Assembly (NCBI RefSeq): GCF_014876185.1
Contig: NZ_JADALJ010000001.1
Span: 3,143,501 to 3,207,500, forward strand
Source: Rufibacter sp. LB8
GTDB taxonomy: Bacteria; Bacteroidota; Bacteroidia; Cytophagales; Hymenobacteraceae
DNA length: 64,000 nt
Reading direction: 5' to 3'
Part shown: piece by piece, positions 1-64,000 of the stretch
How positions within the stretch are numbered: position 1 is the first letter of the stretch
Layout of the letters: each line of letters opens with the position of its first letter
Translations under genes and position numbers: made by a program
The notes under the pieces: generated by a model
Databases searched by the model: none
The model's input: only the letters and a program-made list of their open reading frames with translations
Told to the model about the DNA's origin: nothing

Positions 1-235
1 GGTCTTCGCGGCGGCTGTTCACGCTGCCGTCTGTGTCATCTGGGCGCGGGGCGCGCGGACGATCTCCAAAAGAAGGGCGGTCTGTGTTTCTGTCTCGTGG
101 GCCTCGGCTGCCTTCGCGGTTGCCGCCTTCTGGGCGGTCAAAGCGGGTGCCTCTGCCAAATACTTTTTTGTCGCCTCCTCGGTTTTCCCGGGGGCGTTCG
201 TTGCCTTCTTGCGGCGTGTCTTCGTTTCTAGCCAT
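1..235 (-). CDS. Probable rRNA pseudouridine synthase (RluB-type), N-terminal Arg/Gly-rich part only
   Basis: Partial gene leaving the window at its left edge; 78 codons are visible from an ATG at 235. The visible part is a low-complexity tail rich in Arg, Gly, Asp and Pro (MARNEDTPQEGNERPRENRG and onward) with no catalytic domain. Long basic extensions of this kind are usual in front of the S4 and catalytic domains of RluB-like 23S rRNA pseudouridine synthases of Bacteroidota. Those genes commonly follow scpB, which lies 57 bp upstream in the same direction. The family call therefore rests on context and composition, not on a domain; another RNA-binding protein with a basic N-terminus is possible. 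Confidence 0.5.
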   Translation of the reverse strand, partial: MARNEDTPQEGNERPRENRGGDKKVFGRGTRFDRPEGGNREGSRGPRDRNTDRPSFGDRPRAPRPDDTDGSVNSRRED

Positions 236-292
236 GGTATTGTGAAAATTGCAGTATCGCTACTGTATAAAAGAAGTGATGTGTTGAATTAC

Positions 293-853
293 TTAAAGAG
301 CGGCTTCGCCGATGGTGTTCTCCTCAGGCGCCAAGTCTCTGAGCTGCGGAAGGTCTTTGAGATGGTTGAGCCCGAAGTGCTCCATGAATTTCTGGCTGGT
401 GCCAAATAAAACAGGCCGCCCAATGGTGTTGGCTTTGCCTTTGATTTCCAGCAGGCCTTTCTCCAGCAACCGCTGAATGGCGTAGTCACAGCTTACGCCC
501 CTGATCTGCTCAATCTGGGAACGGGTAATGGGTTGTTTGTAAGCAATAATGGCCAGGGTCTCCAGCGCCGAGGCCGATAGTTTCTTTTTAGACTTGTGCT
601 TGAGCAAAATGCTCACTGAGTCTTGGTACGCTGGTTTGGTCAAGAACTGATACCCGCCGCCAATGGCGTAAATCTGAAACGCGAAGGCGTCTGTAGAGAA
701 TTGAGCATTCAACTGCTCAATTCCCTCCAGTACGTCTGGCACGCTCACCTCCAGCACCAGGGCTTCAGAAAGGCATTTCTGCAATTCCTCAATAGACACC
801 GGCGAGGTGGCGCAAAAGATAAGCGCCTGCAAATGGTTCAGTAACAGGTTCAA
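293..853 (-). CDS. scpB: Segregation and condensation protein B (ScpB)
   Basis: 186 residues, the usual length of ScpB, the tandem winged-helix subunit that dimerises and joins ScpA and SMC in the chromosome condensation complex. The N-terminal half (LQALIFCATSPVSIEELQ) is the first winged helix. The stretch around LSASALETLAIIAYKQPITR and SQIEQIRGVSCDYAIQRLLE is the most conserved ScpB segment, followed by the glycine-rich IGRPVLFGTS turn. It starts 11 bp downstream of the DksA-like gene and precedes the probable pseudouridine synthase gene, so the three are likely co-transcribed. scpA is not in the window. Confidence 0.93.
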   Translation of the reverse strand: MNLLLNHLQALIFCATSPVSIEELQKCLSEALVLEVSVPDVLEGIEQLNAQFSTDAFAFQIYAIGGGYQFLTKPAYQDSVSILLKHKSKKKLSASALETLAIIAYKQPITRSQIEQIRGVSCDYAIQRLLEKGLLEIKGKANTIGRPVLFGTSQKFMEHFGLNHLKDLPQLRDLAPEENTIGEAAL

Positions 854-864
854 ACAGGTCTCTT

Positions 865-1248
865 TTAGTCGTTGCGGTTCATTTTGGCCTCAATGGTGTG
901 CTGCGTGTGCGGCACGGCCTTTAAACGCTCCTTGGGTATTAATTTCCCAGATTTAATGCACACGCCGTAGCTGCCGTTCTTGATTCTGATAAGGGCGTTC
1001 TCCAACTGCTGAATGAACTTGAGCTGGCGCGACGCCAATTGGTTCAAGCTCTCTTTCTCCTGGGTATCTGCGCCGTCTTCCAGCACTTTGGCGGTGGAGG
1101 CGGTGTTGTCAGTGCCAGCATCATTACGACGGCTCAGGGTCTCCTTGATAAAGGCTACCTCTTTGCGCGCATTATGTAGTTTCTCAATGATTATTTCTTG
1201 GAATTCGTTCAACTCCTCTTGGGAATACCGTTGTTTTTCTTCACTCAT
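865..1248 (-). CDS. TraR/DksA-family regulator with degenerate zinc finger
   Basis: 127 residues from the ATG at 1248 (MSEEKQRYSQEELNEF). An upstream ATG at 1326 would add 26 basic, unconserved residues and is less likely. The protein is a coiled-coil hairpin (residues ~10-85) followed by the DksA/TraR C-terminal segment YGVCIKSGKLIPKERLKAVP. DksA-type proteins bind in the RNA polymerase secondary channel and mediate ppGpp-type responses. Only one cysteine remains where canonical members have four zinc ligands, so no C4 zinc site can form. Cys-poor homologues are common in Bacteroidota, so this is probably a lineage trait rather than decay. Confidence 0.85.
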   Translation of the reverse strand: MSEEKQRYSQEELNEFQEIIIEKLHNARKEVAFIKETLSRRNDAGTDNTASTAKVLEDGADTQEKESLNQLASRQLKFIQQLENALIRIKNGSYGVCIKSGKLIPKERLKAVPHTQHTIEAKMNRND

Positions 1249-1594
1249 GGCTGTACGGTTAGTAACGGGTTTGTCTAGTTTGTTTTTGTTGCTTGTGCGG
1301 TTGTGCTTACTGCCAGCGTGCCGCATTTGTTGCGGTACTCAGGGTTCTGCCAGCGCACAGCGTGGTTTGGTTTAGGTCTTGGTTAGCACAACCTGCCGCG
1401 CAGACTTGTCCTAATTTGGCGCAAAAATACAGTTATTATTTCTTAAAACTATGCAGACTCTCAAAATGATAGCACAATTCCGCGGCCAACCTTGGTTTTA
1501 CAGCCACCTTCTCATCATTTCCTTCGTTCTTCAGTAGAAAAGAAGGTTTGGCACCATTTCTGGAAGGCCTCTTCTACACGAACTCCCAATAGAT
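1249..1594. other. Intergenic region between divergent dksA-like and outer-membrane genes
   Basis: About 350 bp without a gene. It must hold the promoters of both divergent neighbours. The only promoter-like word seen is CAAAAATA at 1422-1429, which on the minus strand reads TATTTTTG (TAnnTTTG -7 consensus of Bacteroidota); it lies ~175 bp from the DksA-like start and has no convincing -33 partner. The 40-bp hairpin repeat is absent here. Confidence 0.4.
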
Positions 1595-2125
1595 ATGAAA
1601 AAGCTGTTCTTTTCTTTTTTAACGATGCTCATTTTTACCGCCGGCACTGCCCAGGCGCAACAAGTCACGCTCAAAGCCAGCATTCTGAGCCCCATTGTCA
1701 AGACCGGTTCCTTCTTTGCCGAGTACGCTTTCTCGCCGCAGATGAGCGCGCAGCTGGGCTATTTCCAGACGGGCATGAAAGTGAAGGAAACCAGTTTTGA
1801 CGGCTTTGGCATTACCCCCGAGGTGCGGTATTTCTTTTTTGGCGAGGCGCCCCGCGGGCTGTACGGCGCGGGATACCTGCGCTACCAGGACTTCACCCTC
1901 ACCCGTGAAGACACCCAGGCCACCGGTTCGCTCACTTCTTTTGGCGGCGGCGCGCTTCTGGGCTACCAGATGATCCTGGGGAAACATTTTGTGCTGGACC
2001 TCTTTGCCGGACCGGGCTTTAACGCGGCCACGGTGAGCGGCGGCGGCGGCGAAGAGAATTTTGACCTGGGTACCTTCGGCGGATTCAGCCCGCGCGGCGG
2101 CATTACCGTGGGCATTGCGTTTTAG
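1595..2125 (+). CDS. Small outer-membrane beta-barrel protein (DUF3575-like)
   Basis: 176 residues with a signal peptide (MKKLFFSFLTMLIFTAGTAQ, cleavage after AQA near residue 22), then a small porin-like barrel of alternating strands. It ends GGITVGIAF with the aromatic C-terminal residue typical of outer-membrane barrels. It shares the opening pattern (LKASILSPIVKTGSFFAEYA versus LLKVNLLAPLVSTGSFYYER) and the GFGITPEVRY / GYGITPEYRV motif with the gene at 16067, so the two are paralogues about 14 kb apart. The stop codon lies inside a copy of the hairpin repeat. The function is unknown; an OmpW/OmpA-like barrel domain is possible. Confidence 0.75.
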   Translation: MKKLFFSFLTMLIFTAGTAQAQQVTLKASILSPIVKTGSFFAEYAFSPQMSAQLGYFQTGMKVKETSFDGFGITPEVRYFFFGEAPRGLYGAGYLRYQDFTLTREDTQATGSLTSFGGGALLGYQMILGKHFVLDLFAGPGFNAATVSGGGGEENFDLGTFGGFSPRGGITVGIAF

Positions 2126-2170
2126 GGCCCGTTTTCAGAAATGAGCCCGAAAACAGGATTTTGGTTGAGG
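2112..2170. repeat. 59-bp direct repeat, copy 1 (contains a hairpin element)
   Basis: Begins in the last codons of the outer-membrane gene (GCATTGCGTTTTAG), runs through a hairpin-repeat copy and ends TTTTGGTTGAGG. The same 59 bases, with two mismatches, recur at 15913-15971 in the same orientation, on the far side of the porP and giant-protein genes. The flanking bases differ, so the ends are sharp. Confidence 0.9.
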
Positions 2171-2246
2171 TTTCAAACTGAACAATGCTAGGTTACCAGA
2201 TCCATTGCGGGCAAATGATATTTCGCTTATTGTTCAGTTTGAAACC
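2169..2246. repeat. 18-bp perfect inverted repeat across the porP/sprF 3' end
   Basis: GGTTTCAAACTGAACAAT at 2169-2186 is the exact reverse complement of 2229-2246. The inner arm encodes GFKLNN near the end of the PorP/SprF protein; the outer arm lies past its stop codon. The loop is 42 nt. There is no U-tract after the outer arm, so a standard terminator is unlikely; it looks like an inverted copy of the gene tail. Confidence 0.9.
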
Positions 2247-3230
2247 CACCAGAATTTCATGTGAACCGGCATTGGTGGCATTCAAATCAGAGGTATTCAA
2301 ATCATAGGAATAACCGAAGTCCAGCAGTGGGCTCACAAATAATCCTCCTAAAACGGTGAAGGAATCTTTGTTGCGGTAAGAAAGCCCCACCCACATGCGC
2401 TCACTGTACATTGCTTTCACGTTTAGGTCAATTGAGGCAGGTGTACCGGTGGCTTTTCGGTACATGATTGAGGGGGTCAACATCACCCCCCGGTTAACCT
2501 TGAATCTGTACCCCCCTGTAATGTAAAAGTGCGGCTGCATGCGTCCTGAAATAACAGTGGAATAGGCATCTTTGAAATCATCTCCGCTGCTGATTAACTG
2601 GGTGCCAGAAACGCCCAGGAAGGCGGTAGGCGTATACACCCACACGCCCACACTTATGTCTGGCTTTAGGGTACTCACGTAAGAACCTTGCAGAGCGGGG
2701 TCAGTGGCATCTACTGCCCGTGCCTCTTTTGCGTTGAAACTGGTTCTTAGAGCGCCTGCAGAAATACCGCTTGCAACATTCAACTCACTGGTGATAGGAA
2801 GATGGTAACTATATAGAAAATTCACCGAGCTGGTATTCAATAGGCCAGCTTTGTCTACCTGCACAATAGCCCCCACCCCATGGTGCGGATTCACCCGATA
2901 AAATCTATTGTTCTTATTGACCCCAGTGCTTTTGGGAGTAGCAATTGCTGATTTCCTAAACTTACTTCTGGTGGTGGCGTTCCGATCATTTTTACCAATG
3001 GACGTGTGCGCACTGGTATAGAAAGAAATAGGTGATCCTTCCAGCCCAACCCATTGCTTTCTGAAGGAAGACCTAATGTCTGTGTAGCTTTCTATGCCGG
3101 CCACCGCGGGGTTCACAATGACACTATTAGACATATACTGACTGTACTGCGCCACTTGCTGCCCAAGGGTTTTTATGCTGGCAAGGCCCAGGAACACCAT
3201 TCCTAACACACATTTTCTTATCACTTTCAT
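2193..3230 (-). CDS. PorP/SprF family T9SS outer-membrane protein
   Basis: 345 residues with a signal peptide (cleaved near GQQ, residue ~24) and the N-terminal family signature QYSQYMSNSVIVNPAVAGIE, then SSFRKQWVGLEGSPISFYTS, followed by a beta-barrel domain and a SHEILVGFKL tail. PorP/SprF proteins work with the type IX secretion system and gliding machinery and are often encoded beside a secreted protein with a type B C-terminal sorting domain, which they help to anchor or export. Here the start codon is 9 bp downstream of the giant-protein stop, so the two form an operon and are probably a cognate pair. The pairing is an inference from position. Confidence 0.93.
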   Translation of the reverse strand: MKVIRKCVLGMVFLGLASIKTLGQQVAQYSQYMSNSVIVNPAVAGIESYTDIRSSFRKQWVGLEGSPISFYTSAHTSIGKNDRNATTRSKFRKSAIATPKSTGVNKNNRFYRVNPHHGVGAIVQVDKAGLLNTSSVNFLYSYHLPITSELNVASGISAGALRTSFNAKEARAVDATDPALQGSYVSTLKPDISVGVWVYTPTAFLGVSGTQLISSGDDFKDAYSTVISGRMQPHFYITGGYRFKVNRGVMLTPSIMYRKATGTPASIDLNVKAMYSERMWVGLSYRNKDSFTVLGGLFVSPLLDFGYSYDLNTSDLNATNAGSHEILVGFKLNNKRNIICPQWIW

Positions 3231-3239
3231 GGTTCCCTG

Positions 3240-6200
3240 TTATTTAATGATGGTGACACTGCCAGACATGGGGGCCTCATCCTTGTCCAGATACAGAATG
3301 TAGTAATAGGCTGATACCGGCAACGGTTTGCCTTGGTAGGTGCCGTCCCATCTGGTCTGGTACCCCTCTGACGAAAATATTTTAGCGCCCCATCTGGTAA
3401 AGACCTCCACACGACAGTTAGGGTAATGCTCAATGTTCAGGATTTCCCAGTCATCATTGATACCGTCTTTGTTCTGCGTGATCACGTTAGGTATAAACAC
3501 TTTGGGAAGCACGGTCACAGTCACTTCATCTGTGTCTACACAACCTTCAGCGGACGTCACAGTCACGGTGTAGGTGGTGGTTTCATCTGGTTTGGCTTGG
3601 GTAACGGCTGTGTTAGGCGATGACAAACCTACGGCAGGCGACCATACATAGCGCACTCCGCCGGAGGCTCTCAACTGGGTGGTTCTACCTTGAATAATAG
3701 TGACATCTGGTCCGGCGTTCGCCAGCGGCGCCACAACTTCAACTCTAATAGCTGTTCTGCTGGCACTAGTGCAACCTTGCGCTGATACCGTTTGCACATA
3801 ATAAGTAGTGGTTTCTGTAAGGGCTGGCGTAATAAAACTGACACCCACATGTATTACAGTTCCTCCCTGGGCTTGTTCATACCATTCAACCTGCTGCCCT
3901 GGGTTGTTGACTCTAAGCAATGCCGTAAACCCGGGACAGATTCTGGCTCCTGGATTTTGCCAAACAGGAGCCGCTGGTAATGGATTCACTGTTATCTGAA
4001 CCACCGCGCTTGTCTGATTTTGGCATGGCAATGACGCCACCACTCTTCTAAACCAAGTACTCTGAGTTAATACAGCAGGCTGATAGTCTTGGACATTGTT
4101 TATGCCGGGAGCCGGCGTGAAACCAACCAGCGGGCCATTGGTGCTTATTTCCCATAGGTAGGTGTACCCGCTTCCGCCGCCCGCTGGCATAGAGCCTTGC
4201 AATAGGTTTGGCGCTACCCCCGCGCAGATACTTTGGTCAGAGATGATGATGTTGTTAGAAAGAGGCTCTGCCACCGTTATTTTCACCGGATCACTGATAT
4301 CTTCTGCGCATGGCGAAGACGTTACCACCCTCCGGAACCACGTTGACACGCTCAATGGCCCTGGCCGATAATTCAGGCCTGTATTGTCCCCAATTGCGGC
4401 AGTATAAGTAAAGCCGTCAGTACTTCTTTCCCATAAGTAGGTATAGGTGCCGGTGCCACCAGCAGGTTGCACCCCGTTAATGGCTTGTGGCAGATCTCCT
4501 CTACAGATAAATTGCTCTGCACTGATAAGATTATTGGTCAAGGCAGGTAATACATTTATCTGTAGGTAAGCAGAAGTGTTATTACAGCCGCCAGAGAACA
4601 CTGTCCTTCTAAACCAAGTAGGGCGGGTTAAGTAGGCAGGCTGGTAATTTGCCGTATTGTTAGCACCTTCCGCGGGTCTCCAGCCACTATTGGGGCCCGT
4701 TACACTTTCTTCCCATAGATAAGTGTAAGCATCATTTCCGCCTTGTGGCAAAGTGCCTGTCAGCGCTGCTGGCAAAGCGCCTGCACATATGGCTTGGTTA
4801 AATGAAACGCGGTTATTAGAAATTGGCGGATTAATTCTGATTCTCACAGAACCACTGTAATGCGGGTCACAGGGCCCAGCGCTGACTACCCTTCTGAACC
4901 ACGTAGTCTGCAGAACAAGCTCAGGCATATAGGTAGAAGCCGTGTTCACGCCTCTGGCAGGGCCAAAGCCGCTGTTAGGCCCTTCAATGCTGCTTTCCCA
5001 TAGGTAGGTGTAGTTGCCTTTTCCTCCTGTAGGAAGCGTGCCCGTCAAAGGCATAGGAGTAGCGCCAATACAAATTTCCTGATCATCGGTTACCACGTTG
5101 TTGGCAATATTCTTATTGACCGTAACCTGCACGGCAACACTGATATCTGTACAATTCCCTGACATGACTACCCTTCTAAACCATGTATTCTTGGTAAGCA
5201 CAGGTGCCTGGTAATTAATCTCAGTGTTATCGCCGCTGGCTGCGGTAAAGCCAGAAGTAGGGCCGGTTTCGCTTACTTGCCACAAATAAGAATACGTGCC
5301 GTCTCCGCCGCCAGGTGCCAAGCCTAAGAATAGAGCTGGTGCGGTGTTCTCGCATACTGTCTGCGCGCTTTGCACCACATTGTTGGTGATTAATGGGTTC
5401 ACCGTAATCATGACCATGTTGCTGGCCTGCGCTGGACAAGGCGCCGAGAGGACAATGCGCCGGAACCAGGTGTTTCTGGTAAGTACCGGCGGGGCATAAT
5501 TCGCTTCGCTGTTCAAGCCCTCTGCCGGCACAAAGTCATTTAAGCCAGAGTAGCTTACTTGCCATTGGTAGGTGTAGCTTCCGCTGCCACCGGCTGGTGT
5601 TGTCCCGGTCAGGCCTGCTGGCCTGGTACCCGTACAAATGAGTTGCGGAGTAGTGATGCTGTTGTTGGTAATGGCCTCATTTAAGGTAATCTGAATAGCG
5701 CTGCTAGTGACTGCCGGGCAAGACGTGCCGGCTTTCACCACTCTCCTGAACCAGGTGGTCTGGGTCATAATACCTGGATTGTAGTTTTGCTGGGTATTGT
5801 CTCCAGCAGCCGGTGCAAAACCGGTGGTGGCACTTAGTGTACTAGCCTCCCATACATATTCATACAAGCCATTTCCGCCGGTGGGCAGTGAGCCTATTAG
5901 GTCTGCCGGGGCATTGCCAAAACAGATGACTTGGGAGGCAGCTACTTGGTTGTTTTTAATGCTTTCCCGTATGGTTACCACAATAGCGGCAGAAACGCTT
6001 TCGCACCCTCCAGAAATCACCACTCTTCTAAACCAGGTAGTCTGCGCTAAGGCAGCTGATTGGTAAGATTCATTGGTGGCCACTCCCGCCGCTGTCCTGA
6101 AGTCGCCCAGCGGCCCAATGGTGTTGCTTTCCCAACGGTAAGTGTACTGGTTGTTGCCGCCGGAGGGGTTGGTAGCCGTGAGAAGAACCGGGGTATCACC

Positions 6201-9200
6201 CTCGCAGATATCCTGTTCCGGTGACACCACATTGTTGGCAATGGGCGAGTTCACCACAATCTGAACCGTAGGCGACGTGTTTTCACAACCTCCTGATGTG
6301 ATTTTTCTGCGGTACCAAGTGGTCACGTTCAAAGCACCTGGTGCATAGTCCTTGCCGGTGTTAAGGCCAGGGGCTGAACTGAAGGTGCTGTTGTCAGTGC
6401 TGAATTCCCACAAGTAAGCATAGGTCCCATCACCACCGGTTGGGTTGGTGCCAGCTAAGGGCTGTGGTACTACCCCAGAACAGATTTCCTGATGGGCAGA
6501 TACGGTGTTGCTAGCAATAACTGGGTTAATGGTGACCACCACTGCCGTTCTTGGACTGACACAACCCTTATCATCAGTTACCTGCACGTAATAGGTCTTG
6601 GTAGTAATGATAGTAGAAGTCAGAACTTCGGTTTCAAACGTAACGCCTTCTGCCACGGGTGCCCCCCCGGTGTTCACGGTAAACCATTCGTACTTGCCGG
6701 TAGCCATGGGGCTGCTCACTGCCAGCGTAGCGGTAAAGCCAGTACAAATGACTTTATTGGCAGCTACCGGCGGATTTGGCAATGGATCTACCAATACCTG
6801 AACTGCCTCTGAATAATTAGTACAGCCGCCGGAGATGACCACTCTACGGTACCAGGTGGTTTGGGTTAGCACGCTAGGCTGGTAATCTTGGGCATTGTTG
6901 GTGCCGGCAGCGGTTACAAACCCATCAGAGGCAGAAACAGTACTGCTTTCCCACCGGTAGGTATACGCCGCGTCTCCGCCTGCAGGCACCAGACCGGTTA
7001 ACTTGGTGGTAGGTGCACTGCCAATACACACGCGCTGGTTTCCGGCAATAGTGTTGTTGGTAATACCAGGGTTCACCTGTATTGCAATGGCAGCACTTAC
7101 ACTTTCGGCACAAACTCCAGAGATAGCCACTCTTCTGAACCAGGTTGGCATGTTCAACGGACCTGGTGCATAGTCTTGTGCCGTAGCATTGGCAATAATA
7201 GTAAAACCAGTGGTTGCATTACTAGTACTCATTTCCCAACGATAGGAATAAGTACCTGTCCCGCCGCTTGGCAAGGTGCCAGTTAATGACGTTGGGATAG
7301 CCCCGGCACAGATGACCTGTGGCGCAGCAACAGTGTTGTTGGCAATAAGCTGTTCTACCGTGACTGTCACAGACGTACGGGTAGCACTGGCGCAATTGTC
7401 TTTTATTGCCTCTACATAATAGGTAGTGGTCTGGGTTAGGGAAGGCGTCTGGAATGATGGTCCATCATACAAGGCTGTTCCACCTGTAGCAGCGGCGTAC
7501 CATAAATACTTTTCAGCGGGACCAGTGGCAGTAAGGGTCGTTGTAAAACCGGCGCAGATAGTAGTTACCGAAGCAACGGCAATACCCGGTGCGGCTGGCA
7601 ACGGGGTCACCATCACTTTCATGGCCTGTGAAGTTACCGTACAGGCTACAGATGTCACCACTCTGCGGTACCAGGTGGTAGCCGTAAGCGTGCCTGGCTG
7701 GTAATCTTTCTCTGTTGCCCCGGCTATGTTAGTGTAGTTTAAGCCATCAGCGCTTTCCTGCCATATATAGGTGAAGGTGTTGTTTCCGCCCGCTGGAGAA
7801 CTGCCCGTAATTTTAAATGGAACCGTATTGGCACAGATTATCTGGTCAGCAGAAAGCGTATTAGCTGTAATAGGCTGGGTAACTTCTATCTTAACAGCCG
7901 CACTTATACTTTCTGTACAAACCCCAGCCCTAACAATTCTGCGGTACCAGGTTGACTGGGTAAGGGTTCCCGGTGAATAGTCTCTGGCAATGGCACCCGC
8001 AAGGGTGGTGTATGTAAGACCGTCAGCGCTGCTCTGCCACTCATAGCTATAGGTTGCTGCGCCACCGGTTTGTACGCCACCCGTAGGCGCAGCGCCCATT
8101 AAAGCCGCCGGGACTGACCCTGAACAGATAACCTGGGCTGCTGAAATAGTATTGCCGACAATTGGCTGTTGTACCTCAATCTTAATCTCATTGCTGGTAG
8201 AAGAGCATCCGCCAGAAATTACTAATCTGCGGTACCAGCGGGTTTCATTCAATATGCCTGGCGCATACTCTGCGGCGGTAGCACCAGAGATATCTGTGAA
8301 AGTGGTATTGTCTGTGCTTATCTGCCATTGGTACGTGTACCCTGTACCTCCGCCAGCAATGGCACCACCTGTTAATTTCTGAGGAGCCTGACCAGCGCAG
8401 ATAGTCTGGACAGCTGAAATGGCGTTTCCAGTTATGCCAGCGTTTACCGTGACTTTTATTTCTGGGCTAAGAGAGGCATCACATACGCCTGAAGTTACTT
8501 TCCGGCGGAACCAGGTAGTTTGAGCAAGCGGGCCTGAAGCGTGGTCTTTTGTATTGCTGTTAGTGATAGCCGTAAAGACAAGGCCATCAATACTTCTTTC
8601 CCACACAAAAGTATAGGTGCCGGTACCTCCCGTTGGCATGGAACCTGTGAACCCTTGGGGAGTTGCCCCTTCACAGATTTCCTGGTTAGTAGAAATGGTA
8701 TTAGCCGTAATTGGCTGCTCTACAGTAATTACTACCGCTGTACGAACCGCACTGGCGCAATTGTCTTTTATGGTTTCTACATAATAGGTGGTGGTTTGGG
8801 TAAGCGCAGGCGTTACAAAGGTGGCGCCTTCAAACAAGACAGGGCCAGCAGTAGCCACCGCGTACCACCGGTAGGTATCTCCGGCACCGCCTGAAGCAGT
8901 TAAGGACGCCGTGGAGCCTGCGCAAATGGTTTTTCCGGCTGCGGTAGGTGCAGCCGGAAGTGGCGTTACCGTTACCTGCATGACGGCACTAATCTCCGTA
9001 CATGCGCCTGAGGTCACCTTTCTGCGGTACCAGGTAGTAGCGGTTAAAGCACCTGGCTGATAGTCTTTGCCGTTGGCATTGGCAATGGCGGTAAAACCAG
9101 TGGTAGCTGATGTGATGCTGCTTTCCCAGCTATACGTGTATGTTATTCCGTTTCCGCCAGTGGGTTGCGTGCCTACCACTAGAGTTGGTGTACTGGTAGA

Positions 9201-12200
9201 ACAGATGGTTTGGTCAGCAGAAAGGGTGTTTGTAGTAATTGGCGCCGTGACATGAATCTGGATGGCATCACTAATGCTTTCTGTACAAACGCCAGCTATT
9301 ACCACTCTTCGGTACCAGGTAGTTTCTGTTAAAACACCTGGAGCATAGTTGCTGGCAGTAGCCCCAGCAATGGTAGTAAAGCCTGTAGCACTTGAAGTAG
9401 TACTGCTTTCCCAACGAAAGGTGTAAGTAGCAAAAGAACCCAGGGCCGCTCCACCAGTTGGAGTTAAACCCGTGATAGCCGCCGGAGCTGAACCAGAGCA
9501 AATGTCCTGTGCCGCGGAGATTGTGTTATTGGTGATAGGTTGCTGTACTTCCACCCGTACCGCAGAACTGATAACGGAACATCCACCGGAACTTACTACT
9601 CTCCTTAACCAAGTGGTAGCAGTTAAAGCAACTGACTGATAATCTGCACCATTTGCTCCATTGATAGTGGCAAATCCTGCAGTAGCTGAGGTGGTACTAC
9701 TTTCCCAGCCAAATACATAAGAACCGTCGCCACCCGCTGGAACATTCCCCGTTACTAATGGCGGTACCTGACCAGAGCAGATAGGAGCTACGGTGTTGAT
9801 AGTATTATTGGTAATAGCAGGGTTAGCGGTAACTTTAACAGCCTCTGACGTAGAAGCAACGCACACCCCAGACGTGATTACTCTCCGGTACCAGGTGGTT
9901 TCATTCAATGCTCCCGGGCTATAAGTGGTCGAAGTTGCTCCTGAGATAGTGGTAAATGCTACACCATCTGTACTGCTTTCCCAACGATAAACAAACGCAC
10001 CTGAACCACCCGCCGGAGTTGTACCGGTTAATCCTTGCGGTGTGCTGCCCACACAAATAATTTGAGCAGCATTAATGGTATTGTTGGTAATTGTCTGCTC
10101 TACTGTTACAGTGACCGCGGTGCGTGTGGCACTGGCACAATCTGCCTTCACCGTTTCTACATAATAGGTAGTGGTTTGGGTGAGCACCGGCGTAATATAA
10201 GTAGCCCCGTCAAAGAAGGAGGTTCCACCAGTGGCCGACGTGTACCAACGGAACATGTCGGCAGCTCCGGAGGCGGTTAAAGAGGTTGACGTGTTGGCAC
10301 AGATAATTTTACCGGTAACCGTTGGGGCAGCTGGCAGCGGCGTCACAGTTACTTTCATGGCGGTGCTGGCTACTGTACAAGCCCCAGACGTAACTATTCT
10401 TTTGTACCAAGTGGTCACTGATAAGGCCTCCGGGTGATACTCTTTGCCGGTGGCCCCAGTAATATTGATATAAGTAGAACCATTGATGCTTACTTGCCAT
10501 TGGTACGTGAAGCTGTTATTGCCTCCTTGTGGCGTACTACCCCCTATGTTAGCTGGTCTGGTGCCTGCGCAAATAGTTTGGTCTGCCCCTACTATATTCT
10601 CTGTAATAGCATTAGTGATCTTTATTTCAATTGCCGTGCTGGTAATTTCTGGGCAAGCCCCAGAGAATACTTTTCTTCTGAACCAGGTAGTTTGCGAGAG
10701 AACACCTGGCGTGTAATCTTTGGCCGTGGCGCCCGTAATGGAGGTAAAGCCGGTGTTAGCGGAAGTGGTGCTGCTTTCCCACACATATGTGTAGGTACCT
10801 GTTCCGGCGCTTGGCGTAGAACCAATTAGGGTAGTCGCTGCACTACCAGCACAAAGGTCTTGCGGACCCGTAGTAATGGTGTTGTTGGTGGCCGGCATTT
10901 GAATGGTAATTTGAAGGGCGGCACTTATCACCGTACAAGCGCCTGAGCTAGCTCTCCTTCTAAACCACGTAGTCTGGTTTAAGACACCAGCAGTGTAATC
11001 CTTACCAGTAGCATTATCAATTACGGTAAAACCAGCAGTGGAAGAGGTAGTGCTTATTTCCCACACAAAAGTAAAGGTCTCTGTTCCACCAGTTGGGTTT
11101 GCCCCTAAAATGGCTGTAGCAGGTGCGGTGCCCGCACAGATAGTGGCCTCTGCTATGCTCAAGGTATTATTAATGATAGGTGCCGTTACCTCCACTTTAA
11201 TAGCATCACTAGTAACGGCGGCGCAGGCACCCGAAGACACTACTCTGCGGTACCAGGTAGAAGTAGTTTGCGCAGGTGTTTGGTAGTTTTGCGCTGTTGC
11301 GCCTGTAATAGGAAAGTAATCAACCCCATTGGTACTTGACTGCCACTGGAACGCGTAGGTACCTGACCCACCAGCTGGAACTGACCCGTTAAACTGGGCT
11401 GGTATGCTGCCTGAACAGATATTCTGGTTACTGCCAATGGTATTATTAGTGATGAGCGCTTGTACGGTTACCTGAACGGCGGCACTCTGAGCAGTGCAGC
11501 CACCAGAAGTTACTGCTCTTCTAAACCAGTAAGTACCGGTGGTTAAATTACCAGGGTCATAGTCTTTCCCGGTGGCTGAAGTAATATCAGAAAAGGTAGT
11601 ACTGTTAGAACTGATTTGCCACTGGTACAAATGGGTACCATCTCCCCCACCCGGCGTTGCGCCTAGAAACGCTACCGGAGAGGAGCCTGTACAAATCACC
11701 TGGGCCGTGCCGTTGGTAATAGTGTTGTTGATGATGGCCGGGTTAACAGTTATTCTAACAGCATTGCTATTGCTGGGGGCACAATATCCAGCAGTCACTA
11801 CCCGGCGGTACCAGGTGGTTACGATAGGCGACTGCCCTGCACTAAACGTTAAATTCACGGCAGTGGCTCCCGCCACGCTGGTGTATGTACCATTTTCAGT
11901 GCTGCTGCTCTGCCATTGGTAGACATAGCTTCCGCTGCCACCTGCAGGCACAGAACCTATCAAAACCGAAGCAGGTTGGTCTCTACAGATAATCTGTTCA
12001 CCCGTGATAGCATTGTTGACAATTGTCTGCTGCACCATTATCTGAACTGGCGCACTCTCCTGCGTGTCACAGGCGCCAGAAGAAACTACTCGCCTGAACC
12101 AAGTAGTCACATTTAAAGCCATTGGCTGATAATTGCTTGCCGTAGCCCCAGTAATCTCATTGTAGTCTGCAGTTGCTGAAGTAGTGCTTAGCAACCATTT

Positions 12201-15200
12201 GTAGGTGTAGGTATTGTTACCTCCCTGCGGAGCAGAGCCAACTAAAGTAGCTGGAGCAGCCCCAGCACAAATGGTTTGGGAATTGCTGACCGTATTGTTT
12301 GAGATGACAGGTCTAACCGTTAGCTGCACCACATTACTGATACTAGTACAGGCCCCAGAAGCAGCTATCCTTCTGTACCAGGTAGTAGTAGTTAAAGTAC
12401 CCGGAGTATAGCTGAGGACATTATTGGTTCCAACAGCAGCGGTAAAACCATCACTAGCCGATGACTGGCTTTGTTCCCACCTGTACGTAAATGCTTCTGT
12501 ACCTCCTACAGCGGGCTGCCCAACTATTTGTAGTGAAGGCTGTCCTGAACAAATATCTTGGATACCCGAAATAGCGTTACTGGTAATGGCTGGCGTCACG
12601 GTTACGGTAACTGCTGTTCTGGTGAAGCTTGGGCAATTGTTACTAACTGACTCTACATAGTAGGTAGTGGTGGCAGTGAGCGCAGGCGTAGCGTAAGAAG
12701 ACCCTGTACCTACCGCCGTGCCACCAGCGGTTTCTTTATACCATCTAAAAGTGTGCCCTGTCCCCGGGCTGCTTACTGACAAGGCAGCAGTTGCCCCAGA
12801 ACAAATGGTTACACCAGAAATAGCAGGCGCCGTTGGCCTTGGCGTAACTGTAATGGTGACGGTGTTACTAGGGCTGGCAGAACATAGCCCCGAAGTAACA
12901 ATCCTTCTGAAATAGGTGGTTTGCGTTAAGGCACCAGGAATATAGTTCTGCGTGGTATTACCTCCTGGTGCATTGCTAAAAATAGAATTATTGGTGCTGG
13001 TTTGCCATATATAAGTATAAGTAGCCCCGTCTCCACCTGTAGGCTGGGAACCTGTAATGGTCTTGGGTGTTTCTCCCTCACAAATGGTAGAAGGAGTTGG
13101 CGTAGTAAGAGTATTATTGGTAATCTGTTTGTTGACCGTAACGGTAACAGGTGTTCTGGTTGCGCTAGTACAGCCAAATTGATCAGTCACCTCAACGTAG
13201 AAGGTGGTGGTATTTGTTAAGGTTGGATTATAGGTGGCGCCGGTAATGACAGTGGCCCCACCTGTTGCTACTAGATACCATCTGTAAGCCGCGCCTGTAA
13301 TTGGGTTACTCACAGACAAACCAGCAACGCTTCCCTCACAGATGATTTTGCCTGCAACGGTTGGTGGATTTGGCAGTTCTCTTATTAAAATTTGCTGCGA
13401 GGCTGCCACAGAAATGCCGCATTCATTAGTAGCAGTGACTGAAACAGTGAATGTACCCGGGTTCGCAAAATTTATGGTGGGGTACTGTGACGTAGCTGAA
13501 GAAGGCGAAACAAACGTTGCTCCTGTACCGCCCGTAACCGTCCAGTTATAAGCGGTAATGGGTCCTAGGTTAGTTACATAGGTAGGAATGTGAGGTGCAT
13601 TACTTGCACTAAACGCTATAGTCTGCGGACCGCAATAATCCTTAGCATCTGGCAGCGAAACTGTGGGTGGAGCTTTTACGGTGACTTGCGTGCTTGAAGT
13701 ATTGGAACCGCATGGGTTAATAGCTTCTAGACTAATTGTATAAACCCCACTAGAAGTGAAGTTAAAAGTAGGCGTAGCACTCGTTAGTGACCCAGAAGTA
13801 ACTGTATAGCCAGTATTTGGAGCTACCGTCCATTTATAAGTCAAAAACTCACCTGTAGATTGGTTCGCTGTAGAAACGGTTAAGTTTCGGCAGCCACTTG
13901 TTGGGTTTAGGCTGGTCGTGAATTTTGATACTGGAGGAGCAACAATTTTAATAGTCTTTTGTATTTCACTGCTTCCACACCCATTCTTTATATTAAACTT
14001 AATAGTGTATTGACCTGCTTCAGTAAATCTCACGGACATATTTCGTAGAAATTTTCCACCAGACACTATTTGCCAGCCTGTTGCTGGTGAAATTTCCCAA
14101 GTATGTTCAGTAAATTCGGTTGTACACGTTGCATTACTTACTGCCTCAATGCCTTGGTCAGAAACATCTGCAAAATTGTATACATCATTAATACAGCCTT
14201 CCAATTTGGCAGGAGCAATTTCAATATTTGCAGTTGGCTTTTTACCTATTCGAATAGATTTAACATCAATCGTACTCGTTCCACATGGGTTCGTAGCTGT
14301 AGCAGTTAGAGTAAACTCCTTGTTAGGACTTGCACATGAAGATGCATTAAATGTGTGGTACACAACACTTGGAACATTATCCTGTGTAAACACTTGTGCC
14401 GGACTTCCATCATTAACTTGGAAAGTATAGGTAGTGGCAGCACTATTATCCTCTACATCTGCAACTGGAAATCCAAACTTAACAGGCGCACAACCTAATG
14501 TTGAGCCTGGGTTACCAATACTAATTTTAGGATTACTCCCATTATATACTTGTTGAGTCCAAGTAGTAGAGCACCCATTATTAGTTGCTGTAATTCTTAA
14601 TGTAAAATAGCCTTGGCTAGTGTAGGTATGTTGGGCTTCGGTGAAAGTAGATAGGTTTTGCCCGACAGACCCATCGCCCCAACTAATCGAATAAGAAGTA
14701 TTATCCTGATAATTCGATCTGTTTTGAATTCTCAGCAAGTAATTACTATTGACCGATGTTGAATTACATTTGGTAAAAGCAGGATTAGGGGCAGTTCTAG
14801 TTAAATCTGATATAACTATATCAGGCTGCTGTTTTATAGTAATGGACTTTGTCTCGGAATCTGAACAGCCATCTGGTGTAGTAACCGTTAATCTTACTGA
14901 ATATGAAGTAACTCCTGAACCTATAGAGGAGAAAGCATGTCGTGGATTTGGATCTGAGCTTGTATTACTATTACCTGACGTAGGATCTCCGAAATTCCAA
15001 GTGTAAACCAATCCATTCCCAGTTGATGTATTTGTGAATTGAACATTATTTCCGGAGCAGGCATTATTTGTAAAACTAAAGTTCGCTGATGGCCTCTGAT
15101 TAACTGTTACATCTACTTTCTCAGAAGTTTTAGCACCGCATTCTGAACCAGCCACAGTACTTACTGCAGTCACTGTATAACTCCCGCTTGCAGTTACTGT

Positions 15201-15422
15201 GAGCTTATTAGTTGTCTCTGATAAAACTGTAGATCCATTTTTCCAAACATAAGTAACCCCTGTATTTGAAGAAGTAGCGGTTAAAACCGTGCTCCCGCCT
15301 TGACATAAGGAAATGGGCCCAACAGGGGAGATACTTAGCTCACACTCAGCTGAAAAAACACTGAACGTAACAGTAAAAATCAATAAGACAGCCAGAAAAA
15401 GGCCACGGTAGAACTGTACCAT
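3240..15422 (-). CDS. Giant secreted Ig/PKD-like repeat protein with T9SS type B sorting domain
   Basis: 4060 residues. A signal peptide (MVQFYRGLFLAVLLIFTVTF, to about residue 25) is followed by about seven PKD/Ig-like domains up to residue ~765 (for example YTWNFGDPTSGN). Next come 28 copies of a ~93-residue module of the form ITNNTI..Q.ICxGxxP..L.G..P.GG.G.YTYxWE.S ending TTWYRRVVxSGxC. Seven related ~85-residue modules (LPAAPTVTGKxICAG, TTTYYVE) lie before, between and after these. An ANAGPD module leads into the final ~88 residues, a gliding-motility-associated type B sorting domain (VFIPNVITQNKDGINDDW, RWGAKIFSSEGYQTRWDGTY, YYYILYLD). Many threonines, almost no lysine-rich parts and paired cysteines per module suit an extracellular stalk or adhesin. 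Ligand unknown. It heads the operon with porP/sprF. Confidence 0.93.
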   Translation of the reverse strand: MVQFYRGLFLAVLLIFTVTFSVFSAECELSISPVGPISLCQGGSTVLTATSSNTGVTYVWKNGSTVLSETTNKLTVTASGSYTVTAVSTVAGSECGAKTSEKVDVTVNQRPSANFSFTNNACSGNNVQFTNTSTGNGLVYTWNFGDPTSGNSNTSSDPNPRHAFSSIGSGVTSYSVRLTVTTPDGCSDSETKSITIKQQPDIVISDLTRTAPNPAFTKCNSTSVNSNYLLRIQNRSNYQDNTSYSISWGDGSVGQNLSTFTEAQHTYTSQGYFTLRITATNNGCSTTWTQQVYNGSNPKISIGNPGSTLGCAPVKFGFPVADVEDNSAATTYTFQVNDGSPAQVFTQDNVPSVVYHTFNASSCASPNKEFTLTATATNPCGTSTIDVKSIRIGKKPTANIEIAPAKLEGCINDVYNFADVSDQGIEAVSNATCTTEFTEHTWEISPATGWQIVSGGKFLRNMSVRFTEAGQYTIKFNIKNGCGSSEIQKTIKIVAPPVSKFTTSLNPTSGCRNLTVSTANQSTGEFLTYKWTVAPNTGYTVTSGSLTSATPTFNFTSSGVYTISLEAINPCGSNTSSTQVTVKAPPTVSLPDAKDYCGPQTIAFSASNAPHIPTYVTNLGPITAYNWTVTGGTGATFVSPSSATSQYPTINFANPGTFTVSVTATNECGISVAASQQILIRELPNPPTVAGKIICEGSVAGLSVSNPITGAAYRWYLVATGGATVITGATYNPTLTNTTTFYVEVTDQFGCTSATRTPVTVTVNKQITNNTLTTPTPSTICEGETPKTITGSQPTGGDGATYTYIWQTSTNNSIFSNAPGGNTTQNYIPGALTQTTYFRRIVTSGLCSASPSNTVTITVTPRPTAPAISGVTICSGATAALSVSSPGTGHTFRWYKETAGGTAVGTGSSYATPALTATTTYYVESVSNNCPSFTRTAVTVTVTPAITSNAISGIQDICSGQPSLQIVGQPAVGGTEAFTYRWEQSQSSASDGFTAAVGTNNVLSYTPGTLTTTTWYRRIAASGACTSISNVVQLTVRPVISNNTVSNSQTICAGAAPATLVGSAPQGGNNTYTYKWLLSTTSATADYNEITGATASNYQPMALNVTTWFRRVVSSGACDTQESAPVQIMVQQTIVNNAITGEQIICRDQPASVLIGSVPAGGSGSYVYQWQSSSTENGTYTSVAGATAVNLTFSAGQSPIVTTWYRRVVTAGYCAPSNSNAVRITVNPAIINNTITNGTAQVICTGSSPVAFLGATPGGGDGTHLYQWQISSNSTTFSDITSATGKDYDPGNLTTGTYWFRRAVTSGGCTAQSAAVQVTVQALITNNTIGSNQNICSGSIPAQFNGSVPAGGSGTYAFQWQSSTNGVDYFPITGATAQNYQTPAQTTSTWYRRVVSSGACAAVTSDAIKVEVTAPIINNTLSIAEATICAGTAPATAILGANPTGGTETFTFVWEISTTSSTAGFTVIDNATGKDYTAGVLNQTTWFRRRASSGACTVISAALQITIQMPATNNTITTGPQDLCAGSAATTLIGSTPSAGTGTYTYVWESSTTSANTGFTSITGATAKDYTPGVLSQTTWFRRKVFSGACPEITSTAIEIKITNAITENIVGADQTICAGTRPANIGGSTPQGGNNSFTYQWQVSINGSTYINITGATGKEYHPEALSVTTWYKRIVTSGACTVASTAMKVTVTPLPAAPTVTGKIICANTSTSLTASGAADMFRWYTSATGGTSFFDGATYITPVLTQTTTYYVETVKADCASATRTAVTVTVEQTITNNTINAAQIICVGSTPQGLTGTTPAGGSGAFVYRWESSTDGVAFTTISGATSTTYSPGALNETTWYRRVITSGVCVASTSEAVKVTANPAITNNTINTVAPICSGQVPPLVTGNVPAGGDGSYVFGWESSTTSATAGFATINGANGADYQSVALTATTWLRRVVSSGGCSVISSAVRVEVQQPITNNTISAAQDICSGSAPAAITGLTPTGGAALGSFATYTFRWESSTTSSATGFTTIAGATASNYAPGVLTETTWYRRVVIAGVCTESISDAIQIHVTAPITTNTLSADQTICSTSTPTLVVGTQPTGGNGITYTYSWESSITSATTGFTAIANANGKDYQPGALTATTWYRRKVTSGACTEISAVMQVTVTPLPAAPTAAGKTICAGSTASLTASGGAGDTYRWYAVATAGPVLFEGATFVTPALTQTTTYYVETIKDNCASAVRTAVVITVEQPITANTISTNQEICEGATPQGFTGSMPTGGTGTYTFVWERSIDGLVFTAITNSNTKDHASGPLAQTTWFRRKVTSGVCDASLSPEIKVTVNAGITGNAISAVQTICAGQAPQKLTGGAIAGGGTGYTYQWQISTDNTTFTDISGATAAEYAPGILNETRWYRRLVISGGCSSTSNEIKIEVQQPIVGNTISAAQVICSGSVPAALMGAAPTGGVQTGGAATYSYEWQSSADGLTYTTLAGAIARDYSPGTLTQSTWYRRIVRAGVCTESISAAVKIEVTQPITANTLSADQIICANTVPFKITGSSPAGGNNTFTYIWQESADGLNYTNIAGATEKDYQPGTLTATTWYRRVVTSVACTVTSQAMKVMVTPLPAAPGIAVASVTTICAGFTTTLTATGPAEKYLWYAAATGGTALYDGPSFQTPSLTQTTTYYVEAIKDNCASATRTSVTVTVEQLIANNTVAAPQVICAGAIPTSLTGTLPSGGTGTYSYRWEMSTSNATTGFTIIANATAQDYAPGPLNMPTWFRRVAISGVCAESVSAAIAIQVNPGITNNTIAGNQRVCIGSAPTTKLTGLVPAGGDAAYTYRWESSTVSASDGFVTAAGTNNAQDYQPSVLTQTTWYRRVVISGGCTNYSEAVQVLVDPLPNPPVAANKVICTGFTATLAVSSPMATGKYEWFTVNTGGAPVAEGVTFETEVLTSTIITTKTYYVQVTDDKGCVSPRTAVVVTINPVIASNTVSAHQEICSGVVPQPLAGTNPTGGDGTYAYLWEFSTDNSTFSSAPGLNTGKDYAPGALNVTTWYRRKITSGGCENTSPTVQIVVNSPIANNVVSPEQDICEGDTPVLLTATNPSGGNNQYTYRWESNTIGPLGDFRTAAGVATNESYQSAALAQTTWFRRVVISGGCESVSAAIVVTIRESIKNNQVAASQVICFGNAPADLIGSLPTGGNGLYEYVWEASTLSATTGFAPAAGDNTQQNYNPGIMTQTTWFRRVVKAGTSCPAVTSSAIQITLNEAITNNSITTPQLICTGTRPAGLTGTTPAGGSGSYTYQWQVSYSGLNDFVPAEGLNSEANYAPPVLTRNTWFRRIVLSAPCPAQASNMVMITVNPLITNNVVQSAQTVCENTAPALFLGLAPGGGDGTYSYLWQVSETGPTSGFTAASGDNTEINYQAPVLTKNTWFRRVVMSGNCTDISVAVQVTVNKNIANNVVTDDQEICIGATPMPLTGTLPTGGKGNYTYLWESSIEGPNSGFGPARGVNTASTYMPELVLQTTWFRRVVSAGPCDPHYSGSVRIRINPPISNNRVSFNQAICAGALPAALTGTLPQGGNDAYTYLWEESVTGPNSGWRPAEGANNTANYQPAYLTRPTWFRRTVFSGGCNNTSAYLQINVLPALTNNLISAEQFICRGDLPQAINGVQPAGGTGTYTYLWERSTDGFTYTAAIGDNTGLNYRPGPLSVSTWFRRVVTSSPCAEDISDPVKITVAEPLSNNIIISDQSICAGVAPNLLQGSMPAGGGSGYTYLWEISTNGPLVGFTPAPGINNVQDYQPAVLTQSTWFRRVVASLPCQNQTSAVVQITVNPLPAAPVWQNPGARICPGFTALLRVNNPGQQVEWYEQAQGGTVIHVGVSFITPALTETTTYYVQTVSAQGCTSASRTAIRVEVVAPLANAGPDVTIIQGRTTQLRASGGVRYVWSPAVGLSSPNTAVTQAKPDETTTYTVTVTSAEGCVDTDEVTVTVLPKVFIPNVITQNKDGINDDWEILNIEHYPNCRVEVFTRWGAKIFSSEGYQTRWDGTYQGKPLPVSAYYYILYLDKDEAPMSGSVTIIK

Positions 15423-15611
15423 AGAAAGTAATAAAGGGTAATAAGGAAAATCAGGAAGCGAACAGGTAGGCCTATTTAATAAATGATAAAATAATTATAT
15501 TATAATATTCTAATGAAGAAGCTAACTTATGAAGGTGAAAGGTTTGAGCACCGGCATCACGAAATACACTTGGTCCTGCCATTGAACTCTTTGGTACTGA
15601 AGCTTAAATTA

Positions 15612-15626
15612 TGATAATAATTATCA
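15612..15626. promoter_or_regulatory. Fur-type 7-1-7 operator dyad
   Basis: TGATAATAATTATCA is a perfect dyad (7 bp, 1-nt spacer, 7 bp) and matches at every specified position the TGATAATnATTATCA consensus known for Fur-family ferric-uptake regulators. It lies 190 bp upstream of the giant-protein start and 441 bp upstream of the gene at 16067. The distance to the start is long for a repressor site unless the leader is long. No Fur-family gene is in the window. Confidence 0.5.
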
Positions 15627-15912
15627 GTGTAATTTATTACCGTTAGAGAGGAAATAAATGGCACTCCTGTTACGTAGTCTGGCACAGACCAACGCAAGAT
15701 TTTTCGTAGTTGTAGATAGAGCGGGCGCTCCTTTAAGGCGGCGTAATGAAATATAAGGTGGGGGACCTCTTATTTTAAGCAAAAGTACCAAAAGAATTCA
15801 CCATTCTACTAAGTATATCTACTAGATTTAAAAGAATCCTCGCAATTCTCGTCCTTGTTAGTAGCTATAGACTTTTAGTGTTGGGTTGTCAAGACATTAT
15901 GCTTTCCTGTAA

Positions 15913-15971
15913 GCATTGCGTTTTAGGCCTCGTTTTCAGAAATGAGCCCGAAAACAGGATTTTGGTTGAGG
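15913..15971. repeat. 59-bp direct repeat, copy 2 (contains a hairpin element)
   Basis: Matches 2112-2170 at 57 of 59 positions. It includes the codons for I-A-F and the stop of the upstream outer-membrane gene, although no gene precedes it here, so it looks like a displaced gene tail plus its trailing hairpin element. Confidence 0.9.
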
Positions 15972-16066
15972 CTTTTCTCTACCACGCGGCAAATATATAG
16001 TGAGCAGATAGGGGTTTAGGGCGAAATTGGTGTCTTACCTTGCACAACCCCTACTTAAACCCTTTC

Positions 16067-16603
16067 ATGAAAAAAGCCCTTTTGCTCGCATTGTTTGGTG
16101 GTCTCCTTTTCTTTGGCAAGCCTGTGCAGGCCCAAAACAACTTATTAAAGGTAAACTTGCTGGCCCCCTTGGTGTCTACTGGTTCTTTCTATTATGAGCG
16201 CGTGCTGGGAGATTCCAGAAGTATTCAGGTTGGGGCGTTCTTCACCAAGTTTGAGGAGTTGTCTGGCTACGGCATTACGCCCGAATACCGCGTGTATTTG
16301 TCTGACGAACCTGCCCCGGCAGGGTTCTATGTAGCGCCTTTCGCCAGTTTCATGAGCTTTACCATTGAAAGCGATGAAGACTATATGAATGATTTCAAGG
16401 CCACGGCCAGGAACTTTGGCGGCGGATTAGTGGTGGGCCGTCAGTGGATCTTCAAGGAAATGGTGTCCTTTGACATGTTCATTGGGCCTGAATACACCGT
16501 AGGGAACATGGAGTTCATCAGCGGGGACCGGGAACAAGCTGAGTCTGCCAACCTCACCGGCTGGATTGGCCGGGCAGGTATCTCTGTTGGCCTCAAATTC
16601 TAG
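16067..16603 (+). CDS. Small outer-membrane beta-barrel protein (DUF3575-like), paralogue of the gene at 1595
   Basis: 178 residues from the ATG at 16067, which begins a clean signal peptide (MKKALLLALFGGLLFFGKPV, cleaved after VQAQ); the in-frame ATG at 16040 would put nine extra residues in front of it. The mature part has alternating beta-strands, the GYGITPEYRVYL motif and a C-terminal GISVGLKF that ends in phenylalanine, as expected for an outer-membrane barrel. It is related over its length to the 1595-2125 product. The two probably arose by duplication and are now separated by the porP/giant-protein operon. Transcription ends at the 44-bp palindrome just downstream. Confidence 0.75.
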   Translation: MKKALLLALFGGLLFFGKPVQAQNNLLKVNLLAPLVSTGSFYYERVLGDSRSIQVGAFFTKFEELSGYGITPEYRVYLSDEPAPAGFYVAPFASFMSFTIESDEDYMNDFKATARNFGGGLVVGRQWIFKEMVSFDMFIGPEYTVGNMEFISGDREQAESANLTGWIGRAGISVGLKF

Positions 16604-16604
16604 T

Positions 16605-16640
16605 TTCGGCTTCGTTTCCAAAATAGAGCCCAAAAACGGG
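16605..16640. repeat. Hairpin element, degenerate copy merged with a terminator
   Basis: GTTTCGGCTTCGTTTCC paired with GAGCCCAAAAACGGG; the right arm runs directly into the 44-bp terminator palindrome, whose first bases it shares. Confidence 0.75.
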
Positions 16641-16675
16641 GAGGCCCGCTGCATGCAGCGGGCCTCCCCGTTTTT
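16632..16675. terminator. 44-bp perfect palindrome, bidirectional terminator
   Basis: Each half is 22 bases (AAAAACGGGGAGGCCCGCTG and its exact complement) with no spacer, giving a very GC-rich stem flanked by A and T runs. It lies between the convergent genes ending at 16603 and 16708, so it can end transcription from both sides. Confidence 0.9.
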
Positions 16676-16707
16676 GTGACAGTATACTTTGTACCGGAAA
16701 TAGACTT

Positions 16708-17076
16708 TTAAAGCAACTTATAAAGTATATCAAGCAGTCCGTAGAGCAGAAGGCCCGCAACTGTAAACACGGTACCTAACCCTAAAAAAAGCGGACCTAT
16801 TTTTAGGTCCAAAGGGTGGATTCCTTTTCGTAAGACAATTTCTGTAATCCAGCCCAAGCAGTAACAGGCATTTGCAGGTACAGCCGTCATTACAATAAGG
16901 CCGAATCCAAAGAAGAGTTTACTTCTTACAAAAATTGAGGCTAGAAGTAACCAAGTTAGAGAAGTGAGAAAGTACACCAAATTGTATTTCAGCCTTCTCT
17001 TTTCCCACCAAAGCACAATTTCCTTGGCAGTTTCAGGAGTTGAATCTTGATGCAAATAGGTCTCCAGCAAGTTCAT
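16708..17076 (-). CDS. Hypothetical membrane protein
   Basis: 122 residues with no recognised domain. Three hydrophobic segments are visible at about residues 32-50 (NLVYFLTSLTWLLLASIFV), 53-80 (FFGFGLIVMTAVPANACYCL) and 94-120 (GPLFLGLGTVFTVAGLLLYG), so it is an inner-membrane protein with a short cytoplasmic N-terminus. It starts 26 bp downstream of ribH and may be read through from it. Its DNA is more AT-rich than ribH, which fits a lineage-specific or acquired gene. Confidence 0.65.
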   Translation of the reverse strand: MNLLETYLHQDSTPETAKEIVLWWEKRRLKYNLVYFLTSLTWLLLASIFVRSKLFFGFGLIVMTAVPANACYCLGWITEIVLRKGIHPLDLKIGPLFLGLGTVFTVAGLLLYGLLDILYKLL

Positions 17077-17102
17077 TCTTACTTCACTAGGAATCTAAAT
17101 CA

Positions 17103-17585
17103 TCAACCCACCAAACTCAACATTTGAATAGCGGTGGCGGCGGCTTCTACGCCTTTGTTGCCGTGCTTGCCGCCGGCACGGTCCCAGGCCTGCGCCTCGT
17201 CATTGGTAGTGACCAGCCCGAAGATGACCGGTTTGTTGAACTTGAGCGCCACCTGGGTCAAGCCTTGCGCCACGGCGTGGCAGATGTAGTCATCGTGCTT
17301 GGTTTCGCCTTTGATCACCACGCCCAGGGCAATGACGGCGTCTACCTCGGGGCTTTGCGCCAGGAACTGGGACCCGATGGTCAACTCAAAAGAGCCGGGC
17401 ACGGTGTTGCGGTGGATGTTTTCGGGCTTGGCGCCGTGCTGAATTAAGGTGTCATAGGCGCCTTTGCAGAGCACATCAGTGATGGCTTTGTTCCACTCGG
17501 CCACTACTATCCCAAATTTCTTTCCGGAGATGTCTGGCAGGTTGTCTGAGTTGTAGTCACTTAGGTTTTTGAGGGCGCTGGCCAT
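17103..17585 (-). CDS. ribH: 6,7-dimethyl-8-ribityllumazine synthase
   Basis: 160 residues, the standard length. RibH condenses 5-amino-6-ribitylamino-uracil with dihydroxybutanone phosphate in the penultimate step of riboflavin synthesis and assembles into pentamers or icosahedral shells. Visible family motifs are GIVVAEWNKAITDVL (substrate loop), VPGSFELTIGSQFLA, ALGVVIKGETKHDDYICHAV with the catalytic histidine region, and PVIFGLVTTNDEAQAWDRAG near the C-terminus. The TPR gene upstream is on the same strand, but a terminator and a hairpin repeat lie between them. Confidence 0.97.
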   Translation of the reverse strand: MASALKNLSDYNSDNLPDISGKKFGIVVAEWNKAITDVLCKGAYDTLIQHGAKPENIHRNTVPGSFELTIGSQFLAQSPEVDAVIALGVVIKGETKHDDYICHAVAQGLTQVALKFNKPVIFGLVTTNDEAQAWDRAGGKHGNKGVEAAATAIQMLSLVG

Positions 17586-17629
17586 GGGTGCGAAGTGTTA
17601 AAGACGAGGTTGGGTTTGGGATTTCTGTT

Positions 17630-17669
17630 CCGTTTTCGGGCTCATTTTCAGAAATGAGCCCGAAAACGG
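17630..17669. repeat. Hairpin element, perfect copy
   Basis: 18-bp arms CCGTTTTCGGGCTCATTT and AAATGAGCCCGAAAACGG match perfectly around the loop TCAG. It lies 45 bp upstream of ribH, between ribH and the TPR-gene terminator. Confidence 0.95.
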
Positions 17670-17688
17670 GTTGTACGCAAAAGTGCAC

Positions 17689-17734
17689 AAAAAAACGGAG
17701 CCGCTGCCCTAAAAATTTCAGGCGACGGCTCCGT
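17689..17734 (-). terminator. Intrinsic terminator of the TPR gene
   Basis: AACGGAGCCGCTGCC pairs with GGCGACGGCTCCGTT (one mismatch, one G-T pair) around a 12-nt AT-rich loop. Read on the minus strand it is followed by a run of seven T. It begins 20 bp after the stop at 17754. Confidence 0.88.
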
Positions 17735-17753
17735 TCAAAAAGATTGAAAACGC

Positions 17754-18470
17754 TTATTTCTTGGCAGTAGCAGCCGATGCTTCAGCGCGGGCCTTGTATT
17801 TCTTGGCGTCGGTTACTTCCTGGCTCAGCGGGAAATCTGCCACAATGCGGTCATAGATGTCAGCGGCTTTGTCATGCTGGTTGGCGGCCTCATAGGCCAT
17901 GGCGGCTTTCATGAGGTACTGCGGCGAGAAGAAGTCGTTGGCTTTGTGGCTGGCGGCTTTCTCGTATAAGGCAGCGGCTTCGGCGGGCTTGTTGAGCTCT
18001 AACTGGGCATCGCCTTGCAGGCTGTACGCGCGCGACTGCAACAACAGATCATCTGAGTTGAATTCTTCCAGGTAATTCAAGGCCTCGGCAAATTTGCCTT
18101 GCTTCAAATAGATCACTCCGGTGTAGAAGTTGGCCAGGTTACCAGCTTTGGTGCTGCCGTACTCGTCTGCCACCGCCTTGAACCCTTGGTACTGACCATC
18201 GCCGTTCAGGGCTTTGCTCAGGGAGTCAGCCTCCAGATAATACTCGGCCTGGAACATGGCGGCCAGGGCTTCCTGGTTTTTGTTCTGCTGGTTCTGGTAG
18301 TATAAAAATCCACCCACCACAGCGGCAGCGATGGCCACAAACAGGCCGATCAATAAATTTTTGTGACGCGTCACAAAATCCTCAGACCCTCCTACAAGGC
18401 GATCAGCCAGGGCATCTGGGTTCTCCACTAGCTCTAAATCGCTCTTTTGGTCCATTGTGTTATTTGACAT
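17754..18470 (-). CDS. Membrane-anchored tetratricopeptide-repeat protein
   Basis: 238 residues. A ~37-residue acidic N-terminal segment precedes one membrane span (LLIGLFVAIAAAVVGGFLYY, residues ~39-58), and the C-terminal part has three or four TPR-like helical repeats (AEYYLEADSLSKAL, GNLANFYTGVIYLKQGKFAE, AAALYEKAASH, AADIYDRIVADFP). The layout resembles YfgM-type proteins that work with periplasmic chaperones and the Sec machinery; this is only a resemblance. Proteins of this type often stand next to ribH in Bacteroidota. Confidence 0.8.
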   Translation of the reverse strand: MSNNTMDQKSDLELVENPDALADRLVGGSEDFVTRHKNLLIGLFVAIAAAVVGGFLYYQNQQNKNQEALAAMFQAEYYLEADSLSKALNGDGQYQGFKAVADEYGSTKAGNLANFYTGVIYLKQGKFAEALNYLEEFNSDDLLLQSRAYSLQGDAQLELNKPAEAAALYEKAASHKANDFFSPQYLMKAAMAYEAANQHDKAADIYDRIVADFPLSQEVTDAKKYKARAEASAATAKK

Positions 18471-18569
18471 CAGTTAATAGAATAATAAATAAAGTAGCTG
18501 CTATTTCATTGCCAAGCCTTGCCGCTGAACCCCAAACCAACCGGTTCCGTTCCCGCGCGCCGCGCTTGT

Positions 18570-19601
18570 TTACACCATCACGTAGGGGTAATCTCTCTCC
18601 ACGTAAATGTCTGTGTATAATTCCTCTGGCTCTGGGTAGGGTGAGTTCTCCGCGAATTCCACTGACTCCTGTACCTGCGCTTTCACTTTGTTGTCAATCT
18701 CCTCCAGCTGTTGCTCCGTGGCGAAGTTGTTCTCCAGAATGGTGAACCGCACGCTCTCAATAGGATCTTGGTTGCGGTAGGTTTCCAGCTCGTCTTTGGT
18801 GCGGTACTTAGCGGGGTCAGACATGGAGTGACCTTTGTAGCGGTAGGTTCTGAACTCCAGGAACGTAGGGCCTTCACCGGCGCGGGCACGCTCAGCGGCG
18901 CGGGCCACGGCGTTGTGCACGTCTTCGCAGCGCATGGCGTTCACGGCCTCAGACGGCATGTCATAAGACAAGCCCAGTTTGTAAAGCTCGGTTACGTTAG
19001 ACGTACGGGCCACTGAGGTTCCCATGGCGTAGCCGTTGTTTTCCACCACAAAAATCACGGGCAGTTTCCAGAGCATGGCCATGTTAAAAGCCTCGTGCAG
19101 CGCACCCTGGCGTACGGCGCCGTCGCCCATGTACGTGATGCACAGGTTGCCGGTCTTGTTGTATTTCTCTGCGAAGGCCAGACCAGCGCCCATAGGCACC
19201 TGCGCGCCTACAATGCCGTGACCACCCGCAAAATTCACAGATTTGTCAAAGATGTGCATAGAGCCGCCTTTGCCTTTAGAGCAACCGGTGGCTTTGGCGA
19301 ACATCTCGGCCATGACGGCGTTGGGCGATGTTCCCAAGCCCAGCGGGTGGGCGTGGTCACGGTAGGCAGTGATCCATTTATCGTCTTTGGTGAGCGCGGT
19401 GATAGCACCGGCGGCACACGCTTCCTGGCCTATGTAGAGGTGACAGAAGCCTTTGATTTTCTGTTGACCGTAGAGCTGGCCGGCTTTTTCCTCAAACTTG
19501 CGCATGAGCACCATCATCTCATACCAACGCAGGTAGGTCTCTTTTGAAAATGCAGGGGCGCCTTTTACCTTTGCCTTCTTCGCTGCTTTCGCTTCCGCCA
19601 T
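18570..19601 (-). CDS. pdhA: Pyruvate dehydrogenase E1 component, alpha subunit
   Basis: 343 residues. The E1 alpha subunit binds thiamine diphosphate and, with E1 beta, decarboxylates pyruvate in the pyruvate dehydrogenase complex. Visible motifs are the thiamine-diphosphate site GDGAVRQGALHEAFNMAMLW followed by LPVIFVVENN, the GGHGIVGAQVPMGAGLAFA segment, and the phosphorylation-loop region TYRYKGHSMSDPAKYRTKDE. The E1 beta and E2 genes are not in the window. No terminator is evident in the 99 bp before the TPR gene, so partial read-through is possible. Confidence 0.95.
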   Translation of the reverse strand: MAEAKAAKKAKVKGAPAFSKETYLRWYEMMVLMRKFEEKAGQLYGQQKIKGFCHLYIGQEACAAGAITALTKDDKWITAYRDHAHPLGLGTSPNAVMAEMFAKATGCSKGKGGSMHIFDKSVNFAGGHGIVGAQVPMGAGLAFAEKYNKTGNLCITYMGDGAVRQGALHEAFNMAMLWKLPVIFVVENNGYAMGTSVARTSNVTELYKLGLSYDMPSEAVNAMRCEDVHNAVARAAERARAGEGPTFLEFRTYRYKGHSMSDPAKYRTKDELETYRNQDPIESVRFTILENNFATEQQLEEIDNKVKAQVQESVEFAENSPYPEPEELYTDIYVERDYPYVMV

Positions 19602-19680
19602 ATCTTGTGTCTGTTGTTCGTAAGGGTTAATCTAAGCGTACGGAATTCCAAATATCGCCTAAAATCTGTGGATTTAGCGG

Positions 19681-19688
19681 TAGTTTTG
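19681..19688 (+). promoter_or_regulatory. Possible -7 promoter element of recF
   Basis: TAGTTTTG fits the Bacteroidota -7 consensus TAnnTTTG and lies 54 bp upstream of the recF start. A clear -33 TTG at the usual distance was not found. Confidence 0.3.
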
Positions 19689-19741
19689 TTCCGTAAGGTA
19701 TTCTAACATGCGAAATTAAGTAAAAATCTGGAAACTAGTCC

Positions 19742-20860
19742 ATGCTCCTCGAAAATCTACACGTCCTGCACTTCAAGAATTACGAGGAGGCCACCCTGCC
19801 TTTTTCCAGCCACATCAATTGCTTCATTGGCGACAACGGCAGCGGCAAAACCAACCTGCTAGACGCCATCCATTATCTTTCGCTCACCAAAAGCGCCTTT
19901 ACCAGCACAGACCTGCAGAACATAAAAGACGGCGAAGATTATTTTATAGTGCGCGGCCGCTTCCAAAACGAGGAAAAAGTGAGCTCCGTGCAGTGTTACC
20001 TGAAGACGGGCCAGAAGAAAATCATCACGCTCAACAAGACGCCGTATGAGCGCGTGAGCGAGCACGTGGGCAAGTTTCCTGTGGTCTTGATCTCGCCGTA
20101 TGACACAGACTTGATCAGGGAAGGCAGTGAGGAACGACGCAAATTCTTTGACTCTCTCATGGCGCAGCTGGACCACAGCTACCTTGATTTGCTCATTCAC
20201 TACACCTACGTGCTCAAGCAACGCAACTCCTTGCTCAAGCAGTTCTACGAGAAAAACTACGTGGACAAAGAGTACCTCCAGATTCTGGACGAGCAGCTCA
20301 TGCCCCTGGGCACCGAACTGGGAATCAGGCGCGCGGCTTTTCTGGAGACCTTTGAACCCGTGTTCCAGCACCATTATCGGCATCTCTCAGACAGCCATGA
20401 ACTGGTCACGCTGGCCTACCAGAGCCAACTCACCCGCCAAAACTACGCCTATCTCTTAGACCAAAGCCAGCGCAAGGATTTGGCCTTGCAACGCACCACC
20501 GTGGGTCCGCACAAAGACGATTTCGTGTTTCTGATGGATAGCAAGAGCGTGAAAAACTTCGGGTCACAGGGCCAGCAGAAAAGTTATGTGATTGCTTTAA
20601 AGCTGGCACAGTTTGAGGTTTTGGCCCAAAAAAACGGACAGAAACCGCTGCTGCTCTTAGATGATATCTTTGACCGCCTGGACCAGAAACGCATTGAACA
20701 ATTGATGCAACTGGTGGCCAATAACACCTTCGGGCAGATTTTCTTGACAGACACGCATTTGGACAGGACTGATGCCATTTTACAGCCGCTTTCCAATAAT
20801 ATTAGAAGATTTAGGATTGCTGAGGGAAAGGCGGAGACGATTGAGGAGGAGGAAGTATAA
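19742..20860 (+). CDS. recF: DNA replication and repair protein RecF
   Basis: 372 residues, the usual length. RecF is an SMC-like ATPase that binds gapped DNA and helps RecO and RecR load RecA. Walker A is GDNGSGKTNLLDAIHYLS (residues ~30), the ABC-type signature is in FGSQGQQKSYVIALKLAQ, and Walker B is LLLLDDIFDRLDQKR. It is divergent from pdhA. In many bacteria recF lies with dnaA and dnaN; here it is near the DUF721 gene only. Confidence 0.96.
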   Translation: MLLENLHVLHFKNYEEATLPFSSHINCFIGDNGSGKTNLLDAIHYLSLTKSAFTSTDLQNIKDGEDYFIVRGRFQNEEKVSSVQCYLKTGQKKIITLNKTPYERVSEHVGKFPVVLISPYDTDLIREGSEERRKFFDSLMAQLDHSYLDLLIHYTYVLKQRNSLLKQFYEKNYVDKEYLQILDEQLMPLGTELGIRRAAFLETFEPVFQHHYRHLSDSHELVTLAYQSQLTRQNYAYLLDQSQRKDLALQRTTVGPHKDDFVFLMDSKSVKNFGSQGQQKSYVIALKLAQFEVLAQKNGQKPLLLLDDIFDRLDQKRIEQLMQLVANNTFGQIFLTDTHLDRTDAILQPLSNNIRRFRIAEGKAETIEEEEV

Positions 20861-20905
20861 TTGTAATGGTTAGATTAATTGAATTTGAGCGTAAACAACA
20901 TTGAG

Positions 20906-21382
20906 ATGAAGAAACAGGAAATAGCAGAAAATATTGGGGCAATGACTTCATTGTCCATGGGGCTTCCAATTGGATTAGCTGCAATGGTTCTTTTTGCAAT
21001 GGTATCTGTTATCATTACAGGGGAAAGCATGTTCCTGTTTGGATGGTTCTTTACAAATGGCATATCCACTGTTGGAATGTTGGTTGCCTTCATTGCCATC
21101 CTATGGTTTGCTGGAAAGATGCTTGCTCGCGATATTGAGGCAGACATAAGCAGGATACACGCAACTTTCAGATATTCAACCCTTATAAATATAGTAATCT
21201 GGTCAGTTTTCTTACTGATTCACTTAATTACTAACAGAGGTTTTAACCTTTACTTTGGTATTGAAGTCCCGTTAACCTTAGCTGTGATTTCGGTTTTAAT
21301 CACGCCGTTTACTGTCGGGCGATGGATTCATACCGCTCTCACAAAGAGATTAAAAAATGCCTTCTGTCAACAAAGTGTATAA
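20906..21382 (+). CDS. Hypothetical membrane protein
   Basis: 158 residues from the ATG at 20906 (MKKQEIAENIGAMTSLSMGL); a TTG nine codons earlier is the only alternative. Four hydrophobic segments are visible (LPIGLAAMVLFAMVSVIITG, GISTVGMLVAFIAILWFAG, YSTLINIVIWSVFLLIHLIT, VPLTLAVISVLITPFTVG), with charged loops between the second and third. No family is recognised. It begins 45 bp after recF and may be carried on its transcript, but its AT-rich codon use differs from recF, which suggests a recent arrival. Confidence 0.65.
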   Translation: MKKQEIAENIGAMTSLSMGLPIGLAAMVLFAMVSVIITGESMFLFGWFFTNGISTVGMLVAFIAILWFAGKMLARDIEADISRIHATFRYSTLINIVIWSVFLLIHLITNRGFNLYFGIEVPLTLAVISVLITPFTVGRWIHTALTKRLKNAFCQQSV

Positions 21383-21444
21383 ACTGCGCTTTAGCCTTTC
21401 ACGTCATATACACCAAGCCCTTATTTCATTACAATTTTAGCTCA

Positions 21445-21888
21445 ATGACCATCAGAGAAGCCGCCTCACAAGATATTCCCGCCATGCACGTGGTGCGTAT
21501 CTCTGTGAAAGAAAACGTGTTGAGCAATCCGGCTCTGGTCACGCCCAAAGAGTATGCAGACTACATTTTGCACTTCGGTAAAGGCTGGGTGTGTGAGTAT
21601 GAGAAACAGATTATTGGGTTCGCCATTGTGGGGTTGCAGCAGCGCAACGTCTGGGCTTTGTTTGTGCATCCAGAGTTTGAGAAAATGGGCATTGGCAAAC
21701 AATTGCAGGCCACCATGCTGGACTGGTATTTCAGCCAGACGCAGGAAACCGTGTGGCTGAGCACCGCGCCCAACAGCCGCGCCGAGGCTTTTTACCGCCA
21801 AACCGGCTGGGCGGAAGCAGGTACCGTCGCCAACGGCGAAATCAAATTTGAGATGACGTTTGCCGCCTGGCAGAACAGCAGCTTGTAG
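21445..21888 (+). CDS. GNAT family N-acetyltransferase
   Basis: 147 residues from the ATG at 21445 (MTIREAASQDIPAMHVVRIS), the normal start of a GNAT fold; upstream in-frame codons lie in AT-rich leader sequence. The acetyl-CoA pyrophosphate-binding motif is seen as LFVHPEFEKMGIGKQLQATM (Q/R-x-x-G-x-G/A type), and the NSRAEAFYRQTGWAEAGTV stretch is the typical C-terminal strand-helix of the family. The substrate (amine, peptide or small metabolite) cannot be read from the sequence. Confidence 0.88.
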   Translation: MTIREAASQDIPAMHVVRISVKENVLSNPALVTPKEYADYILHFGKGWVCEYEKQIIGFAIVGLQQRNVWALFVHPEFEKMGIGKQLQATMLDWYFSQTQETVWLSTAPNSRAEAFYRQTGWAEAGTVANGEIKFEMTFAAWQNSSL

Positions 21889-21916
21889 CGTTTTTCTAAA
21901 CAGTAGTTTCCTCCAC

Positions 21917-21956
21917 CCGTTTTCGGGCTCTGTTTTGGAAATAGAGCCAAAAACGC
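21917..21956. repeat. Hairpin element
   Basis: Arms CCGTTTTCGGGCTCTGTTTT and AAATAGAGCCAAAAACG; both arms carry the ctc-t / a-gag variation (GCTCT with AGAGC), a matched change. It sits between the two acetyltransferase genes. Confidence 0.88.
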
Positions 21957-21984
21957 GGAGCTTTCCTTTTACCTGAACATCAAC

Positions 21985-22539
21985 ATGGCGACAAACCTAG
22001 CCGTCCGGCAACTTCAAACCCAGGACATTCCTTCTATTGTAGATTACTGGCTGAAAGCTGACCCAGCTTTTCTGAGGGGCATGGGCGTGGACCTGCAGAA
22101 ACTTCCTTCCCGTGAAGGTCTCTCCCACATGCTCACGCAGCAAATCAACACGCCATTGCCAGAGAAAGCAGCTTACGCGGTGATCTGGCTGTTAGACAAT
22201 CAGCCGGTGGGCCACTGCAACGTGAACAACATCAGTTACGGGCAATTGGCCCACATGCATTTGCACCTATGGCAACCCCAGAACTGGCAACAAGGCATGG
22301 GTACCGAACTGGTGAAAAAATCTTTGCCTTTCTTTTTTGAGAACCTGGAGCTGCAAGACCTGTACTGCGAACCTTACGCTCTTAACCCCGCGCCCAGCAA
22401 AACCCTGGAAAAAGTAGGCTTCACATTTGAGAAACGCTACGTGACGGTGCCGGGCGCACTTAATTTTGAGCAGGAAGTGAACCGCTGGCACCTCGGCCGG
22501 GCCGCCTATGAACAGATTATTGCCGACATATCAAGGTAA
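21985..22539 (+). CDS. GNAT family N-acetyltransferase (RimJ/RimL-like)
   Basis: 184 residues. The acetyl-CoA motif region is HMHLHLWQPQNWQQGMGTEL (Q-Q-G-M-G-T), followed by LQDLYCEPYALNPAPSKTLE and KVGFTFEKRYVTVPG. This last is the N-x-x-S/P-x-x-x-L-x-K-x-G-F pattern of ribosomal-protein or aminoglycoside-type acetyltransferases that modify amines using acetyl-CoA. It is not closely similar to the preceding acetyltransferase, so the pair is probably not a recent duplication. Confidence 0.85.
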   Translation: MATNLAVRQLQTQDIPSIVDYWLKADPAFLRGMGVDLQKLPSREGLSHMLTQQINTPLPEKAAYAVIWLLDNQPVGHCNVNNISYGQLAHMHLHLWQPQNWQQGMGTELVKKSLPFFFENLELQDLYCEPYALNPAPSKTLEKVGFTFEKRYVTVPGALNFEQEVNRWHLGRAAYEQIIADISR

Positions 22540-22550
22540 CGCCTGAACTG

Positions 22551-22590
22551 CCGTTTTTGGCTTCATTTCTGGAAACGGAGCCAAAAACGG
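22551..22590. repeat. Hairpin element
   Basis: Arms CCGTTTTTGGCTTCATTT and AAACGGAGCCAAAAACGG around CTGG: T-for-C and A-for-G changes in the two arms keep pairing; one mismatch remains. It starts 12 bp after the acetyltransferase stop. Confidence 0.92.
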
Positions 22591-22600
22591 AAACCGCCCG

Positions 22601-22632
22601 GTGGATAGCTTGGGGATAACTCCCGTGGATAA
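22601..22632. promoter_or_regulatory. Cluster of three DnaA-box-like words upstream of the DUF721 gene
   Basis: GTGGATAGC at 22601, GGGGATAAC at 22612 and CGTGGATAA at 22624 are three same-direction near-matches to TGTGGATAA (complement of the DnaA box TTATCCACA), spaced about one helical turn. It may be a DnaA-responsive regulatory site. Confidence 0.35.
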
Positions 22633-22713
22633 ATTCATAGCCGCCGCACCGCCCAAATCCGTAAAGAAATGGCGTACCTTCGCCTAGATCCACCGCGTAC
22701 CCAACCAGAAACT

Positions 22714-23040
22714 ATGTCCCTCCGTCCGTTGAACCCCAGAAGCCCTTTCATGCGCAAAGCCGATACTATCAGCCTGAAAGACAGCATTGACGCCATGCTC
22801 AAAGCCTACAAGCTCAACGGCAAGATCAATGAGGTGCAACTGGTGGCTTCCTGGGAGAAAATCATGGGCAAGGCCATCTCGCTCAAAACGCAGGAAGTGT
22901 TCGTGCGCAACCGAAAGCTGTTCGTGCGCCTCTCCTCTGCCCCGCTCAAGCACGAACTCAACATGGCCAAAACCAAAGTCATCACGCTCATCAACTCAGA
23001 AATGGGCCAGGAAGTGATTGACGATGTGGTGTTTTTGTAG
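22714..23040 (+). CDS. DUF721 domain protein (DciA-like)
   Basis: 108 residues from the ATG at 22714; alternatives are the ATG at 22669 and the one at 22750 that starts MRKADTISLKDSIDAML. The DUF721 core is clear: SLKDSIDAMLKAYKL, VQLVASWEKIMGKAISLKTQ, VFVRNRKLFVRLSSAPLKHE, LNMAKTKVITLINSEMGQEV. DUF721 proteins are relatives of DciA, which helps load the replicative helicase in bacteria lacking DnaC or DnaI. A DciA role here is a family-level inference, strengthened by DnaA-box-like words just upstream and by recF nearby. Confidence 0.85.
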   Translation: MSLRPLNPRSPFMRKADTISLKDSIDAMLKAYKLNGKINEVQLVASWEKIMGKAISLKTQEVFVRNRKLFVRLSSAPLKHELNMAKTKVITLINSEMGQEVIDDVVFL

Positions 23041-23079
23041 GTGATTGAGGTAATAGAGTCCTTTTAAATCCGCCGTTCA

Positions 23080-23397
23080 ATGGCCTCAAACTCCAGGTGG
23101 ACCTATATTTTATCGCTAGCAACTCCATTTCTACTCTTAGTTGCCACTTGGTCTTTATTTGCAGGGGAGTTTACCATACCGTTCGTCTTATTCCCTTGGG
23201 CTGCGGCGGTACTGTTATTTATAAATTCAGCGAATCTTGAAATCCTTTTAGTTGGAATTGCTTTGGTTCAGTTTCCCATCTATGGATTGATATTAGATTC
23301 TACCACAAACACTTATAGCTTTAGAAGAATTGTAATTGCTCTGCTGGCAACTCACCTAACCTTAGTTGTACTTGTTCAAATTTTAGGACGTTTTTAG
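23080..23397 (+). CDS. Hypothetical small membrane protein
   Basis: 105 residues with no recognised domain; three or four hydrophobic helices are visible (YILSLATPFLLLVATWSLFA, FVLFPWAAAVLLFINSA, ILLVGIALVQFPIYGLIL, VIALLATHLTLVVLVQIL), so an inner-membrane protein is likely. It begins 40 bp after the DUF721 gene on the same strand. Codon use is AT-rich compared with neighbours, like the hypothetical gene after recF. Confidence 0.55.
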   Translation: MASNSRWTYILSLATPFLLLVATWSLFAGEFTIPFVLFPWAAAVLLFINSANLEILLVGIALVQFPIYGLILDSTTNTYSFRRIVIALLATHLTLVVLVQILGRF

Positions 23398-23463
23398 ATT
23401 TCAGAATCCCGTTTCTAAAAGAATGAAGTTACAATTGCTTCCTTCAGCGATACTCCAAATCTC

Positions 23464-23501
23464 TGTTTTTGCCTACATTTAAGAAATCGAGCCCAAAAAC
23501 G
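23464..23501. repeat. Hairpin element, degenerate copy
   Basis: TGTTTTTGCCTACATTT and AAATCGAGCCCAAAAACG; recognisable, but the left arm is decayed. It ends two bases before the thioesterase start codon, so it forms the leader of that gene. Confidence 0.6.
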
Positions 23502-23503
23502 AA

Positions 23504-24079
23504 ATGCAGCACCCCACTCCTGAACCTGAGATCTTCCGGCCTGTCTCCCACTCCCGCACCACGCTTACGGAGTTGATGATTCCCAGCTACGCCAACTTCG
23601 GGGGCAAGATTCATGGGGGAATTCTGCTGTCTCTCATGGACAAAGTGGCTTATGCCTGCGCCGCCAAGCACGCCGGCAATTACTGCGTGACGGTGACCGT
23701 AGACGGCGTGAATTTCCTTCAGCCCGTTGAGGTGGGTGAACTGGTGAGTCTGCTGGCGTCGGTGAATTACGTGGGCAGAACGTCTTTGCTGGTGGGTATT
23801 AAGGTGATTGCCGAGAACGTGAAATCAGGCACGGTCAAGCACACCAACACGTCTTACTTCACCATGGTGGCCAAAGGCGAAGACGACAAACCCACCAAAG
23901 TGCCCGGCCTCACCCTGGAAACCCCCGAGGACGCCCGCCGCTTCATTGAGGCCCTGCAACGCAAAGAAATAAAAGCCCGCTCAGAACAGGAATTCAAGGA
24001 AATCACCACCAATTTAGAGCTTCGGCAAAACATGCCCCGCCTGGTGGGCCAGCGCTGCCAACTGGGCTTTGAGTTGTAG
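23504..24079 (+). CDS. Acyl-CoA thioesterase (hotdog fold, YciA/BFIT type)
   Basis: 191 residues. These enzymes hydrolyse acyl-CoA to free acid and CoA. The hotdog helix is clear in PSYANFGGKIHGGILLSLMD followed by KVAYACAAKHAG (G-x-x-H-G-G with the active-site Asp), then the strands CVTVTVDGVNFLQPVEVGEL and YVGRTSLLVGIKVIAENV. The ~45-residue tail after the domain (EALQRKEIKARSEQEFKEI) is charged and helical. Chain-length preference cannot be read from the sequence. Confidence 0.9.
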   Translation: MQHPTPEPEIFRPVSHSRTTLTELMIPSYANFGGKIHGGILLSLMDKVAYACAAKHAGNYCVTVTVDGVNFLQPVEVGELVSLLASVNYVGRTSLLVGIKVIAENVKSGTVKHTNTSYFTMVAKGEDDKPTKVPGLTLETPEDARRFIEALQRKEIKARSEQEFKEITTNLELRQNMPRLVGQRCQLGFEL

Positions 24080-24118
24080 CGTTTTCGGCCTCGTTTCCAG
24101 AAATGAAGCCGAAAACGG
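24080..24118. repeat. Hairpin element
   Basis: CGTTTTCGGCCTCGTTT and AAATGAAGCCGAAAACG around CCAG, directly after the thioesterase stop codon (24077-24079). Confidence 0.92.
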
Positions 24119-24161
24119 AAACTGATTTCGGGCCAATCACTCCAACTAAAATGATAAATGC

Positions 24162-24207
24162 AAAAAAGCCTTCGGTAGTCCCAAATTGGGCTTCGCCGAA
24201 GGCCTTT
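24162..24207 (-). terminator. Intrinsic terminator of the serine hydrolase gene
   Basis: AAAGCCTTCGG pairs with CCGAAGGCCTTT (one bulged base), with an inner CCC-GGG stem. On the minus strand a T-run (the A-run at 24162-24167) follows. It begins 21 bp after the stop at 24228. Confidence 0.85.
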
Positions 24208-24227
24208 CTCCTATAATATCGTTTAAG

Positions 24228-25580
24228 TTACTCCTTCACGAAGTCAAACTTACCAGCGCCTTGCTTAAGCGTAAACTGGTCATAGGCGTTGCTCTTACCA
24301 GATTTGGAGAACTCAATGGTAATGCCCGCGCCCTCAAACACAAACTGAGTTTCTGAGCGGGCCTCCAGCATTAAAGCACTCTGCCCGGTAGCCTGGCCCA
24401 TAAGCTGGTCGCCTTCCTTTTTCATGGAAATCTTGAGTGGAAAAGTGGGACTCGTAAACATGCCTTCATACAAAGCCAAGTCCAGCTTCAGGTTTTTGGG
24501 AGCCTCAAACGTGGGGATTTTGTAAGGCGCGTTGAACACAACAGAGAACAACCCGATGAGCACGTCATTACCGTTAGTGTTGGCGCCGTTGAACGTGGTG
24601 GCAATGGTCACGTCCTGCTCCGGGAAATAGGTGAGCATGCTGGTGAACCCGTCAATAATACCGCCATGCCCGTAACTGGACAGCTTGCCAAACGGAATTG
24701 TCAATAACCCCAGCCCATAATTGTCTTTCAACGTTTTCATCTGCTCCACGGTGGCCTTGCTCACCAGTTTTCCCTGCAAAAGCCCGCGCAGGAAAATGCC
24801 TAAATCCTGCGGCGTAGACACTAGAGCACCGGCACCGTGGGGCACGCTCATATGGGTTTCCGGTAATTCAAACCAGCTGTTGTTCAGGAACATAAAAGAC
24901 GACGCTTCGTTCTTGGCCGCGTTGATTTTGCCTCCGTAAAACGTGTTCTTGAGCTTGAGTTTTTCCACAATATTCTTCTGGAGCACCTGGGCATACGGCT
25001 GCTTGGTCACTTTCTCCACAATAAGACCCAGCAACACGTAATTGGTGTTGCTATACTCATACTTTTCGCCGGGCAAAAAAGAGGATTTCATGCGGGCCAT
25101 GGCCTCCAGGAGCTGAGGTTCGGTCTTTTCGGTGCGCATGAACTGCCCAAATGCCGGGTCGGTGGTGAAGCTGGTCAGGCCGCTGCGGTGCCGGAGCAAA
25201 TGTTCTACCGTAATGGTTTTGGCGTTGTCAAACTGCGGAAAGAACTGGGCCAGCGGTGTCTGCAGCGTCAGTTTTTTCTGCTCCACCAACTGCATGATCA
25301 TGGTGGCCGTGAACGTCTTGGTCACCGAGCCCACACGGTATCTGGTGCCCGTGTTGGCTTTGGTCTGCTGTCCGTCTTTAATGGAGGCCGCGCCAATGGC
25401 CCGACTGTAGGTCATCTTCTCGCCCTGGAAAACGGCCACAGAGCCCATCAGTTTGTTTTTTTCTTCCAGCACGGTGAGCAGGCTATCTAGCTTGGCCGTA
25501 TTGAGGGCAGTTTTTTCCTGCGCCCAGGTGGCCAAGGGCAAGAAGCACAAAAATGCCAAAGTAAGTTTTCTGAGTTTCAT
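24228..25580 (-). CDS. Serine hydrolase, class C beta-lactamase/D-Ala-D-Ala carboxypeptidase-like
   Basis: 450 residues with a signal peptide (MKLRKLTLAFLCFLPLATWA). The catalytic motifs of the penicillin-binding-protein/class C fold are present: SxxK as SVTKTF (residues ~88), YxN as YEYSNTNYVLLG, and HGG as YGHGGIIDGFTSML. A ~100-residue C-terminal domain (residues ~350-450) resembles the lipocalin-like DUF tail seen in related exported hydrolases. Likely periplasmic or surface, acting on D-amino-acid or ester bonds. A true antibiotic-degrading role is not implied, since most such proteins are esterases or peptidases. Confidence 0.9.
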   Translation of the reverse strand: MKLRKLTLAFLCFLPLATWAQEKTALNTAKLDSLLTVLEEKNKLMGSVAVFQGEKMTYSRAIGAASIKDGQQTKANTGTRYRVGSVTKTFTATMIMQLVEQKKLTLQTPLAQFFPQFDNAKTITVEHLLRHRSGLTSFTTDPAFGQFMRTEKTEPQLLEAMARMKSSFLPGEKYEYSNTNYVLLGLIVEKVTKQPYAQVLQKNIVEKLKLKNTFYGGKINAAKNEASSFMFLNNSWFELPETHMSVPHGAGALVSTPQDLGIFLRGLLQGKLVSKATVEQMKTLKDNYGLGLLTIPFGKLSSYGHGGIIDGFTSMLTYFPEQDVTIATTFNGANTNGNDVLIGLFSVVFNAPYKIPTFEAPKNLKLDLALYEGMFTSPTFPLKISMKKEGDQLMGQATGQSALMLEARSETQFVFEGAGITIEFSKSGKSNAYDQFTLKQGAGKFDFVKE

Positions 25581-25653
25581 AAGGGAAAGAAAAACGGCAA
25601 GCCGAAGCCTGCTTATAAGATGTGTCCGTGTAAAATTCTGGTAAAACGAATTC

Positions 25654-25693
25654 CTGTTTTCGGGCCCATTTCTGAAAACGAGCCCGAAAACGG
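25654..25693. repeat. Hairpin element
   Basis: CTGTTTTCGGGCCCATTT and AAACGAGCCCGAAAACGG around CTGA. It sits in the 168-bp gap between the serine hydrolase start and the ABC ATPase stop. Confidence 0.92.
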
Positions 25694-25748
25694 GTGTGTA
25701 GAACCGGCAATTCCTCTTTTACTTTTCCACAGAATTACCGGTGGAAAA

Positions 25749-26441
25749 CTAGACGGTGAAATAGCTTTCTAGCTGCTGGAGCGTGGTTTCGTCGGTTTTC
25801 ATATCTTCTACTACCTGGCCTTTTTCCAGGAGCACAATGCGGTCGCAGACTTCGGTGACGTGGCTGAGGTCATGGCTGGAAATCAACATGGTCATCCCTT
25901 GGCGCTTGAGGTCTTTGAGCAAGTTTTTCAATCTAATCTGCGAGCTGGGATCCAGGTTGGCGAAGGGTTCGTCCAAAATCAGTAACTCTGGGTTTGACAT
26001 CACGGCGGCGGCCACCCCTACTTTCTTCTGGTTGCCTTTGGAGAAGTCTCTGATGTATTTGCGCTGGCTCAGAATCTCGCCGTTGAAGAAATCATGGAAG
26101 CTGGCCAGGAAATCCTGTACATCGCCAGGCGTGAGGCCGTTGAGTTTGCCAATGAACGCGAAATATTCCTCTGGCGTGAGAAAGTCGATCAGAAAGCCTT
26201 CGTCCAGGTGGGAGCCGGTGTAGGTTTTCCAGTCTTCGGTGGCGCGCACGTTTTCGCCCTTGCTGAACACTTCGCCTTTAGACGGCCTGATCAGGTCCAG
26301 AATCATTCTGAAGAAAGTGGTTTTGCCCGCGCCGTTGTTGCCCACCAGGCCAATGGTTTCGCCTTTCTGCACCGTGAGGGCCGGAATATTGACAACGGTC
26401 ACGCCGCTGTAGCTTTTCTGAAGGTCACGTACTTCTATCAT
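25749..26441 (-). CDS. ABC transporter ATP-binding protein
   Basis: 230 residues, a single nucleotide-binding domain. Walker A is GLVGNNGAGKTTFFRMIL (residues ~30), the signature loop is FSKGNQKKVGVAAAVMS, Walker B is LLILDEPFANLDPSS and the H-loop is LISSHDLSHVTEVCD. The type is that of efflux or drug-export ATPases without a fused permease. Its partner is almost certainly the DUF5687 permease encoded 106 bp upstream on the same strand. The substrate is unknown. Confidence 0.93.
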   Translation of the reverse strand: MIEVRDLQKSYSGVTVVNIPALTVQKGETIGLVGNNGAGKTTFFRMILDLIRPSKGEVFSKGENVRATEDWKTYTGSHLDEGFLIDFLTPEEYFAFIGKLNGLTPGDVQDFLASFHDFFNGEILSQRKYIRDFSKGNQKKVGVAAAVMSNPELLILDEPFANLDPSSQIRLKNLLKDLKRQGMTMLISSHDLSHVTEVCDRIVLLEKGQVVEDMKTDETTLQQLESYFTV

Positions 26442-26451
26442 GGTTTTTATT

Positions 26452-26500
26452 TTTTAGACACAAGTATCAGGTATCAAGACACAAGACGTTTGTGTGGTTT
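26452..26500. repeat. Short AGACACAAG/GTATCA direct repeats
   Basis: AGACACAAG occurs at about 26456 and 26479, with GTATCAGGTATCA between. Such GACACAAG/GTATCA stutter sequences are seen in Bacteroidota spacers. It lies in the gap between the ATPase and permease genes. Confidence 0.5.
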
Positions 26501-26547
26501 TTAACTTTAAATCGAGGTAAAAATTCAATCTTTTGGTTTGGAAAAGC

Positions 26548-28035
26548 CTAGGCCTGTCTGAAACCGGCGGCAATGGCGTATTTCTGCGCCTGGAAACGGT
26601 TCACTACCACGCCCAGCAACTGCTTATGGAAGATGAAGCCCAAAAGCCCCACCACGCCCACGGCGGCAATGCCCCACCACGGGTGCCCCATCAGCCCGAA
26701 CGGCAGATAAATCAAGATAGGCAGCACCAAGGCCGGCAACATCATGATAAACTGTGAGGCGCCCACACCCTGCCAGTTAAAGGAAGAGCCTTTGCTCAGG
26801 TCCATGCGCTTTTTGTTGTAAGTGCTTAAATACAGAATCACGAAGGTGTTGATCCCAATGTTGTAGAAGAAACAGGCCGTGTTGATCAGCATGATTTTCC
26901 CGCCAATCTCTGGCAGCAAACCGTACAGCAAAGTAATTAAGTACGCCATGGCGCAGGTAGGCACAAACATCCAGAACTTGCTCAGGTAGAACGTGTACGG
27001 GCTGATGCGCTTGGTCAGCAGAGCGTCAAAATGGGCGCTTTGCCAGCCCGGCACAAACTGTCCGTAGCTCATCATCAAGATTCCGGTCATGAACACGCCC
27101 GGGAAAATGAGCATGGCAAACCCGTCTGTGTACATTTTGTTAGTGTAGAACAAAAAGCCGTAGGCCAGCAGCACCGTGCCCATGGTTACCGTAGACTTGG
27201 TGCGTTTGTGGCGCATGATCAACTTGATTTCCATGCTGATCAAGGTACCCACCTGCCCGAACCGCTGCAAGAACCCAATCTCCGTAGAATCGCCTACTTT
27301 AGACTGTTTCCTGATTCTGATTTCCTCTGGGTAGGTGTGCGCCGCCATGAACTGGTAATTCACCCAGTACACCACCGCCAGCAGCGCCACCGGCAGCAAC
27401 AACCACAGCGGCTGCGTGCCCAAGCCGTTGAAAAACACGCCAGACGCCTTGCCCAAGGAGATATAGTTGAGGTAATCTGCCGTAGCCAGTAAAATCACCG
27501 CCAGCAGAAAGCCCGCCGTGGCCATGGGTTTCTCCACCAGTTGGCGCTTGAAATACATGGTCAGAAAGTTGTTCACCAAGGTCAGGAAGAAAAGCCCCGC
27601 CACCCAGAGCCAGGCCCCGCCCATGCCATAGGCCGTGGGCAACACCTTCACCGCGAACGGAATGAACAGCAACAACGGCAAGAAATTGAACAGGCTGGTA
27701 ATGGATTTCCAGAGGATGAAATGCACCAGCTTTCCTTTGCCCACCGGCAAATGCAGGTACGGCTGAATGCTGAGCACCGGCAACTCCTGCATGAAAAACC
27801 GCAACGACAAGTCCACCAAGAAATAGTAGAGCAACAGGCGGTTCACAATTTCTACGGCGTTGCCGTTGGGCGAATAATACTCAATGATGTTGTCCAGGAA
27901 GAAACTGAGCGCCACCACGTAGAGCAGCATAAGCACCATAAAGAAGCCCAACACCAGGTTCACGGCCAGGTTTTTCTGCCAGACACTGGAACGGGTGGCT
28001 TCTTTCCATTGGTGGGAAAGGAGTAATCTAATCAT
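26548..28035 (-). CDS. DUF5687 family ABC permease
   Basis: 495 residues beginning MIRLLLSHQWKEATRSSVWQ, the usual opening of this Bacteroidota family. About a dozen membrane segments are visible (for example LVLGFFMVLMLLYVVALSFF, WLWVAGLFFLTLVNNFLTM, LLLPVALLAVVYWVNYQFM). A charged central stretch around EEIRIRKQSKVGDSTEIGFL separates two halves, as in two-domain export permeases. It is encoded before its ATPase in the same direction, so together they form a two-gene exporter of unknown substrate. Confidence 0.88.
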   Translation of the reverse strand: MIRLLLSHQWKEATRSSVWQKNLAVNLVLGFFMVLMLLYVVALSFFLDNIIEYYSPNGNAVEIVNRLLLYYFLVDLSLRFFMQELPVLSIQPYLHLPVGKGKLVHFILWKSITSLFNFLPLLLFIPFAVKVLPTAYGMGGAWLWVAGLFFLTLVNNFLTMYFKRQLVEKPMATAGFLLAVILLATADYLNYISLGKASGVFFNGLGTQPLWLLLPVALLAVVYWVNYQFMAAHTYPEEIRIRKQSKVGDSTEIGFLQRFGQVGTLISMEIKLIMRHKRTKSTVTMGTVLLAYGFLFYTNKMYTDGFAMLIFPGVFMTGILMMSYGQFVPGWQSAHFDALLTKRISPYTFYLSKFWMFVPTCAMAYLITLLYGLLPEIGGKIMLINTACFFYNIGINTFVILYLSTYNKKRMDLSKGSSFNWQGVGASQFIMMLPALVLPILIYLPFGLMGHPWWGIAAVGVVGLLGFIFHKQLLGVVVNRFQAQKYAIAAGFRQA

Positions 28036-28158
28036 ACGCGAAAGGGTTGTTTGTGTAGTGTGGCTGATTTACTGAATTAGTATGGTCAACCTCCTAAATA
28101 TTACACCCTTGCGGTATTTTATTCATTTTGGGTCAGGATGGAGGCAGAGGTGTGGTTT

Positions 28159-28198
28159 CCGTTTTTGGCCACGTTTTAGGAAATGAAGGCAAAAACGG
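28159..28198. repeat. Hairpin element
   Basis: CCGTTTTTGGCCACGTTTT and AAATGAAGGCAAAAACGG; partly mismatched in the middle, outer eight pairs intact. Confidence 0.88.
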
Positions 28199-28199
28199 G

Positions 28200-28246
28200 A
28201 ATTGGCGCAGACACTCGTAGGAGCTGCGCGCACTACGAGGTCTTTT
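28200..28246. repeat. AATTGGCGCAGAC hairpin unit, copy 1
   Basis: AATTGGCGCAGAC directly follows the hairpin element; then GACACTCGTAG pairs with CTACGAGGTC across a short loop, ending GAGGTCTTTTGAG. A second unit with the same ends but a different stem is at 28352. Confidence 0.7.
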
Positions 28247-28272
28247 GAGTAACTGCAGCCGGGTCCTCAACC

Positions 28273-28301
28273 GTAGAGACAAGGCAATGCCTGGTCTCTA
28301 C
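28273..28301. repeat. GTAGAGAC palindrome, copy 1
   Basis: GTAGAGACAAGGCA and TGCCTGGTCTCTAC are near-perfect complements (one mismatch) with a 1-nt spacer. A decayed second copy is at 52750. Confidence 0.8.
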
Positions 28302-28311
28302 CACGCATTTC

Positions 28312-28351
28312 CCAGTTTCGCCTCCATTTCCAATTTAGAGCCCGAAAACGC
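28312..28351. repeat. Hairpin element, degenerate copy
   Basis: CCAGTTTCGCCTCCATTTCC and TTTAGAGCCCGAAAACGC; the right arm is well kept, the left is decayed. Confidence 0.65.
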
Positions 28352-28398
28352 AATTGGCGCAGACCTCACAGGTTTCCAAAACCTGTGAGGTCTTCTGA
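28352..28398. repeat. AATTGGCGCAGAC hairpin unit, copy 2
   Basis: AATTGGCGCAGAC, then GACCTCACAGGTTT pairing perfectly with AAACCTGTGAGGTC around a 3-nt loop, ending GAGGTCTTCTGAG. As in copy 1, it directly follows a hairpin element. Confidence 0.75.
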
Positions 28399-28851
28399 GC
28401 TGGCGGCACTTCTGATGCCCAAAACGCTGACTGCCTTTCAACTGTCTCTTTTCCAGCCTTTCCATCGAGCGCCTAAGTAGGTTCCGTCGCCGGCAGGCGG
28501 GTGCCGAAGGCACCAGGAAGCTGGTACAGCGCGAGAGGGGAAGGCGGGGCCTCGCGGCCGTGAGCGCTCGGAGCCCGGCTATGGAAAAGGCCGTCTTGTA
28601 GGGCAAAGGATGCAACGGGAGTTTGAAAGGGAGGTGTATTGCGTGCACATGAATTATAGCTTGAACCGCAGCCTTGGTCGTTGATGATAACACCAACAAC
28701 GGCGAAGGAAACTGCTTGTACACCTTTGAAAGTCAAGAAAAGGAAAGCAATAATCTTCGTTAGATCCTTCGATAAACTCAGGATGACGTTAAATTGTGTG
28801 GCCTTAAAATCGAAAGATGAATAAGGAAACACTTACCCAAACAACTTCAAC

Positions 28852-29490
28852 TTACGCCGCTACCTCCAAACTCTCCAATTCCCCATACGCCCCTTTCAAC
28901 GCTTTCAAATGACTCCCGAACATCTTCTGGATATACCATTTCAAAAAGAAATACCCCAGCACGGCCCCAATGAAAAAGCCGACGGCCAGCCGCAGATACA
29001 TCTGTTCCCAGGGTAAATGCGAGATGTTGATGCCGTTGGCCAGTTTAAGGTACACCAGCTGCCCGGCCACCAACCCGATGGGCGCCAGCAGCATGTTGGT
29101 CCAGAAGTAGAGCCGCGTGAGGCCGGTGAGCATCTCAATAAGGTTCTTCAAGGTGGCGCGCAGGTTGGCCGTGGTCACGTTCAAGGCCCGAAGCCGCTGC
29201 AGACGCACCCAGAAATACCCCACAAACGGCAGGCAAATGACCATGATTACCCCGCACAGCATCTGGAACACCGGGTCATTCTCTATCAAAAAGATGGCCA
29301 GGCCAAACAACACCACGGTGAACAGCTGCACCACCAGTTCAAAATAAATGTTCTTCTTGAGCTTGGTCACCGCGTTCTCTGTGCGGGTTTTGAGCAAGCC
29401 CGATATCTGGTCCTCAGAGACCTGGTGCGCCGCCGCCGACTGGGCCGCATACTGGTGCCAGGTGTCTTTGAGGCTATCTAATTTCATCAT
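28852..29490 (-). CDS. Hypothetical membrane protein, partner of the ECF sigma factor
   Basis: 212 residues. The N-terminal ~50 residues are soluble (MMKLDSLKDTWHQYAAQSAA) and are followed by four hydrophobic segments (YFELVVQLFTVVLFGLAIFL, FQMLCGVIMVICLPFVGYFW, FWTNMLLAPIGLVAGQLVY, LAVGFFIGAVLGYFFLKWY). Its start overlaps the end of the sigma-factor gene by 17 bp, so the two are translationally coupled. By position it may control the sigma factor as an anti-sigma would, but no zinc-binding or RsiW-type anti-sigma motif is visible, so that is inference. Confidence 0.75.
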   Translation of the reverse strand: MMKLDSLKDTWHQYAAQSAAAHQVSEDQISGLLKTRTENAVTKLKKNIYFELVVQLFTVVLFGLAIFLIENDPVFQMLCGVIMVICLPFVGYFWVRLQRLRALNVTTANLRATLKNLIEMLTGLTRLYFWTNMLLAPIGLVAGQLVYLKLANGINISHLPWEQMYLRLAVGFFIGAVLGYFFLKWYIQKMFGSHLKALKGAYGELESLEVAA

Positions 29491-29992
29491 ACACCGGAGT
29501 TAATAATTTCTCTAATTTCGCTTTGATGCGGTTCAACTTCACGCCCACGTTAGATTTGGTGATGCCAATGATATCAGCCATCTCGTCATAACTTTTGTCT
29601 TCCAGGTAGAGCATCACAATGGCTTTCTCCACTTGGGAGAGCTGGTCAATGGCGGCATAGAGGTATTTTACTTTCAATTCATATTCTTCGGAGGTGTCCG
29701 GCACGGCGGGTATCTGCAGGTCTGTGTCTGAGAGGGAACCGTAATGGGGCCGGCGGCTTTCTTTCCGGAAACTGGAGACGGCCGTGTTCAGGGCCACCCG
29801 GTACATCCAGGTGCTTACCTTAGATTCATGCTTAAACGAAGGATACGACCGCCAGAGTTGCAACACAATTTCCTGGAACAGGTCTTTCCGTTCTTCGGGG
29901 TCCCGACAGTACATGCTGCACACCTTATGGATCAGGGCCTGGTCCTGGGCAATGAGCTTCACAAATTCTGCACGAAGGGCCGGGTTTTCCAC
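29474..29992 (-). CDS. ECF-type RNA polymerase sigma factor
   Basis: 172 residues. Region 2 is clear (YCRDPEERKDLFQEIVLQLW, then FKHESKVSTWMYRVALNTAV), and region 4 is KVKYLYAAIDQLSQVEKAIV followed by MLYLEDKSYDEMADIIGITK and SNVGVKLNRIKAKLEKL, a helix-turn-helix that reads the -35 element. There is no sigma region 1.1 or 3, as in group 4 sigma factors. It is followed by the coupled membrane protein. The regulon and the signal are unknown. Confidence 0.93.
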   Translation of the reverse strand: MENPALRAEFVKLIAQDQALIHKVCSMYCRDPEERKDLFQEIVLQLWRSYPSFKHESKVSTWMYRVALNTAVSSFRKESRRPHYGSLSDTDLQIPAVPDTSEEYELKVKYLYAAIDQLSQVEKAIVMLYLEDKSYDEMADIIGITKSNVGVKLNRIKAKLEKLLTPVYDEIR

Positions 29993-30138
29993 CGTTTTAC
30001 TGATTTATTTAAAGTATTAGTAGCCTACTCAGCCCGTAAATTACAATTTCCCCGGCAAAGACCTTTTTGAAATGGTTGATTGGTGGTTGATTGTTGATTG
30101 CTGCTTGTTGATTGTTTTCTCAGCAGTTACCAATTCTA

Positions 30139-30633
30139 CTGCTGGCGCGAGTGTTTAGCGCAGCGTCACTCGTGTCTAACGGAGGTTAGGTAGTCTCCCG
30201 ACTGCCCTCGCTGCGTCAGCAGCGAAAGTGTGTATTTTAGATGACGCATTTCGTCCCCCTTTGAAGGGGGTTGGGGGATGATAAAGGTAGGAGAAGAGCC
30301 ATTAGCTATAACAATGAAACTATAGCTGCCGCAAGTTTAGCGCTAGCGTAACTATGTGGCGTTCCAAGTTGTGAGTTTATAAACTCACGTCAGTTGATAT
30401 ACTGATTAAGTGTATTCCCACAAGTTAGGCTAGCGCTAAACTTGCGGGAGATTTAGTTTCATAGGCTTGGTTCTACTAATTGTAAGTGTCTTTATCATCC
30501 CCCAACCCCCTTCAAAGGGGGACGAAATGCGTCATCTAAAATGCGAAATGTCGCTGCTAGGGCAGCGAGGGTAGTCGGGAGACTACCCGATCGGTATGCG
30601 CGAGTGACGCTGCGCTAAACAATCGCGCCAGCA
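30139..30633. repeat. 495-bp imperfect palindrome with ~215-bp arms
   Basis: The ends TGCTGGCGCGAGTGTTTAGC and its near-complement at 30614-30633 begin two arms that stay aligned almost throughout, with a few short differences. Landmarks in each arm are CGCAGCGTCACTCG, TAGTCTCCCGACT, GATGACGCATTTCGTCCCCC, TTTGAAGGGGGTTGGGGGAT and CGCAAGTTTAGCGCTAGC. The centre has its own dyad, GTGAGTTTATAAACTCAC, at 30370-30387. No open frame and no clear target-site duplication are visible. It resembles a MITE or two inverted copies of one unit. Confidence 0.85.
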
Positions 30634-30673
30634 TGAGAAGATTAAGCAATAGTTTATTCCCCTTTAAAACATA

Positions 30674-30706
30674 AAAATCCCACCAAATCTGCTCTGGTGG
30701 GATTTT
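30674..30706 (-). terminator. Intrinsic terminator of the dehydrogenase gene
   Basis: AAAATCCCACCA and TGGTGGGATTTT pair perfectly (12 bp) around a 9-nt loop. A T-rich tract follows on the minus strand. Confidence 0.88.
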
Positions 30707-30745
30707 CTGTTTTGGGGCTCATTTCTGAAAATGAGCCTGAAAACG
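30707..30745. repeat. Hairpin element
   Basis: CTGTTTTGGGGCTCATTT and AAATGAGCCTGAAAACG around CTGA; it lies between the dehydrogenase stop and its terminator. Confidence 0.88.
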
Positions 30746-30766
30746 TGTTTTAAGGAACGATGAACC

Positions 30767-32191
30767 TTACGGAAAGATACCCAAGGCTTGGTAGCTCACG
30801 CCAATCTTATCAATGGCCGAGTAGAAACCGGCGGTGCGGAGGTCGGTGATTTTGGGCACCTGGCGCATCACATCTCTAATTTGGTGGTAGGCGGTGATCA
30901 TGGTGTCTTCCAGGCCGGAGTAGACCAAGTCACGTTCATCGGCGCCATGGATGATAAGGAGTTTTTCTTCGGCACTTAAGGATTTACCGGTGGACTTTTC
31001 AATGGTTTCTACCAAGCGCTTGAGGCTGGCTTCCTCAGCGCGTTTGCCCATGCGCCCGAAGCGTACGTTAGACAAATTCTTGAGCCACTCAAAGTAGGAA
31101 ACGGTAACCCCGCCCGCGTTCAGGTACAAATCTGGGATGATCACCACGCCGCGCTCCAACAGAATACGCTCAGCTTCCTGGGTAACGGGGCCGTTGGCAC
31201 CTTCGGCAATGATTTTGGCTTTGATGCGCGCAGCGTTGTCGCCGTGAATCACGTTCTCCAGGGCGGCGGGCAAGAGCACATCACAATCATGCTCCAGCAA
31301 TTCCGCCGAGCTTTCCAGGAATACGCAGCCTTCATAACCTTTGAGGGTTTCGTTCTCTTTCCTGAACTTCATGACCGCTTCCACGTCAATTCCGTCTGGG
31401 TTGAAGATACCGCCTTCGCGTTCCGCAATACCCGTAATGATGGCGCCAGCCTGCTGACAGTAATGTGCGGCATGGTAGCCCACGTTCCCCAAACCCTGCA
31501 CAATAATGCGCTTGCCTTGTATGCCCGTTGAAAGGCCCAGCGGTTTCATCAATTCAGTGTCTTCCAGGGTTTCACGCAGCCCGAAGAACACGCCCATACC
31601 GGTAGCCTCGGTCCGGCCTCTGATCCCGCCCTGGCCCACGGGCTTTCCGGTTACGCAGCCCAGCGCGTTGGTTTCACCGAATTTGAACGTGTGGTAGGTA
31701 TCGGCAATCCAAGCCATTTCGCGGGCACCGGTTCCGTAGTCGGGTGCGGGCACGTCTAAGGCAGGGCCGATCAGATTCTTCTTGATCAACTCACTGGCGA
31801 AGCGGCGGGTCACTTTCTCCAGCAGTTCATCTGACGACGTGCGCGGGTTGATTTTCACGCCGCCCTTCGCGCCGCCAAACGGAACATCCACCACGGCGCA
31901 CTTGAAGGTCATCAGCGTGGCCAGGGCCACCACTTCGTCCTCATCCACGTGCATGCTGTAGCGTATACCGCCTTTGGTGGGCAGCTTGTGGTGACTGTGC
32001 TGGGCACGTATGCCTTCATAGACCTGAATCTGCCCGTTGATCTCCACCGGAAAACTCACTTTGTACACGCTGTTGCAGATTTTGATCTGCGCCAGAATGC
32101 CAGGAGAAAGTTGGGAGTGCTGGGCGGCGTTGTCATAATAGTAATGCACGCTGTCCAGGAATTCGCGGCCGGGAGAAATGGGTAGACTCAT
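30767..32191 (-). CDS. Glu/Leu/Phe/Val dehydrogenase (glutamate dehydrogenase type)
   Basis: 474 residues. The enzyme oxidatively deaminates an amino acid, most likely glutamate, to a 2-oxo acid using NAD(P). The substrate lysine motif is VPFGGAKGGVKINPR, followed by the catalytic-Asp segment DVPAPDYGTGAREMAWI and the Rossmann motif IIVQGLGNVGYHAAHYCQQA. The C-terminal stretch IIAEGANGPVTQEAERIL is typical of glutamate dehydrogenases. It is larger than leucine or phenylalanine dehydrogenases (about 350-380 residues), which favours glutamate as substrate. Confidence 0.92.
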   Translation of the reverse strand: MSLPISPGREFLDSVHYYYDNAAQHSQLSPGILAQIKICNSVYKVSFPVEINGQIQVYEGIRAQHSHHKLPTKGGIRYSMHVDEDEVVALATLMTFKCAVVDVPFGGAKGGVKINPRTSSDELLEKVTRRFASELIKKNLIGPALDVPAPDYGTGAREMAWIADTYHTFKFGETNALGCVTGKPVGQGGIRGRTEATGMGVFFGLRETLEDTELMKPLGLSTGIQGKRIIVQGLGNVGYHAAHYCQQAGAIITGIAEREGGIFNPDGIDVEAVMKFRKENETLKGYEGCVFLESSAELLEHDCDVLLPAALENVIHGDNAARIKAKIIAEGANGPVTQEAERILLERGVVIIPDLYLNAGGVTVSYFEWLKNLSNVRFGRMGKRAEEASLKRLVETIEKSTGKSLSAEEKLLIIHGADERDLVYSGLEDTMITAYHQIRDVMRQVPKITDLRTAGFYSAIDKIGVSYQALGIFP

Positions 32192-32285
32192 AGTTTCTAT
32201 GGGTTGGTGAATGATAGATAGAACGTACTAATACGCCAGGGCGTTGCTTAATCTAACAAGTGTTAGCAAGAGAAGAAAAGAAATT

Positions 32286-32324
32286 CCGTTTTTGGCCTCA
32301 TTTACGGAAATGAGCCCCAAAACG
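32286..32324. repeat. Hairpin element
   Basis: CCGTTTTTGGCCTCATTT and AAATGAGCCCCAAAACG around ACGG; in the divergent gap between the dehydrogenase and the peptidase gene. Confidence 0.9.
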
Positions 32325-32403
32325 AACCGCTACTCAGGCAACTATTGCTTTCTGCTGAATAATGCGGAAATTACACATTCCTTTATCATTACAACTCGCT
32401 TTT

Positions 32404-33777
32404 ATGACTTCTATTTCATCTTTCGCCCGCACTGGCCTGGCCGCGCTGGGAATAGTCTTTGCCGGTTCTGCCGCGCAGGCGCAGGCCATTATCAAACAAG
32501 ACCCTATCATCAAGACCCTAACCGAGCAGGTTTCTGCCCAGGAACTGGAGCGCCTGGTGCGCGGCCTGGTGAGCTTTGAGACCCGCCATTCATTGAGCAC
32601 CACCAAAGACAAAAAGAAAGGCATTGGCGCGGCGCGTAACTGGGCAGAAGCCGAAATGCAGAAAGCCGCCGCCACTTCTGGCGGCCGCATGACCGTGACC
32701 CAAGACAAATACATCATTAAAGCCGACGGCCGCCGCATAAAAGAAGACATAGAGATGGCCAACGTAATGGCGACGCTCAAAGGCACCGACCCCACTGACG
32801 ACCGCGTGTTTTTGGTGAGTGGCCACATTGACTCAAGAAATACCGACGTGATGGACGCCACCGGCAAAGCGCCCGGCGCCAATGATGACGGCTCAGGCAC
32901 CGCGGCGGTGATTGAACTGGCCCGCGTCATGGCGAAGCAGCAATTCCCGGCTACCATTATTTTTGTCTGCGTGCAGGGCGAAGAGCAAGGTTTGTACGGG
33001 GCAAAGCACCTGGCCGAACGCGCCAAGAAAGAGAACTGGAATCTGGTGGCCATGCTCAACAATGACATGATCGGGAACTCGTTCTCAGACGAAACCAACC
33101 TCAAAGACAACACCCGCGTGCGCATTTTCTCTGAAGGCGTGCCTGCTCTGGAAACCCCTGAGATGACCGCCCTGCGCAAAAGCACCGGCGGCGAAAACGA
33201 CAGCCGCAGCCGCCAACTGGCCCGTTACATGAAGGAAATGGGCGCGCGCTATATTCCGCAGTTAGAAGTGGTGTTGAACTACCGCACAGACCGTTTCCTG
33301 CGTGGCGGCGACCACACCCCGTTCAGCCAGGCTGGTTTTACGGCAGTGCGTGTCTGTGAGATGAACGAAAACTACCGCTACCAGCACCAGAACGTGCGCA
33401 CAGAAAACGGCATTGCCTACGGCGATTTCCCGGAACACGTTGATTATGAATACGTGCGCAAGAACACCGCTTTGAACCTGGCCACCTTGGCAAATCTGGC
33501 ATTGGCTCCCTATTCACCTGAAGAAGTGGGCGTAGTGACCAGCAACCTCACCAACCAAACCGAACTGCGCTGGAAGGCCCCTACCAAAGGCGAAAAACCG
33601 GCGGGCTATTACATCTTAATGCGTGAAACGTCGGCGGCTATGTGGGAAAAGAAAATCTACGTGGACGGCACCACCACCACCCTGCCCTACTCCAAAGACA
33701 ACTACTTCTTCGCGGTGCAGGCCGTTGACGCAGAGGGCCATGAAAGTTTACCGGTCATGCCTAAGCCGATAAGATAA
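32404..33777 (+). CDS. Exported M28 family zinc aminopeptidase
   Basis: 457 residues from the ATG at 32404 that opens a signal peptide (MTSISSFARTGLAALGIVFA, cleaved after QAQA); the ATG at 32362 adds 14 residues. Zinc and catalytic motifs of peptidase family M28 are in order: VSGHIDSRNTD (first ligand), PGANDDGSGTAAVIELARVM (bridging Asp), VQGEEQGLYGAKHL (Glu-Glu), NNDMIGN and a late HTPFSQAGF histidine. Residues ~390-457 form a fibronectin type III-like domain (TELRWKAPTKGEKPAGYYIL). Likely periplasmic or secreted, cleaving N-terminal residues from peptides. Confidence 0.92.
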   Translation: MTSISSFARTGLAALGIVFAGSAAQAQAIIKQDPIIKTLTEQVSAQELERLVRGLVSFETRHSLSTTKDKKKGIGAARNWAEAEMQKAAATSGGRMTVTQDKYIIKADGRRIKEDIEMANVMATLKGTDPTDDRVFLVSGHIDSRNTDVMDATGKAPGANDDGSGTAAVIELARVMAKQQFPATIIFVCVQGEEQGLYGAKHLAERAKKENWNLVAMLNNDMIGNSFSDETNLKDNTRVRIFSEGVPALETPEMTALRKSTGGENDSRSRQLARYMKEMGARYIPQLEVVLNYRTDRFLRGGDHTPFSQAGFTAVRVCEMNENYRYQHQNVRTENGIAYGDFPEHVDYEYVRKNTALNLATLANLALAPYSPEEVGVVTSNLTNQTELRWKAPTKGEKPAGYYILMRETSAAMWEKKIYVDGTTTTLPYSKDNYFFAVQAVDAEGHESLPVMPKPIR

Positions 33778-33788
33778 CCTCACCCCAA

Positions 33789-33819
33789 CCCCTCTCCCAC
33801 GGAGAGGGGCTTTTTTTTT
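33789..33819 (+). terminator. Intrinsic terminator of the M28 peptidase gene
   Basis: CCCCTCTCC pairs with GGAGAGGGG around CAC and is followed by a run of nine T. It is formed by a copy of the CCTCACCCC...GGAGAGGGG dispersed repeat (33778-33810), related to the one inside ileS. Confidence 0.9.
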
Positions 33820-33824
33820 AACTT

Positions 33825-33863
33825 CCGTTTTCGGCTTCGTTTCTGGAAATGAGGGCAAAAACG
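33825..33863. repeat. Hairpin element, left neighbour of the 160-bp element
   Basis: CCGTTTTCGGCTTCGTTT and AAATGAGGGCAAAAACG around CTGG. Confidence 0.9.
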
Positions 33864-33866
33864 CAA

Positions 33867-34026
33867 CCGTAACGTCGTGGCACCGACACGACGTGTTTCC
33901 ATGAAACGAAAGCGCCTCAACTCAGAACAAACCAAAAGCCTGGGCCAAGCTGTGAAGAAAAGTCTTGCTCTTACTTGAAACAGTTTCCTGCGAGAGACAC
34001 GTCGTGTTAATGTCACGACGCTACGG
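33867..34026. mobile_element. 160-bp MITE-like element, copy 1
   Basis: Terminal inverted repeats of ~29 bp: the left end starts CCGTAACGTCGTGGCACCG and the right end, on the other strand, CCGTAGCGTCGTGACATTA; both continue ACACGACGTG. There is no coding sequence. A homologous element of the same length is at 41216. It is enclosed by two hairpin elements. No target-site duplication is seen. Confidence 0.75.
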
Positions 34027-34035
34027 TTCTGAATT

Positions 34036-34075
34036 GCGTTTTCGGCTTTGTTTCTGGAAATGAGCCCGAAAACGG
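34036..34075. repeat. Hairpin element, right neighbour of the 160-bp element
   Basis: GCGTTTTCGGCTTTGTTT and AAATGAGCCCGAAAACGG around CTGG, preceded by AATTGCGTTTT-type sequence shared with the copy at 41385. Confidence 0.92.
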
Positions 34076-34280
34076 AAACTGCTGGCTCCTAAAAGATAGA
34101 GAAAACAAAATATTTACGGTAAAGGGCTCTTACTGAAAACCTTTCTCCCGTAAAAGGGTAATGCACAGAAAGCAATCTCTTGTGCCATAGGTGTTATCTA
34201 CCTGTAAATGCCTGGCACCTGGTTTCGTCCGGCGTCTTGGCGTGTTTTGCTTTCCCGGCTTCTATCTCTATCTCAACCAT

Positions 34281-36602
34281 ATGCAATTTTTTTACATCCG
34301 TTTCCTTTTTACTGTGCTGTTGCTAACCGCTACGCTTTCCAGGGCTAGCGCCCAAAAAGTGGGTCTGGTGCTGAGCGGTGGCGGCGCCAAGGGGCTGGCC
34401 CACGTGGGCGTGCTCAAGGTGCTGGAGAAAAACAACATTCCCATTGACTACATTGTGGGCACCAGCATGGGTTCTGTGATTGGTGCGCTCTACGCGGCCG
34501 GGTATTCGCCGGCTGACATTGAGGAGCTGGTGCTTTCGCCCAAGTTCCAGTACTGGGTGTCTGGCCGGCAGCTGGAAGACCGGGCGTTCAACTATTTCAA
34601 CATAGACCCCTCGCCGGCTACGCTGCGCCTGCCCCTGAGCCTGAAAGGCAACCTCAAATTTAACACCACCTCCAGCGGCCTGATCAATGACGTGAACCTG
34701 AACTACGCGCTGGCTTCTACGCTGGCGGCGGGCGGGGCCATTGCCGCCTATGATTTTAACAAGCTGTTTGTGCCCTTCCGGAGTTTGACCGCCGAAATTT
34801 TCACGCGCCAGCAGATCATCCAGCGCAGCGGCTCCCTGGCAGAGGCCGTCCGGAACTCCATGGCGGTGCCTTTGGCGTTCAGGCCCATCAGGCAGGCAGA
34901 CGGCCGTTATCTGTTTGACGGCGGCCTGTTCAACAACTTCCCCACAGACGTCATGAAATCTGAGTTCAAGCCAGACGTGATCATTGGCGTGAACGTGGGC
35001 GATGTCTCCTATAAAAAATACCCGCATGAGAAAGACGATGAACTGCTGGGCACCTCATTGGTTTTCCTGAGCTTTGACGTGGCCGACACGCTGGCCGTGG
35101 GCCCCAACGGTGTCTTAATTCAGCCCGACCTGGATGGCTACGGCACCACAGACTTCGCGCGAGTGAAAGAACTGATAGACCTGGGCGTGAAAGCCGCCGA
35201 AGATCGTTTGCCGCTCATGAAACAGCGCATTGCCCGCCAGGTTGACTCTGTGAGCCTGCGCGCCCGCCGTGACAAGTTTCAGGAGAAAGCCCCGCCGCCA
35301 CGTTTTGCCTCGGTAAGCGTGCAAGGGTTAAAAGACAACCAGAAAGATTACGTGGCCAAGTTCTTCCGGCGCTCCAACGGGAAAAACTATTCCATAGATG
35401 ACATTGAGGAAGGCTATTACCGGTTGGCGGCCAATGACTTTTTCAGGGGCATTTACCCCCGTATAAAATATGACAGCGCGGCCGGCGGCTACGCCCTCAA
35501 CATTGACGCCCGGCAAAGCCACAACGCCACCGCTGAGATTGGCGCTGTATTCGGCACGCGGCCGGTAGATAACCTGTTTTTGGGTCTGGAGTACCGGTAC
35601 CTCAACCGGCTGCTGTACACGGTGGCGGCCAACGCTAATATAGGTAGATTTTACACGGGCGGCCAGTTTGGGTTCAGGGTGAATGTGCAGGGGCGGCTTC
35701 CGTTTTACGTGGAACCTTCTGTTATGTACCAATCGCTTAATTACCTAGATGCCGGCGGTTTTCTGGACCAGGACGCCACCAGCACCCAGCTGCGTCAGCG
35801 CGATTTTAAGGTAGGTTTCCAGACGGGCATCAGCCATAATTTCAGGAGCCGGATTGTGCTGGAAGGTGTTTGGTTCTCCAATGAAGACCAGTACGCCAAC
35901 AGCAGCAACGTGTCTTCTGATGATGTGCTGGATGAAACCGATTTCTCTGGCTACACGGCTGCCCTTAGGTTTGAACGCAATTCTTTGAACCGCAAAATGT
36001 ACTCCACCAAAGGGCACCGGGCCACGCTGGGCGTGCGCGGCGTGTCTGGGCAGGAGCTTTACCGGCCGGGCACCACTTCCCTGAACCCAGAATCCAGAAC
36101 CGAAGACCACCAATGGCTCCAGTTTTCGGCTACGTATGAAGGCTATTACCCGTCTGCCAATGACAAGCGCAGCTGGGGCTATTTCATAGAAGGCGTTTTG
36201 AGCACGCAGGGCGCTTTCTCTAATTACCGGTCCTCGTTGACCACCGCGCCGGTGTTTGCGCCGCTGCCAGACTCCCGCACCCTGTTCCTGGACAATTACC
36301 GGGCCTCCAGGTACGGCGCCCTGGGCTTGCGGTTCTCGCAGAACCTGTTCACCAAGTTTGAATGGCGCACTGAAGCCTTCACCCACATCATCCATCAGCC
36401 ATTGAAAGAAAACGCAATGCAGCTTGGCATAAAAGAGAAAGGCTTCTCAAGGCCGTTTGTGACCGCCAGTTCTGGCCTTATCTTCAACTCGCCCATTGGT
36501 CCGGCCGCTTTGCACGTGATTCATTATGATAATGACGCCCACCGCTGGGCCGTGTTTGGGCACCTGGGCTTTCTGCTGTTCCGCAACCGCACGCTGCAAT
36601 AG
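34281..36602 (+). CDS. Patatin-like phospholipase with C-terminal BamA-type barrel
   Basis: 773 residues from the ATG at 34281, which opens a signal peptide (MQFFYIRFLFTVLLLTATLS, cleaved after RASA); the ATG at 34191 would bury it. The patatin domain (residues ~25-300) has the oxyanion loop GGGAKGLAHVGVLKVLE, the nucleophile elbow GTSMGS and the catalytic Asp in DGGLFNNFP. A POTRA-like segment follows (~300-400), then a ~370-residue outer-membrane beta-barrel ending VFGHLGFLLFRNRTLQ. The layout is that of type Vd autotransporter-like PlpD proteins, which place a lipase at the outer membrane. Substrate unknown. Confidence 0.92.
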   Translation: MQFFYIRFLFTVLLLTATLSRASAQKVGLVLSGGGAKGLAHVGVLKVLEKNNIPIDYIVGTSMGSVIGALYAAGYSPADIEELVLSPKFQYWVSGRQLEDRAFNYFNIDPSPATLRLPLSLKGNLKFNTTSSGLINDVNLNYALASTLAAGGAIAAYDFNKLFVPFRSLTAEIFTRQQIIQRSGSLAEAVRNSMAVPLAFRPIRQADGRYLFDGGLFNNFPTDVMKSEFKPDVIIGVNVGDVSYKKYPHEKDDELLGTSLVFLSFDVADTLAVGPNGVLIQPDLDGYGTTDFARVKELIDLGVKAAEDRLPLMKQRIARQVDSVSLRARRDKFQEKAPPPRFASVSVQGLKDNQKDYVAKFFRRSNGKNYSIDDIEEGYYRLAANDFFRGIYPRIKYDSAAGGYALNIDARQSHNATAEIGAVFGTRPVDNLFLGLEYRYLNRLLYTVAANANIGRFYTGGQFGFRVNVQGRLPFYVEPSVMYQSLNYLDAGGFLDQDATSTQLRQRDFKVGFQTGISHNFRSRIVLEGVWFSNEDQYANSSNVSSDDVLDETDFSGYTAALRFERNSLNRKMYSTKGHRATLGVRGVSGQELYRPGTTSLNPESRTEDHQWLQFSATYEGYYPSANDKRSWGYFIEGVLSTQGAFSNYRSSLTTAPVFAPLPDSRTLFLDNYRASRYGALGLRFSQNLFTKFEWRTEAFTHIIHQPLKENAMQLGIKEKGFSRPFVTASSGLIFNSPIGPAALHVIHYDNDAHRWAVFGHLGFLLFRNRTLQ

Positions 36603-36621
36603 CCAACCTTGTTAAAAGCCG

Positions 36622-36676
36622 AACTCCCGTTTTGGGGCTCATTTTCAGAAATGAGCCCCAAAACGGGAGTTTTTTA
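36622..36676 (+). terminator. Hairpin element acting as intrinsic terminator
   Basis: The 23-bp arms are perfect complements (the hairpin element extended by AACTC/GAGTT) around TCAG and run straight into T(6). It lies 20 bp after the patatin stop. The inner arm has GGGGCTC where the common form has CGGGCTC, and the other arm carries GAGCCCC, a compensating change. Confidence 0.93.
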
Positions 36677-36904
36677 TGGAAATCAATGCTGCTTTACAAA
36701 ACCTGCGCTACGTAGTATTCGGTTTTCAGCGCATTTCCTGAAACAAGGCCCAAAGTATCTTCTGGTGTGGCTGTTAATTAAAAGGAAAATAAAAGAACGG
36801 CAGGGTTTCCTATGGCTTCGCCATTGGGACAGGAAGAGGCCTGCCGCTCTTTAAGCTGCTCTGGGCAAGGGAATATACCCAGAGGAAGAAAGCTCTACTG
36901 GAAT

Positions 36905-36944
36905 GCGTTTTCGGGCTCATTTCTGGAAACGGAGCCGAAAACGG
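36905..36944. repeat. Hairpin element
   Basis: GCGTTTTCGGGCTCATTT and AAACGGAGCCGAAAACGG around CTGG; three bases from the stop codon of the DUF2807 gene. Confidence 0.9.
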
Positions 36945-36947
36945 GAA

Positions 36948-37664
36948 TTAGCCGCGGCGCTTCACGCCGCCGCTGCCAGACACGCGGCTGTTCACGCTGG
37001 GCGAACCGTCATAAGAAACCCGGCCGCTGCCGCTGATGCTGGTCTTTAAAGTGGACTTGGCGTTTACCTCACAGTTACCGGAGCCTGAAATGCTCACTTT
37101 GGTATTGTCTGTGGCGAAGGAATAGCCGCGCAAAGACCCGGACCCGCTCACCGACACGGTGCTTTCCTTGCCTTCGCCGGTGAGTTCAATGCTGCCGGAG
37201 CCCGAGATGCGGCTGCTCACTTTCTCTACTTTGGCAGAAACCTCAATCTTGCCTGAACCGCTCACCGCCAGATCCAACGACTCACCTTTGAATGTGTCTT
37301 CACTGGTGATTTTGCCGGAACCGCTCACGGCCAGGGCTTCTATCTTAGGCACGGTGATGTAGATGGTCACGCGCTCCCTGTTGTTCCAGCTCATGTTCCA
37401 GTTGCCTTCTTTGGTTCTGATACGCAACTGCCCGTCTTTCACCTCGGTTACCAGTTCGGCCAATAAATCAGAATCGCCTTGTAGGCGGAGGCTTTGAGTG
37501 CCGCCCTGGCGCAAAATGAGGGTGGCGGGGTAACCCAAGCCTATTTTGGTGAAACTGTCTACACGGCGGGTTTCTTCTGCCACACGTTTGGCAGAGACAA
37601 AAGAAGACAACGAGATGGCCAACACCACCAAAGACAACAGGGAGAAGATAGAACGGTTTTTCAT
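36948..37664 (-). CDS. Head GIN domain protein (DUF2807), exported
   Basis: 238 residues with a signal peptide (MKNRSIFSLLSLVVLAISLS). The mature part is a single DUF2807 beta-solenoid with the repeating SGSGxI pattern (AVSGSGKITSED, AVSGSGKIEVSAK, ISGSGSIELTGEG, VSGSGSLRGYSF, ISGSGNCEVNAKS, ISGSGRVSYDGS, VSGSGGVKRRG). The family is common in Bacteroidota, located in the periplasm or at the surface; its function is not established, though a structural or sensory role has been suggested. It is convergent with the patatin gene. Confidence 0.92.
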   Translation of the reverse strand: MKNRSIFSLLSLVVLAISLSSFVSAKRVAEETRRVDSFTKIGLGYPATLILRQGGTQSLRLQGDSDLLAELVTEVKDGQLRIRTKEGNWNMSWNNRERVTIYITVPKIEALAVSGSGKITSEDTFKGESLDLAVSGSGKIEVSAKVEKVSSRISGSGSIELTGEGKESTVSVSGSGSLRGYSFATDNTKVSISGSGNCEVNAKSTLKTSISGSGRVSYDGSPSVNSRVSGSGGVKRRG

Positions 37665-37816
37665 GGCTTTATCTGTTACGGTTCATGCTAAAGATGTAAA
37701 ACCACGCCTGAAGGTTGCTTGTACTTTCTAAATTTTTTAAGAAATTTTAAAAGCCCCCTTATTTTAAGCCGAAATCTGCCATTGCCCTAGTTGCTTTACG
37801 GCGCACGGTGATTTTT

Positions 37817-37856
37817 CCGTTTTCGGCCCCATTTCTGGAAATGAAGCCAAAAACGG
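37817..37856. repeat. Hairpin element
   Basis: CCGTTTTCGGCCCCATTT and AAATGAAGCCAAAAACGG around CTGG. Confidence 0.92.
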
Positions 37857-37965
37857 ATTTTATAAGGTGGCCGCTTTACTGTTAGAAATATTGGTGGAAT
37901 TGGTGATGTCCGCAAAAATTCGTCTTGACAAAAATTAACCGTTTACCTGCACCAGGGTATGACAT

Positions 37966-37994
37966 AAAAAAGGCTGCCTTTTTGGGGCAGCCTT
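37966..37994 (-). terminator. Intrinsic terminator of the fasciclin gene
   Basis: AAGGCTGCC pairs with GGCAGCCTT around a 7-nt loop; six T follow on the minus strand. Confidence 0.88.
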
Positions 37995-38020
37995 CACATT
38001 CACAAGAAGTTAAGTAGTAT

Positions 38021-38533
38021 TTACAAGGTAGTGGCCGTCAATTGAAAAGCACCTTTTAACTGATGGATGACGCCGTTGGCGAAGAGTTGGTCTTCTTGCT
38101 GCAGCCGCACGCCGGCCACAATGGTAGCGCCTTTTTTCTTGCAGATCCGGAGTTTACTGCCGTCAATGGTTTTCAGGTCAGAGCCGTCGCGCAGGTCAGC
38201 GGTGGTGAGCGCGCCAGCTATAATGTGTTTGGAAAAAAAGCTTCTGAGTTTGTCTGGGGCAGCGTCTTGGTAAGCGGTGAGGGCCTGCGCAGACGGTACA
38301 AAGAACGTGTACGTGTCTCCGCTAGAGAGCAACGGCATCAGTCCGGCTTTGGTCACCAGGTCTAGTAAAAGTTGTTGGTTGTTGGCGGCCAACCCTTCGC
38401 CCATGCTCATGCGGGCGGTTTTAGAAGTGGTAGCTGCGCCCGCCGCCAGAAAAGACTGCGCCTGCATCATGAAGGGCAACCATAGCATCACAGCTAAAGC
38501 TACAATAATCTTGATATAGTTAAATTTGCGCAT
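38021..38533 (-). CDS. Fasciclin (FAS1) domain protein, exported
   Basis: 170 residues from the ATG at 38533; AAAGGAG lies eight bases upstream, an unusually good Shine-Dalgarno for this organism, and the product opens with a signal peptide (MRKFNYIKIIVALAVMLWLP, cleaved after QAQ). The earlier ATG at 38566 is therefore rejected. One FAS1 domain fills residues ~50-165, with the typical LLSSGDTYTFFVPSAQALTA (H1-type) and FANGVIHQLKGAF (H2-type) segments. FAS1 proteins are adhesion-type extracellular or periplasmic proteins. A dyad (CCGTATA-N6-TATACGG) sits just upstream. Confidence 0.88.
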   Translation of the reverse strand: MRKFNYIKIIVALAVMLWLPFMMQAQSFLAAGAATTSKTARMSMGEGLAANNQQLLLDLVTKAGLMPLLSSGDTYTFFVPSAQALTAYQDAAPDKLRSFFSKHIIAGALTTADLRDGSDLKTIDGSKLRICKKKGATIVAGVRLQQEDQLFANGVIHQLKGAFQLTATTL

Positions 38534-38555
38534 TTTCTTTTCTCCTTTCATCAGC

Positions 38556-38575
38556 CCGTATAACACCGTATACGG
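38556..38575. promoter_or_regulatory. Operator-like dyad upstream of the fasciclin gene
   Basis: CCGTATA and TATACGG, 7-bp perfect half-sites with a 6-nt spacer, 23 bp upstream of the start codon. Confidence 0.4.
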
Positions 38576-38626
38576 ACAATATAGAAAAAAGATAGAAAAC
38601 GCTATATATCTTAAAGTACAAATTTT

Positions 38627-39259
38627 TTATCCGAACAAAGAACCCTTTATTTGCTCAAAGAAACCCGGTAAAATCTGCGGCACCAGCAAAATAGCCAGCA
38701 CAAACCCGAAGGCCGCGCCGTAAAAGTGCGCGCTGTGGTTCACACCGTCTGTGCCCTTCTTGCCCATATAATAGGAATACGCCAGATAAAGGAAACCAAA
38801 CACGTAGCCTTTGATGGGTAGCGGAATGGGGAAAATGATCATATCGCCCAGCGGGTGAAAATAAATACTGGCGAACAAAATTGCCGCCACTCCGCCAGAA
38901 GCACCCAGGGAATAATAGTTATGGTCTTGCCTGTGCTTGAAATAAGTGGGAATGTCTGACACAATGATGGCCCCCAGATACAGCAGCAGGAAAAACGCAA
39001 TGCCCAACCCCGGCCCGTACAGCTGAATCAACACGCCTTCCACCAACTGCCCGAAGGAGTAGAACACAAACATATTGAAGAACAGGTGCATGAAATCTGC
39101 GTGCAGAAACCCCGAGGTCAAGAAGCGCCAATATTCATTGTTCTGCGCCACGCTCACGGGGTGGTGTACCCAATTCTCCATCAGGTTTTTGTTCTGCCAG
39201 GCATAGATAGAGGCACCAACGGTAAGAATAATCAGGAGAAGCGTGATACTAATGGGCAT
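38627..39259 (-). CDS. Rhomboid family intramembrane serine protease
   Basis: 210 residues with six membrane helices. The catalytic serine is in SLGASGGVAAILFASIY (GxSG) and the partner histidine is in GVNHSAHFYGAAFGFVLAIL. The first loop motif WRFLTSGFLHADFMHLFFNM (with the conserved H-x-x-x-N) matches the family. Rhomboids cleave membrane proteins within the bilayer; the substrate cannot be told. No dedicated partner is nearby. Confidence 0.95.
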   Translation of the reverse strand: MPISITLLLIILTVGASIYAWQNKNLMENWVHHPVSVAQNNEYWRFLTSGFLHADFMHLFFNMFVFYSFGQLVEGVLIQLYGPGLGIAFFLLLYLGAIIVSDIPTYFKHRQDHNYYSLGASGGVAAILFASIYFHPLGDMIIFPIPLPIKGYVFGFLYLAYSYYMGKKGTDGVNHSAHFYGAAFGFVLAILLVPQILPGFFEQIKGSLFG

Positions 39260-39339
39260 AGGGAATAAAGTTTGAGCGGGCTAAGATAGCAGACTTATAA
39301 GAATGGAATCAGGGTGCTAATGGTTCTTACTGGCTTGTA

Positions 39340-40008
39340 TTAATTGAAATTCAATTTATTACCGGTAAGGTAAGTTGGCAGGTCTTTAAAAACCTTAACA
39401 TCACTCTCTACTTCCAGCTGGCACTTTCTTTTAGTAATATCCTTACCTGCTTCATCTGTCATTTTATAAGTACTATCAATCATAGTGAAGGAAGGTGAGT
39501 ATATCTGAATTATTTTCTCTCTAGTTACACCTTCTAAATATTCATCATTTGGGCAAGATGTGTTAAATGCACTTACCTCCTTCTCAAATGCGAAAGTTTT
39601 ACCTTCTGCCGTAAAGTAGTGACTAAACATCATGTCCCAATCACCGCTTTCACTAAATGGCATCTCTGAAACTCGTACAAGGCGCCCTTGATTGTCAAAA
39701 AGCAGATTGAATGTACTTTCTATTTCTTCGGGCCAATTATTGAAAACTTGGACAAACCCACGTGAAGGCAGTTTAACCCAAACTTGAAATTGCTTACGGC
39801 TCAGCGTAAGGATGGTATCTTGTAATTCAAGCTGGAAGATTGAATCTATGGTGGCCTTTTTCTGAACCAATGAGTTTTTTAAACCTGATGGATATGTGGT
39901 GACTTCCGCTTCAACTACTGGCTGTGTATTATCATTTGAATCGTCTTGTTTTGGAGCACAGGCATAGATGGTAAACAAGAGGAAAAGTAAAATTGAAATT
40001 TTTTTCAT
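39340..40008 (-). CDS. Hypothetical lipoprotein
   Basis: 222 residues. The N-terminus MKKISILLFLLFTIYACAPK is a lipoprotein signal with a cysteine at residue 17, followed by a low-complexity acidic linker (QDDSNDNTQPVVEAEV). The rest is a soluble beta-rich domain of no recognised family (KQFQVWVKLPSRGFVQVFNN, WDMMFSHYFTAEGKTFAFEK). Its AT-rich DNA contrasts with the neighbouring rhomboid and polyprenyl synthase genes, which suggests transfer or fast evolution. Confidence 0.7.
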   Translation of the reverse strand: MKKISILLFLLFTIYACAPKQDDSNDNTQPVVEAEVTTYPSGLKNSLVQKKATIDSIFQLELQDTILTLSRKQFQVWVKLPSRGFVQVFNNWPEEIESTFNLLFDNQGRLVRVSEMPFSESGDWDMMFSHYFTAEGKTFAFEKEVSAFNTSCPNDEYLEGVTREKIIQIYSPSFTMIDSTYKMTDEAGKDITKRKCQLEVESDVKVFKDLPTYLTGNKLNFN

Positions 40009-40058
40009 TACAGCAAAGCAAGATACATCAAGTACATTCTCAACTTATATCGCTACAA

Positions 40059-41033
40059 TCAACTATCCCTTTCTATCAGTTGGGTGGCCAGAACTCTGAG
40101 CAACTCTTTCTTGCTATTAAGGGCATTGACCTGGTTGAGGTGTTGCATGCCCCGCTGGAAATAGTGGTTGATCTGGCTCTGGGTCACGTGCTGAATGTCA
40201 AGACCGTTGTAAATGTCTTTGATGGCCTGTACTTTCTCCTGTTCCTGGGTGGCGTCTGTCTGCCCTTGCCACTTGAGCAGTTCTTGTTTTTGGGTGGCCG
40301 ATGATTTTTCCAGCGCGGTCAGCAGCAGGTAGGTTTTCTTGTCAGAGACAATGTCGCCGCCCACGCGTTTGCCAAATTTGGCCTGGTCGCCGTACACGTC
40401 TAATAAATCATCGCGCAGCTGGAAGGCAATGCCCATGTGAATCCCGAATTCCTTTAAATGCAGCGCATCTTCTTCTGAGGCATTGTTGATACGGGCACCC
40501 AATTCCAGACTGAAGCCCAGCAACACCGCGGTTTTGAGCGTGATCATGTTGATATATTCATCAATGGTCACGTCTTGGCGCGTCTCAAACTCCATGTCCA
40601 GCTGTTGGCCTTCGCAAACCTGGGCGGCGCAGGTGCTGAACAGTTGTAGAATCTGGGCTAATTTTTCAGGCTCCACCCCCAGGAAGAATTCATAGGCGCG
40701 CACCAGCATTACGTCACCACTCAAGATGGCGGTGTTGGTGTTCCATTTTTCATGCACGGTGGCCTTCCCGCGGCGGAGTGGGGCGTTGTCCATGATGTCA
40801 TCATGCATGAGCGTGAAGTTGTGGAAAACCTCTACGCCAATGGCTGGCATCAACGCTTTGTCCACGTTGTCATGGAACAAATTTGCGCCTAGCAAGGTGA
40901 GTAAAGGGCGCACGCGTTTACCGCCCAGTTCCATCATATACCTGATGGGAGCATATAATTCGTCTGGCGCTTTGCCATACGTAAGAGTGGAAAGCGTTTG
41001 GTTTATGCGCTCAGTAAAATGCGAAATATCCAC
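40059..41033 (-). CDS. Polyprenyl (farnesyl/geranylgeranyl-type) diphosphate synthase
   Basis: 324 residues from the GTG at 41033 (VDISHFTERINQTL); an ATG at 41078 would add 15 residues not usual in the family. The first aspartate-rich motif is LMHDDIMDNAPLRRGK with the typical GKATVHEKWN, and the second is QLRDDLLDVYGD. GGKRVRPLLTLLG is the conserved diphosphate-binding stretch. It condenses isopentenyl with allylic diphosphates for quinone, carotenoid or undecaprenyl precursors; chain length is not certain. A hairpin element and the MITE-like region lie upstream. Confidence 0.92.
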   Translation of the reverse strand: MDISHFTERINQTLSTLTYGKAPDELYAPIRYMMELGGKRVRPLLTLLGANLFHDNVDKALMPAIGVEVFHNFTLMHDDIMDNAPLRRGKATVHEKWNTNTAILSGDVMLVRAYEFFLGVEPEKLAQILQLFSTCAAQVCEGQQLDMEFETRQDVTIDEYINMITLKTAVLLGFSLELGARINNASEEDALHLKEFGIHMGIAFQLRDDLLDVYGDQAKFGKRVGGDIVSDKKTYLLLTALEKSSATQKQELLKWQGQTDATQEQEKVQAIKDIYNGLDIQHVTQSQINHYFQRGMQHLNQVNALNSKKELLRVLATQLIERDS

Positions 41034-41155
41034 AGGAAAAAGTATTAGTAAAACCCTATATACACGGCGGAAAGCCACAAAATAGAGGGAGATTTATCAA
41101 AGCTACTGTAAAATAAGCAAAGGCGCCGTTTTGTTTTGGAACAGGCATAAAATTC

Positions 41156-41195
41156 CCGTTTTAGAGCCCATTTCTGAAAATGAGCCCGAAAACGG
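41156..41195. repeat. Hairpin element, left neighbour of the second 160-bp element
   Basis: CCGTTTTAGAGCCCATTT and AAATGAGCCCGAAAACGG around CTGA, extended to AATTC...GAATT outside. Confidence 0.9.
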
Positions 41196-41215
41196 GAATT
41201 TCAATTTTGTCTAAA

Positions 41216-41376
41216 CCGTAGCGTCGTGGCACCGACACGACGTGGCTCCATGAAACAATAGCACCTCTTCACGCAACAGACCTAACTTCAGCAAAAGCTG
41301 CGGAAACAGGTTATTGCTTATTTGAGAAGTATCCTGCTGCGTAGAACCACAACGTGTCAGTGCCACGACGCTACAG
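41216..41376. mobile_element. 160-bp MITE-like element, copy 2
   Basis: Left end CCGTAGCGTCGTGGCACCG, right end (other strand) CTGTAGCGTCGTGGCACTG; both continue ACACG. Related over its length to 33867-34026 (shared CCATGAAAC.A.AGC.CCTC and TCCTGC). The element carries no reading frame. Confidence 0.75.
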
Positions 41377-41384
41377 GTGCAATT

Positions 41385-41424
41385 GCGTTTTCGGGCTCAT
41401 TTCCGAAAATGAGCCCGAAAACGC
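41385..41424. repeat. Hairpin element, perfect copy, right neighbour of the second 160-bp element
   Basis: GCGTTTTCGGGCTCATTT and AAATGAGCCCGAAAACGC around CCGA; all 18 pairs match, including the G-C outer pair where other copies have C-G. Confidence 0.95.
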
Positions 41425-41438
41425 CGATCCTCGGTCTA

Positions 41439-43820
41439 CTACTTTTTAACGGTGTCTACCAAGATCAAGTCAATGGTGCGTTCCAACACGTTGGCCGCTT
41501 TCACTTCCACAATCACCTCGTCACCAAACGAGATAATCTTCTTGTTGTTCTGGCCAATGATGCGGTAGTTGGCCGAATCCAGCTCGTAGAAATCGTCTTG
41601 CAAATCTGCCAGGCGAACCATGCCTTCGCACTTGTTCTCTTCAATCTCCACGTACATGCCCCAATCTGTCAAGCCAGAGACAATGCCCTTGAACTGCTGA
41701 CCGATGAAGCCGCTGATGAATTCCACCTGCTTGAACTTGATGGAGGCACGTTCTGCGTCTGCGGCGCGTTTCTCCATGTCTGAAGAATGCAGGCAACGCT
41801 CGTCGTATTCCTCTTTCTCGGCGTGGAAATCTTTGTGCGTGTACTGGGCAATCAGGCGGTGGGCCATCATGTCTGGATAACGCCTAATGGGCGAGGTGAA
41901 GTGCGAGTAATGCGCGAACGCCAATCCGAAGTGACCCTCAGCTTCTGTGCTGTACTTGGCCTTGGCCATGGTTCTGATGGCCAGACTCTGGAGCACGTTC
42001 TGCTCAGGTTTGCCTTCGGTTTGGTCAGCCAGCTTGTTCAGTTCTTTGCTAATGTCTTTGCCTTCCTCCAAATCTACCTTGTAGCCAAACTTACGCGCGA
42101 ACAAGGAGAAGTTCTGCAGTTTCTCTGGGTCTGGCGCGCCGTGGGTACGGTACACCATGGTCAGCTTCTTGTCGCCTTTCTTCATTTTGTAGACATGCTC
42201 GGCCACATATTTGTTAGCCAAGAGCATGAATTCTTCAATGAGTTTGTGGGCGTCTTTGCGTTCCTTCACATACAGAGAAAGTGGCTTGCCGTTCTCGTCT
42301 AGCTTGAATTTAACTTCAATGGTCTCAAAGTTCACGGCTCCGTTCTTGAACCTGATATCTTTGAATTTCTTGGCCAGTTCGTTCAGTTTCAGAATTTCAA
42401 TGGCGTAGTCACCAGCGCCGGCTTCAATCACTTCCTGGGCTTCCTCGTAAGCAAAGCGGCGGTCTGAATGGATAACGGTGCGGCCAATCCAGTAATTATG
42501 GATTTTGGCGCTCTCGTCAATCTCAAACACTACTGAGAACGTGAGCTTGTCTTCATTCGGTCTTAAAGAGCACAGTCCGTTGGACAAATGCTCCGGCAGC
42601 ATGGGAATGGTTCGGTCTACCAGATACACTGACGTGGCACGGCGGTAGGCTTCTTTCTCCAGCTTAGATTTAGGCTGTACGTAATGCGTGACATCAGCGA
42701 TGTGCACACCAATCTCCCAGTTACCGTTCTCCAGTTGTTGCACGCTCAGGGCGTCATCAAAGTCTTTGGCGTCTGCGGGGTCAATGGTGAACGTGGTGAT
42801 GTTCCGGAAGTCGCGGCGCTTGGCAATTTCCTCTTTAGTGATTTTGTCTGAAATAGCGTTGGCTTCTTCCTCTACCCCTTCCGGAAATTCAAACGGCAAG
42901 CCGAACTCTGCCATGATGGCGTGGATCTCAGCGTTGTGCTCACCGGCCGGCCCGAAGACTCTGATCACTTCGCCGTTGGGGTTTTTCTTAGGGTCATCTG
43001 GCCATTCGGTGATGCGTACCAAGACTTTGTCGCCGTGCTGGGCATCATTGAGGTTGCGCTCGCCCACAAACACGTCAAAATACATGCGTTTCATGTCGGG
43101 CACAATAAAGCCGTAGCCTTTGGACATTTCCAGACGGCCTACCACTTCTTCGCGCTCGCGTTGCAAGACTTCCACCACTTCGCCTTCTGGACGGTCACCG
43201 GGTTTGCGGCTCTTTCTGAGCTGTACGCGCACCGTATCACCCGCCATGGCGAACATCAGTTTCTCCACGGGCACGCGCACGTCCTGCTCGCTGTCTTCAG
43301 AGATCACGTAGGCATGGCGGCCGTTGGCCAGATCCACTTTGCCTACCAAGGTTGGGCCCGAGCCTCTTCTGGAACTATCGCGGTCACGGTCACGGTCTCT
43401 GCTCCCCCGGCTGCTGCTGCGTTCACCGCCACGTTCCGGACGGCTTGAAGCGCGTTCGCCTCGGGTAGTAGTGCTGACAGAGCCAGAATAGTCTTGGTTA
43501 AAAACGTAGGCATCATCTTGCGTGTGCAGGACTTCGCCGTTCTTCTTCATGGTTTTCAGGATGCCGGAGACTTCTTCGCGGCCTTCTTTGTTGGTCACGC
43601 CCAGGCGGCGGTTAATCTGCCGGTAGGTGAACACGGTGCCGGGCTCGGTGCTGAACATGTTCAACAGCACAGCACGTGAAATTTCCCCCACATTGGGCGA
43701 GCTTGCTTTTCTTCTACCACCGCTGCGTTCACCGCGCGGGGCACCTTTGTCTTTTCTTGTATTTTCTGACCGTGGGCCTGACTCGTTGCCAGTGCCTGGG
43801 CCTCTTCTTTTTCTTTCCAT
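41439..43820 (-). CDS. rnr: Ribonuclease R
   Basis: 793 residues. RNase R is a processive 3'-5' exoribonuclease of the RNB family that degrades structured RNA. The order is winged helix (~50-105), cold-shock domains, the RNB core with catalytic aspartates in FTIDPADAKDFDDALSVQ, then the TSPIRRYPDMMAHRLIAQY signature and a C-terminal S1 domain (KGIVSGLTDWGMYVEIEEN). Between the first helix and the cold-shock part, residues ~110-155 are an Arg/Ser/Asp-rich stretch (GERSSSRGSRDRDRDRDSSR) that is not part of the usual fold. This and the N-terminal basic tail (RPGTGNESGPR-type) may bind RNA. Confidence 0.95.
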   Translation of the reverse strand: MERKRRGPGTGNESGPRSENTRKDKGAPRGERSGGRRKASSPNVGEISRAVLLNMFSTEPGTVFTYRQINRRLGVTNKEGREEVSGILKTMKKNGEVLHTQDDAYVFNQDYSGSVSTTTRGERASSRPERGGERSSSRGSRDRDRDRDSSRRGSGPTLVGKVDLANGRHAYVISEDSEQDVRVPVEKLMFAMAGDTVRVQLRKSRKPGDRPEGEVVEVLQREREEVVGRLEMSKGYGFIVPDMKRMYFDVFVGERNLNDAQHGDKVLVRITEWPDDPKKNPNGEVIRVFGPAGEHNAEIHAIMAEFGLPFEFPEGVEEEANAISDKITKEEIAKRRDFRNITTFTIDPADAKDFDDALSVQQLENGNWEIGVHIADVTHYVQPKSKLEKEAYRRATSVYLVDRTIPMLPEHLSNGLCSLRPNEDKLTFSVVFEIDESAKIHNYWIGRTVIHSDRRFAYEEAQEVIEAGAGDYAIEILKLNELAKKFKDIRFKNGAVNFETIEVKFKLDENGKPLSLYVKERKDAHKLIEEFMLLANKYVAEHVYKMKKGDKKLTMVYRTHGAPDPEKLQNFSLFARKFGYKVDLEEGKDISKELNKLADQTEGKPEQNVLQSLAIRTMAKAKYSTEAEGHFGLAFAHYSHFTSPIRRYPDMMAHRLIAQYTHKDFHAEKEEYDERCLHSSDMEKRAADAERASIKFKQVEFISGFIGQQFKGIVSGLTDWGMYVEIEENKCEGMVRLADLQDDFYELDSANYRIIGQNNKKIISFGDEVIVEVKAANVLERTIDLILVDTVKK

Positions 43821-43938
43821 TACTTTTTGTCAATGTTGCTGACACACTCTTTTCTGTTGGTGCCAGATTGGGCGTATTATTTCGCCTCAATAGATTAATA
43901 TGTGCCTTCTGTTTAGAGAGGAAGACGTTACTCTGTTT

Positions 43939-43978
43939 CGGTTTTTGGCCTGCGTTTGGGAAATGAGGGTCAAAACGC
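43939..43978. repeat. Hairpin element
   Basis: CGGTTTTTGGCCTGCGTTT and AAATGAGGGTCAAAACGCCG; GGCC with GGGT-type decay in the middle, upstream of the RNase R gene. Confidence 0.8.
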
Positions 43979-44008
43979 CGGTGAGGGAATAGAGTTTCGC
44001 AAATATAC

Positions 44009-45823
44009 CTATTCGTCTATACTTGATTTATAGACTTTTCGTTTCTCCTGGGCCGCTAAAATATCTGCCAGTTCCCCAGACGGCACCGCCTGCAGTAAAG
44101 CCTTGGTGTATGCATGCTGCGGGCGCTCATAGATTTCTTCTGACGTTCCTTCCTCCACAATTTTGCCCTCGTGCATGACCAGTACCCGGTCGGCCATGAA
44201 TTTAGCTACTGCCAGATCATGCGTGATGAACAGAATGGTGAGGTTGAACTGCCGTTTGAGTTGGTTGAGCAAATTGAGCACCTGCGCCTGCACAGACACA
44301 TCTAGGGCAGAAACCGCTTCGTCACAGATGATACACGTGGGGTTAGACGCCAGGGCGCGCGCAATACTGATACGCTGTTGCTGACCTCCTGAAAATTCCT
44401 GGGGATAACGTTGAAAATGATGGGGCTGCAGACCTACTGTTTCTAGTAGTTGCAAGGCACGCTGCTTTCTGGCCTGCCTGCTTTTGAACACCTTATGTAC
44501 CTGCATGGGTTCCATTATGGTGTGGCCTATTTTCATGTTGGGGTTCAACGAGCCAAACGGGTCTTGAAACACCATTTGCAAATCTTTGCGGGCTCGGCGT
44601 AATTCCTCAGAAGGCAACGTGGCCCAATTCTGGTTGTTGAAAACAATGGTGCCCTGCATAGGCTTTACCAACTGCAACAAAGCCTTGGCCAAGGTAGTTT
44701 TTCCACTGCCAGATTCACCTACTATAGCTATAGTCTCACCAGGGAAAACCTGGAAGGAAACTCCGTTCACAGCACTAATTTCCTCTTTTTTAGGAAAAAG
44801 AAGGCCTTTAGTTACCGTGTACTGTACGTGGACATCTTCTACCACCAATAAAGGTTTTTCTGGGTCCGAGATTGTCTGTGGATTCTGCTTTGCAATGTCT
44901 TGCAACTGCTGCTTTTCCACAGGTGATTCTCTGTTTTCAGAGAAACGACTTTCTTCCTTTGGACCTTGCTTTAGAAAATCAGCCACAGTGGGTAACTCGG
45001 TTTTCTGGGTGGTAAGCGTAGGCCGGCAGGCGAGTAAGGCTTTGGTATAGGGATGCTGCGGGTTGCTGAAAATCTGGGCGGTGGTGCCTTGCTCTACTAT
45101 CTTGCCTTGGTGCATCACCAGAATGCGGTCGGCAATCTCGGCTACTACCCCTAAATCATGCGAAATAAAAAGAAGCGAGGTACCTTTCTCCAGCCTTAGT
45201 TGGTTGAGCAGTTGCAGAATGTTGGCTTGTACCGTCACGTCTAAGGCGGTGGTGGGTTCATCAGCTATGAGCAACATCGGTTCACAGGCCATAGCCATAG
45301 CAATCATGACCCGCTGCTGCTGTCCGCCGGATAATTCATGTGGGTAACTCTTGAAGATTTTTTCTGGGCTAGGCAGTTGTACCATCTCAAAAAGCGCCAG
45401 AACTCTTGCATTGGCTGCTTTTTTAGAGATAAGCCTGTGCATCAACAACACTTCCCGCACTTGTTTTCCACAGGTCATTACGGGGTTGAGCGATGACATA
45501 GGCTCCTGAAAAATAATGGAGATGTCGTTGCCTCTTATCTTCTGCATCTGCTGTTGGGGCAGCGTTAACAAGTTTACCAAGCCTACATCCGGAGAATGGA
45601 ACAGTGCCTTTCCGTTGCCAATTTTCACTTTAGAGGAAAAGATCAGTTGCAGTAAGGCTAGAGCCAGCACCGTTTTGCCCGACCCAGATTCGCCCACAAT
45701 GGCCACGGTTTCGCCTTTCTGCAGGTGAAAGGACACGTTGTCTACCGCTTTTACCACGCCCTGCGCTGTCTGGAACTCTATTTCCAGGTGGTCAACGGCA
45801 AGAAGTGGGTTTGGGGATACCAT
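44009..45823 (-). CDS. Fused double ATP-binding protein of an oligopeptide/dipeptide ABC transporter
   Basis: 604 residues, two nucleotide-binding domains in one chain. Domain 1 (~1-270) has Walker A VGESGSGKTVLALALL, signature LSGGQQQRVMIAMAMA and Walker B LLIADEPTTALDVTVQ. Domain 2 (~330-590) has VGESGSGKTTLAKALL, FSGGQQQRISIARALA and CIICDEAVSALDVSVQ. Each is followed by the C-terminal motif of DppD/OppD-type proteins (QHAYTKALLQAVPSGELAD). It is organised like YejF, the ATPase of peptide uptake systems. No permease or substrate-binding gene is adjacent, so its partners are elsewhere in the genome. Confidence 0.93.
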   Translation of the reverse strand: MVSPNPLLAVDHLEIEFQTAQGVVKAVDNVSFHLQKGETVAIVGESGSGKTVLALALLQLIFSSKVKIGNGKALFHSPDVGLVNLLTLPQQQMQKIRGNDISIIFQEPMSSLNPVMTCGKQVREVLLMHRLISKKAANARVLALFEMVQLPSPEKIFKSYPHELSGGQQQRVMIAMAMACEPMLLIADEPTTALDVTVQANILQLLNQLRLEKGTSLLFISHDLGVVAEIADRILVMHQGKIVEQGTTAQIFSNPQHPYTKALLACRPTLTTQKTELPTVADFLKQGPKEESRFSENRESPVEKQQLQDIAKQNPQTISDPEKPLLVVEDVHVQYTVTKGLLFPKKEEISAVNGVSFQVFPGETIAIVGESGSGKTTLAKALLQLVKPMQGTIVFNNQNWATLPSEELRRARKDLQMVFQDPFGSLNPNMKIGHTIMEPMQVHKVFKSRQARKQRALQLLETVGLQPHHFQRYPQEFSGGQQQRISIARALASNPTCIICDEAVSALDVSVQAQVLNLLNQLKRQFNLTILFITHDLAVAKFMADRVLVMHEGKIVEEGTSEEIYERPQHAYTKALLQAVPSGELADILAAQEKRKVYKSSIDE

Positions 45824-45881
45824 ACTCTTAAATGGAAATAAGAAGAATCAATAACGGTTTTGAGTGGAAAAGGAAAGCCAC

Positions 45882-45921
45882 GCGTTTTTGGCCTCGTTTC
45901 TGGAAATGAGCCCGAAAACGG
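45882..45921. repeat. Hairpin element
   Basis: GCGTTTTTGGCCTCGTTT and AAATGAGCCCGAAAACGG around CTGG; upstream of the fused ABC gene. Confidence 0.92.
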
Positions 45922-46111
45922 CATCTGGGTTTAAGCTACCCAACGGTCACTTCTACCAAATGTAAGCATTTCACGCCACCACAAGATATGGGTATAAGTA
46001 CTCATACCAACAAAAAAGGCAGTGGGCACAACCAAACGTTCTAAAAGAAAGTATGCACAATACCTTATGGTCTCCCTTTCACCCTTTATAGATCATTTTC
46101 AACCATTACTT

Positions 46112-46699
46112 ATGAAACACTTTATCAACTGCGGTTCTTTCCTGATGAAAACCTTCTTTGTGGCGTTCTTCTGTCTGCTCGCCTCCCAAACCGTATCGGC
46201 GCAGGCCTTGTACAAAAATAACTTCCGGACCGGTGTAGGCTTTGCTTATATTGTGGAAGGCGACAACAGCGGCGCTATCTTCTCTCAGCAATACACCCGT
46301 GAACTGTCTGACCGCCTGAATCTGTCTGTGAGCGGTGAATACCTCAGTTCTTCCAGATATGATCAAGGGCAGAAGATTTTTACATCACGTAAAGCATTTG
46401 TCATGTTTGATGCTGCTGTTTCGTGGGACTTGACTGAACACCCCACCTATGGCGTTAAGATTGGTGTAGGCCCGGCTGTTAGAAGACGCTCAGAAGTAGA
46501 TTTGAAAACCGGCTTGTCTGGAAATGATGTCAATAATTACATCCACAGCCGTGAGCGTGATTTTGGTGGGAAAGTGTTTCTGGAGAACGATTTTTACTCA
46601 GATAACCGCCTTTTCTTCGGGGGCCGGGCCGCTGGCTATTTCTATAACAAAGGCTCCAACATTTTTGCCATCAGTGTGAACATGGGCTATGCCTTCTAG
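46112..46699 (+). CDS. Outer-membrane beta-barrel protein, hypothetical
   Basis: 195 residues from the ATG at 46112, with a second possible start at 46145 (MKTFFVAFFCLLASQTVSAQ), which begins an ideal signal peptide cleaved after SAQ. The mature part has alternating amphipathic strands (FRTGVGFAYIVEGDNSGAIF, LNLSVSGEYLSSS, VMFDAAVSWDLTEHPTYGV, VGPAVRRRSEVDL, LFFGGRAAGYFYN) and ends NMGYAF, with the terminal Phe of barrel proteins. The family is not identified. It is convergent with lspA and they share a terminator. Confidence 0.75.
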   Translation: MKHFINCGSFLMKTFFVAFFCLLASQTVSAQALYKNNFRTGVGFAYIVEGDNSGAIFSQQYTRELSDRLNLSVSGEYLSSSRYDQGQKIFTSRKAFVMFDAAVSWDLTEHPTYGVKIGVGPAVRRRSEVDLKTGLSGNDVNNYIHSRERDFGGKVFLENDFYSDNRLFFGGRAAGYFYNKGSNIFAISVNMGYAF

Positions 46700-46715
46700 T
46701 TAATAGATTCATAGT

Positions 46716-46760
46716 AAAAAGAAGAAGGGCTGCCAAGTTTTGGCAGCCCTTCTTCTTTTT
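46716..46760. terminator. Bidirectional terminator between the barrel protein gene and lspA
   Basis: 20-bp perfect arms (AAAAAGAAGAAGGGCTGCCA and its complement) around AGTTT, with A and T runs at the two ends. It overlaps the lspA stop codon. Confidence 0.93.
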
Positions 46761-47391
46761 AAGCCTGTTCAATGTTTATTTCGTGGGTTTCTTTTTGAAC
46801 CGGCGGCTGCGGCTGCGGATTCAGGAACTTAGTCTGGTTCAGGATGATGATGAGCACTCCTACAAAGATAGCGGCGTCTGCCACGTTGAAGATAGGCCAC
46901 AAGTGCATGTCAGAACCGCCAATCAACGGAATCCAGTGCGGGAAATCAACCCGGCCTATGTCAATGAAGAACATGTCAATTACCTGCCCATGTAGCCAGG
47001 GCGTGGATACGCCGTGAGGCGCGTTGCCCGGAATGAACACCCCATAGAAGATACTGTCAATCAGGTTGCCAATGGCGCCGCCCAGAATCAGGCCCACGCA
47101 CCAGACCAGCCCTTGGTGGTATTTGTTTTTCACCAGATGGTACACCAGGTACCCAATGGCCACCATGGCCACCATTCTGAACACCGTGAGTATAATCTTG
47201 CCGTAATCTGAGCCCAGTTCCACGCCAAAGGCCATGCCGGGGTTAAGCGTGTAATGCAGCTTGAACCAGTCGCCAAATACAGGAATCTCGCCTGGCCCAC
47301 CAGGGTACATGTTATGGTGCACCCACAGCTTCACTGCTTGGTCAATGATGATGACCAGCAAAGCCACCAGGTAATATTTTGCGTACTTCAT
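46759..47391 (-). CDS. lspA: Lipoprotein signal peptidase
   Basis: 210 residues, about 40 more than most LspA. It cleaves the signal peptide from diacylated prolipoproteins. Membrane helices are clear, and the two catalytic aspartates are in GGAIGNLIDSIFYGVFI and IFNVADAAIFVGVLI (G-N-x-x-D and N-x-A-D motifs). The extra length is a hydrophilic insert before the last helix (DIGRVDFPHWIPLIGGSDMH) and a charged tail. It starts 99 bp after ileS, with a hairpin element between; the pairing ileS-lspA is common in bacteria. Confidence 0.95.
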   Translation of the reverse strand: MKYAKYYLVALLVIIIDQAVKLWVHHNMYPGGPGEIPVFGDWFKLHYTLNPGMAFGVELGSDYGKIILTVFRMVAMVAIGYLVYHLVKNKYHQGLVWCVGLILGGAIGNLIDSIFYGVFIPGNAPHGVSTPWLHGQVIDMFFIDIGRVDFPHWIPLIGGSDMHLWPIFNVADAAIFVGVLIIILNQTKFLNPQPQPPVQKETHEINIEQA

Positions 47392-47408
47392 GTTTTGGGA
47401 TTAACCTT

Positions 47409-47448
47409 CCGTTTTTGGGCTCATTTCTGAAAACAAGCCCGAAAACGG
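47409..47448. repeat. Hairpin element
   Basis: CCGTTTTTGGGCTCATTT and AAACAAGCCCGAAAACGG around CTGA, between ileS and lspA. Confidence 0.9.
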
Positions 47449-47490
47449 AAAGCGATTCATCTTCTATTTTCTATTGGCGGCGGTAGCCAT

Positions 47491-50400
47491 TTATCTGGCC
47501 ACTTCAATTCTAACCGGCAAGTTAAAACCTTCCATCTCTAAAATGGTGGATTCTGCTAACTCTGGCACCACGGTCAATTCCACGGCCTGCACTTCCTCAG
47601 AGATGTAACCACCAAAGGCTTGAACGGCCGAAGCCACTTCTTCATTGCCTCCTTGCAGCTGCACCCTGATTTTGTCCTGCACATCCAGGCCGCTGTCTTT
47701 ACGCAGGTTCTGGAGGCGGTTCACCAGTTCGCGCGCCATGCCTTCCAGTTTCAGTTCCTCAGAGATGGTGATGTCCAGCGCCACGGTCAAGGCTCCTTCA
47801 GAGGCTACCAGCCAACCCGGGATATCTTCTGAAAGGATTTCCACGTCTTCGCGGCTCAGCACGGTGGTGTCATCTGGTTCCAGGGCAATTTCAAAGAAAC
47901 CTTCGCGCTCCATTTTGAGGATGTCTTCCTGGCTCATTTGCTGAATCTGGGCGGCCACCAATTTCAACTTCGGCCCGAACACCTGGCCCAGACGCTTGAA
48001 ATTGGGTTTGATTTTCTTCACCAGAATGCCGGTGGTGTCTTCAAGATACTCCAGGTTTTTCACGTTCACCTCAGAGAGAATCAAATCTTCCACGGCTAAA
48101 AGCTGCGTCTTCATTTTCTCGTCTAAGATAGGCACCAGAATACGGCTCAGCGGCTGACGCACTTTGATCATGTGTTTCTTGCGCAGCGAGTGTACCAGAG
48201 AAGACACATTCTGCGCCAATTGCATGCGTTGCTCCAAATCTACGTCAATCAGGACTTCCTGCACCTGGGGGAAATACTCCAGATGGATAGAGGCCGCAGT
48301 GCTGCGGCCACTCACGCGGTTCAAATCTAAGAACAAGCGGTCCATGTAGAACGGCGCAATGGGCGATGCCAATTTCGCTACCGTCTCCAAACAGGTATAG
48401 AGCGTTTGGTAAGCAGCGGTTTTGTCTTGGTTCAACTCCCCTTTCCAGAAACGTTTGCGGTTGAGGCGCACGTACCAGTTACTCAATTCATCGGCCACAA
48501 AATCCTGGATGGCACGGGCGGCTTTAGTTGGGTCATAATCGTCAAAGTAACCGGCTACTTCCTTCACCAGTGTATTCAAACGAGAGATAATCCAGCGGTC
48601 GCTTTCGGTTCTATGAGCAACAGGCACTTCTTCGCCTTCAAACGTGAAACCATCTAAATTGGCATACAGCGCGAAGAACGAGTACGTGTTCTGCAGCGTG
48701 CCGAAGAAGCGACGCTGCACCTCGGTAATTCCATCTAAATTAAACTTGAGGTTATCCCAAGGCGGGGCGTTCACAATCATGTACCACCGTGTGGCATCCG
48801 GACCAAACTTACCGATGGTCTCAAACGGGTCAATGGCATTGCCGAGGCGCTTGCTCATCTTGTTGCCGTTCTTGTCCAGCACCAGGCCGTTGGCAATCAC
48901 GTTTTTGAACGCCACGCTGTCTTCCAGCATCACAGCCAACGCGTGCAGCGTGAAGAACCAGCCACGGGTTTGGTCCACGCCTTCGGCAATAAAGTCTGCC
49001 GGGAAGTTTTGCTCAAAAATCTCTTTGTTCTGGAATGGATAATGCCACTGCGCGTAAGGCATGGCGCCGGAGTCAAACCAGACGTCAATCAGGTCTAGTT
49101 CGCGCTTCATGGGCTTGCCGCTGGGGCTTACCAACACAATGTTATCCACATACGGGCGGTGCAGGTCGAAGCCGTCATAATTGAAGTCGGTCACACCTAA
49201 CTCGGCGCGAGGCTCCTCAGTACCGGTTGGGCTCAAGGCGAATTCACCGGCAAATTCCAGCATATTATTCGCTTCGTGCTCGTCTCTGGTGCCCGTGTTA
49301 TGCACAACGGATTTCCCGGCTTGTAGCGGGTTTTCCTTCATGAAACCAGCAGAGATTGCACGCGCAATCTCACGGTCCAGTTCAGCTACTGAGCCGATGC
49401 AGATTTCTTCGTCGCCTTCTTCGGTGCGCCAGATAGGCAACGGAGTGCCCCAGTAACGCGACCTTGACAGGTTCCAGTCCACCAGGTTTTCCAGCCAGTT
49501 GCCAAAGCGGCCGGCCCCGGTAGATTCTGGTTTCCAGTTGATGGTTTTATTCAGCTCAATCAAGCGCTCCTTCACCGCGGTGGTTTTGATGAACCAGCTG
49601 TCCAGTGGGTAATACAAGATAGGTTTATCAGTGCGCCAGCAATGTGGGTAACTGTGCTCGTATTTCTCTACTTTAAATGCCTTGCCCTCTTCTTTGAGTT
49701 TGATGGCAATCAGTACATCGGTGCTTTTGTACTCTTTATCGTTCTCGTCTAGGCCGTCATAGTTCTTCACCGGCATACCGGCAAAGTCAGTCACCTCTTT
49801 CACGAAGCGCCCCTGGCGGTTGACCAACGGACTTGGCTTGCCGTTTTCATCTGTTACCAACAGCGCCGGTATGTCATTCTGTGCGGCTACCCTAAAGTCA
49901 TCGGCCCCGAAGGTTGGGGAGATATGCACAATGCCAGTTCCGTCTTCGGTGGTCACGAAATCACCTATCAACACTCTGAACGCCGGCTTTTCTGGCTGCA
50001 CGTAAGGCATCAGTTGCTCGTACTCAATGCCCGCCAGTTGCTCACCAGTGAACTCGTCCACCACTTTAAACGGAATCAGCTTGTCGCCGGGCTGGTACGC
50101 GTCCAGTTCTAACTCCGCAGCCTTCGGCGAAAAGTATTGACCCAGTAAATCTTTGGCCAGGATCACCGTCACCGGCGTGTGCACATACGGATTGTAGGTT
50201 TGCACCTGCACGTATTTGATGTTCTTGCCCACCGCCAAGGCCGTGTTGGCCGGCAAAGTCCAGGGCGTGGTAGTCCAGGCCAGGAAAGAAACCTCACCCC
50301 GACCCTCTCCAACGGAGAGGGAGTCAAACAAGAATGTGGATTTACTGTTTTCTTTCACCTTGAACTGCGCCACAATAGACGTGTCCTTCACATTACGGTA

Positions 50401-50997
50401 CGTGCCCGGCTGGTTCAACTCGTGTGACGACAGACCAGTTCCGGCCGCCGGGGAGAATGGTTGAATGGTGTAGCCTTTGTAGAGGTAGCCTTTGTCATAG
50501 AGTTTCTTGAGCAGCGCCCAGTTAGACTCTATGTATTGGTTGTCAAAGGTAATGTAGGGGTTATCAAGGTCTACCCAGTAACCCATGCGCTCGGTGAGGT
50601 CGTCCCACTGGTCTTTGAAGCGCATCACGGTTTCGCGGCAGCGGGCGTTGTACTCCTCCACCGAGATGGTCTTGCCGATGTCTTCCTTGGTGATGCCCAA
50701 TTCTTTCTCCACCTGCAACTCAATGGGAAGGCCGTGTGTGTCCCAGCCGCCTTTGCGCTGCACCTGAAACCCCTGCAGGGTTTTATAGCGGCAGAAAATG
50801 TCTTTCACGGCCCGGGCCATCACGTGGTGAATGCCTGGTGCGCCGTTGGCCGAGGGCGGCCCTTCATAAAATACGAACGTGGGTTTCCCTTCGCGGGTCT
50901 CCACTGATTGCTCAAAGATGCGGTTCTCTTTCCAGTAGGCTCTCACCTCCTCGGCCAGGTTCGCGTAATCCAGTTGCTTATACTCGTTGTACTTCAC
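47491..50997 (-). CDS. ileS: Isoleucyl-tRNA synthetase
   Basis: 1168 residues, of the longer (eukaryal-like, DUF5915-containing) type. It charges tRNA-Ile and edits Val. The ATP site HIGH-type motif is GPPSANGAPGIHHVMARAVK and KMSKR is DKNGNKMSKRLGNAID. The WTTTPWTLPANTALAVG threonine-rich editing segment is at residues ~240, and the C-terminal anticodon-binding and DUF5915 parts fill residues ~700-1168. Residues ~226-236 (DSLSVGEGRGE) are an in-frame insert that matches a dispersed intergenic palindrome, not the enzyme family. The start codon is at 50997; a possible -7 element is ~120 bp upstream. Confidence 0.96.
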   Translation of the reverse strand: MKYNEYKQLDYANLAEEVRAYWKENRIFEQSVETREGKPTFVFYEGPPSANGAPGIHHVMARAVKDIFCRYKTLQGFQVQRKGGWDTHGLPIELQVEKELGITKEDIGKTISVEEYNARCRETVMRFKDQWDDLTERMGYWVDLDNPYITFDNQYIESNWALLKKLYDKGYLYKGYTIQPFSPAAGTGLSSHELNQPGTYRNVKDTSIVAQFKVKENSKSTFLFDSLSVGEGRGEVSFLAWTTTPWTLPANTALAVGKNIKYVQVQTYNPYVHTPVTVILAKDLLGQYFSPKAAELELDAYQPGDKLIPFKVVDEFTGEQLAGIEYEQLMPYVQPEKPAFRVLIGDFVTTEDGTGIVHISPTFGADDFRVAAQNDIPALLVTDENGKPSPLVNRQGRFVKEVTDFAGMPVKNYDGLDENDKEYKSTDVLIAIKLKEEGKAFKVEKYEHSYPHCWRTDKPILYYPLDSWFIKTTAVKERLIELNKTINWKPESTGAGRFGNWLENLVDWNLSRSRYWGTPLPIWRTEEGDEEICIGSVAELDREIARAISAGFMKENPLQAGKSVVHNTGTRDEHEANNMLEFAGEFALSPTGTEEPRAELGVTDFNYDGFDLHRPYVDNIVLVSPSGKPMKRELDLIDVWFDSGAMPYAQWHYPFQNKEIFEQNFPADFIAEGVDQTRGWFFTLHALAVMLEDSVAFKNVIANGLVLDKNGNKMSKRLGNAIDPFETIGKFGPDATRWYMIVNAPPWDNLKFNLDGITEVQRRFFGTLQNTYSFFALYANLDGFTFEGEEVPVAHRTESDRWIISRLNTLVKEVAGYFDDYDPTKAARAIQDFVADELSNWYVRLNRKRFWKGELNQDKTAAYQTLYTCLETVAKLASPIAPFYMDRLFLDLNRVSGRSTAASIHLEYFPQVQEVLIDVDLEQRMQLAQNVSSLVHSLRKKHMIKVRQPLSRILVPILDEKMKTQLLAVEDLILSEVNVKNLEYLEDTTGILVKKIKPNFKRLGQVFGPKLKLVAAQIQQMSQEDILKMEREGFFEIALEPDDTTVLSREDVEILSEDIPGWLVASEGALTVALDITISEELKLEGMARELVNRLQNLRKDSGLDVQDKIRVQLQGGNEEVASAVQAFGGYISEEVQAVELTVVPELAESTILEMEGFNLPVRIEVAR
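50290..50322. repeat. Dispersed CCTCACCCC...GGAGAGGG palindrome inside ileS
   Basis: Plus-strand ACCTCACCCCGACCCTCTCC, then AACGGAGAGGGAGTC. The copy after the M28 peptidase gene at 33778-33810 differs at a few positions. In ileS it reads in frame as DSLSVGEGRGE. Confidence 0.8.
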
Positions 50998-51115
50998 CGT
51001 ATGGGTTGCTATGGGTGTTGTTTCAGTTTTTCAAGGCTCGCCCACAATAACATAGGCGCTGCCGAAGGATAGAATGCGCAAATTAAAACCTATGACGCTC
51101 ACTTCCTTCTTTTAG

Positions 51116-51123
51116 CAAAGTTA
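51116..51123 (-). promoter_or_regulatory. Possible -7 promoter element of ileS
   Basis: On the minus strand it reads TAACTTTG (TAnnTTTG). A TTG 25 nt further upstream could be the -33 element, slightly further than usual. The leader would be ~110 nt. Confidence 0.35.
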
Positions 51124-51160
51124 AGAATAAAAACTTGTGTAGCGGGTTCAAGGATTACTC

Positions 51161-51200
51161 CCGTTTTCAGGCTCATTTCCAGAAACGAGGCCAAAAACGG
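51161..51200. repeat. Hairpin element
   Basis: CCGTTTTCAGGCTCATTT and AAACGAGGCCAAAAACGG around CCAG. Confidence 0.9.
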
Positions 51201-51226
51201 AAATTCACTTTGGAGGCGGATTACTA

Positions 51227-51357
51227 GCGCGAGTCTCCATACTCGTGGTACCAGATGTGTGGAGTCTCCAGACTCCTTTTCCTATATGTTCGGTTTGTGG
51301 TTCACTGCGAGTCTGGAGACTCACTTCATCCCAAGTCACAAGACTGGAGTCTCGCGC
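51227..51357. repeat. GAGTCT/AGACTC palindrome cluster
   Basis: Ends GCGCGAGTCTCCA and TGGAGTCTCGCGC are inverted repeats (one mismatch). Inside are two compact hairpins, GGAGTCTCCAGACTCC (51261-51276) and GAGTCTGGAGACTC (51309-51322), so the hexamer GAGTCT/AGACTC appears about six times in 131 bp. Confidence 0.8.
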
Positions 51358-51424
51358 CATAGCAATGTGTGAAATACCAGCTATCTAAAATAAAGAAGAC
51401 GCGCACCGGCTCCGTGGAAAACCT

Positions 51425-51463
51425 GGCGTTTTTGGGTTCTGAATTGGAAACGAAGGCAAAACC
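51425..51463. repeat. Hairpin element, degenerate copy
   Basis: GGCGTTTTTGGGTTCTGAAT and GGAAACGAAGGCAAAACC; outline kept, pairing largely lost. Confidence 0.55.
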
Positions 51464-51587
51464 AGGAATCCACTTTTTCACAGCACAACTTTGGTCTTTC
51501 TTTATTCCGCTTCATTTTTAAGCGGCTTTATGATGGGCGGCACGCTGCTTCTTTGTTTATTTGCCGCTGCACTTTTCAACGTTTGCC

Positions 51588-52676
51588 ATGTCTCCTACAC
51601 AAATTGTCTCTGTCAGTTATCAACCGCTCAACCTGCCTTTGAACGAGCCCTTCGCCATTGCCACGGGCACGCAGTACCAAGTAGAAAATGTGGTGGTGCA
51701 AGTTACCTTGGCCAACGGCACCACGGGTTTGGGCGAAGCGGCTCCGTTCCCGGCTGTGAGCGGCGAGACACAGGAAAGTACGTTGGCCGTGCTGCAGAAC
51801 TTGGAAAAGCTGATGCTCCAGAAAGACGTGAAAAACTGGCGCACGCTGGCCAAGGAATTGGAAGCCGCCGCGTATGATGCCCCCGCCGCCCGCTGCGGAC
51901 TGGAAATGGCTATTTTGGATGCGCTCTGCAAGCATTACAACATGCCGTTGTATGTGTTCTTTGGAGGTGTGCAGACCCAACTGATTACAGACCTCACCAT
52001 CACTGCCGGGGATGAAGCCCATGCTGCCGCTTCAGCCAAGTCCATTGTAGCCCGTGGGTTCTCCATAATCAAAGTAAAAACCGAAGGCGTGGATGTGGAC
52101 TATGATTTTAGACGAATGCAGGCTATCCACACCGCGGCTCCAGACGCCAAATTAATTATAGACGGAAACTGCGGCTATGATTTAACGCGGGCTCAAGACT
52201 TTGTCCACCGGCTGCAAGAAGCCAAAATACCCGTTATCTTACTGGAACAACCACTTCCGCGGGAATCTTGGGAAGACTTGGCCATGTTGGCAACCACCTG
52301 CCCTTTCCCCATCGCCGCCGATGAATCAGCGCGCTGCGCGAAAGACGTGGCCCGATTGGCACAGGACAAAAGTGCCTCGGTTGTCAACATAAAACTGATG
52401 AAAGCCGGTGTGCTGGAAGCTTTGCAGATGGCCGCGCTGGCAAAAGTGCACGGATTGGGTCTTATGATTGGCGGCATGGTGGAGAGCATCCTGGCCATGA
52501 CTTTCTCGGCACACTTCGCAGCGGGCATTGGCGGCTTTGACTTCGTGGATTTAGATACACCTTTGTTTATAGCAGAGCATCCGTTTACGGGCGGTTTCCA
52601 ACAGCAGGGTGAACATTTGCAATTAGATTCAGAAATTGCTGGGCATGGCGTCACGCTAGATTCGCCTCTTTCCTAA
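51588..52676 (+). CDS. Dipeptide epimerase (L-Ala-D/L-Glu epimerase type)
   Basis: 362 residues from the ATG at 51588 (MSPTQIVSVSYQPLNLPLNE); the ATG nine codons earlier lies in leader sequence. It is an enolase-superfamily barrel with the muconate-lactonising-type second-half motifs: KVKTEGVDVDYDF (catalytic K-x-K), IIDGNCGYDL (metal Asp), LLEQPLPRESWEDLAML (Glu) and AADESARCAKDVARLAQ (Asp), then the KLMKAGVLEALQMA lysine. Such enzymes racemise Ala-Glu dipeptides from cell-wall recycling. The exact dipeptide is not certain. Confidence 0.92.
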   Translation: MSPTQIVSVSYQPLNLPLNEPFAIATGTQYQVENVVVQVTLANGTTGLGEAAPFPAVSGETQESTLAVLQNLEKLMLQKDVKNWRTLAKELEAAAYDAPAARCGLEMAILDALCKHYNMPLYVFFGGVQTQLITDLTITAGDEAHAAASAKSIVARGFSIIKVKTEGVDVDYDFRRMQAIHTAAPDAKLIIDGNCGYDLTRAQDFVHRLQEAKIPVILLEQPLPRESWEDLAMLATTCPFPIAADESARCAKDVARLAQDKSASVVNIKLMKAGVLEALQMAALAKVHGLGLMIGGMVESILAMTFSAHFAAGIGGFDFVDLDTPLFIAEHPFTGGFQQQGEHLQLDSEIAGHGVTLDSPLS

Positions 52677-52695
52677 ATCTTAGAAGAGAAACCAG

Positions 52696-52747
52696 AATGC
52701 GTTTTTGGCTCCGTTTTCAGAAATGGAGCCAAAAACGCATTTTTTTA
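52696..52747 (+). terminator. Hairpin element acting as intrinsic terminator of the epimerase gene
   Basis: The hairpin element at 52699-52738 (arms GCGTTTTTGGCTCCGTTT and AAATGGAGCCAAAAACGC, all pairs kept apart from one G-T) is extended by AAT/ATT and runs into T(7), 20 bp after the stop. Confidence 0.9.
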
Positions 52748-52749
52748 AT

Positions 52750-52778
52750 GTAGAGACCAGGCAATGCCTTGCCTCCCA
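52750..52778. repeat. GTAGAGAC palindrome, copy 2 (decayed)
   Basis: GTAGAGACCAGGCA and TGCCTTGCCTCCCA; matches 28273-28301 with several changes in the right arm. Confidence 0.65.
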
Positions 52779-52963
52779 CATATTCCGGATTATTTAATTT
52801 GGTAGGGATTGGTGAATAATTTTAAATACCAGCTTCTGATAAGTAAATATGCGTTCGGTAGTTTCGCCAATCAGGAGATTGGCTGCCCGGTCCTACGAAG
52901 AGCGCGTTGCTAACTTTTCGCAGAACATTTTGGGATGACCGTCAAAATTAATCTTACATCAAT

Positions 52964-52996
52964 AAAAAAGGCGCTCCCATGACAGGAACGCCTTTT
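52964..52996 (-). terminator. Intrinsic terminator of glyS
   Basis: AAAAGGCG and CGCCTTTT around a 15-nt loop with an inner TCC-GGA stem; a T-run follows on the minus strand. Confidence 0.82.
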
Positions 52997-53036
52997 CTGT
53001 TTTTGGGCACAATTCTGGAAATGAAGCCGAAAACGG
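52997..53036. repeat. Hairpin element
   Basis: CTGTTTTTGGGCACAATT and AAATGAAGCCGAAAACGG around CTGG; the left arm is partly decayed. It lies three bases after the glyS stop. Confidence 0.82.
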
Positions 53037-53039
53037 AGA

Positions 53040-54536
53040 TTACAGCTTCTCAAAAATACGTTTGAAACTCACGGCATCCCCAATGTACTGGCGAAGTTCT
53101 GAGAGGTGCATGCGTTTCTGCTCACGGCTGTCGCGCTCGCGTACGGTGACGGTGTCGTTTTCCAGGGTCTCGTAATCCACGGCAATACAGAACGGCGTTC
53201 CAATCAGGTCCTGGCGGGTGTAGCGTTTGCCAATGGCGTCACGCTCCTCGTAAATCATGTTGAAGTCAAAGCGCAGGTCATTGAAGATCTCCATGGCTTT
53301 CTCGGGTAGGCCGTCTTTCTTCACCAGCGGGAAAACGGCGGCTTTCACCGGGGCAATGGCCGGATGGAATTTGAGGAAGGTACGGGTTTTGGTGTTCTCG
53401 CCTTCGGTGATTTCCTCTTCCTGGTAGGCGTTGCAAAGCGTCATCAGGAACAGACGGTCAGCGCCCACGGACGTTTCCACCACGTACGGCACATAGTTTC
53501 CGAAAGGTTTTCCGTCTTCGTTGAGGTCATTGTCAAAGTACTGCTGCTTTTTACGGCTCAGGTTCTGGTGCTGGGTTAGGTCGAAATCAGTTCTGGAGTG
53601 GATGCCTTCCACTTCTTTGAAGCCGAAGGGGAATTCAAACTCAATGTCCACGGCGGCGTTGGCGTAGTGGGCCAGCTTTTCGTGGTCATGGAACCGGAGT
53701 TTGTTGGCGGGAACGCCCAGTGCCTCGTGCCAATTCTTACGCATGGTGCGCCAGTGCTGGTACCATTCCATCTCGGTGCCAGGGCGAACGAAGAACTGCA
53801 TTTCCATCTGCTCAAACTCGCGCATTCTGAAAATGAACTGGCGCGCCACAATCTCGTTCCGGAACGCTTTCCCAATCTGGGCAATCCCGAAGGGAATTTT
53901 CATACGGCCAGATTTCTGCACGTTCAGGAAATTCACGAAGATTCCCTGGGCAGTTTCAGGGCGTAGATAGATGGTGCTGGAGTCCTCTGCCACGGAGCCC
54001 ACCTGTGTGGAAAACATGAGGTTGAACTGGCGCACATCGGTCCACTTAGAAGTACCTGATATTGGGCACTTTATATTTTCTGAGATAATGAGCTCCTGCA
54101 CGCCTTTCAGGTCTTCGGCGCCCAAGAGACGGCCCATTTCCTGCAACAGTGCGTTGGCTTTTTCCACATCACCGGCTTTCTCGTACTCGGCGGCTTTTTC
54201 TTCTATGAGAACATCGGCGCGGTAGCGTTTCTTGGAGTCCAGGTTGTCAATCATGGGATCGTTGAACGAATCCACGTGGCCCGAGGCTTTCCAGGTGTGC
54301 GGGTGCATGAAGATGGACGCGTCAATGCCCACCACGTTCTGGTGCAGCTGGGTCATGCATTTCCACCAAAGCGTTTTGAGGTTGTTCTTCAGTTCCACCC
54401 CATTCTGGCCATAGTCATAGACCGCCTGCAAGCCGTCATAAATCTCGCTGGACGGGAACACGAAGCCGTATTCCTTGGCGTGCGAGATGATATCTTTCAG
54501 CTGTGCGTTTTCTGTGGTTTTCTCAGTTGTGCTCAT
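53040..54536 (-). CDS. glyS: Glycyl-tRNA synthetase (single-chain, class II)
   Basis: 498 residues from the ATG at 54536 (MSTTEKTTENAQLKDIISHA); an ATG 16 codons earlier is in leader sequence. This is the homodimeric type (as in eukaryotes and many Gram-positives), not the two-subunit alpha2beta2 form. The class II motifs are visible: EYGFVFPSSEIYDGLQAVYD at the start, the motif 2 region FRNEIVARQFIFRMREFEQM, and motif 3 in VVETSVGADRLFLMTLC. The C-terminal ~100 residues are the anticodon-binding domain. It charges tRNA-Gly. Confidence 0.96.
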   Translation of the reverse strand: MSTTEKTTENAQLKDIISHAKEYGFVFPSSEIYDGLQAVYDYGQNGVELKNNLKTLWWKCMTQLHQNVVGIDASIFMHPHTWKASGHVDSFNDPMIDNLDSKKRYRADVLIEEKAAEYEKAGDVEKANALLQEMGRLLGAEDLKGVQELIISENIKCPISGTSKWTDVRQFNLMFSTQVGSVAEDSSTIYLRPETAQGIFVNFLNVQKSGRMKIPFGIAQIGKAFRNEIVARQFIFRMREFEQMEMQFFVRPGTEMEWYQHWRTMRKNWHEALGVPANKLRFHDHEKLAHYANAAVDIEFEFPFGFKEVEGIHSRTDFDLTQHQNLSRKKQQYFDNDLNEDGKPFGNYVPYVVETSVGADRLFLMTLCNAYQEEEITEGENTKTRTFLKFHPAIAPVKAAVFPLVKKDGLPEKAMEIFNDLRFDFNMIYEERDAIGKRYTRQDLIGTPFCIAVDYETLENDTVTVRERDSREQKRMHLSELRQYIGDAVSFKRIFEKL

Positions 54537-54653
54537 GGGCGCAAATATAGGGGTTTTAGTGGCACAAAGCTGTATGATTTGCATGTTAGCCCGCCGTTGG
54601 GAACCAGGCTCCTATCTTTTTGATTATTTGGTCTTTATTTTATTTTATTTAGC

Positions 54654-54705
54654 GTATGTTACCCCAATGTTATGTGATTTAACAATTCGGTAACATTGGA
54701 CATAC
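54654..54705. promoter_or_regulatory. Dyad symmetry upstream of the phosphate transporter gene
   Basis: GTATGT...CCAATGTTA is complementary to TAACATTGG...ACATAC (15 pairs; the left arm has four extra bases, TACC). It lies 47 bp before the transporter start, in the divergent glyS-pit gap, and could be an operator. The AT-rich downstream part (ATACTTTTAACTAG) could hold the promoter. Confidence 0.5.
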
Positions 54706-54751
54706 TTTTAACTAGTAGTTTTGGCAGCTTTTTTTCTCACCCTCAATTTTT

Positions 54752-56158
54752 ATGTTCGGATTAGAGACTGACTTATTGATTCTGCTGGTAATTTGTTTGC
54801 TGGCAGCCTGTGCGTTTGAATTTGTGAACGGTTTCCATGACACAGCCAATGCCGTAGCCACGGTTATCTACACTAACACCCTCCGGCCCTGGGCGGCGGT
54901 GGTATGGTCTGGCTTCTGGAATTTTATTGGGGTTTTTGCGGGTGGTATTGGCGTGGCCATGGGCATTGTGTACCTCTTGCCCATTGAAACGCTCATTGAC
55001 CAAGACGTCTGGCATGGCGTGGCCATGGTGGGCGCCCTGCTGGTGAGTGCCATAGTCTGGAACGTGGGTACCTGGTATTATGGCCTTCCGTCTTCCAGTT
55101 CGCACACCTTGATCGGCTCTATTCTGGGTCTGGGCATTGCTTATTCCCTGCTGCCTTCTACCAGCGGCACTACGTTTGCCTGGGATGAAGCCACCAAAAC
55201 GGGCATGTCACTGATAGTATCACCGTTTCTGGGGTTCACGCTCACCGTGTTTCTGATGTTCTTGCTGAAGCGGTTTGTGAAGAACAAGACCATTTTCAAA
55301 GAACCTCACAAACGCAAGGCGCCGCCGCTCTGGATTAGAATTATCTTGATCATCACCTGTACGCTGGTGTCTTTCTTCCATGGGTCAAATGACGGTCAGA
55401 AAGGCGTGGGCTTGGTAATGCTGATTTTGATAGCCATTGTGCCTACGTATTTTGCGCTGGACCAAACCAAGAACCCGTTTGAGTTGCAAACGTCGCTGGT
55501 GAAAGTGGAGCAGGTGTTGGGTAAGGTTGACAGCACAGTGCTCTCTGCCTCAGATGCGCAGCAGCTGCGCCATTTGAACGAGGAAGTGCAGGAGATGAAA
55601 ACCATCTTCGCGGCCAGCGCCGGTTTAAAAGAACTTCCCAATGATGCCCGCTTCAAACTGAGAAGAGACATTCTGCTCATCACCAAGAACTCCAAGAACC
55701 TGCTGGAAAGCAAAGACATCACGATTAGCCAGCGTGACCGTGACGTACTCAACGAAGGCGTGACCGGCATGCGCTCGTTCACAGACTACGCCCCAGACTG
55801 GGTGATCATGATGATTGCGCTTTCCCTGGGCCTGGGCACCATGATTGGCTGGAAACGGATTGTGAAAACCATAGGCGAGAAAATTGGCAAGGAACACCTC
55901 ACGTACGCGCAAGGCGCCTCGGCGGAGTTCATGGCGGCCAGCGTGATAGGTTTCTCCACGTTTGTGTTCAAGCTGCCGGTAAGTACCACCCACATTCTGT
56001 CTTCTGGTATTGCCGGTAGTATGGTGGCCAACAAGGGCATTAAAAACCTGAATGCCGGTACCATCAAAAACATTGCCCTGGCCTGGGTGCTGACCCTGCC
56101 GGTTTCCATGTTCCTGTCTGGTTCATTGTTCCTTTTGTTCCGGTGGATGATGGATTAA
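54752..56158 (+). CDS. Inorganic phosphate transporter (PiT family)
   Basis: 468 residues with ~10-12 membrane segments. It carries both PiT signature repeats: GFHDTANAVATVIYTNTL near residue 30 and LPVSTTHILSSGIAGSMVA near residue 410. A large soluble stretch in the middle (residues ~235-340, EQVLGKVDSTVLSASDAQQL) separates the two halves, as in PiT. It uses a cation gradient to take up phosphate. It begins 47 bp after a dyad and is followed by a second, divergent PiT-like gene. Confidence 0.93.
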   Translation: MFGLETDLLILLVICLLAACAFEFVNGFHDTANAVATVIYTNTLRPWAAVVWSGFWNFIGVFAGGIGVAMGIVYLLPIETLIDQDVWHGVAMVGALLVSAIVWNVGTWYYGLPSSSSHTLIGSILGLGIAYSLLPSTSGTTFAWDEATKTGMSLIVSPFLGFTLTVFLMFLLKRFVKNKTIFKEPHKRKAPPLWIRIILIITCTLVSFFHGSNDGQKGVGLVMLILIAIVPTYFALDQTKNPFELQTSLVKVEQVLGKVDSTVLSASDAQQLRHLNEEVQEMKTIFAASAGLKELPNDARFKLRRDILLITKNSKNLLESKDITISQRDRDVLNEGVTGMRSFTDYAPDWVIMMIALSLGLGTMIGWKRIVKTIGEKIGKEHLTYAQGASAEFMAASVIGFSTFVFKLPVSTTHILSSGIAGSMVANKGIKNLNAGTIKNIALAWVLTLPVSMFLSGSLFLLFRWMMD

Positions 56159-56178
56159 GGCCTGTATGACTTTTATAT

Positions 56179-56214
56179 AAGAAGAGCCTCCCTAGTACCA
56201 GGGAGGCTCTTCTT
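56179..56214 (+). terminator. Intrinsic terminator of the phosphate transporter gene
   Basis: AAGAAGAGCCTCCCT and AGGGAGGCTCTTCTT pair perfectly (15 bp) around AGTACC; the following U-tract is weak (TTCTTGTGTAT). Confidence 0.82.
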
Positions 56215-56222
56215 GTGTATAG

Positions 56223-56262
56223 CCGTTTTCGGGCTCATTTATGGAAATGAGCCCGAAAACGG
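56223..56262. repeat. Hairpin element, perfect copy
   Basis: CCGTTTTCGGGCTCATTT and AAATGAGCCCGAAAACGG around ATGG, all 18 pairs matched. It follows the phosphate transporter terminator. Confidence 0.95.
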
Positions 56263-56437
56263 AAAAGTGGCCTAGCAGCTAACGGCTTATTTAACTGTCA
56301 CAGAGCTACCCGGACGTGGCCCTTCCTTCAAAGTTGGTATCTATTTTCTATCTTACCTTCAGGATTATCGTATTCACGTAATATTCTGGTTTTATTTACG
56401 GCTCTATTTGACTTCATTCTACCTTTAAATAAACTTA

Positions 56438-57574
56438 ATGGCCAAACGTAAGAAGGGAAAAGGATCCCTGGTTCCTGCCCAACCCTACAAATTCCGGAAA
56501 CGGATAGGTATTCTGGACATCATTCTCAAGCGGGATAAAAGCTTCCTTTACTTTATTGCCTTTTCCTTTATTCTGGTGGGCGTGGTGTACCCGTATGCCT
56601 CTGTGGCCATGTGGGTGGGGTTTGCATTTGCGGGCTACTCTGCCATTGCCAATGACAGCATACAAACCATAGGCACGTTCATTGTTTCCAACGAAGACAA
56701 AAAATGGTACTGGCAGTGGCTTTTCATGGGCGGCATTTTTCTGGCCACCGTTTTTTACAGCTGGTACGTCTTCAACGGCGATGTCACGTATGAACGCCTT
56801 TCTTCCAAAGGGTTCAAAGATACGCCTACCAGCTTTGTGTTCCTGCAGATAGCCGCCCCGGTCATCTTGCTCCTGCTCACCCGCTTCCGGATTCCGGTTT
56901 CCACCACTTTTATGCTCCTGAGCGTTTTCACCGTTGACTCCAAGGCTATTTTAAGTATGGTGAACAAGAGTTTGATGGGCTACGTGGCTGCCTTTTTAGT
57001 GGCCTTGTTTCTGTATCTGCTATTAACTAACATCATCAAGAAGTTTATAAAAGGCCAGGCCCATGGTGCCTGGATCTGGGCCCAGTGGATCATCAGTGGC
57101 TTTCTGTGGCATATCTGGCTGGCTCAGGATCTGGCCAACATTGCGGTGTACCTTCCCCGCCAATTGAATGTGTGGGAGTTCGCAGCCTTTGCGGCTTTTA
57201 TCTTCTTTGGTCTGGCGTATATTTTCTACATGCGCGGTGAGAAGATACAGAACATCATCAATGAGAAATCTGAGGTGCGGGATGTACGCAGTGCCACCAT
57301 TATTGACCTGGTGTATGCGCTCATTCTCTATTATTTCAAGGAAGTCAACAACGTGCCCATGAGTACTACCTGGGTGTTTGTGGGCTTGCTGGCGGGCCGC
57401 GAGTTGGGAATGCGCATCAGGTCCAGAGATTCTACTACCAAGTTCGCCAAGACCTTTAAATTGATAGGCAAAGACATCTTCTCCGTGGCTCTTGGTTTAT
57501 TGATCTCCATTCTTTTGGCCATTGCCATTAACCCGGCTATTCAGGAAGAGATTAAAGCGTATTTTATGGGGTAA
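56438..57574 (+). CDS. Divergent PiT-like membrane protein
   Basis: 378 residues, ~9-10 membrane segments after a basic N-terminus (MAKRKKGKGSLVPAQPYKFR). PiT-like half-motifs remain: FAGYSAIANDSIQTIGTFIV resembles the first PiT repeat, and FRIPVSTTFMLLSV plus NNVPMSTTWVFVGLLAGREL resemble the second (P-V/M-S-T-T). The classical GFNDAANA and PVSTTH forms are lost, so it may not carry phosphate, or may have another substrate or act as a partner. It lies downstream of the true PiT gene on the same strand. Confidence 0.8.
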   Translation: MAKRKKGKGSLVPAQPYKFRKRIGILDIILKRDKSFLYFIAFSFILVGVVYPYASVAMWVGFAFAGYSAIANDSIQTIGTFIVSNEDKKWYWQWLFMGGIFLATVFYSWYVFNGDVTYERLSSKGFKDTPTSFVFLQIAAPVILLLLTRFRIPVSTTFMLLSVFTVDSKAILSMVNKSLMGYVAAFLVALFLYLLLTNIIKKFIKGQAHGAWIWAQWIISGFLWHIWLAQDLANIAVYLPRQLNVWEFAAFAAFIFFGLAYIFYMRGEKIQNIINEKSEVRDVRSATIIDLVYALILYYFKEVNNVPMSTTWVFVGLLAGRELGMRIRSRDSTTKFAKTFKLIGKDIFSVALGLLISILLAIAINPAIQEEIKAYFMG

Positions 57575-57598
57575 CCCTGCTCTCACATAGATATAAAC

Positions 57599-57629
57599 AA
57601 AATAGCCGCTCTAGAGCGGCTATTTTGTT
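57599..57629 (+). terminator. Intrinsic terminator of the PiT-like gene
   Basis: 28-bp perfect palindrome: AAAATAGCCGCTCT and AGAGCGGCTATTTT, then TTTTGTTT. Confidence 0.9.
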
Positions 57630-57706
57630 TACCAGGCATTTGGTTTGAATTTTCTGGGTCTGCTAAACTGAAAATGTAGCCAGAGCGTGTAGGCTTGGTT
57701 AAATTT

Positions 57707-57746
57707 CCGTTTTTGGCCTCATTTTCAGAAATGAGCCTGAAAACGG
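57707..57746. repeat. Hairpin element
   Basis: CCGTTTTTGGCCTCATTT and AAATGAGCCTGAAAACGG around TCAG, extended by ATTT/AAAT. It is the last copy in the window; none follows to 64 kb. Confidence 0.9.
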
Positions 57747-57810
57747 AAATAGCCACTAGATACAGCCTTCTTTAAACCAATGCTGAATGGCTTATATAAT
57801 GGATTTCCCC

Positions 57811-58302
57811 TTATGATGTGGCTTGGTTGTCGCTGGGCCACAGGACTTCCAGGTTATCATCCATGTGTACGCCAAAGTTGATGGCCAACAGCTTTCCTTC
57901 TTCAAAGTAAAGGTCAATCATCTCTTTCTCGTAAGACAGGCAGGTCACGTTGTTCTCAATTTTCTCTTTCTCCACAGATTGCACGCCCTGCTGCTTGAAC
58001 AAGTCTTCCACTTCCTGGATTTCCATCTCAAACAGTTTCTTGCCCCAGAGGGTCACGTTGGGGTTGGCGGTTTCTATGCAGCTGAGGCGGTAATCATCTT
58101 CCTTGTCAAAGTAAAAGGAGAAACCGGTGTCCCAGTAGTTCCAGGCTTTGTGCTCAAATTCGTCTTCGTCGTCTGACTCTTCTATTTCTTCGGGCTCGCC
58201 CATGAGATCCTCTACCTGGTCCATGCTCAAACCGAAGACTAACTCCCCAATTCCCTGGCCCAACCGAATCTCATGATCAAACTGCTCGTTGTTCTCTTCC
58301 AT
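57811..58302 (-). CDS. Hypothetical acidic protein
   Basis: 163 residues from the ATG at 58302 (MEENNEQFDHEIRLGQGIGE); the ATG at 58335 adds 11 residues. Very acidic, with a poly-acidic segment EEIEESDDEDEFEHKAW around residue 40-55. No signal peptide or membrane segment. It has no recognised family; a repeated hydrophobic-acidic pattern (GLSMDQVEDLMGEPEEI, EMEIQEVEDLFKQQ) suggests two similar halves of a small soluble domain. It borders the oriC-like region but no link is shown. Confidence 0.65.
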   Translation of the reverse strand: MEENNEQFDHEIRLGQGIGELVFGLSMDQVEDLMGEPEEIEESDDEDEFEHKAWNYWDTGFSFYFDKEDDYRLSCIETANPNVTLWGKKLFEMEIQEVEDLFKQQGVQSVEKEKIENNVTCLSYEKEMIDLYFEEGKLLAINFGVHMDDNLEVLWPSDNQATS

Positions 58303-58865
58303 AATGTTTGCTTTATATGGTACCGTTGCCGGCATGTTTTTATAAAACTACTCAAAAAACGTATTTATTCCACACGTTTTTGGTTTTTCCTGCGGGTTGG
58401 GCTTTTGGCGCCGCGCCCCAGCTCCCCTTTCTCTTCCTGATTTTTTTCCCGGCTTTCCACTTTTCCACCCGGTCCACGTGATATCTATTATAAAATGATT
58501 TTTAAATAAATAAATCTCTTTCATCATTAGCGCTGTGCAGAAGTGGATAAACTTTGTTATCCCCAGCGTTTCCCCAAGGCATTCAGTTATGAGGCGAAAT
58601 GCCCTGAGTTATACGCCTGGTCTGTGGATTCTTTTCTATTAGCTGTCAAGAAGTTATTTAGGCTTTCCACTTTTTCACATTTTTCTTGGGGAAATCAACC
58701 CGAGGTGAATTCACAGGTGCATAACTTTTAGAAATTCCTGTTTTTATGCACCGGTCTTCACAAGTTGGGCTCCATGCATGGTAGCTAGTTGAAAGCTGCG
58801 TTGAGTTATGAGACTTAGCCTGAAGTTATCCCTTGGGTTCTCCACAGTTATCCACCGGATATTCC
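58303..58865. other. Intergenic region with DnaA-box-like words, oriC candidate
   Basis: About 560 bp with no gene. An AT-rich stretch at ~58481-58520 (ATATCTATTATAAAATG and TTTTTAAATAAATAAATCTC) lies next to GTGGATAA (complement TTATCCACT, 58542-58550), GTTATCCCCA (58557), TGTGGATT (58623), GTTATCCC (58825) and GTTATCCACC (58848). The best are one mismatch from the DnaA box TTATCCACA. Several more GTTAT words (58586, 58608, 58805) occur. A parS site lies ~4.4 kb away. Candidate only. Confidence 0.4.
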
Positions 58866-60458
58866 TTAAAACGCTATGGCCGGATTAACGGTGATTTCCC
58901 AGTCAATTTTTATAGGAAATTGCTCGGTGTGCAGGATTACTTTCTCTGGAATGCGCCGTTCGCTTAGCAAACCGTTGTCCCATTTTCCGTTGTTATTTTC
59001 ATCCACCAGAATTCGTATCTGATAGGTGCCCGGCTGCAGATTGTCCCAAGTGAAGGTTTTTTGGTTGGCTAGTTCCCGCACCACTTTGTCATTCTGCATT
59101 AGCTGCACTATAAAACTGGATCTGGTAGTACTCAAAGCAACCCGTAAGCTACCCGTGGTGGGTCTATCTGATACCTGAACGCGTTGGGGCTCATTGGCAT
59201 AAGGTTCGCCAATAAATGGCAGTACCTTGGTGGTGTCAATTTTCACGCTTAGTTCCCGTTTGGCGTTGTGCACAAGATTTACCGTGAGCTCGGTCTGGTT
59301 CTGGTTGAATTGAAAGTCTTTGGCAGTGGCGCTGTTAATTGTGGTAATAGTATCTGCCACTAATTGAATGGCTCCTTCTGGGTTTATTATCTTGGTGGGC
59401 AAGTCAAACACCAATTTTAGAGGTTCGGTGGGTTTAACGGTGGAGCCGCTGGCTATGGTGAAGGTGTTGTTTCTTCTGGGAGTTGCCTTGCCAGTGAGCC
59501 TCACGGCCACAGTATCTACCCTTTTGTTCTCAGAGCTGTCGGTGGCTTCTACCAGCCAGGTTCTTTCTTCGGCCATTGCTGGAAAGAGGCGTACCGTGCG
59601 GCCGTTAGCGTCTATTAAAGTTCTGATGTCTGTTTCTAAATTTCCGGAAAGCTTGATAGCCGATATGCCTTCATTGTATTCCAGTTCATACACATTCAAG
59701 AAGCTCTTTTTGGAGATAACCCTTGGGGGCGTGATGTCTTGGGTATGCAAGGCCAGGCTTACACCGGTAACAGCGGGTCTTACCTGTATAGAATCTGGTA
59801 GAAAGGCTAGTTGCTCTTTTTCATTGTCATAGCGCAGGTTATTATTGCTCTCTGCCAAGGCATAAATAAAGTAGTTGCCCTCTTTGATGTTCTTAAACGC
59901 GAACGAGCCGCTGGAATCTGCACTGGTGACATAGAGTGCTTTGCCTTTGGCTATTTGGCCCGTGTCTTGCGTGGAGAACAGAAGTATGGTTACTTCCTCT
60001 GGTAAACGATTGGTGAGTACATTGAATACTTTGCCCTCTACCCTGCCGGAATCCAGGAATGCTCCTGTACTGAATGTGATGGTGACATTTTTGGCTTTGT
60101 TTTTCTCGGTGACGTCGGCAATGCCGTTTCTGAAATTAAGGCTATAGGTAGTACTGTCCAGCCAGGGGTTGGTGAATGTGATTTCTAAGGTTTTGTCCTT
60201 TATTCTGGTTTTGTAGGTGTTGTCGGTGGATGGGGCAATGATCAGTTGCCGGTTCAGGTCCAAGGTTTGGATTGGTTCATCAAAGGTGAGCACAATGGAC
60301 TTTGGCCTGGAATTGACTTCGCCATTCAGAGGAACAGATGAAACCAGTTTAGGCGCGATGGAGTCCCGTTCTCCCCCTTCAGGGTTTCCCACACTGGCAC
60401 AGGCAGTCATAAAAACAATGGAAAGTAGGTAGAAGCCGTTTTTAAGCTTGTTTTTCAT
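58866..60458 (-). CDS. Ig-like domain lipoprotein
   Basis: 530 residues. The N-terminus MKNKLKNGFYLLSIVFMTAC is a lipoprotein signal with Cys20, followed by SVGNPEGGERDSIAPKLVSS. The first domain (residues ~33-130) is a bacterial Ig-like fold of the Big_5 type (PKSIVLTFDEPIQTLDLN, TYSLNFRNGIADVTEKNKAK). A cna-B-like beta domain is visible near residues ~135-220 (DSSGSFAFKNIKEGNYFIYA) and further beta domains make up the rest, ending GTYQIRILVDENNNGKWDNG. Surface- or periplasm-anchored; role unknown. Such lipoproteins are common beside mnmG in this phylum. Confidence 0.85.
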   Translation of the reverse strand: MKNKLKNGFYLLSIVFMTACASVGNPEGGERDSIAPKLVSSVPLNGEVNSRPKSIVLTFDEPIQTLDLNRQLIIAPSTDNTYKTRIKDKTLEITFTNPWLDSTTYSLNFRNGIADVTEKNKAKNVTITFSTGAFLDSGRVEGKVFNVLTNRLPEEVTILLFSTQDTGQIAKGKALYVTSADSSGSFAFKNIKEGNYFIYALAESNNNLRYDNEKEQLAFLPDSIQVRPAVTGVSLALHTQDITPPRVISKKSFLNVYELEYNEGISAIKLSGNLETDIRTLIDANGRTVRLFPAMAEERTWLVEATDSSENKRVDTVAVRLTGKATPRRNNTFTIASGSTVKPTEPLKLVFDLPTKIINPEGAIQLVADTITTINSATAKDFQFNQNQTELTVNLVHNAKRELSVKIDTTKVLPFIGEPYANEPQRVQVSDRPTTGSLRVALSTTRSSFIVQLMQNDKVVRELANQKTFTWDNLQPGTYQIRILVDENNNGKWDNGLLSERRIPEKVILHTEQFPIKIDWEITVNPAIAF

Positions 60459-60475
60459 GTTGAGCTGTAAAATGG

Positions 60476-60508
60476 AAATGACCTTATAGTAGCGCTATAA
60501 GGTCATTT
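60476..60508 (-). terminator. Stem-loop after the methyltransferase gene
   Basis: AAATGACCTTATAG and CTATAAGGTCATTT pair perfectly (14 bp) around TAGCG. The following minus-strand sequence is only moderately T-rich (CCATTTTA), so termination strength is uncertain. Confidence 0.65.
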
Positions 60509-60523
60509 TTAGTGTCTGTGAAT

Positions 60524-61411
60524 TTATTTTTTCTGGGCGATGAAGATTTGGCTGGAATAGGAGTTTCCGTTTTTGGCGCCGTGCAAATTAGACCGGAACC
60601 CGGTAAAGAATGAATCCAGCATCTTGGTCTGACCGTGCTTGTACTTCCCGCTTAAGATGCTCACATAATAGGCATCCCATTTCATGGGCAATACCTCCTT
60701 TAGTTCCAGCTTGTGCTTTTTAAGCAGTTTCTGCATGCTGGCCTTATTGAAGTGGTACAAATGCCTTGGAACATCATACGCTGCCCAATCTGCTCCGTAC
60801 TTTTTGGCATCATACGAATCTGCATTAGGAACGGCAATTACCAAATGACCACCCTTTTTGGTAGCATTTACCAAGGCCTTTAGTGTTTCATTTATCTGGT
60901 GGATGTGCTCTAACACGTGCCACATGGTTACCACTTCAAAGGTTTCAGTGGGCAAGGTTTCCACAGCACCGTTGTACAAAGGTTTGCCTATTTTCTCTTC
61001 GGTTTGCTGGCGGGCTTGGTCATTGGGCTCTACTCCTTCCACCGCCCAACCTTGCTTCTGGCAGGCCTGCAGAAAGTACCCTACCCCGCAACCGTAGTCC
61101 AAGATCCTGCCTTTGGCGGCCAAGCGGTTCACCAGTTCCACTTTGGTTTTCACCGCCATGGACCTGACTAACCTATAGGTCTTGTTCAGCAATCCTTTGC
61201 TCGTATCTGAATGCGAAATATATTCTTCAGAAGCATAGTAAGGGCCAATGCTTTCCTCAGGCGGACGCGGATTGGTAAATTTAAGCTGGCAGTTGGTGCA
61301 CTGCACAATCACAAAGCTTTCCTGGCTTACACTCTTATCTTGTACTACTAGAAAATTCTTAAATTCTGTTTTGGAACAAATGGGGCAATGGTCTAGCCGT
61401 TCGTAGCTCAT
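60524..61411 (-). CDS. Class I SAM-dependent methyltransferase with zinc-ribbon-like N-terminus
   Basis: 295 residues. The N-terminal 45 residues have two CxxC pairs (CPICSKTEF and CTNCQLKFTNPRP) typical of the Methyltransf_23-type proteins that carry a metal-binding knuckle. The SAM motif is ILDYGCGVGYFLQAC, followed by VEGVEPNDQARQQTEEK, VVTMWHVLEHIHQINET and HLVIAVPNADSYDAKKY. The substrate is not known; similar proteins modify sugars or small molecules. Its start codon lies one base after the mnmG stop, so the two are co-transcribed. Confidence 0.9.
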   Translation of the reverse strand: MSYERLDHCPICSKTEFKNFLVVQDKSVSQESFVIVQCTNCQLKFTNPRPPEESIGPYYASEEYISHSDTSKGLLNKTYRLVRSMAVKTKVELVNRLAAKGRILDYGCGVGYFLQACQKQGWAVEGVEPNDQARQQTEEKIGKPLYNGAVETLPTETFEVVTMWHVLEHIHQINETLKALVNATKKGGHLVIAVPNADSYDAKKYGADWAAYDVPRHLYHFNKASMQKLLKKHKLELKEVLPMKWDAYYVSILSGKYKHGQTKMLDSFFTGFRSNLHGAKNGNSYSSQIFIAQKK

Positions 61412-61412
61412 T

Positions 61413-63275
61413 CTATTTTCCTAAATAAACCATCAAGATAGAGATATCTGCCGGAGATACCCCACTTATGCGCGATGCTTGTCCTAAGGTTTCTGGCTGT
61501 ACCTTCAACAGTTTCTCCCGGGCCTCACTGGAAAGGGCCGTCATGCTCTTATAGTCTAACCGGTCTTTAATGCGGTAATTCTCCAGTTCCTCCATTTTAG
61601 AGGCCATCTGGTTTTCTTTCTCAATATAACTCTGATATTTTAAAAGAATAACCGCCTGCTCTAAACTATCTGGCAGATACTTGCTCAAATACAGATTCAA
61701 GCTTTCCGAGGACTGCATTAAATGCTCCAGTTCCACGTTAGGCCGCTTCAACAGGTTACCGGCCTTGGCTCTTTCACTGATGGGAGCGGAATCAAGGGAA
61801 AGTAGCGTGGCATTCACTTCCTCAGGCTCAATTCCTTTTTGCGTTAGATAGGCCAATACTTCTTGGGTGTCTTTGCGCTTTCGGTTTACTTTCTCTAGAC
61901 GTTCTTCTGACGCAAGGCCTAATTGATAACCTTTTTCTGTTAACCGTAAATCAGCATTGTCTTGACGCAATAAGATACGGTGTTCCGCGCGGGAAGTGAA
62001 CATGCGGTAAGGCTCGTTGGTACCTTTGTTTACTAAATCATCAATCAATACACCAATGTAAGCCTCTGACCTTTTTAGAACGAACGGTTCTTTGTTATAC
62101 ACCTTATTATGGGCATTGATTCCGGCCATAAGGCCTTGGCAAGCGGCTTCTTCATAACCGGTGGTACCGTTAATTTGCCCCGCGAAGTAGAGGTTTTCCA
62201 CTAATTTGGTTTCCAGTGTCAAGCTTAACTGAGTTGGTGGGAAGAAGTCATACTCAATGGCATAGCCTGGACGGAACATCTTGGCGTTCTCAAATCCTTG
62301 TATCTCCCGAAGTGCTTTTAACTGCACATCTTCTGGAAGAGAGCTAGAGAAACCGTTCACATAAACTTCCACCGTATTCCAGCCTTCTGGCTCCACAAAA
62401 ATCTGATGACGGTCACGCTCTGCGAAACGGTTGATCTTATCTTCAATAGACGGACAATAACGTGGACCTAATCCTTGGATTCTTCCTTGAAACATAGGAG
62501 ATTTCTCAAACCCAGTTTTCAGGATTTCATGAACCTTGGTATTTGTATAAGTAATGTAGCAGCTTCTTTGTTTAGCAAGAGATGGTGTATCTGTATAGGA
62601 GAACTTAGATGGGTTTTCATCTCCTTTCTGTTCTTCCATTACATCATAGTTCAAGCTACGGCCATCTACACGAGGCGGAGTGCCGGTTTTCATGCGTCCA
62701 GCCTCAAAACCTAGGGTCACTAGTTGCTCCGTTATTCCTTTAGCTGATTTCTCTGCCGCTCTGCCGCCTCCTAATTTTTTCTCACCTATATGAATGATTC
62801 CATTTAGAAAGGTGCCGTTGGTTAAGATGACAGACTTGGCTTTAATATCAATTCCTAAGCTTGTTTTTACGCCTACCGCCTTGCCATCTTCCACTAAAAT
62901 CTCTGACACCATTTCTTGCCAGAAATCTACGTTTGGAGTTTGTTCTAAGGCTAATCTCCATTCCTCGGCAAAGAGCATCCGGTCGCTTTGCGCGCGTGGG
63001 CTCCACATAGCAGGGCCTTTAGACATGTTTAGCATTCTAAACTGAATCATGGTTTTGTCTGTGATGATTCCAGACATGCCACCCAAGGCATCTACTTCCC
63101 GTACTATCTGCCCTTTGGCCACGCCGCCCATAGCTGGGTTGCAAGACATTTGGGCAATGGTATTCATGTTCATGGTTACGAGCAATACCTTCGACCCCAT
63201 AGTGGCGGCTGCATGTGCGGCTTCACAGCCTGCGTGTCCCGCCCCAACTACAATAACATCATAACTTGTGAACAT
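61413..63275 (-). CDS. mnmG: tRNA uridine 5-carboxymethylaminomethyl modification enzyme MnmG (GidA)
   Basis: 620 residues, the usual length. MnmG with MnmE makes the cmnm5 modification at wobble uridine 34. The FAD Rossmann motif is VVGAGHAGCEAAHAAATMG at the start, the GPRYCPSIEDKINRFAERD signature is in the middle and the C-terminal helical domain ends ASRISGVSPADISILMVYLG. mnmG is found next to the replication origin in many bacteria. A perfect parS site lies 18 bp upstream of its start, and the methyltransferase gene follows one base after. Confidence 0.97.
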   Translation of the reverse strand: MFTSYDVIVVGAGHAGCEAAHAAATMGSKVLLVTMNMNTIAQMSCNPAMGGVAKGQIVREVDALGGMSGIITDKTMIQFRMLNMSKGPAMWSPRAQSDRMLFAEEWRLALEQTPNVDFWQEMVSEILVEDGKAVGVKTSLGIDIKAKSVILTNGTFLNGIIHIGEKKLGGGRAAEKSAKGITEQLVTLGFEAGRMKTGTPPRVDGRSLNYDVMEEQKGDENPSKFSYTDTPSLAKQRSCYITYTNTKVHEILKTGFEKSPMFQGRIQGLGPRYCPSIEDKINRFAERDRHQIFVEPEGWNTVEVYVNGFSSSLPEDVQLKALREIQGFENAKMFRPGYAIEYDFFPPTQLSLTLETKLVENLYFAGQINGTTGYEEAACQGLMAGINAHNKVYNKEPFVLKRSEAYIGVLIDDLVNKGTNEPYRMFTSRAEHRILLRQDNADLRLTEKGYQLGLASEERLEKVNRKRKDTQEVLAYLTQKGIEPEEVNATLLSLDSAPISERAKAGNLLKRPNVELEHLMQSSESLNLYLSKYLPDSLEQAVILLKYQSYIEKENQMASKMEELENYRIKDRLDYKSMTALSSEAREKLLKVQPETLGQASRISGVSPADISILMVYLGK

Positions 63276-63292
63276 GGTGTGGATTAGTGTGA

Positions 63293-63308
63293 TGTTTCAC
63301 GTGAAACA
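63293..63308. other. parS centromere site
   Basis: TGTTTCACGTGAAACA is a perfect 16-bp palindrome and matches the conserved bacterial parS consensus to which ParB binds; it extends to 18 bp with ATGTT...AACAT. It lies in the ybeY-mnmG gap, 18 bp before the mnmG start. parB/parA are not in the window. Confidence 0.9.
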
Positions 63309-63309
63309 T

Positions 63310-63318
63310 TGTTGATAA
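63310..63318 (-). promoter_or_regulatory. DnaA-box-like word beside parS
   Basis: TGTTGATAA, minus strand TTATCAACA, one mismatch from TTATCCACA. Single word, weak on its own. Confidence 0.3.
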
Positions 63319-63344
63319 CTGAGGAAAACTTGATGTAAACCTGT

Positions 63345-63782
63345 TTACAAGTTTAATAGATGTAAACACTCTTCTTCTTTGGAACGCATTAAAATCTGCA
63401 TTTCTGCGGTTTTATCTTCATATCCAAGCAGGTGAAGCAGGCCATGGGCCATTACTCGGTAAAGTTCTTGCTCTACAGAAATGTGGAAAGTAGAAGCATT
63501 ATCCACAACCCTATCTATACTAATGAAAACATCACCTTCAATAACTCCTTCTATATCGGAGTTATCAAAGGTGATGACATCAGTTAGCGTATCATGTTCT
63601 AAGTACTCTACATTCATCTGATAAAGATATTCATCGGAACAAAAAATGTAGTTCAAAGATTCTAGTTCGAAGGAGTTTTTAGAAATTATTTCTGAAAGCC
63701 ACGCTTTGACCTTTTCTTCGTTCTTTACTTCAAAGTCAATCTCCTCAGTGAAGAACTCAATTGCCAATTCCTGCATTCTCAA
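63345..63782 (-). CDS. ybeY: Endoribonuclease YbeY (rRNA maturation)
   Basis: 145 residues from the ATG at 63782 (MRMQELAIEF); the ATG two codons later is also possible. YbeY is a metal-dependent single-strand endoribonuclease in 16S rRNA maturation and ribosome quality control. The metal motif is VMAHGLLHLLGYEDKTAEM (H-x3-H-x5-D type); Bacteroidota members often have Asp where others have the third His. It overlaps the end of the upstream anti-sigma-type gene by 26 bp, so they are coupled, and mnmG follows after the parS gap. Confidence 0.92.
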   Translation of the reverse strand: MRMQELAIEFFTEEIDFEVKNEEKVKAWLSEIISKNSFELESLNYIFCSDEYLYQMNVEYLEHDTLTDVITFDNSDIEGVIEGDVFISIDRVVDNASTFHISVEQELYRVMAHGLLHLLGYEDKTAEMQILMRSKEEECLHLLNL

Positions 63783-64000
63783 TTTTGAAGGTTAAAGAAA
63801 CCGTGCGGCCGTCATTGCTGAAAGAAACATCATCGCAGAGGTTACGCATTAAGAAGATACCGCGGCCACCTGGGTTCTCTAGGTTCTCTGGGGCAGTAGG
63901 GTCAGATAAGGTCTCAGGGTCAAAGCCGTTTCCTTCGTCTTGTATCTCAAACCGCAATTGGTTTGGCTCTACAAAAAGAGAGAGATAAACGTTCTTGTCT
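63757..64000 (-). CDS. ATP-binding anti-sigma/serine kinase-type protein (RsbW-like), C-terminal part
   Basis: Partial gene running off the right edge; the last 80 residues are visible. It is a GHKL (HATPase) fold: RFEIQDEGNGFDPETLSDPT (G1 box D-E-G-N-G-F-D) and NPGGRGIFLMRNLCDDVSFS (G2 box G-G-R-G-I-F-L), ending VSLTFKIENAGIGN. The short C-terminus after the G2 box is typical of RsbW/SpoIIAB-type anti-sigma kinases rather than sensor kinases. The partner and target are not visible. It overlaps ybeY by 26 bp. Confidence 0.85.
   Translation of the reverse strand, partial: DKNVYLSLFVEPNQLRFEIQDEGNGFDPETLSDPTAPENLENPGGRGIFLMRNLCDDVSFSNDGRTVSLTFKIENAGIGN

Follow-up and report, generated by a model that had tools for sequence, protein, structure and literature searches.

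rRNA operons and tandem arrays are well-known cases of concerted evolution, and among shorter bacterial repeats the Correia, ERIC, RPE and BOX families are mostly longer than the element considered here and come with target duplications or coding insertions. The uptake sequences (DUS) of Neisseriaceae are 10-mers to 12-mers able to act singly. They have species dialects and also lie in genes (PMC3630211). GTAG- or CGTC-tagged REP families are palindromes of 20-40 bp whose copies number from tens to thousands and for the most part separate convergent or co-directed genes; the CGTC families, reported from Bacteroidetes, have a terminal CGTC, an 8-9 bp stem and a CCA tail, and lack a dedicated transposase (PMC3733652). 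REPIN/RAYT systems, also the subject of PMC3116915, are portrayed as long-persisting populations of sequences within a genome, each with a master sequence (PMC8049555).

We analysed a repeat first noticed in a 64-kb stretch of Rufibacter sp. LB8 DNA (the window, meaning this whole stretch). The reading we prefer, with a probability of roughly 0.45, is that it represents a Rufibacter-wide family of ~40-bp dyads at transcription-unit ends, inherited largely in place and homogenised within each genome, so that lineages gain their own dialects. No description of the element was found in the titles and abstract openings of papers listed by searches of an open-licence library, and an Rfam scan of the window at gathering scores gave 0 matches.

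The element is a dyad (hairpin) of ~40 bp with a 17-18 bp stem and a 4-nt loop. The stem foot is CGTTTT/AAAACG, flank positions -3 to -1 are mostly TTT, and across genomes the foot (GTTT...AAAC) is almost invariant while the inner half varies. The window was scanned for two arms (CCGTTTTCGGGCTCATTT and its complement) separated by a loop of 1-8 nt, with at most 13 mismatches in 36. Of the 29 palindromes in the initial annotation, 28 were recovered in this way, and the 29th (51425) is decayed yet readable as CGTTTTTGGGTTCTGAA-TTGG-AAACGAAGGCAAAACCA. Four additional scan rows at 12-13 mismatches (26991 and three in 57.75-64 kb) are chance-like; a stricter core pattern gave 14 matches in the window versus 0 in 100 shuffles. 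The copies are listed below, all unstranded and all from the two-arm scan except the one read from the sequence.

2117..2156, element copy, overlaps the DUF3575 gene end
15918..15957, element copy, direct-repeat partner of 2117
16600..16639, element copy, diverged
17630..17669, element copy, perfect consensus
21917..21956, element copy
22551..22590, element copy
23463..23502, element copy, diverged
24079..24118, element copy, convergent gene junction
25654..25693, element copy
28159..28198, element copy
28312..28351, element copy, diverged
30707..30746, element copy
32286..32325, element copy, divergent spacer
33825..33864, element copy
34036..34075, element copy
36627..36666, element copy, 23-bp arms (stem runs on into flanks)
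36905..36944, element copy
37817..37856, element copy
41156..41195, element copy, 24-nt arms, 88% complementary (stem runs on into flanks)
41385..41424, element copy, 1 mismatch per arm versus the 18-nt consensus
43939..43978, element copy, diverged
45882..45921, element copy, divergent spacer
47409..47448, element copy
51161..51200, element copy, divergent spacer
51425..51466, element copy, decayed (read from sequence)
52699..52738, element copy
52997..53036, element copy, 3-4 nt past the glyS stop
56223..56262, element copy, perfect consensus
57707..57746, element copy

Copies 2117 and 15918 are included in a 59-bp direct repeat (2 mismatches) that brackets an adhesin module. The uniformity initially ascribed to the family had to be corrected: pairing at all 18 positions is found in only 29 of 156 counted copies. 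For alignment A1 copies were picked by likeness to a palindromic consensus, so that the pair counts made from it lean toward pairing. Orienting copies by the loop half was dropped, the two arms being indistinguishable at p<0.01 in LB8 and G013.

Genome-wide, LB8 has 785 copies at up to 3 mismatches in 34 arm letters (0 for the reversed-pattern control) and 922 at up to 3 in 32. Twenty evenly spaced 20-kb samples held 4-14 copies each at up to 11 mismatches (mean 8.8; 0 in one shuffled control per sample), which extrapolates to ~2,046 copies, evenly spread, in the 4.59-Mb chromosome (~2,040 when the window is counted in). This agrees with the initial view that the palindromes are far commoner than ordinary terminators. 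An uneven chromosomal spread was ruled out by these samples together with the model listing, in which copies occur throughout, and a low-GC 'island' (L014) turned out to be masked sequence. Copies are mostly single, since only 9 of 183 neighbour gaps are below 100 nt and the median gap is 1,465 nt.

The scan of the genome and of Hymenobacteraceae that had been proposed at the outset found copies throughout the LB8 chromosome and practically none in the family outside the genus. The element is nearly restricted to Rufibacter: it is present in 16 of 16 genomes examined (one per species) at 2.1-6.1 copies per 10 kb, and other Hymenobacteraceae have practically none, also in an order-level model search that scored only 57 candidates per genome under stricter filters. 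Among 15 genomes there are 11 different consensus arms, or dialects, the shared ones being those of G013/G007, G003/G004, G002/G011 and G010/G014; G012 gave too few seeds, and its copies were counted with a genus consensus. With up to 6 mismatches allowed, the LB8 consensus matches 20 times in the window and 4, 1, 0, 0 and 0 times in the five relatives, while the G013 consensus matches 38 times in G013 and twice in LB8.

With respect to genes, the median distance from the stop codon is 57 nt. Gene calls were crude (81% coding), and the convergent and tandem spacer counts are therefore limited to well-scored neighbours. Well-supported convergent spacers contain the element in 25 of 26 cases; among spacers of 45-100 nt it is found in 11 of 15 convergent versus 2 of 24 tandem ones, and 43-47% of divergent spacers have a copy. 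Intergenic placement, as initially claimed, holds in the window but not everywhere, because 9 of 204 copies sampled elsewhere lie more than 40 bp inside a called ORF. One of these 9 is clearly coding, in egtB. There the genus has a linker ~3-4 residues longer than most outgroup rows (16 compared, three of them equalling or exceeding it), which rules out a clean 40-bp insertion.

Comparison with relatives reveals what a single sequence could not show: many of the sites are shared, but the element there is written in another dialect. Within 150 nt downstream of the stop, 21 of 39 LB8 window genes have a copy. For these 39 genes and five syntenic relatives (170 comparable cells), the element occurs within this distance in both LB8 and the relative in 62 cells, in LB8 only in 22, in the relative only in 23 and in neither in 63 (Fisher 1e-9; taken singly, G009 and G010 are not significant). 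Stop distance is kept within 5 nt in 31 of the 62 shared pairs, against a mean of 9 and a maximum of 18 in 2000 shuffles. Elements are thus largely inherited in place, and the unmatched cells (22 of 84 LB8-positive, 23 of 85 relative-positive) mean that gain and loss occur as well. Copy 17630, for example, lies 85 nt past the stop in LB8, and four of the five relatives have an element 83-87 nt past the orthologous stop; for copy 41385 the values are 15 nt and 16-26 nt (four of five), and for copy 43939, 31 nt and 24-31 nt (all five). Copy 22551 is 12 nt past its stop, compared with 11 nt in G013 and 12 nt in G007, the only comparable relatives. Downstream of glyS (copy 52997), 8 of 15 congeners pass the scan and 7 have copies that are decayed as read by eye (38 of 80 loci examined). 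The orthologous spacer of copy 45882 has no detectable element in five relatives.

Sequence behaves differently from position. Orthologous copies of LB8 and G013 are 0.729 identical (n=15) versus 0.735 for non-orthologs (0.720 for both in 19 pairs), whereas copies within a genome reach 0.807 in LB8 and 0.803 in G013. Since orthologs are no closer than random cross-species pairs and copies within a genome are closer, this amounts to concerted evolution in place. A small ortholog memory is seen between LB8 and G007 (0.724 versus 0.707, p 0.035). G004 and G014 are eroded, with vertical memory kept and genome-wide likeness absent: ortholog identity is 0.80, cross identity 0.62 and within-genome identity 0.62-0.63 (51 of 76 elements paired), the memory being clearer partly because these two are closer relatives (88% nucleotide identity) than LB8 and G013 (76%). 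Homogenised and eroded states thus coexist within one genus with what are apparently re-homogenised ones; the tree nodes placing LB8, G006 and G008 are weakly supported.

Relatives having many of the same places with a different spelling, the family seems to have been rewritten together without moving. Tentatively, and as less likely than not, we suggest a genome-wide process in which thousands of short hairpins are rewritten from other copies, by arm or by whole element, at gene boundaries that are themselves conserved, with dialects shifting while positions stay and with loss and restart (G005, R. immobilis) of the process in different lineages. In the preferred reading, homogenisation would be ectopic gene-conversion-like copying of one element onto another with the flanks unmoved, the hairpin being the likely trigger if extrusion or cleavage of the dyad, or stalling at it, were repaired from one of the many other copies. 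Block-like arms count in favour: within LB8 arms linkage reaches z 51 and arms fall into haplotypes, and G005 arm distances are two-peaked, arms being either in dialect or far from it with few between. Other observations count against it. By the standards of ordinary RecA-dependent conversion, 40 bp with 60-80% identity is a short tract, and no conversion event was observed in the genomes compared. Differences between G013 and G007 arms look Poisson-like (variance/mean 1.19), and one-sided changes dominate (117 versus 11 paired). G005 at first seemed a strong case of one-arm conversion. The key prediction was, however, mostly unfulfilled in the 22 orthologous pairs that have a single dialect arm (48 of 89 elements paired with G011): the other arm differs from its G011 ortholog by 5.4 letters on average, as against 5.38 for non-orthologous arms, and is kept within 3 differences in 5 of 22. 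Overwriting of single arms is retained only for the tentative process above. As 13 of 28 G005 copies with one dialect arm share one haplotype, these copies may be an asymmetric subfamily. The unmatched cells, the G007 ortholog memory and the copies in divergent spacers also speak against the preferred reading.

Another possibility, which we regard as rather unlikely, is that a putative protein binds each arm or the whole dyad and drifts in specificity within each lineage, mutation and selection then adjusting ~2,000 sites to it, much as uptake-sequence dialects track their receptor, only without uptake. Change in place and dialects fit, as do the almost invariant foot with its variable inner half and the lack of arm-arm covariation at LB8 inner positions (z -3.5 to 0.3), and whole-lineage erosion would equal loss of the factor. 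However, concordant selection would be required at ~2,000 sites, and the G005 arm classes and LB8 haplotypes are unlike independent site-by-site change.

For the preferred in-place family, a role at the DNA level at gene boundaries, either as a site for a dyad- or structure-binding protein or as a topological boundary, may be proposed because nearly every well-supported convergent junction is occupied and elements outconserve their flanks. Between G013 and G007 element identity exceeds that of aligned flanks in 24 of 25 cases (0.83 versus 0.69; 25 of 39 and 25 of 37 elements aligned, the others lying outside alignable blocks, and 31 of 37 in a later pairing). The existence of eroded lineages indicates that the element is not indispensable. 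An RNA hairpin at mRNA 3' ends, acting as a terminator or exonuclease block, would suit the stop distance, the occupied convergent junctions and a predicted stem of -29.5 kcal/mol, but it appears improbable. A U-tract is absent, a simple terminator rule (GC stem, then T-tract) picking out 3 of 203 copies, and ordinary terminators are about equally common in spacers with and without the element, which also occurs in divergent spacers. Nor is there an excess of G.U: on the sense strand, 90 tandem copies have 83 G.T versus 79 A.C, with 34 versus 53 in convergent (nearer gene) and 20 versus 19 in divergent spacers. The tandem symmetry counts for a DNA-level element.

A comparably low probability is given to mobile REP/REPIN elements moved by a Y1 (RAYT-like) transposase, with orthologous places as old insertions and dialects reflecting a changing master copy. 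The initial likening to a REP/BIME-type family stands for size, number and intergenic placement; it fails for the Y1/RAYT link, tags, clustering and a clear target duplication. In palindrome size, copy number and gene-end placement the element resembles GTAG/CGTC REPs, of which the CGTC families also have no dedicated transposase (PMC3733652), and like REPIN/RAYT it is a long-persisting intragenomic population with a master sequence (PMC8049555). Per-genome consensus and 3'-end preference are REP-like too, 15 of the 16 Rufibacter genomes have Y1 genes and adjacent 4-nt direct repeats are slightly above chance (6 of 200 copies versus 2.2 expected). However, a copy lies within 150 nt downstream at only 4 of 33 Y1 loci (of 45 genus matches; 2 of 6 in LB8), against 21 of 39 LB8 window genes, and the family is homogenised in G007 although PF01797 finds nothing there at E <= 0.001. 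In place of a terminal, unpaired GTAG there is the CGTTTT/AAAACG foot; CGTT rather than CGTC is found there, the stem has 17-18 bp as opposed to 5-13 bp in REPs, the loop 4 nt, the CCA tail is lacking (PMC3733652), and mostly single copies replace the clusters of alternating copies typical of BIMEs. MITE-like target-site duplications (adjacent direct repeats of 5-13 nt) were seen in 0 of 200 copies. The 155-kb LB8 plasmid has no LB8-dialect copies at up to 6 mismatches. Unlike in REPIN/RAYT, sites are kept while the sequence changes, and orthologous positions with genome-wide dialect turnover do not feature in the available part of the GTAG/CGTC account (PMC3733652). With Correia, ERIC, RPE and BOX the element shares being short, intergenic and hairpin-forming, but it is shorter than most of these and has no clear target duplication.

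That the element is the DNA uptake sequence used by a competence system is hardly credible: copies per genome are about as many as for Neisseriaceae DUS and dialects are present in both (PMC3630211), but the Rufibacter unit is the whole dyad of 38-40 bp, all 303 arms at up to 3 mismatches lie within palindromes and 0 alone, and copies are rare in coding DNA.

Here, ~2,000 dispersed 40-bp bacterial sites seem to change jointly yet stay put, and both the upkeep of REP-like repeats and their gene-end role become testable through strain comparison. A dialect may also serve as a mark of where DNA came from: the LB8 plasmid carries foreign-looking copies.

The hairpin repeat is abundant and is not a product of chance. 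The initial annotation had counted about 29 copies in the window; a scan for two 18-nt arms around a short loop recovered 28 of these, and the remaining one, at 51425, is present in decayed form. A chance origin is excluded because a stricter core pattern had 14 matches against none in 100 shuffles. The whole Rufibacter sp. LB8 genome (4,746,090 bp, two contigs) holds 785 copies with at most 3 mismatches in the 34 arm letters and none of the reversed pattern. Twenty 20-kb samples, evenly spaced over the 4.59-Mb chromosome, held 4-14 copies each at ≤11 mismatches, which extrapolates to about 2,046 per chromosome; shuffled samples (one shuffle each) gave none at ≤13 mismatches. A search of the window against Rfam at gathering scores found nothing, and no description of the family was found among the open-licence papers listed, including PMC3733652, PMC8049555, PMC3630211 and PMC2267715.

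The consensus is TTT-CCGTTTTCGGGCTCATTT-YYRR-AAATGAGCCCGAAAACGG-AAA. In LB8, arm-to-arm pairing covaries at the stem foot (positions 0 and 6 of the 17-nt arm, z 4.1 and 4.6) and at the first flanking pair just outside the stem (z 4.9), with no such covariation at the other variable arm positions (z -3.5 to 0.3). Within a single arm, variable positions are strongly linked (z>5 in 10 of 36 pairs, up to 51). In an 80-copy alignment 88% of cells pair vs 79% in shuffles, with 136 vs 57.5 double changes, counts affected by the selection of members for likeness to a palindrome. There are no lone arms: each of the 303 sequences that match an arm with ≤3 mismatches falls within a palindrome (shuffled expectation 1). 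Adjacent direct repeats of 4 nt occur at 6 of 200 copies (2.2 expected) and those of 5-13 nt at none. Neighbouring copies are far apart (median gap 1,465 nt; <100 nt in 9 of 183). Mismatches gave no hint of a preference for the transcribed RNA strand: counted on the sense strand, G.T and A.C numbered 83 and 79 in the 90 copies that separate co-directed genes, 34 and 53 in 46 convergent copies (p 0.053), and 20 and 19 in 20 divergent copies.

Scanning for hairpins de novo and refining the consensus by iteration detected the family in all 16 Rufibacter genomes (LB8 and congeners G001-G015) at 2.1-6.1 copies per 10 kb. A genome's own consensus was obtained for 15 of the 16, and 11 were distinct. 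Four of these dialects read as follows.

Consensus arm sequences of selected dialects
LB8: CGTTTTCGGGCTCATTT
G013 and G007: CGTTTTTGGCCTGTTTT
G006: CGTTTTAGGCCTGTTTT
G005: CGTTTAGGGGCTGTTTT

LB8 and G005 are the most divergent, many others lying 1-3 arm letters apart. At ≤3 of 32 mismatches, the LB8 consensus finds 1-3 copies in seven congeners and none in the other eight or in 23 genomes from outside the genus; at ≤6 mismatches, it finds 20 copies in the window and 4, 1, 0, 0 and 0 in syntenic stretches (82-85 kb) of five relatives. A hairpin-like sequence directly follows the glyS stop in all 15 congeners (genus taken here to include Sabulibacter), differing in sequence; eight pass a scan and seven are decayed as judged by eye. 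Copies are homogenised in LB8 (within-genome identity 0.80), G013 (0.81), G001 and G005 (0.76), G007 (0.74) and G006 (0.73), eroded (0.60-0.64) in G009, G015, G014, G004, G003, G011 and G002, and in between in G010 and G008. Homogenised G005 is sister to eroded G011 within a mostly eroded clade (support 1.0). Outside the genus, we found no copies in Pontibacter (212 kb) or Hymenobacter (172 kb) and one in Adhaeribacter (43 kb); a covariance model of the 80 copies gave, among the matches listed, weak ones in at least three of 117 other genomes of the order. In Pontibacter, short motifs (ACTATAG or GTATAAAGTATA) recur in several glyS 3' regions (L086, L088-L090, L092, L095) and may represent a further repeat specific to a genus.

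Positions are conserved. For 39 window genes in five syntenic relatives, presence of an element ≤150 nt after the stop agrees with LB8 (both 62, LB8 only 22, relative only 23, neither 63; Fisher 1e-9), significantly in G013, G007 and G006 taken singly and not in G009 or G010. Of the 62 shared pairs, 31 keep the stop-element distance to within 5 nt (shuffles average 9 and reach 18 at most); examples across six species are 31, 28, 27, 24, 31 and 30 nt, and 4, 5, 5, 4, 5 and 5 nt. The sequences have changed: between LB8 and G013, orthologous copies (15 pairs) are 0.729 identical and non-orthologous ones 0.735, with 0.807 and 0.803 within the respective genomes. Orthologs are likewise not closer in G006 (p 0.21) or G010 (p 0.35), G007 retains a slight memory (0.724 vs 0.707, p 0.035), and G009 entered with 4 pairs. 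Ascertainment should not explain the LB8-G013 result because the threshold (11/34) is wider than the 8 letters separating the two dialects. In the eroded pair G004-G014, closer relatives (88% nucleotide identity) than LB8-G013 (76%), copies are clearly inherited vertically and show no genome-wide likeness (0.80 for orthologs, 0.62 cross and 0.62-0.63 within; 51 of 76 paired). G013-G007 (83%) are intermediate, with 0.838 for orthologs, 0.777 cross, and 0.806 and 0.754 within; in 24 of 25 comparisons the element has a higher identity than its aligned flanks.

Fixed positions with changed sequence call for a process that alters sequence, not place. The initial annotation had proposed a REP/BIME-type family, a reading that is not supported here in the strict sense. 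Y1 (RAYT-like) transposase genes (PF01797) are present in all but one of the 16 genomes; the exception, G007, with its homogenised family, has no match at E ≤ 0.001. An element lies ≤150 nt downstream of 4 of 33 fetched Y1 loci (45 matches in all; 2 of 6 in LB8), against 21 of 39 LB8 window genes, sets that differ in species make-up. On the 155-kb LB8 plasmid (L221-L228) the density of the element is about one-tenth of that on the chromosome. Since its seven copies at ≤11 mismatches include several like other dialects (GGGGTGTTTT and GGCCTTATTT types), with none at ≤6, there is no sign of recent transposition of LB8-dialect copies onto the plasmid, whose source may be another Rufibacter; a dialect might thus tag the origin of DNA.

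Ectopic, gene-conversion-like copying from one element to another fits the linkage inside arms, as well as the bimodal distribution of arm distances in G005 (77, 40, 11, 7, 7, 7, 18, 10, 4, 6 and 1 at distances 0-10; column shuffles 14, 39, 51, 43, 23, 9, 2, 0). The main rival to such copying is a drifting DNA-binding specificity, with selection acting at every element site. As a guess, ectopic copying might be triggered by hairpin extrusion, followed by cleavage and repair from another copy. G013/G007 changes are one-sided in 117 cases vs paired in 11. Our first reading of G005, that one arm had been overwritten while its partner persisted, did not hold up: among 22 orthologous pairs carrying a single dialect arm, the other arm is on average 5.4 letters away from its G011 ortholog, as far as unrelated arms are (5.38). 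As the other arm is this distant and one haplotype is common to 13 of 28 one-arm copies, these are possibly an asymmetric subfamily.

The initial annotation set the element apart from ordinary terminators by its frequency and uniformity; 3 of 203 copies themselves qualify as such. T-tract terminators are similarly frequent in spacers with and without it (convergent 15/34 vs 2/4, tandem 13/72 vs 8/60, divergent 1/18 vs 1/24). By crude gene calls (303 genes in 464 kb, 81% coding), the element is present in 38/44 convergent, 72/140 tandem and 18/42 divergent spacers of 30-900 bp; with both neighbours well supported (45-900 bp) the figures are 25/26, 48/90 and 15/32. At equal lengths they are 11/15, 2/24 and 0/1 (45-100 nt), and 10/10, 20/38 and 4/16 (100-200 nt). 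Copies lie a median of 57 nt from a stop and 144 nt from a start. One copy lies within egtB, in a variable linker with a recognisable counterpart in most congeners; LB8 encodes NE at the site, in line with its dialect, and 8 of 14 aligned congeners KQ. The more distant G012 gene has a shorter linker without the element. In G001 (L246, L248) the coding copy is a near-perfect hairpin of G001 type, and the gene is split in two frames.

An adhesin module is bounded by the element.

2112-15971: module of ~13.8 kb (PorP/SprF and 4,060-aa protein)
2193-3230: PorP/SprF
3240-15422: 4,060-aa protein, Ig_7/PKD repeats and CHU_C type IX secretion tail

Because the flanking 59-bp direct repeats (2 mismatches) contain element copies and the matching region in G013, G006, G009 and G010 is about 0.5-0.7 kb, the module may have been acquired through recombination at an element. 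A second palindrome, AGACCTCACAGGTTT-NNN-AAACCTGTGAGGTCT, lies at 28361-28393 and in other loci (L016:359, L017:3268, L019:14154, L073:18199, L171:5393, L269:17534); its sequence is exactly the same in LB8, G015, G010 and G011, and from these sequences it is a repeat without dialects. A 46-bp perfect palindrome without a loop (16631-16676) overlaps the end of the 16600 element, and one divergent spacer (51227-51357) holds several GAGTCTCCAGACTC-like inverted repeats.
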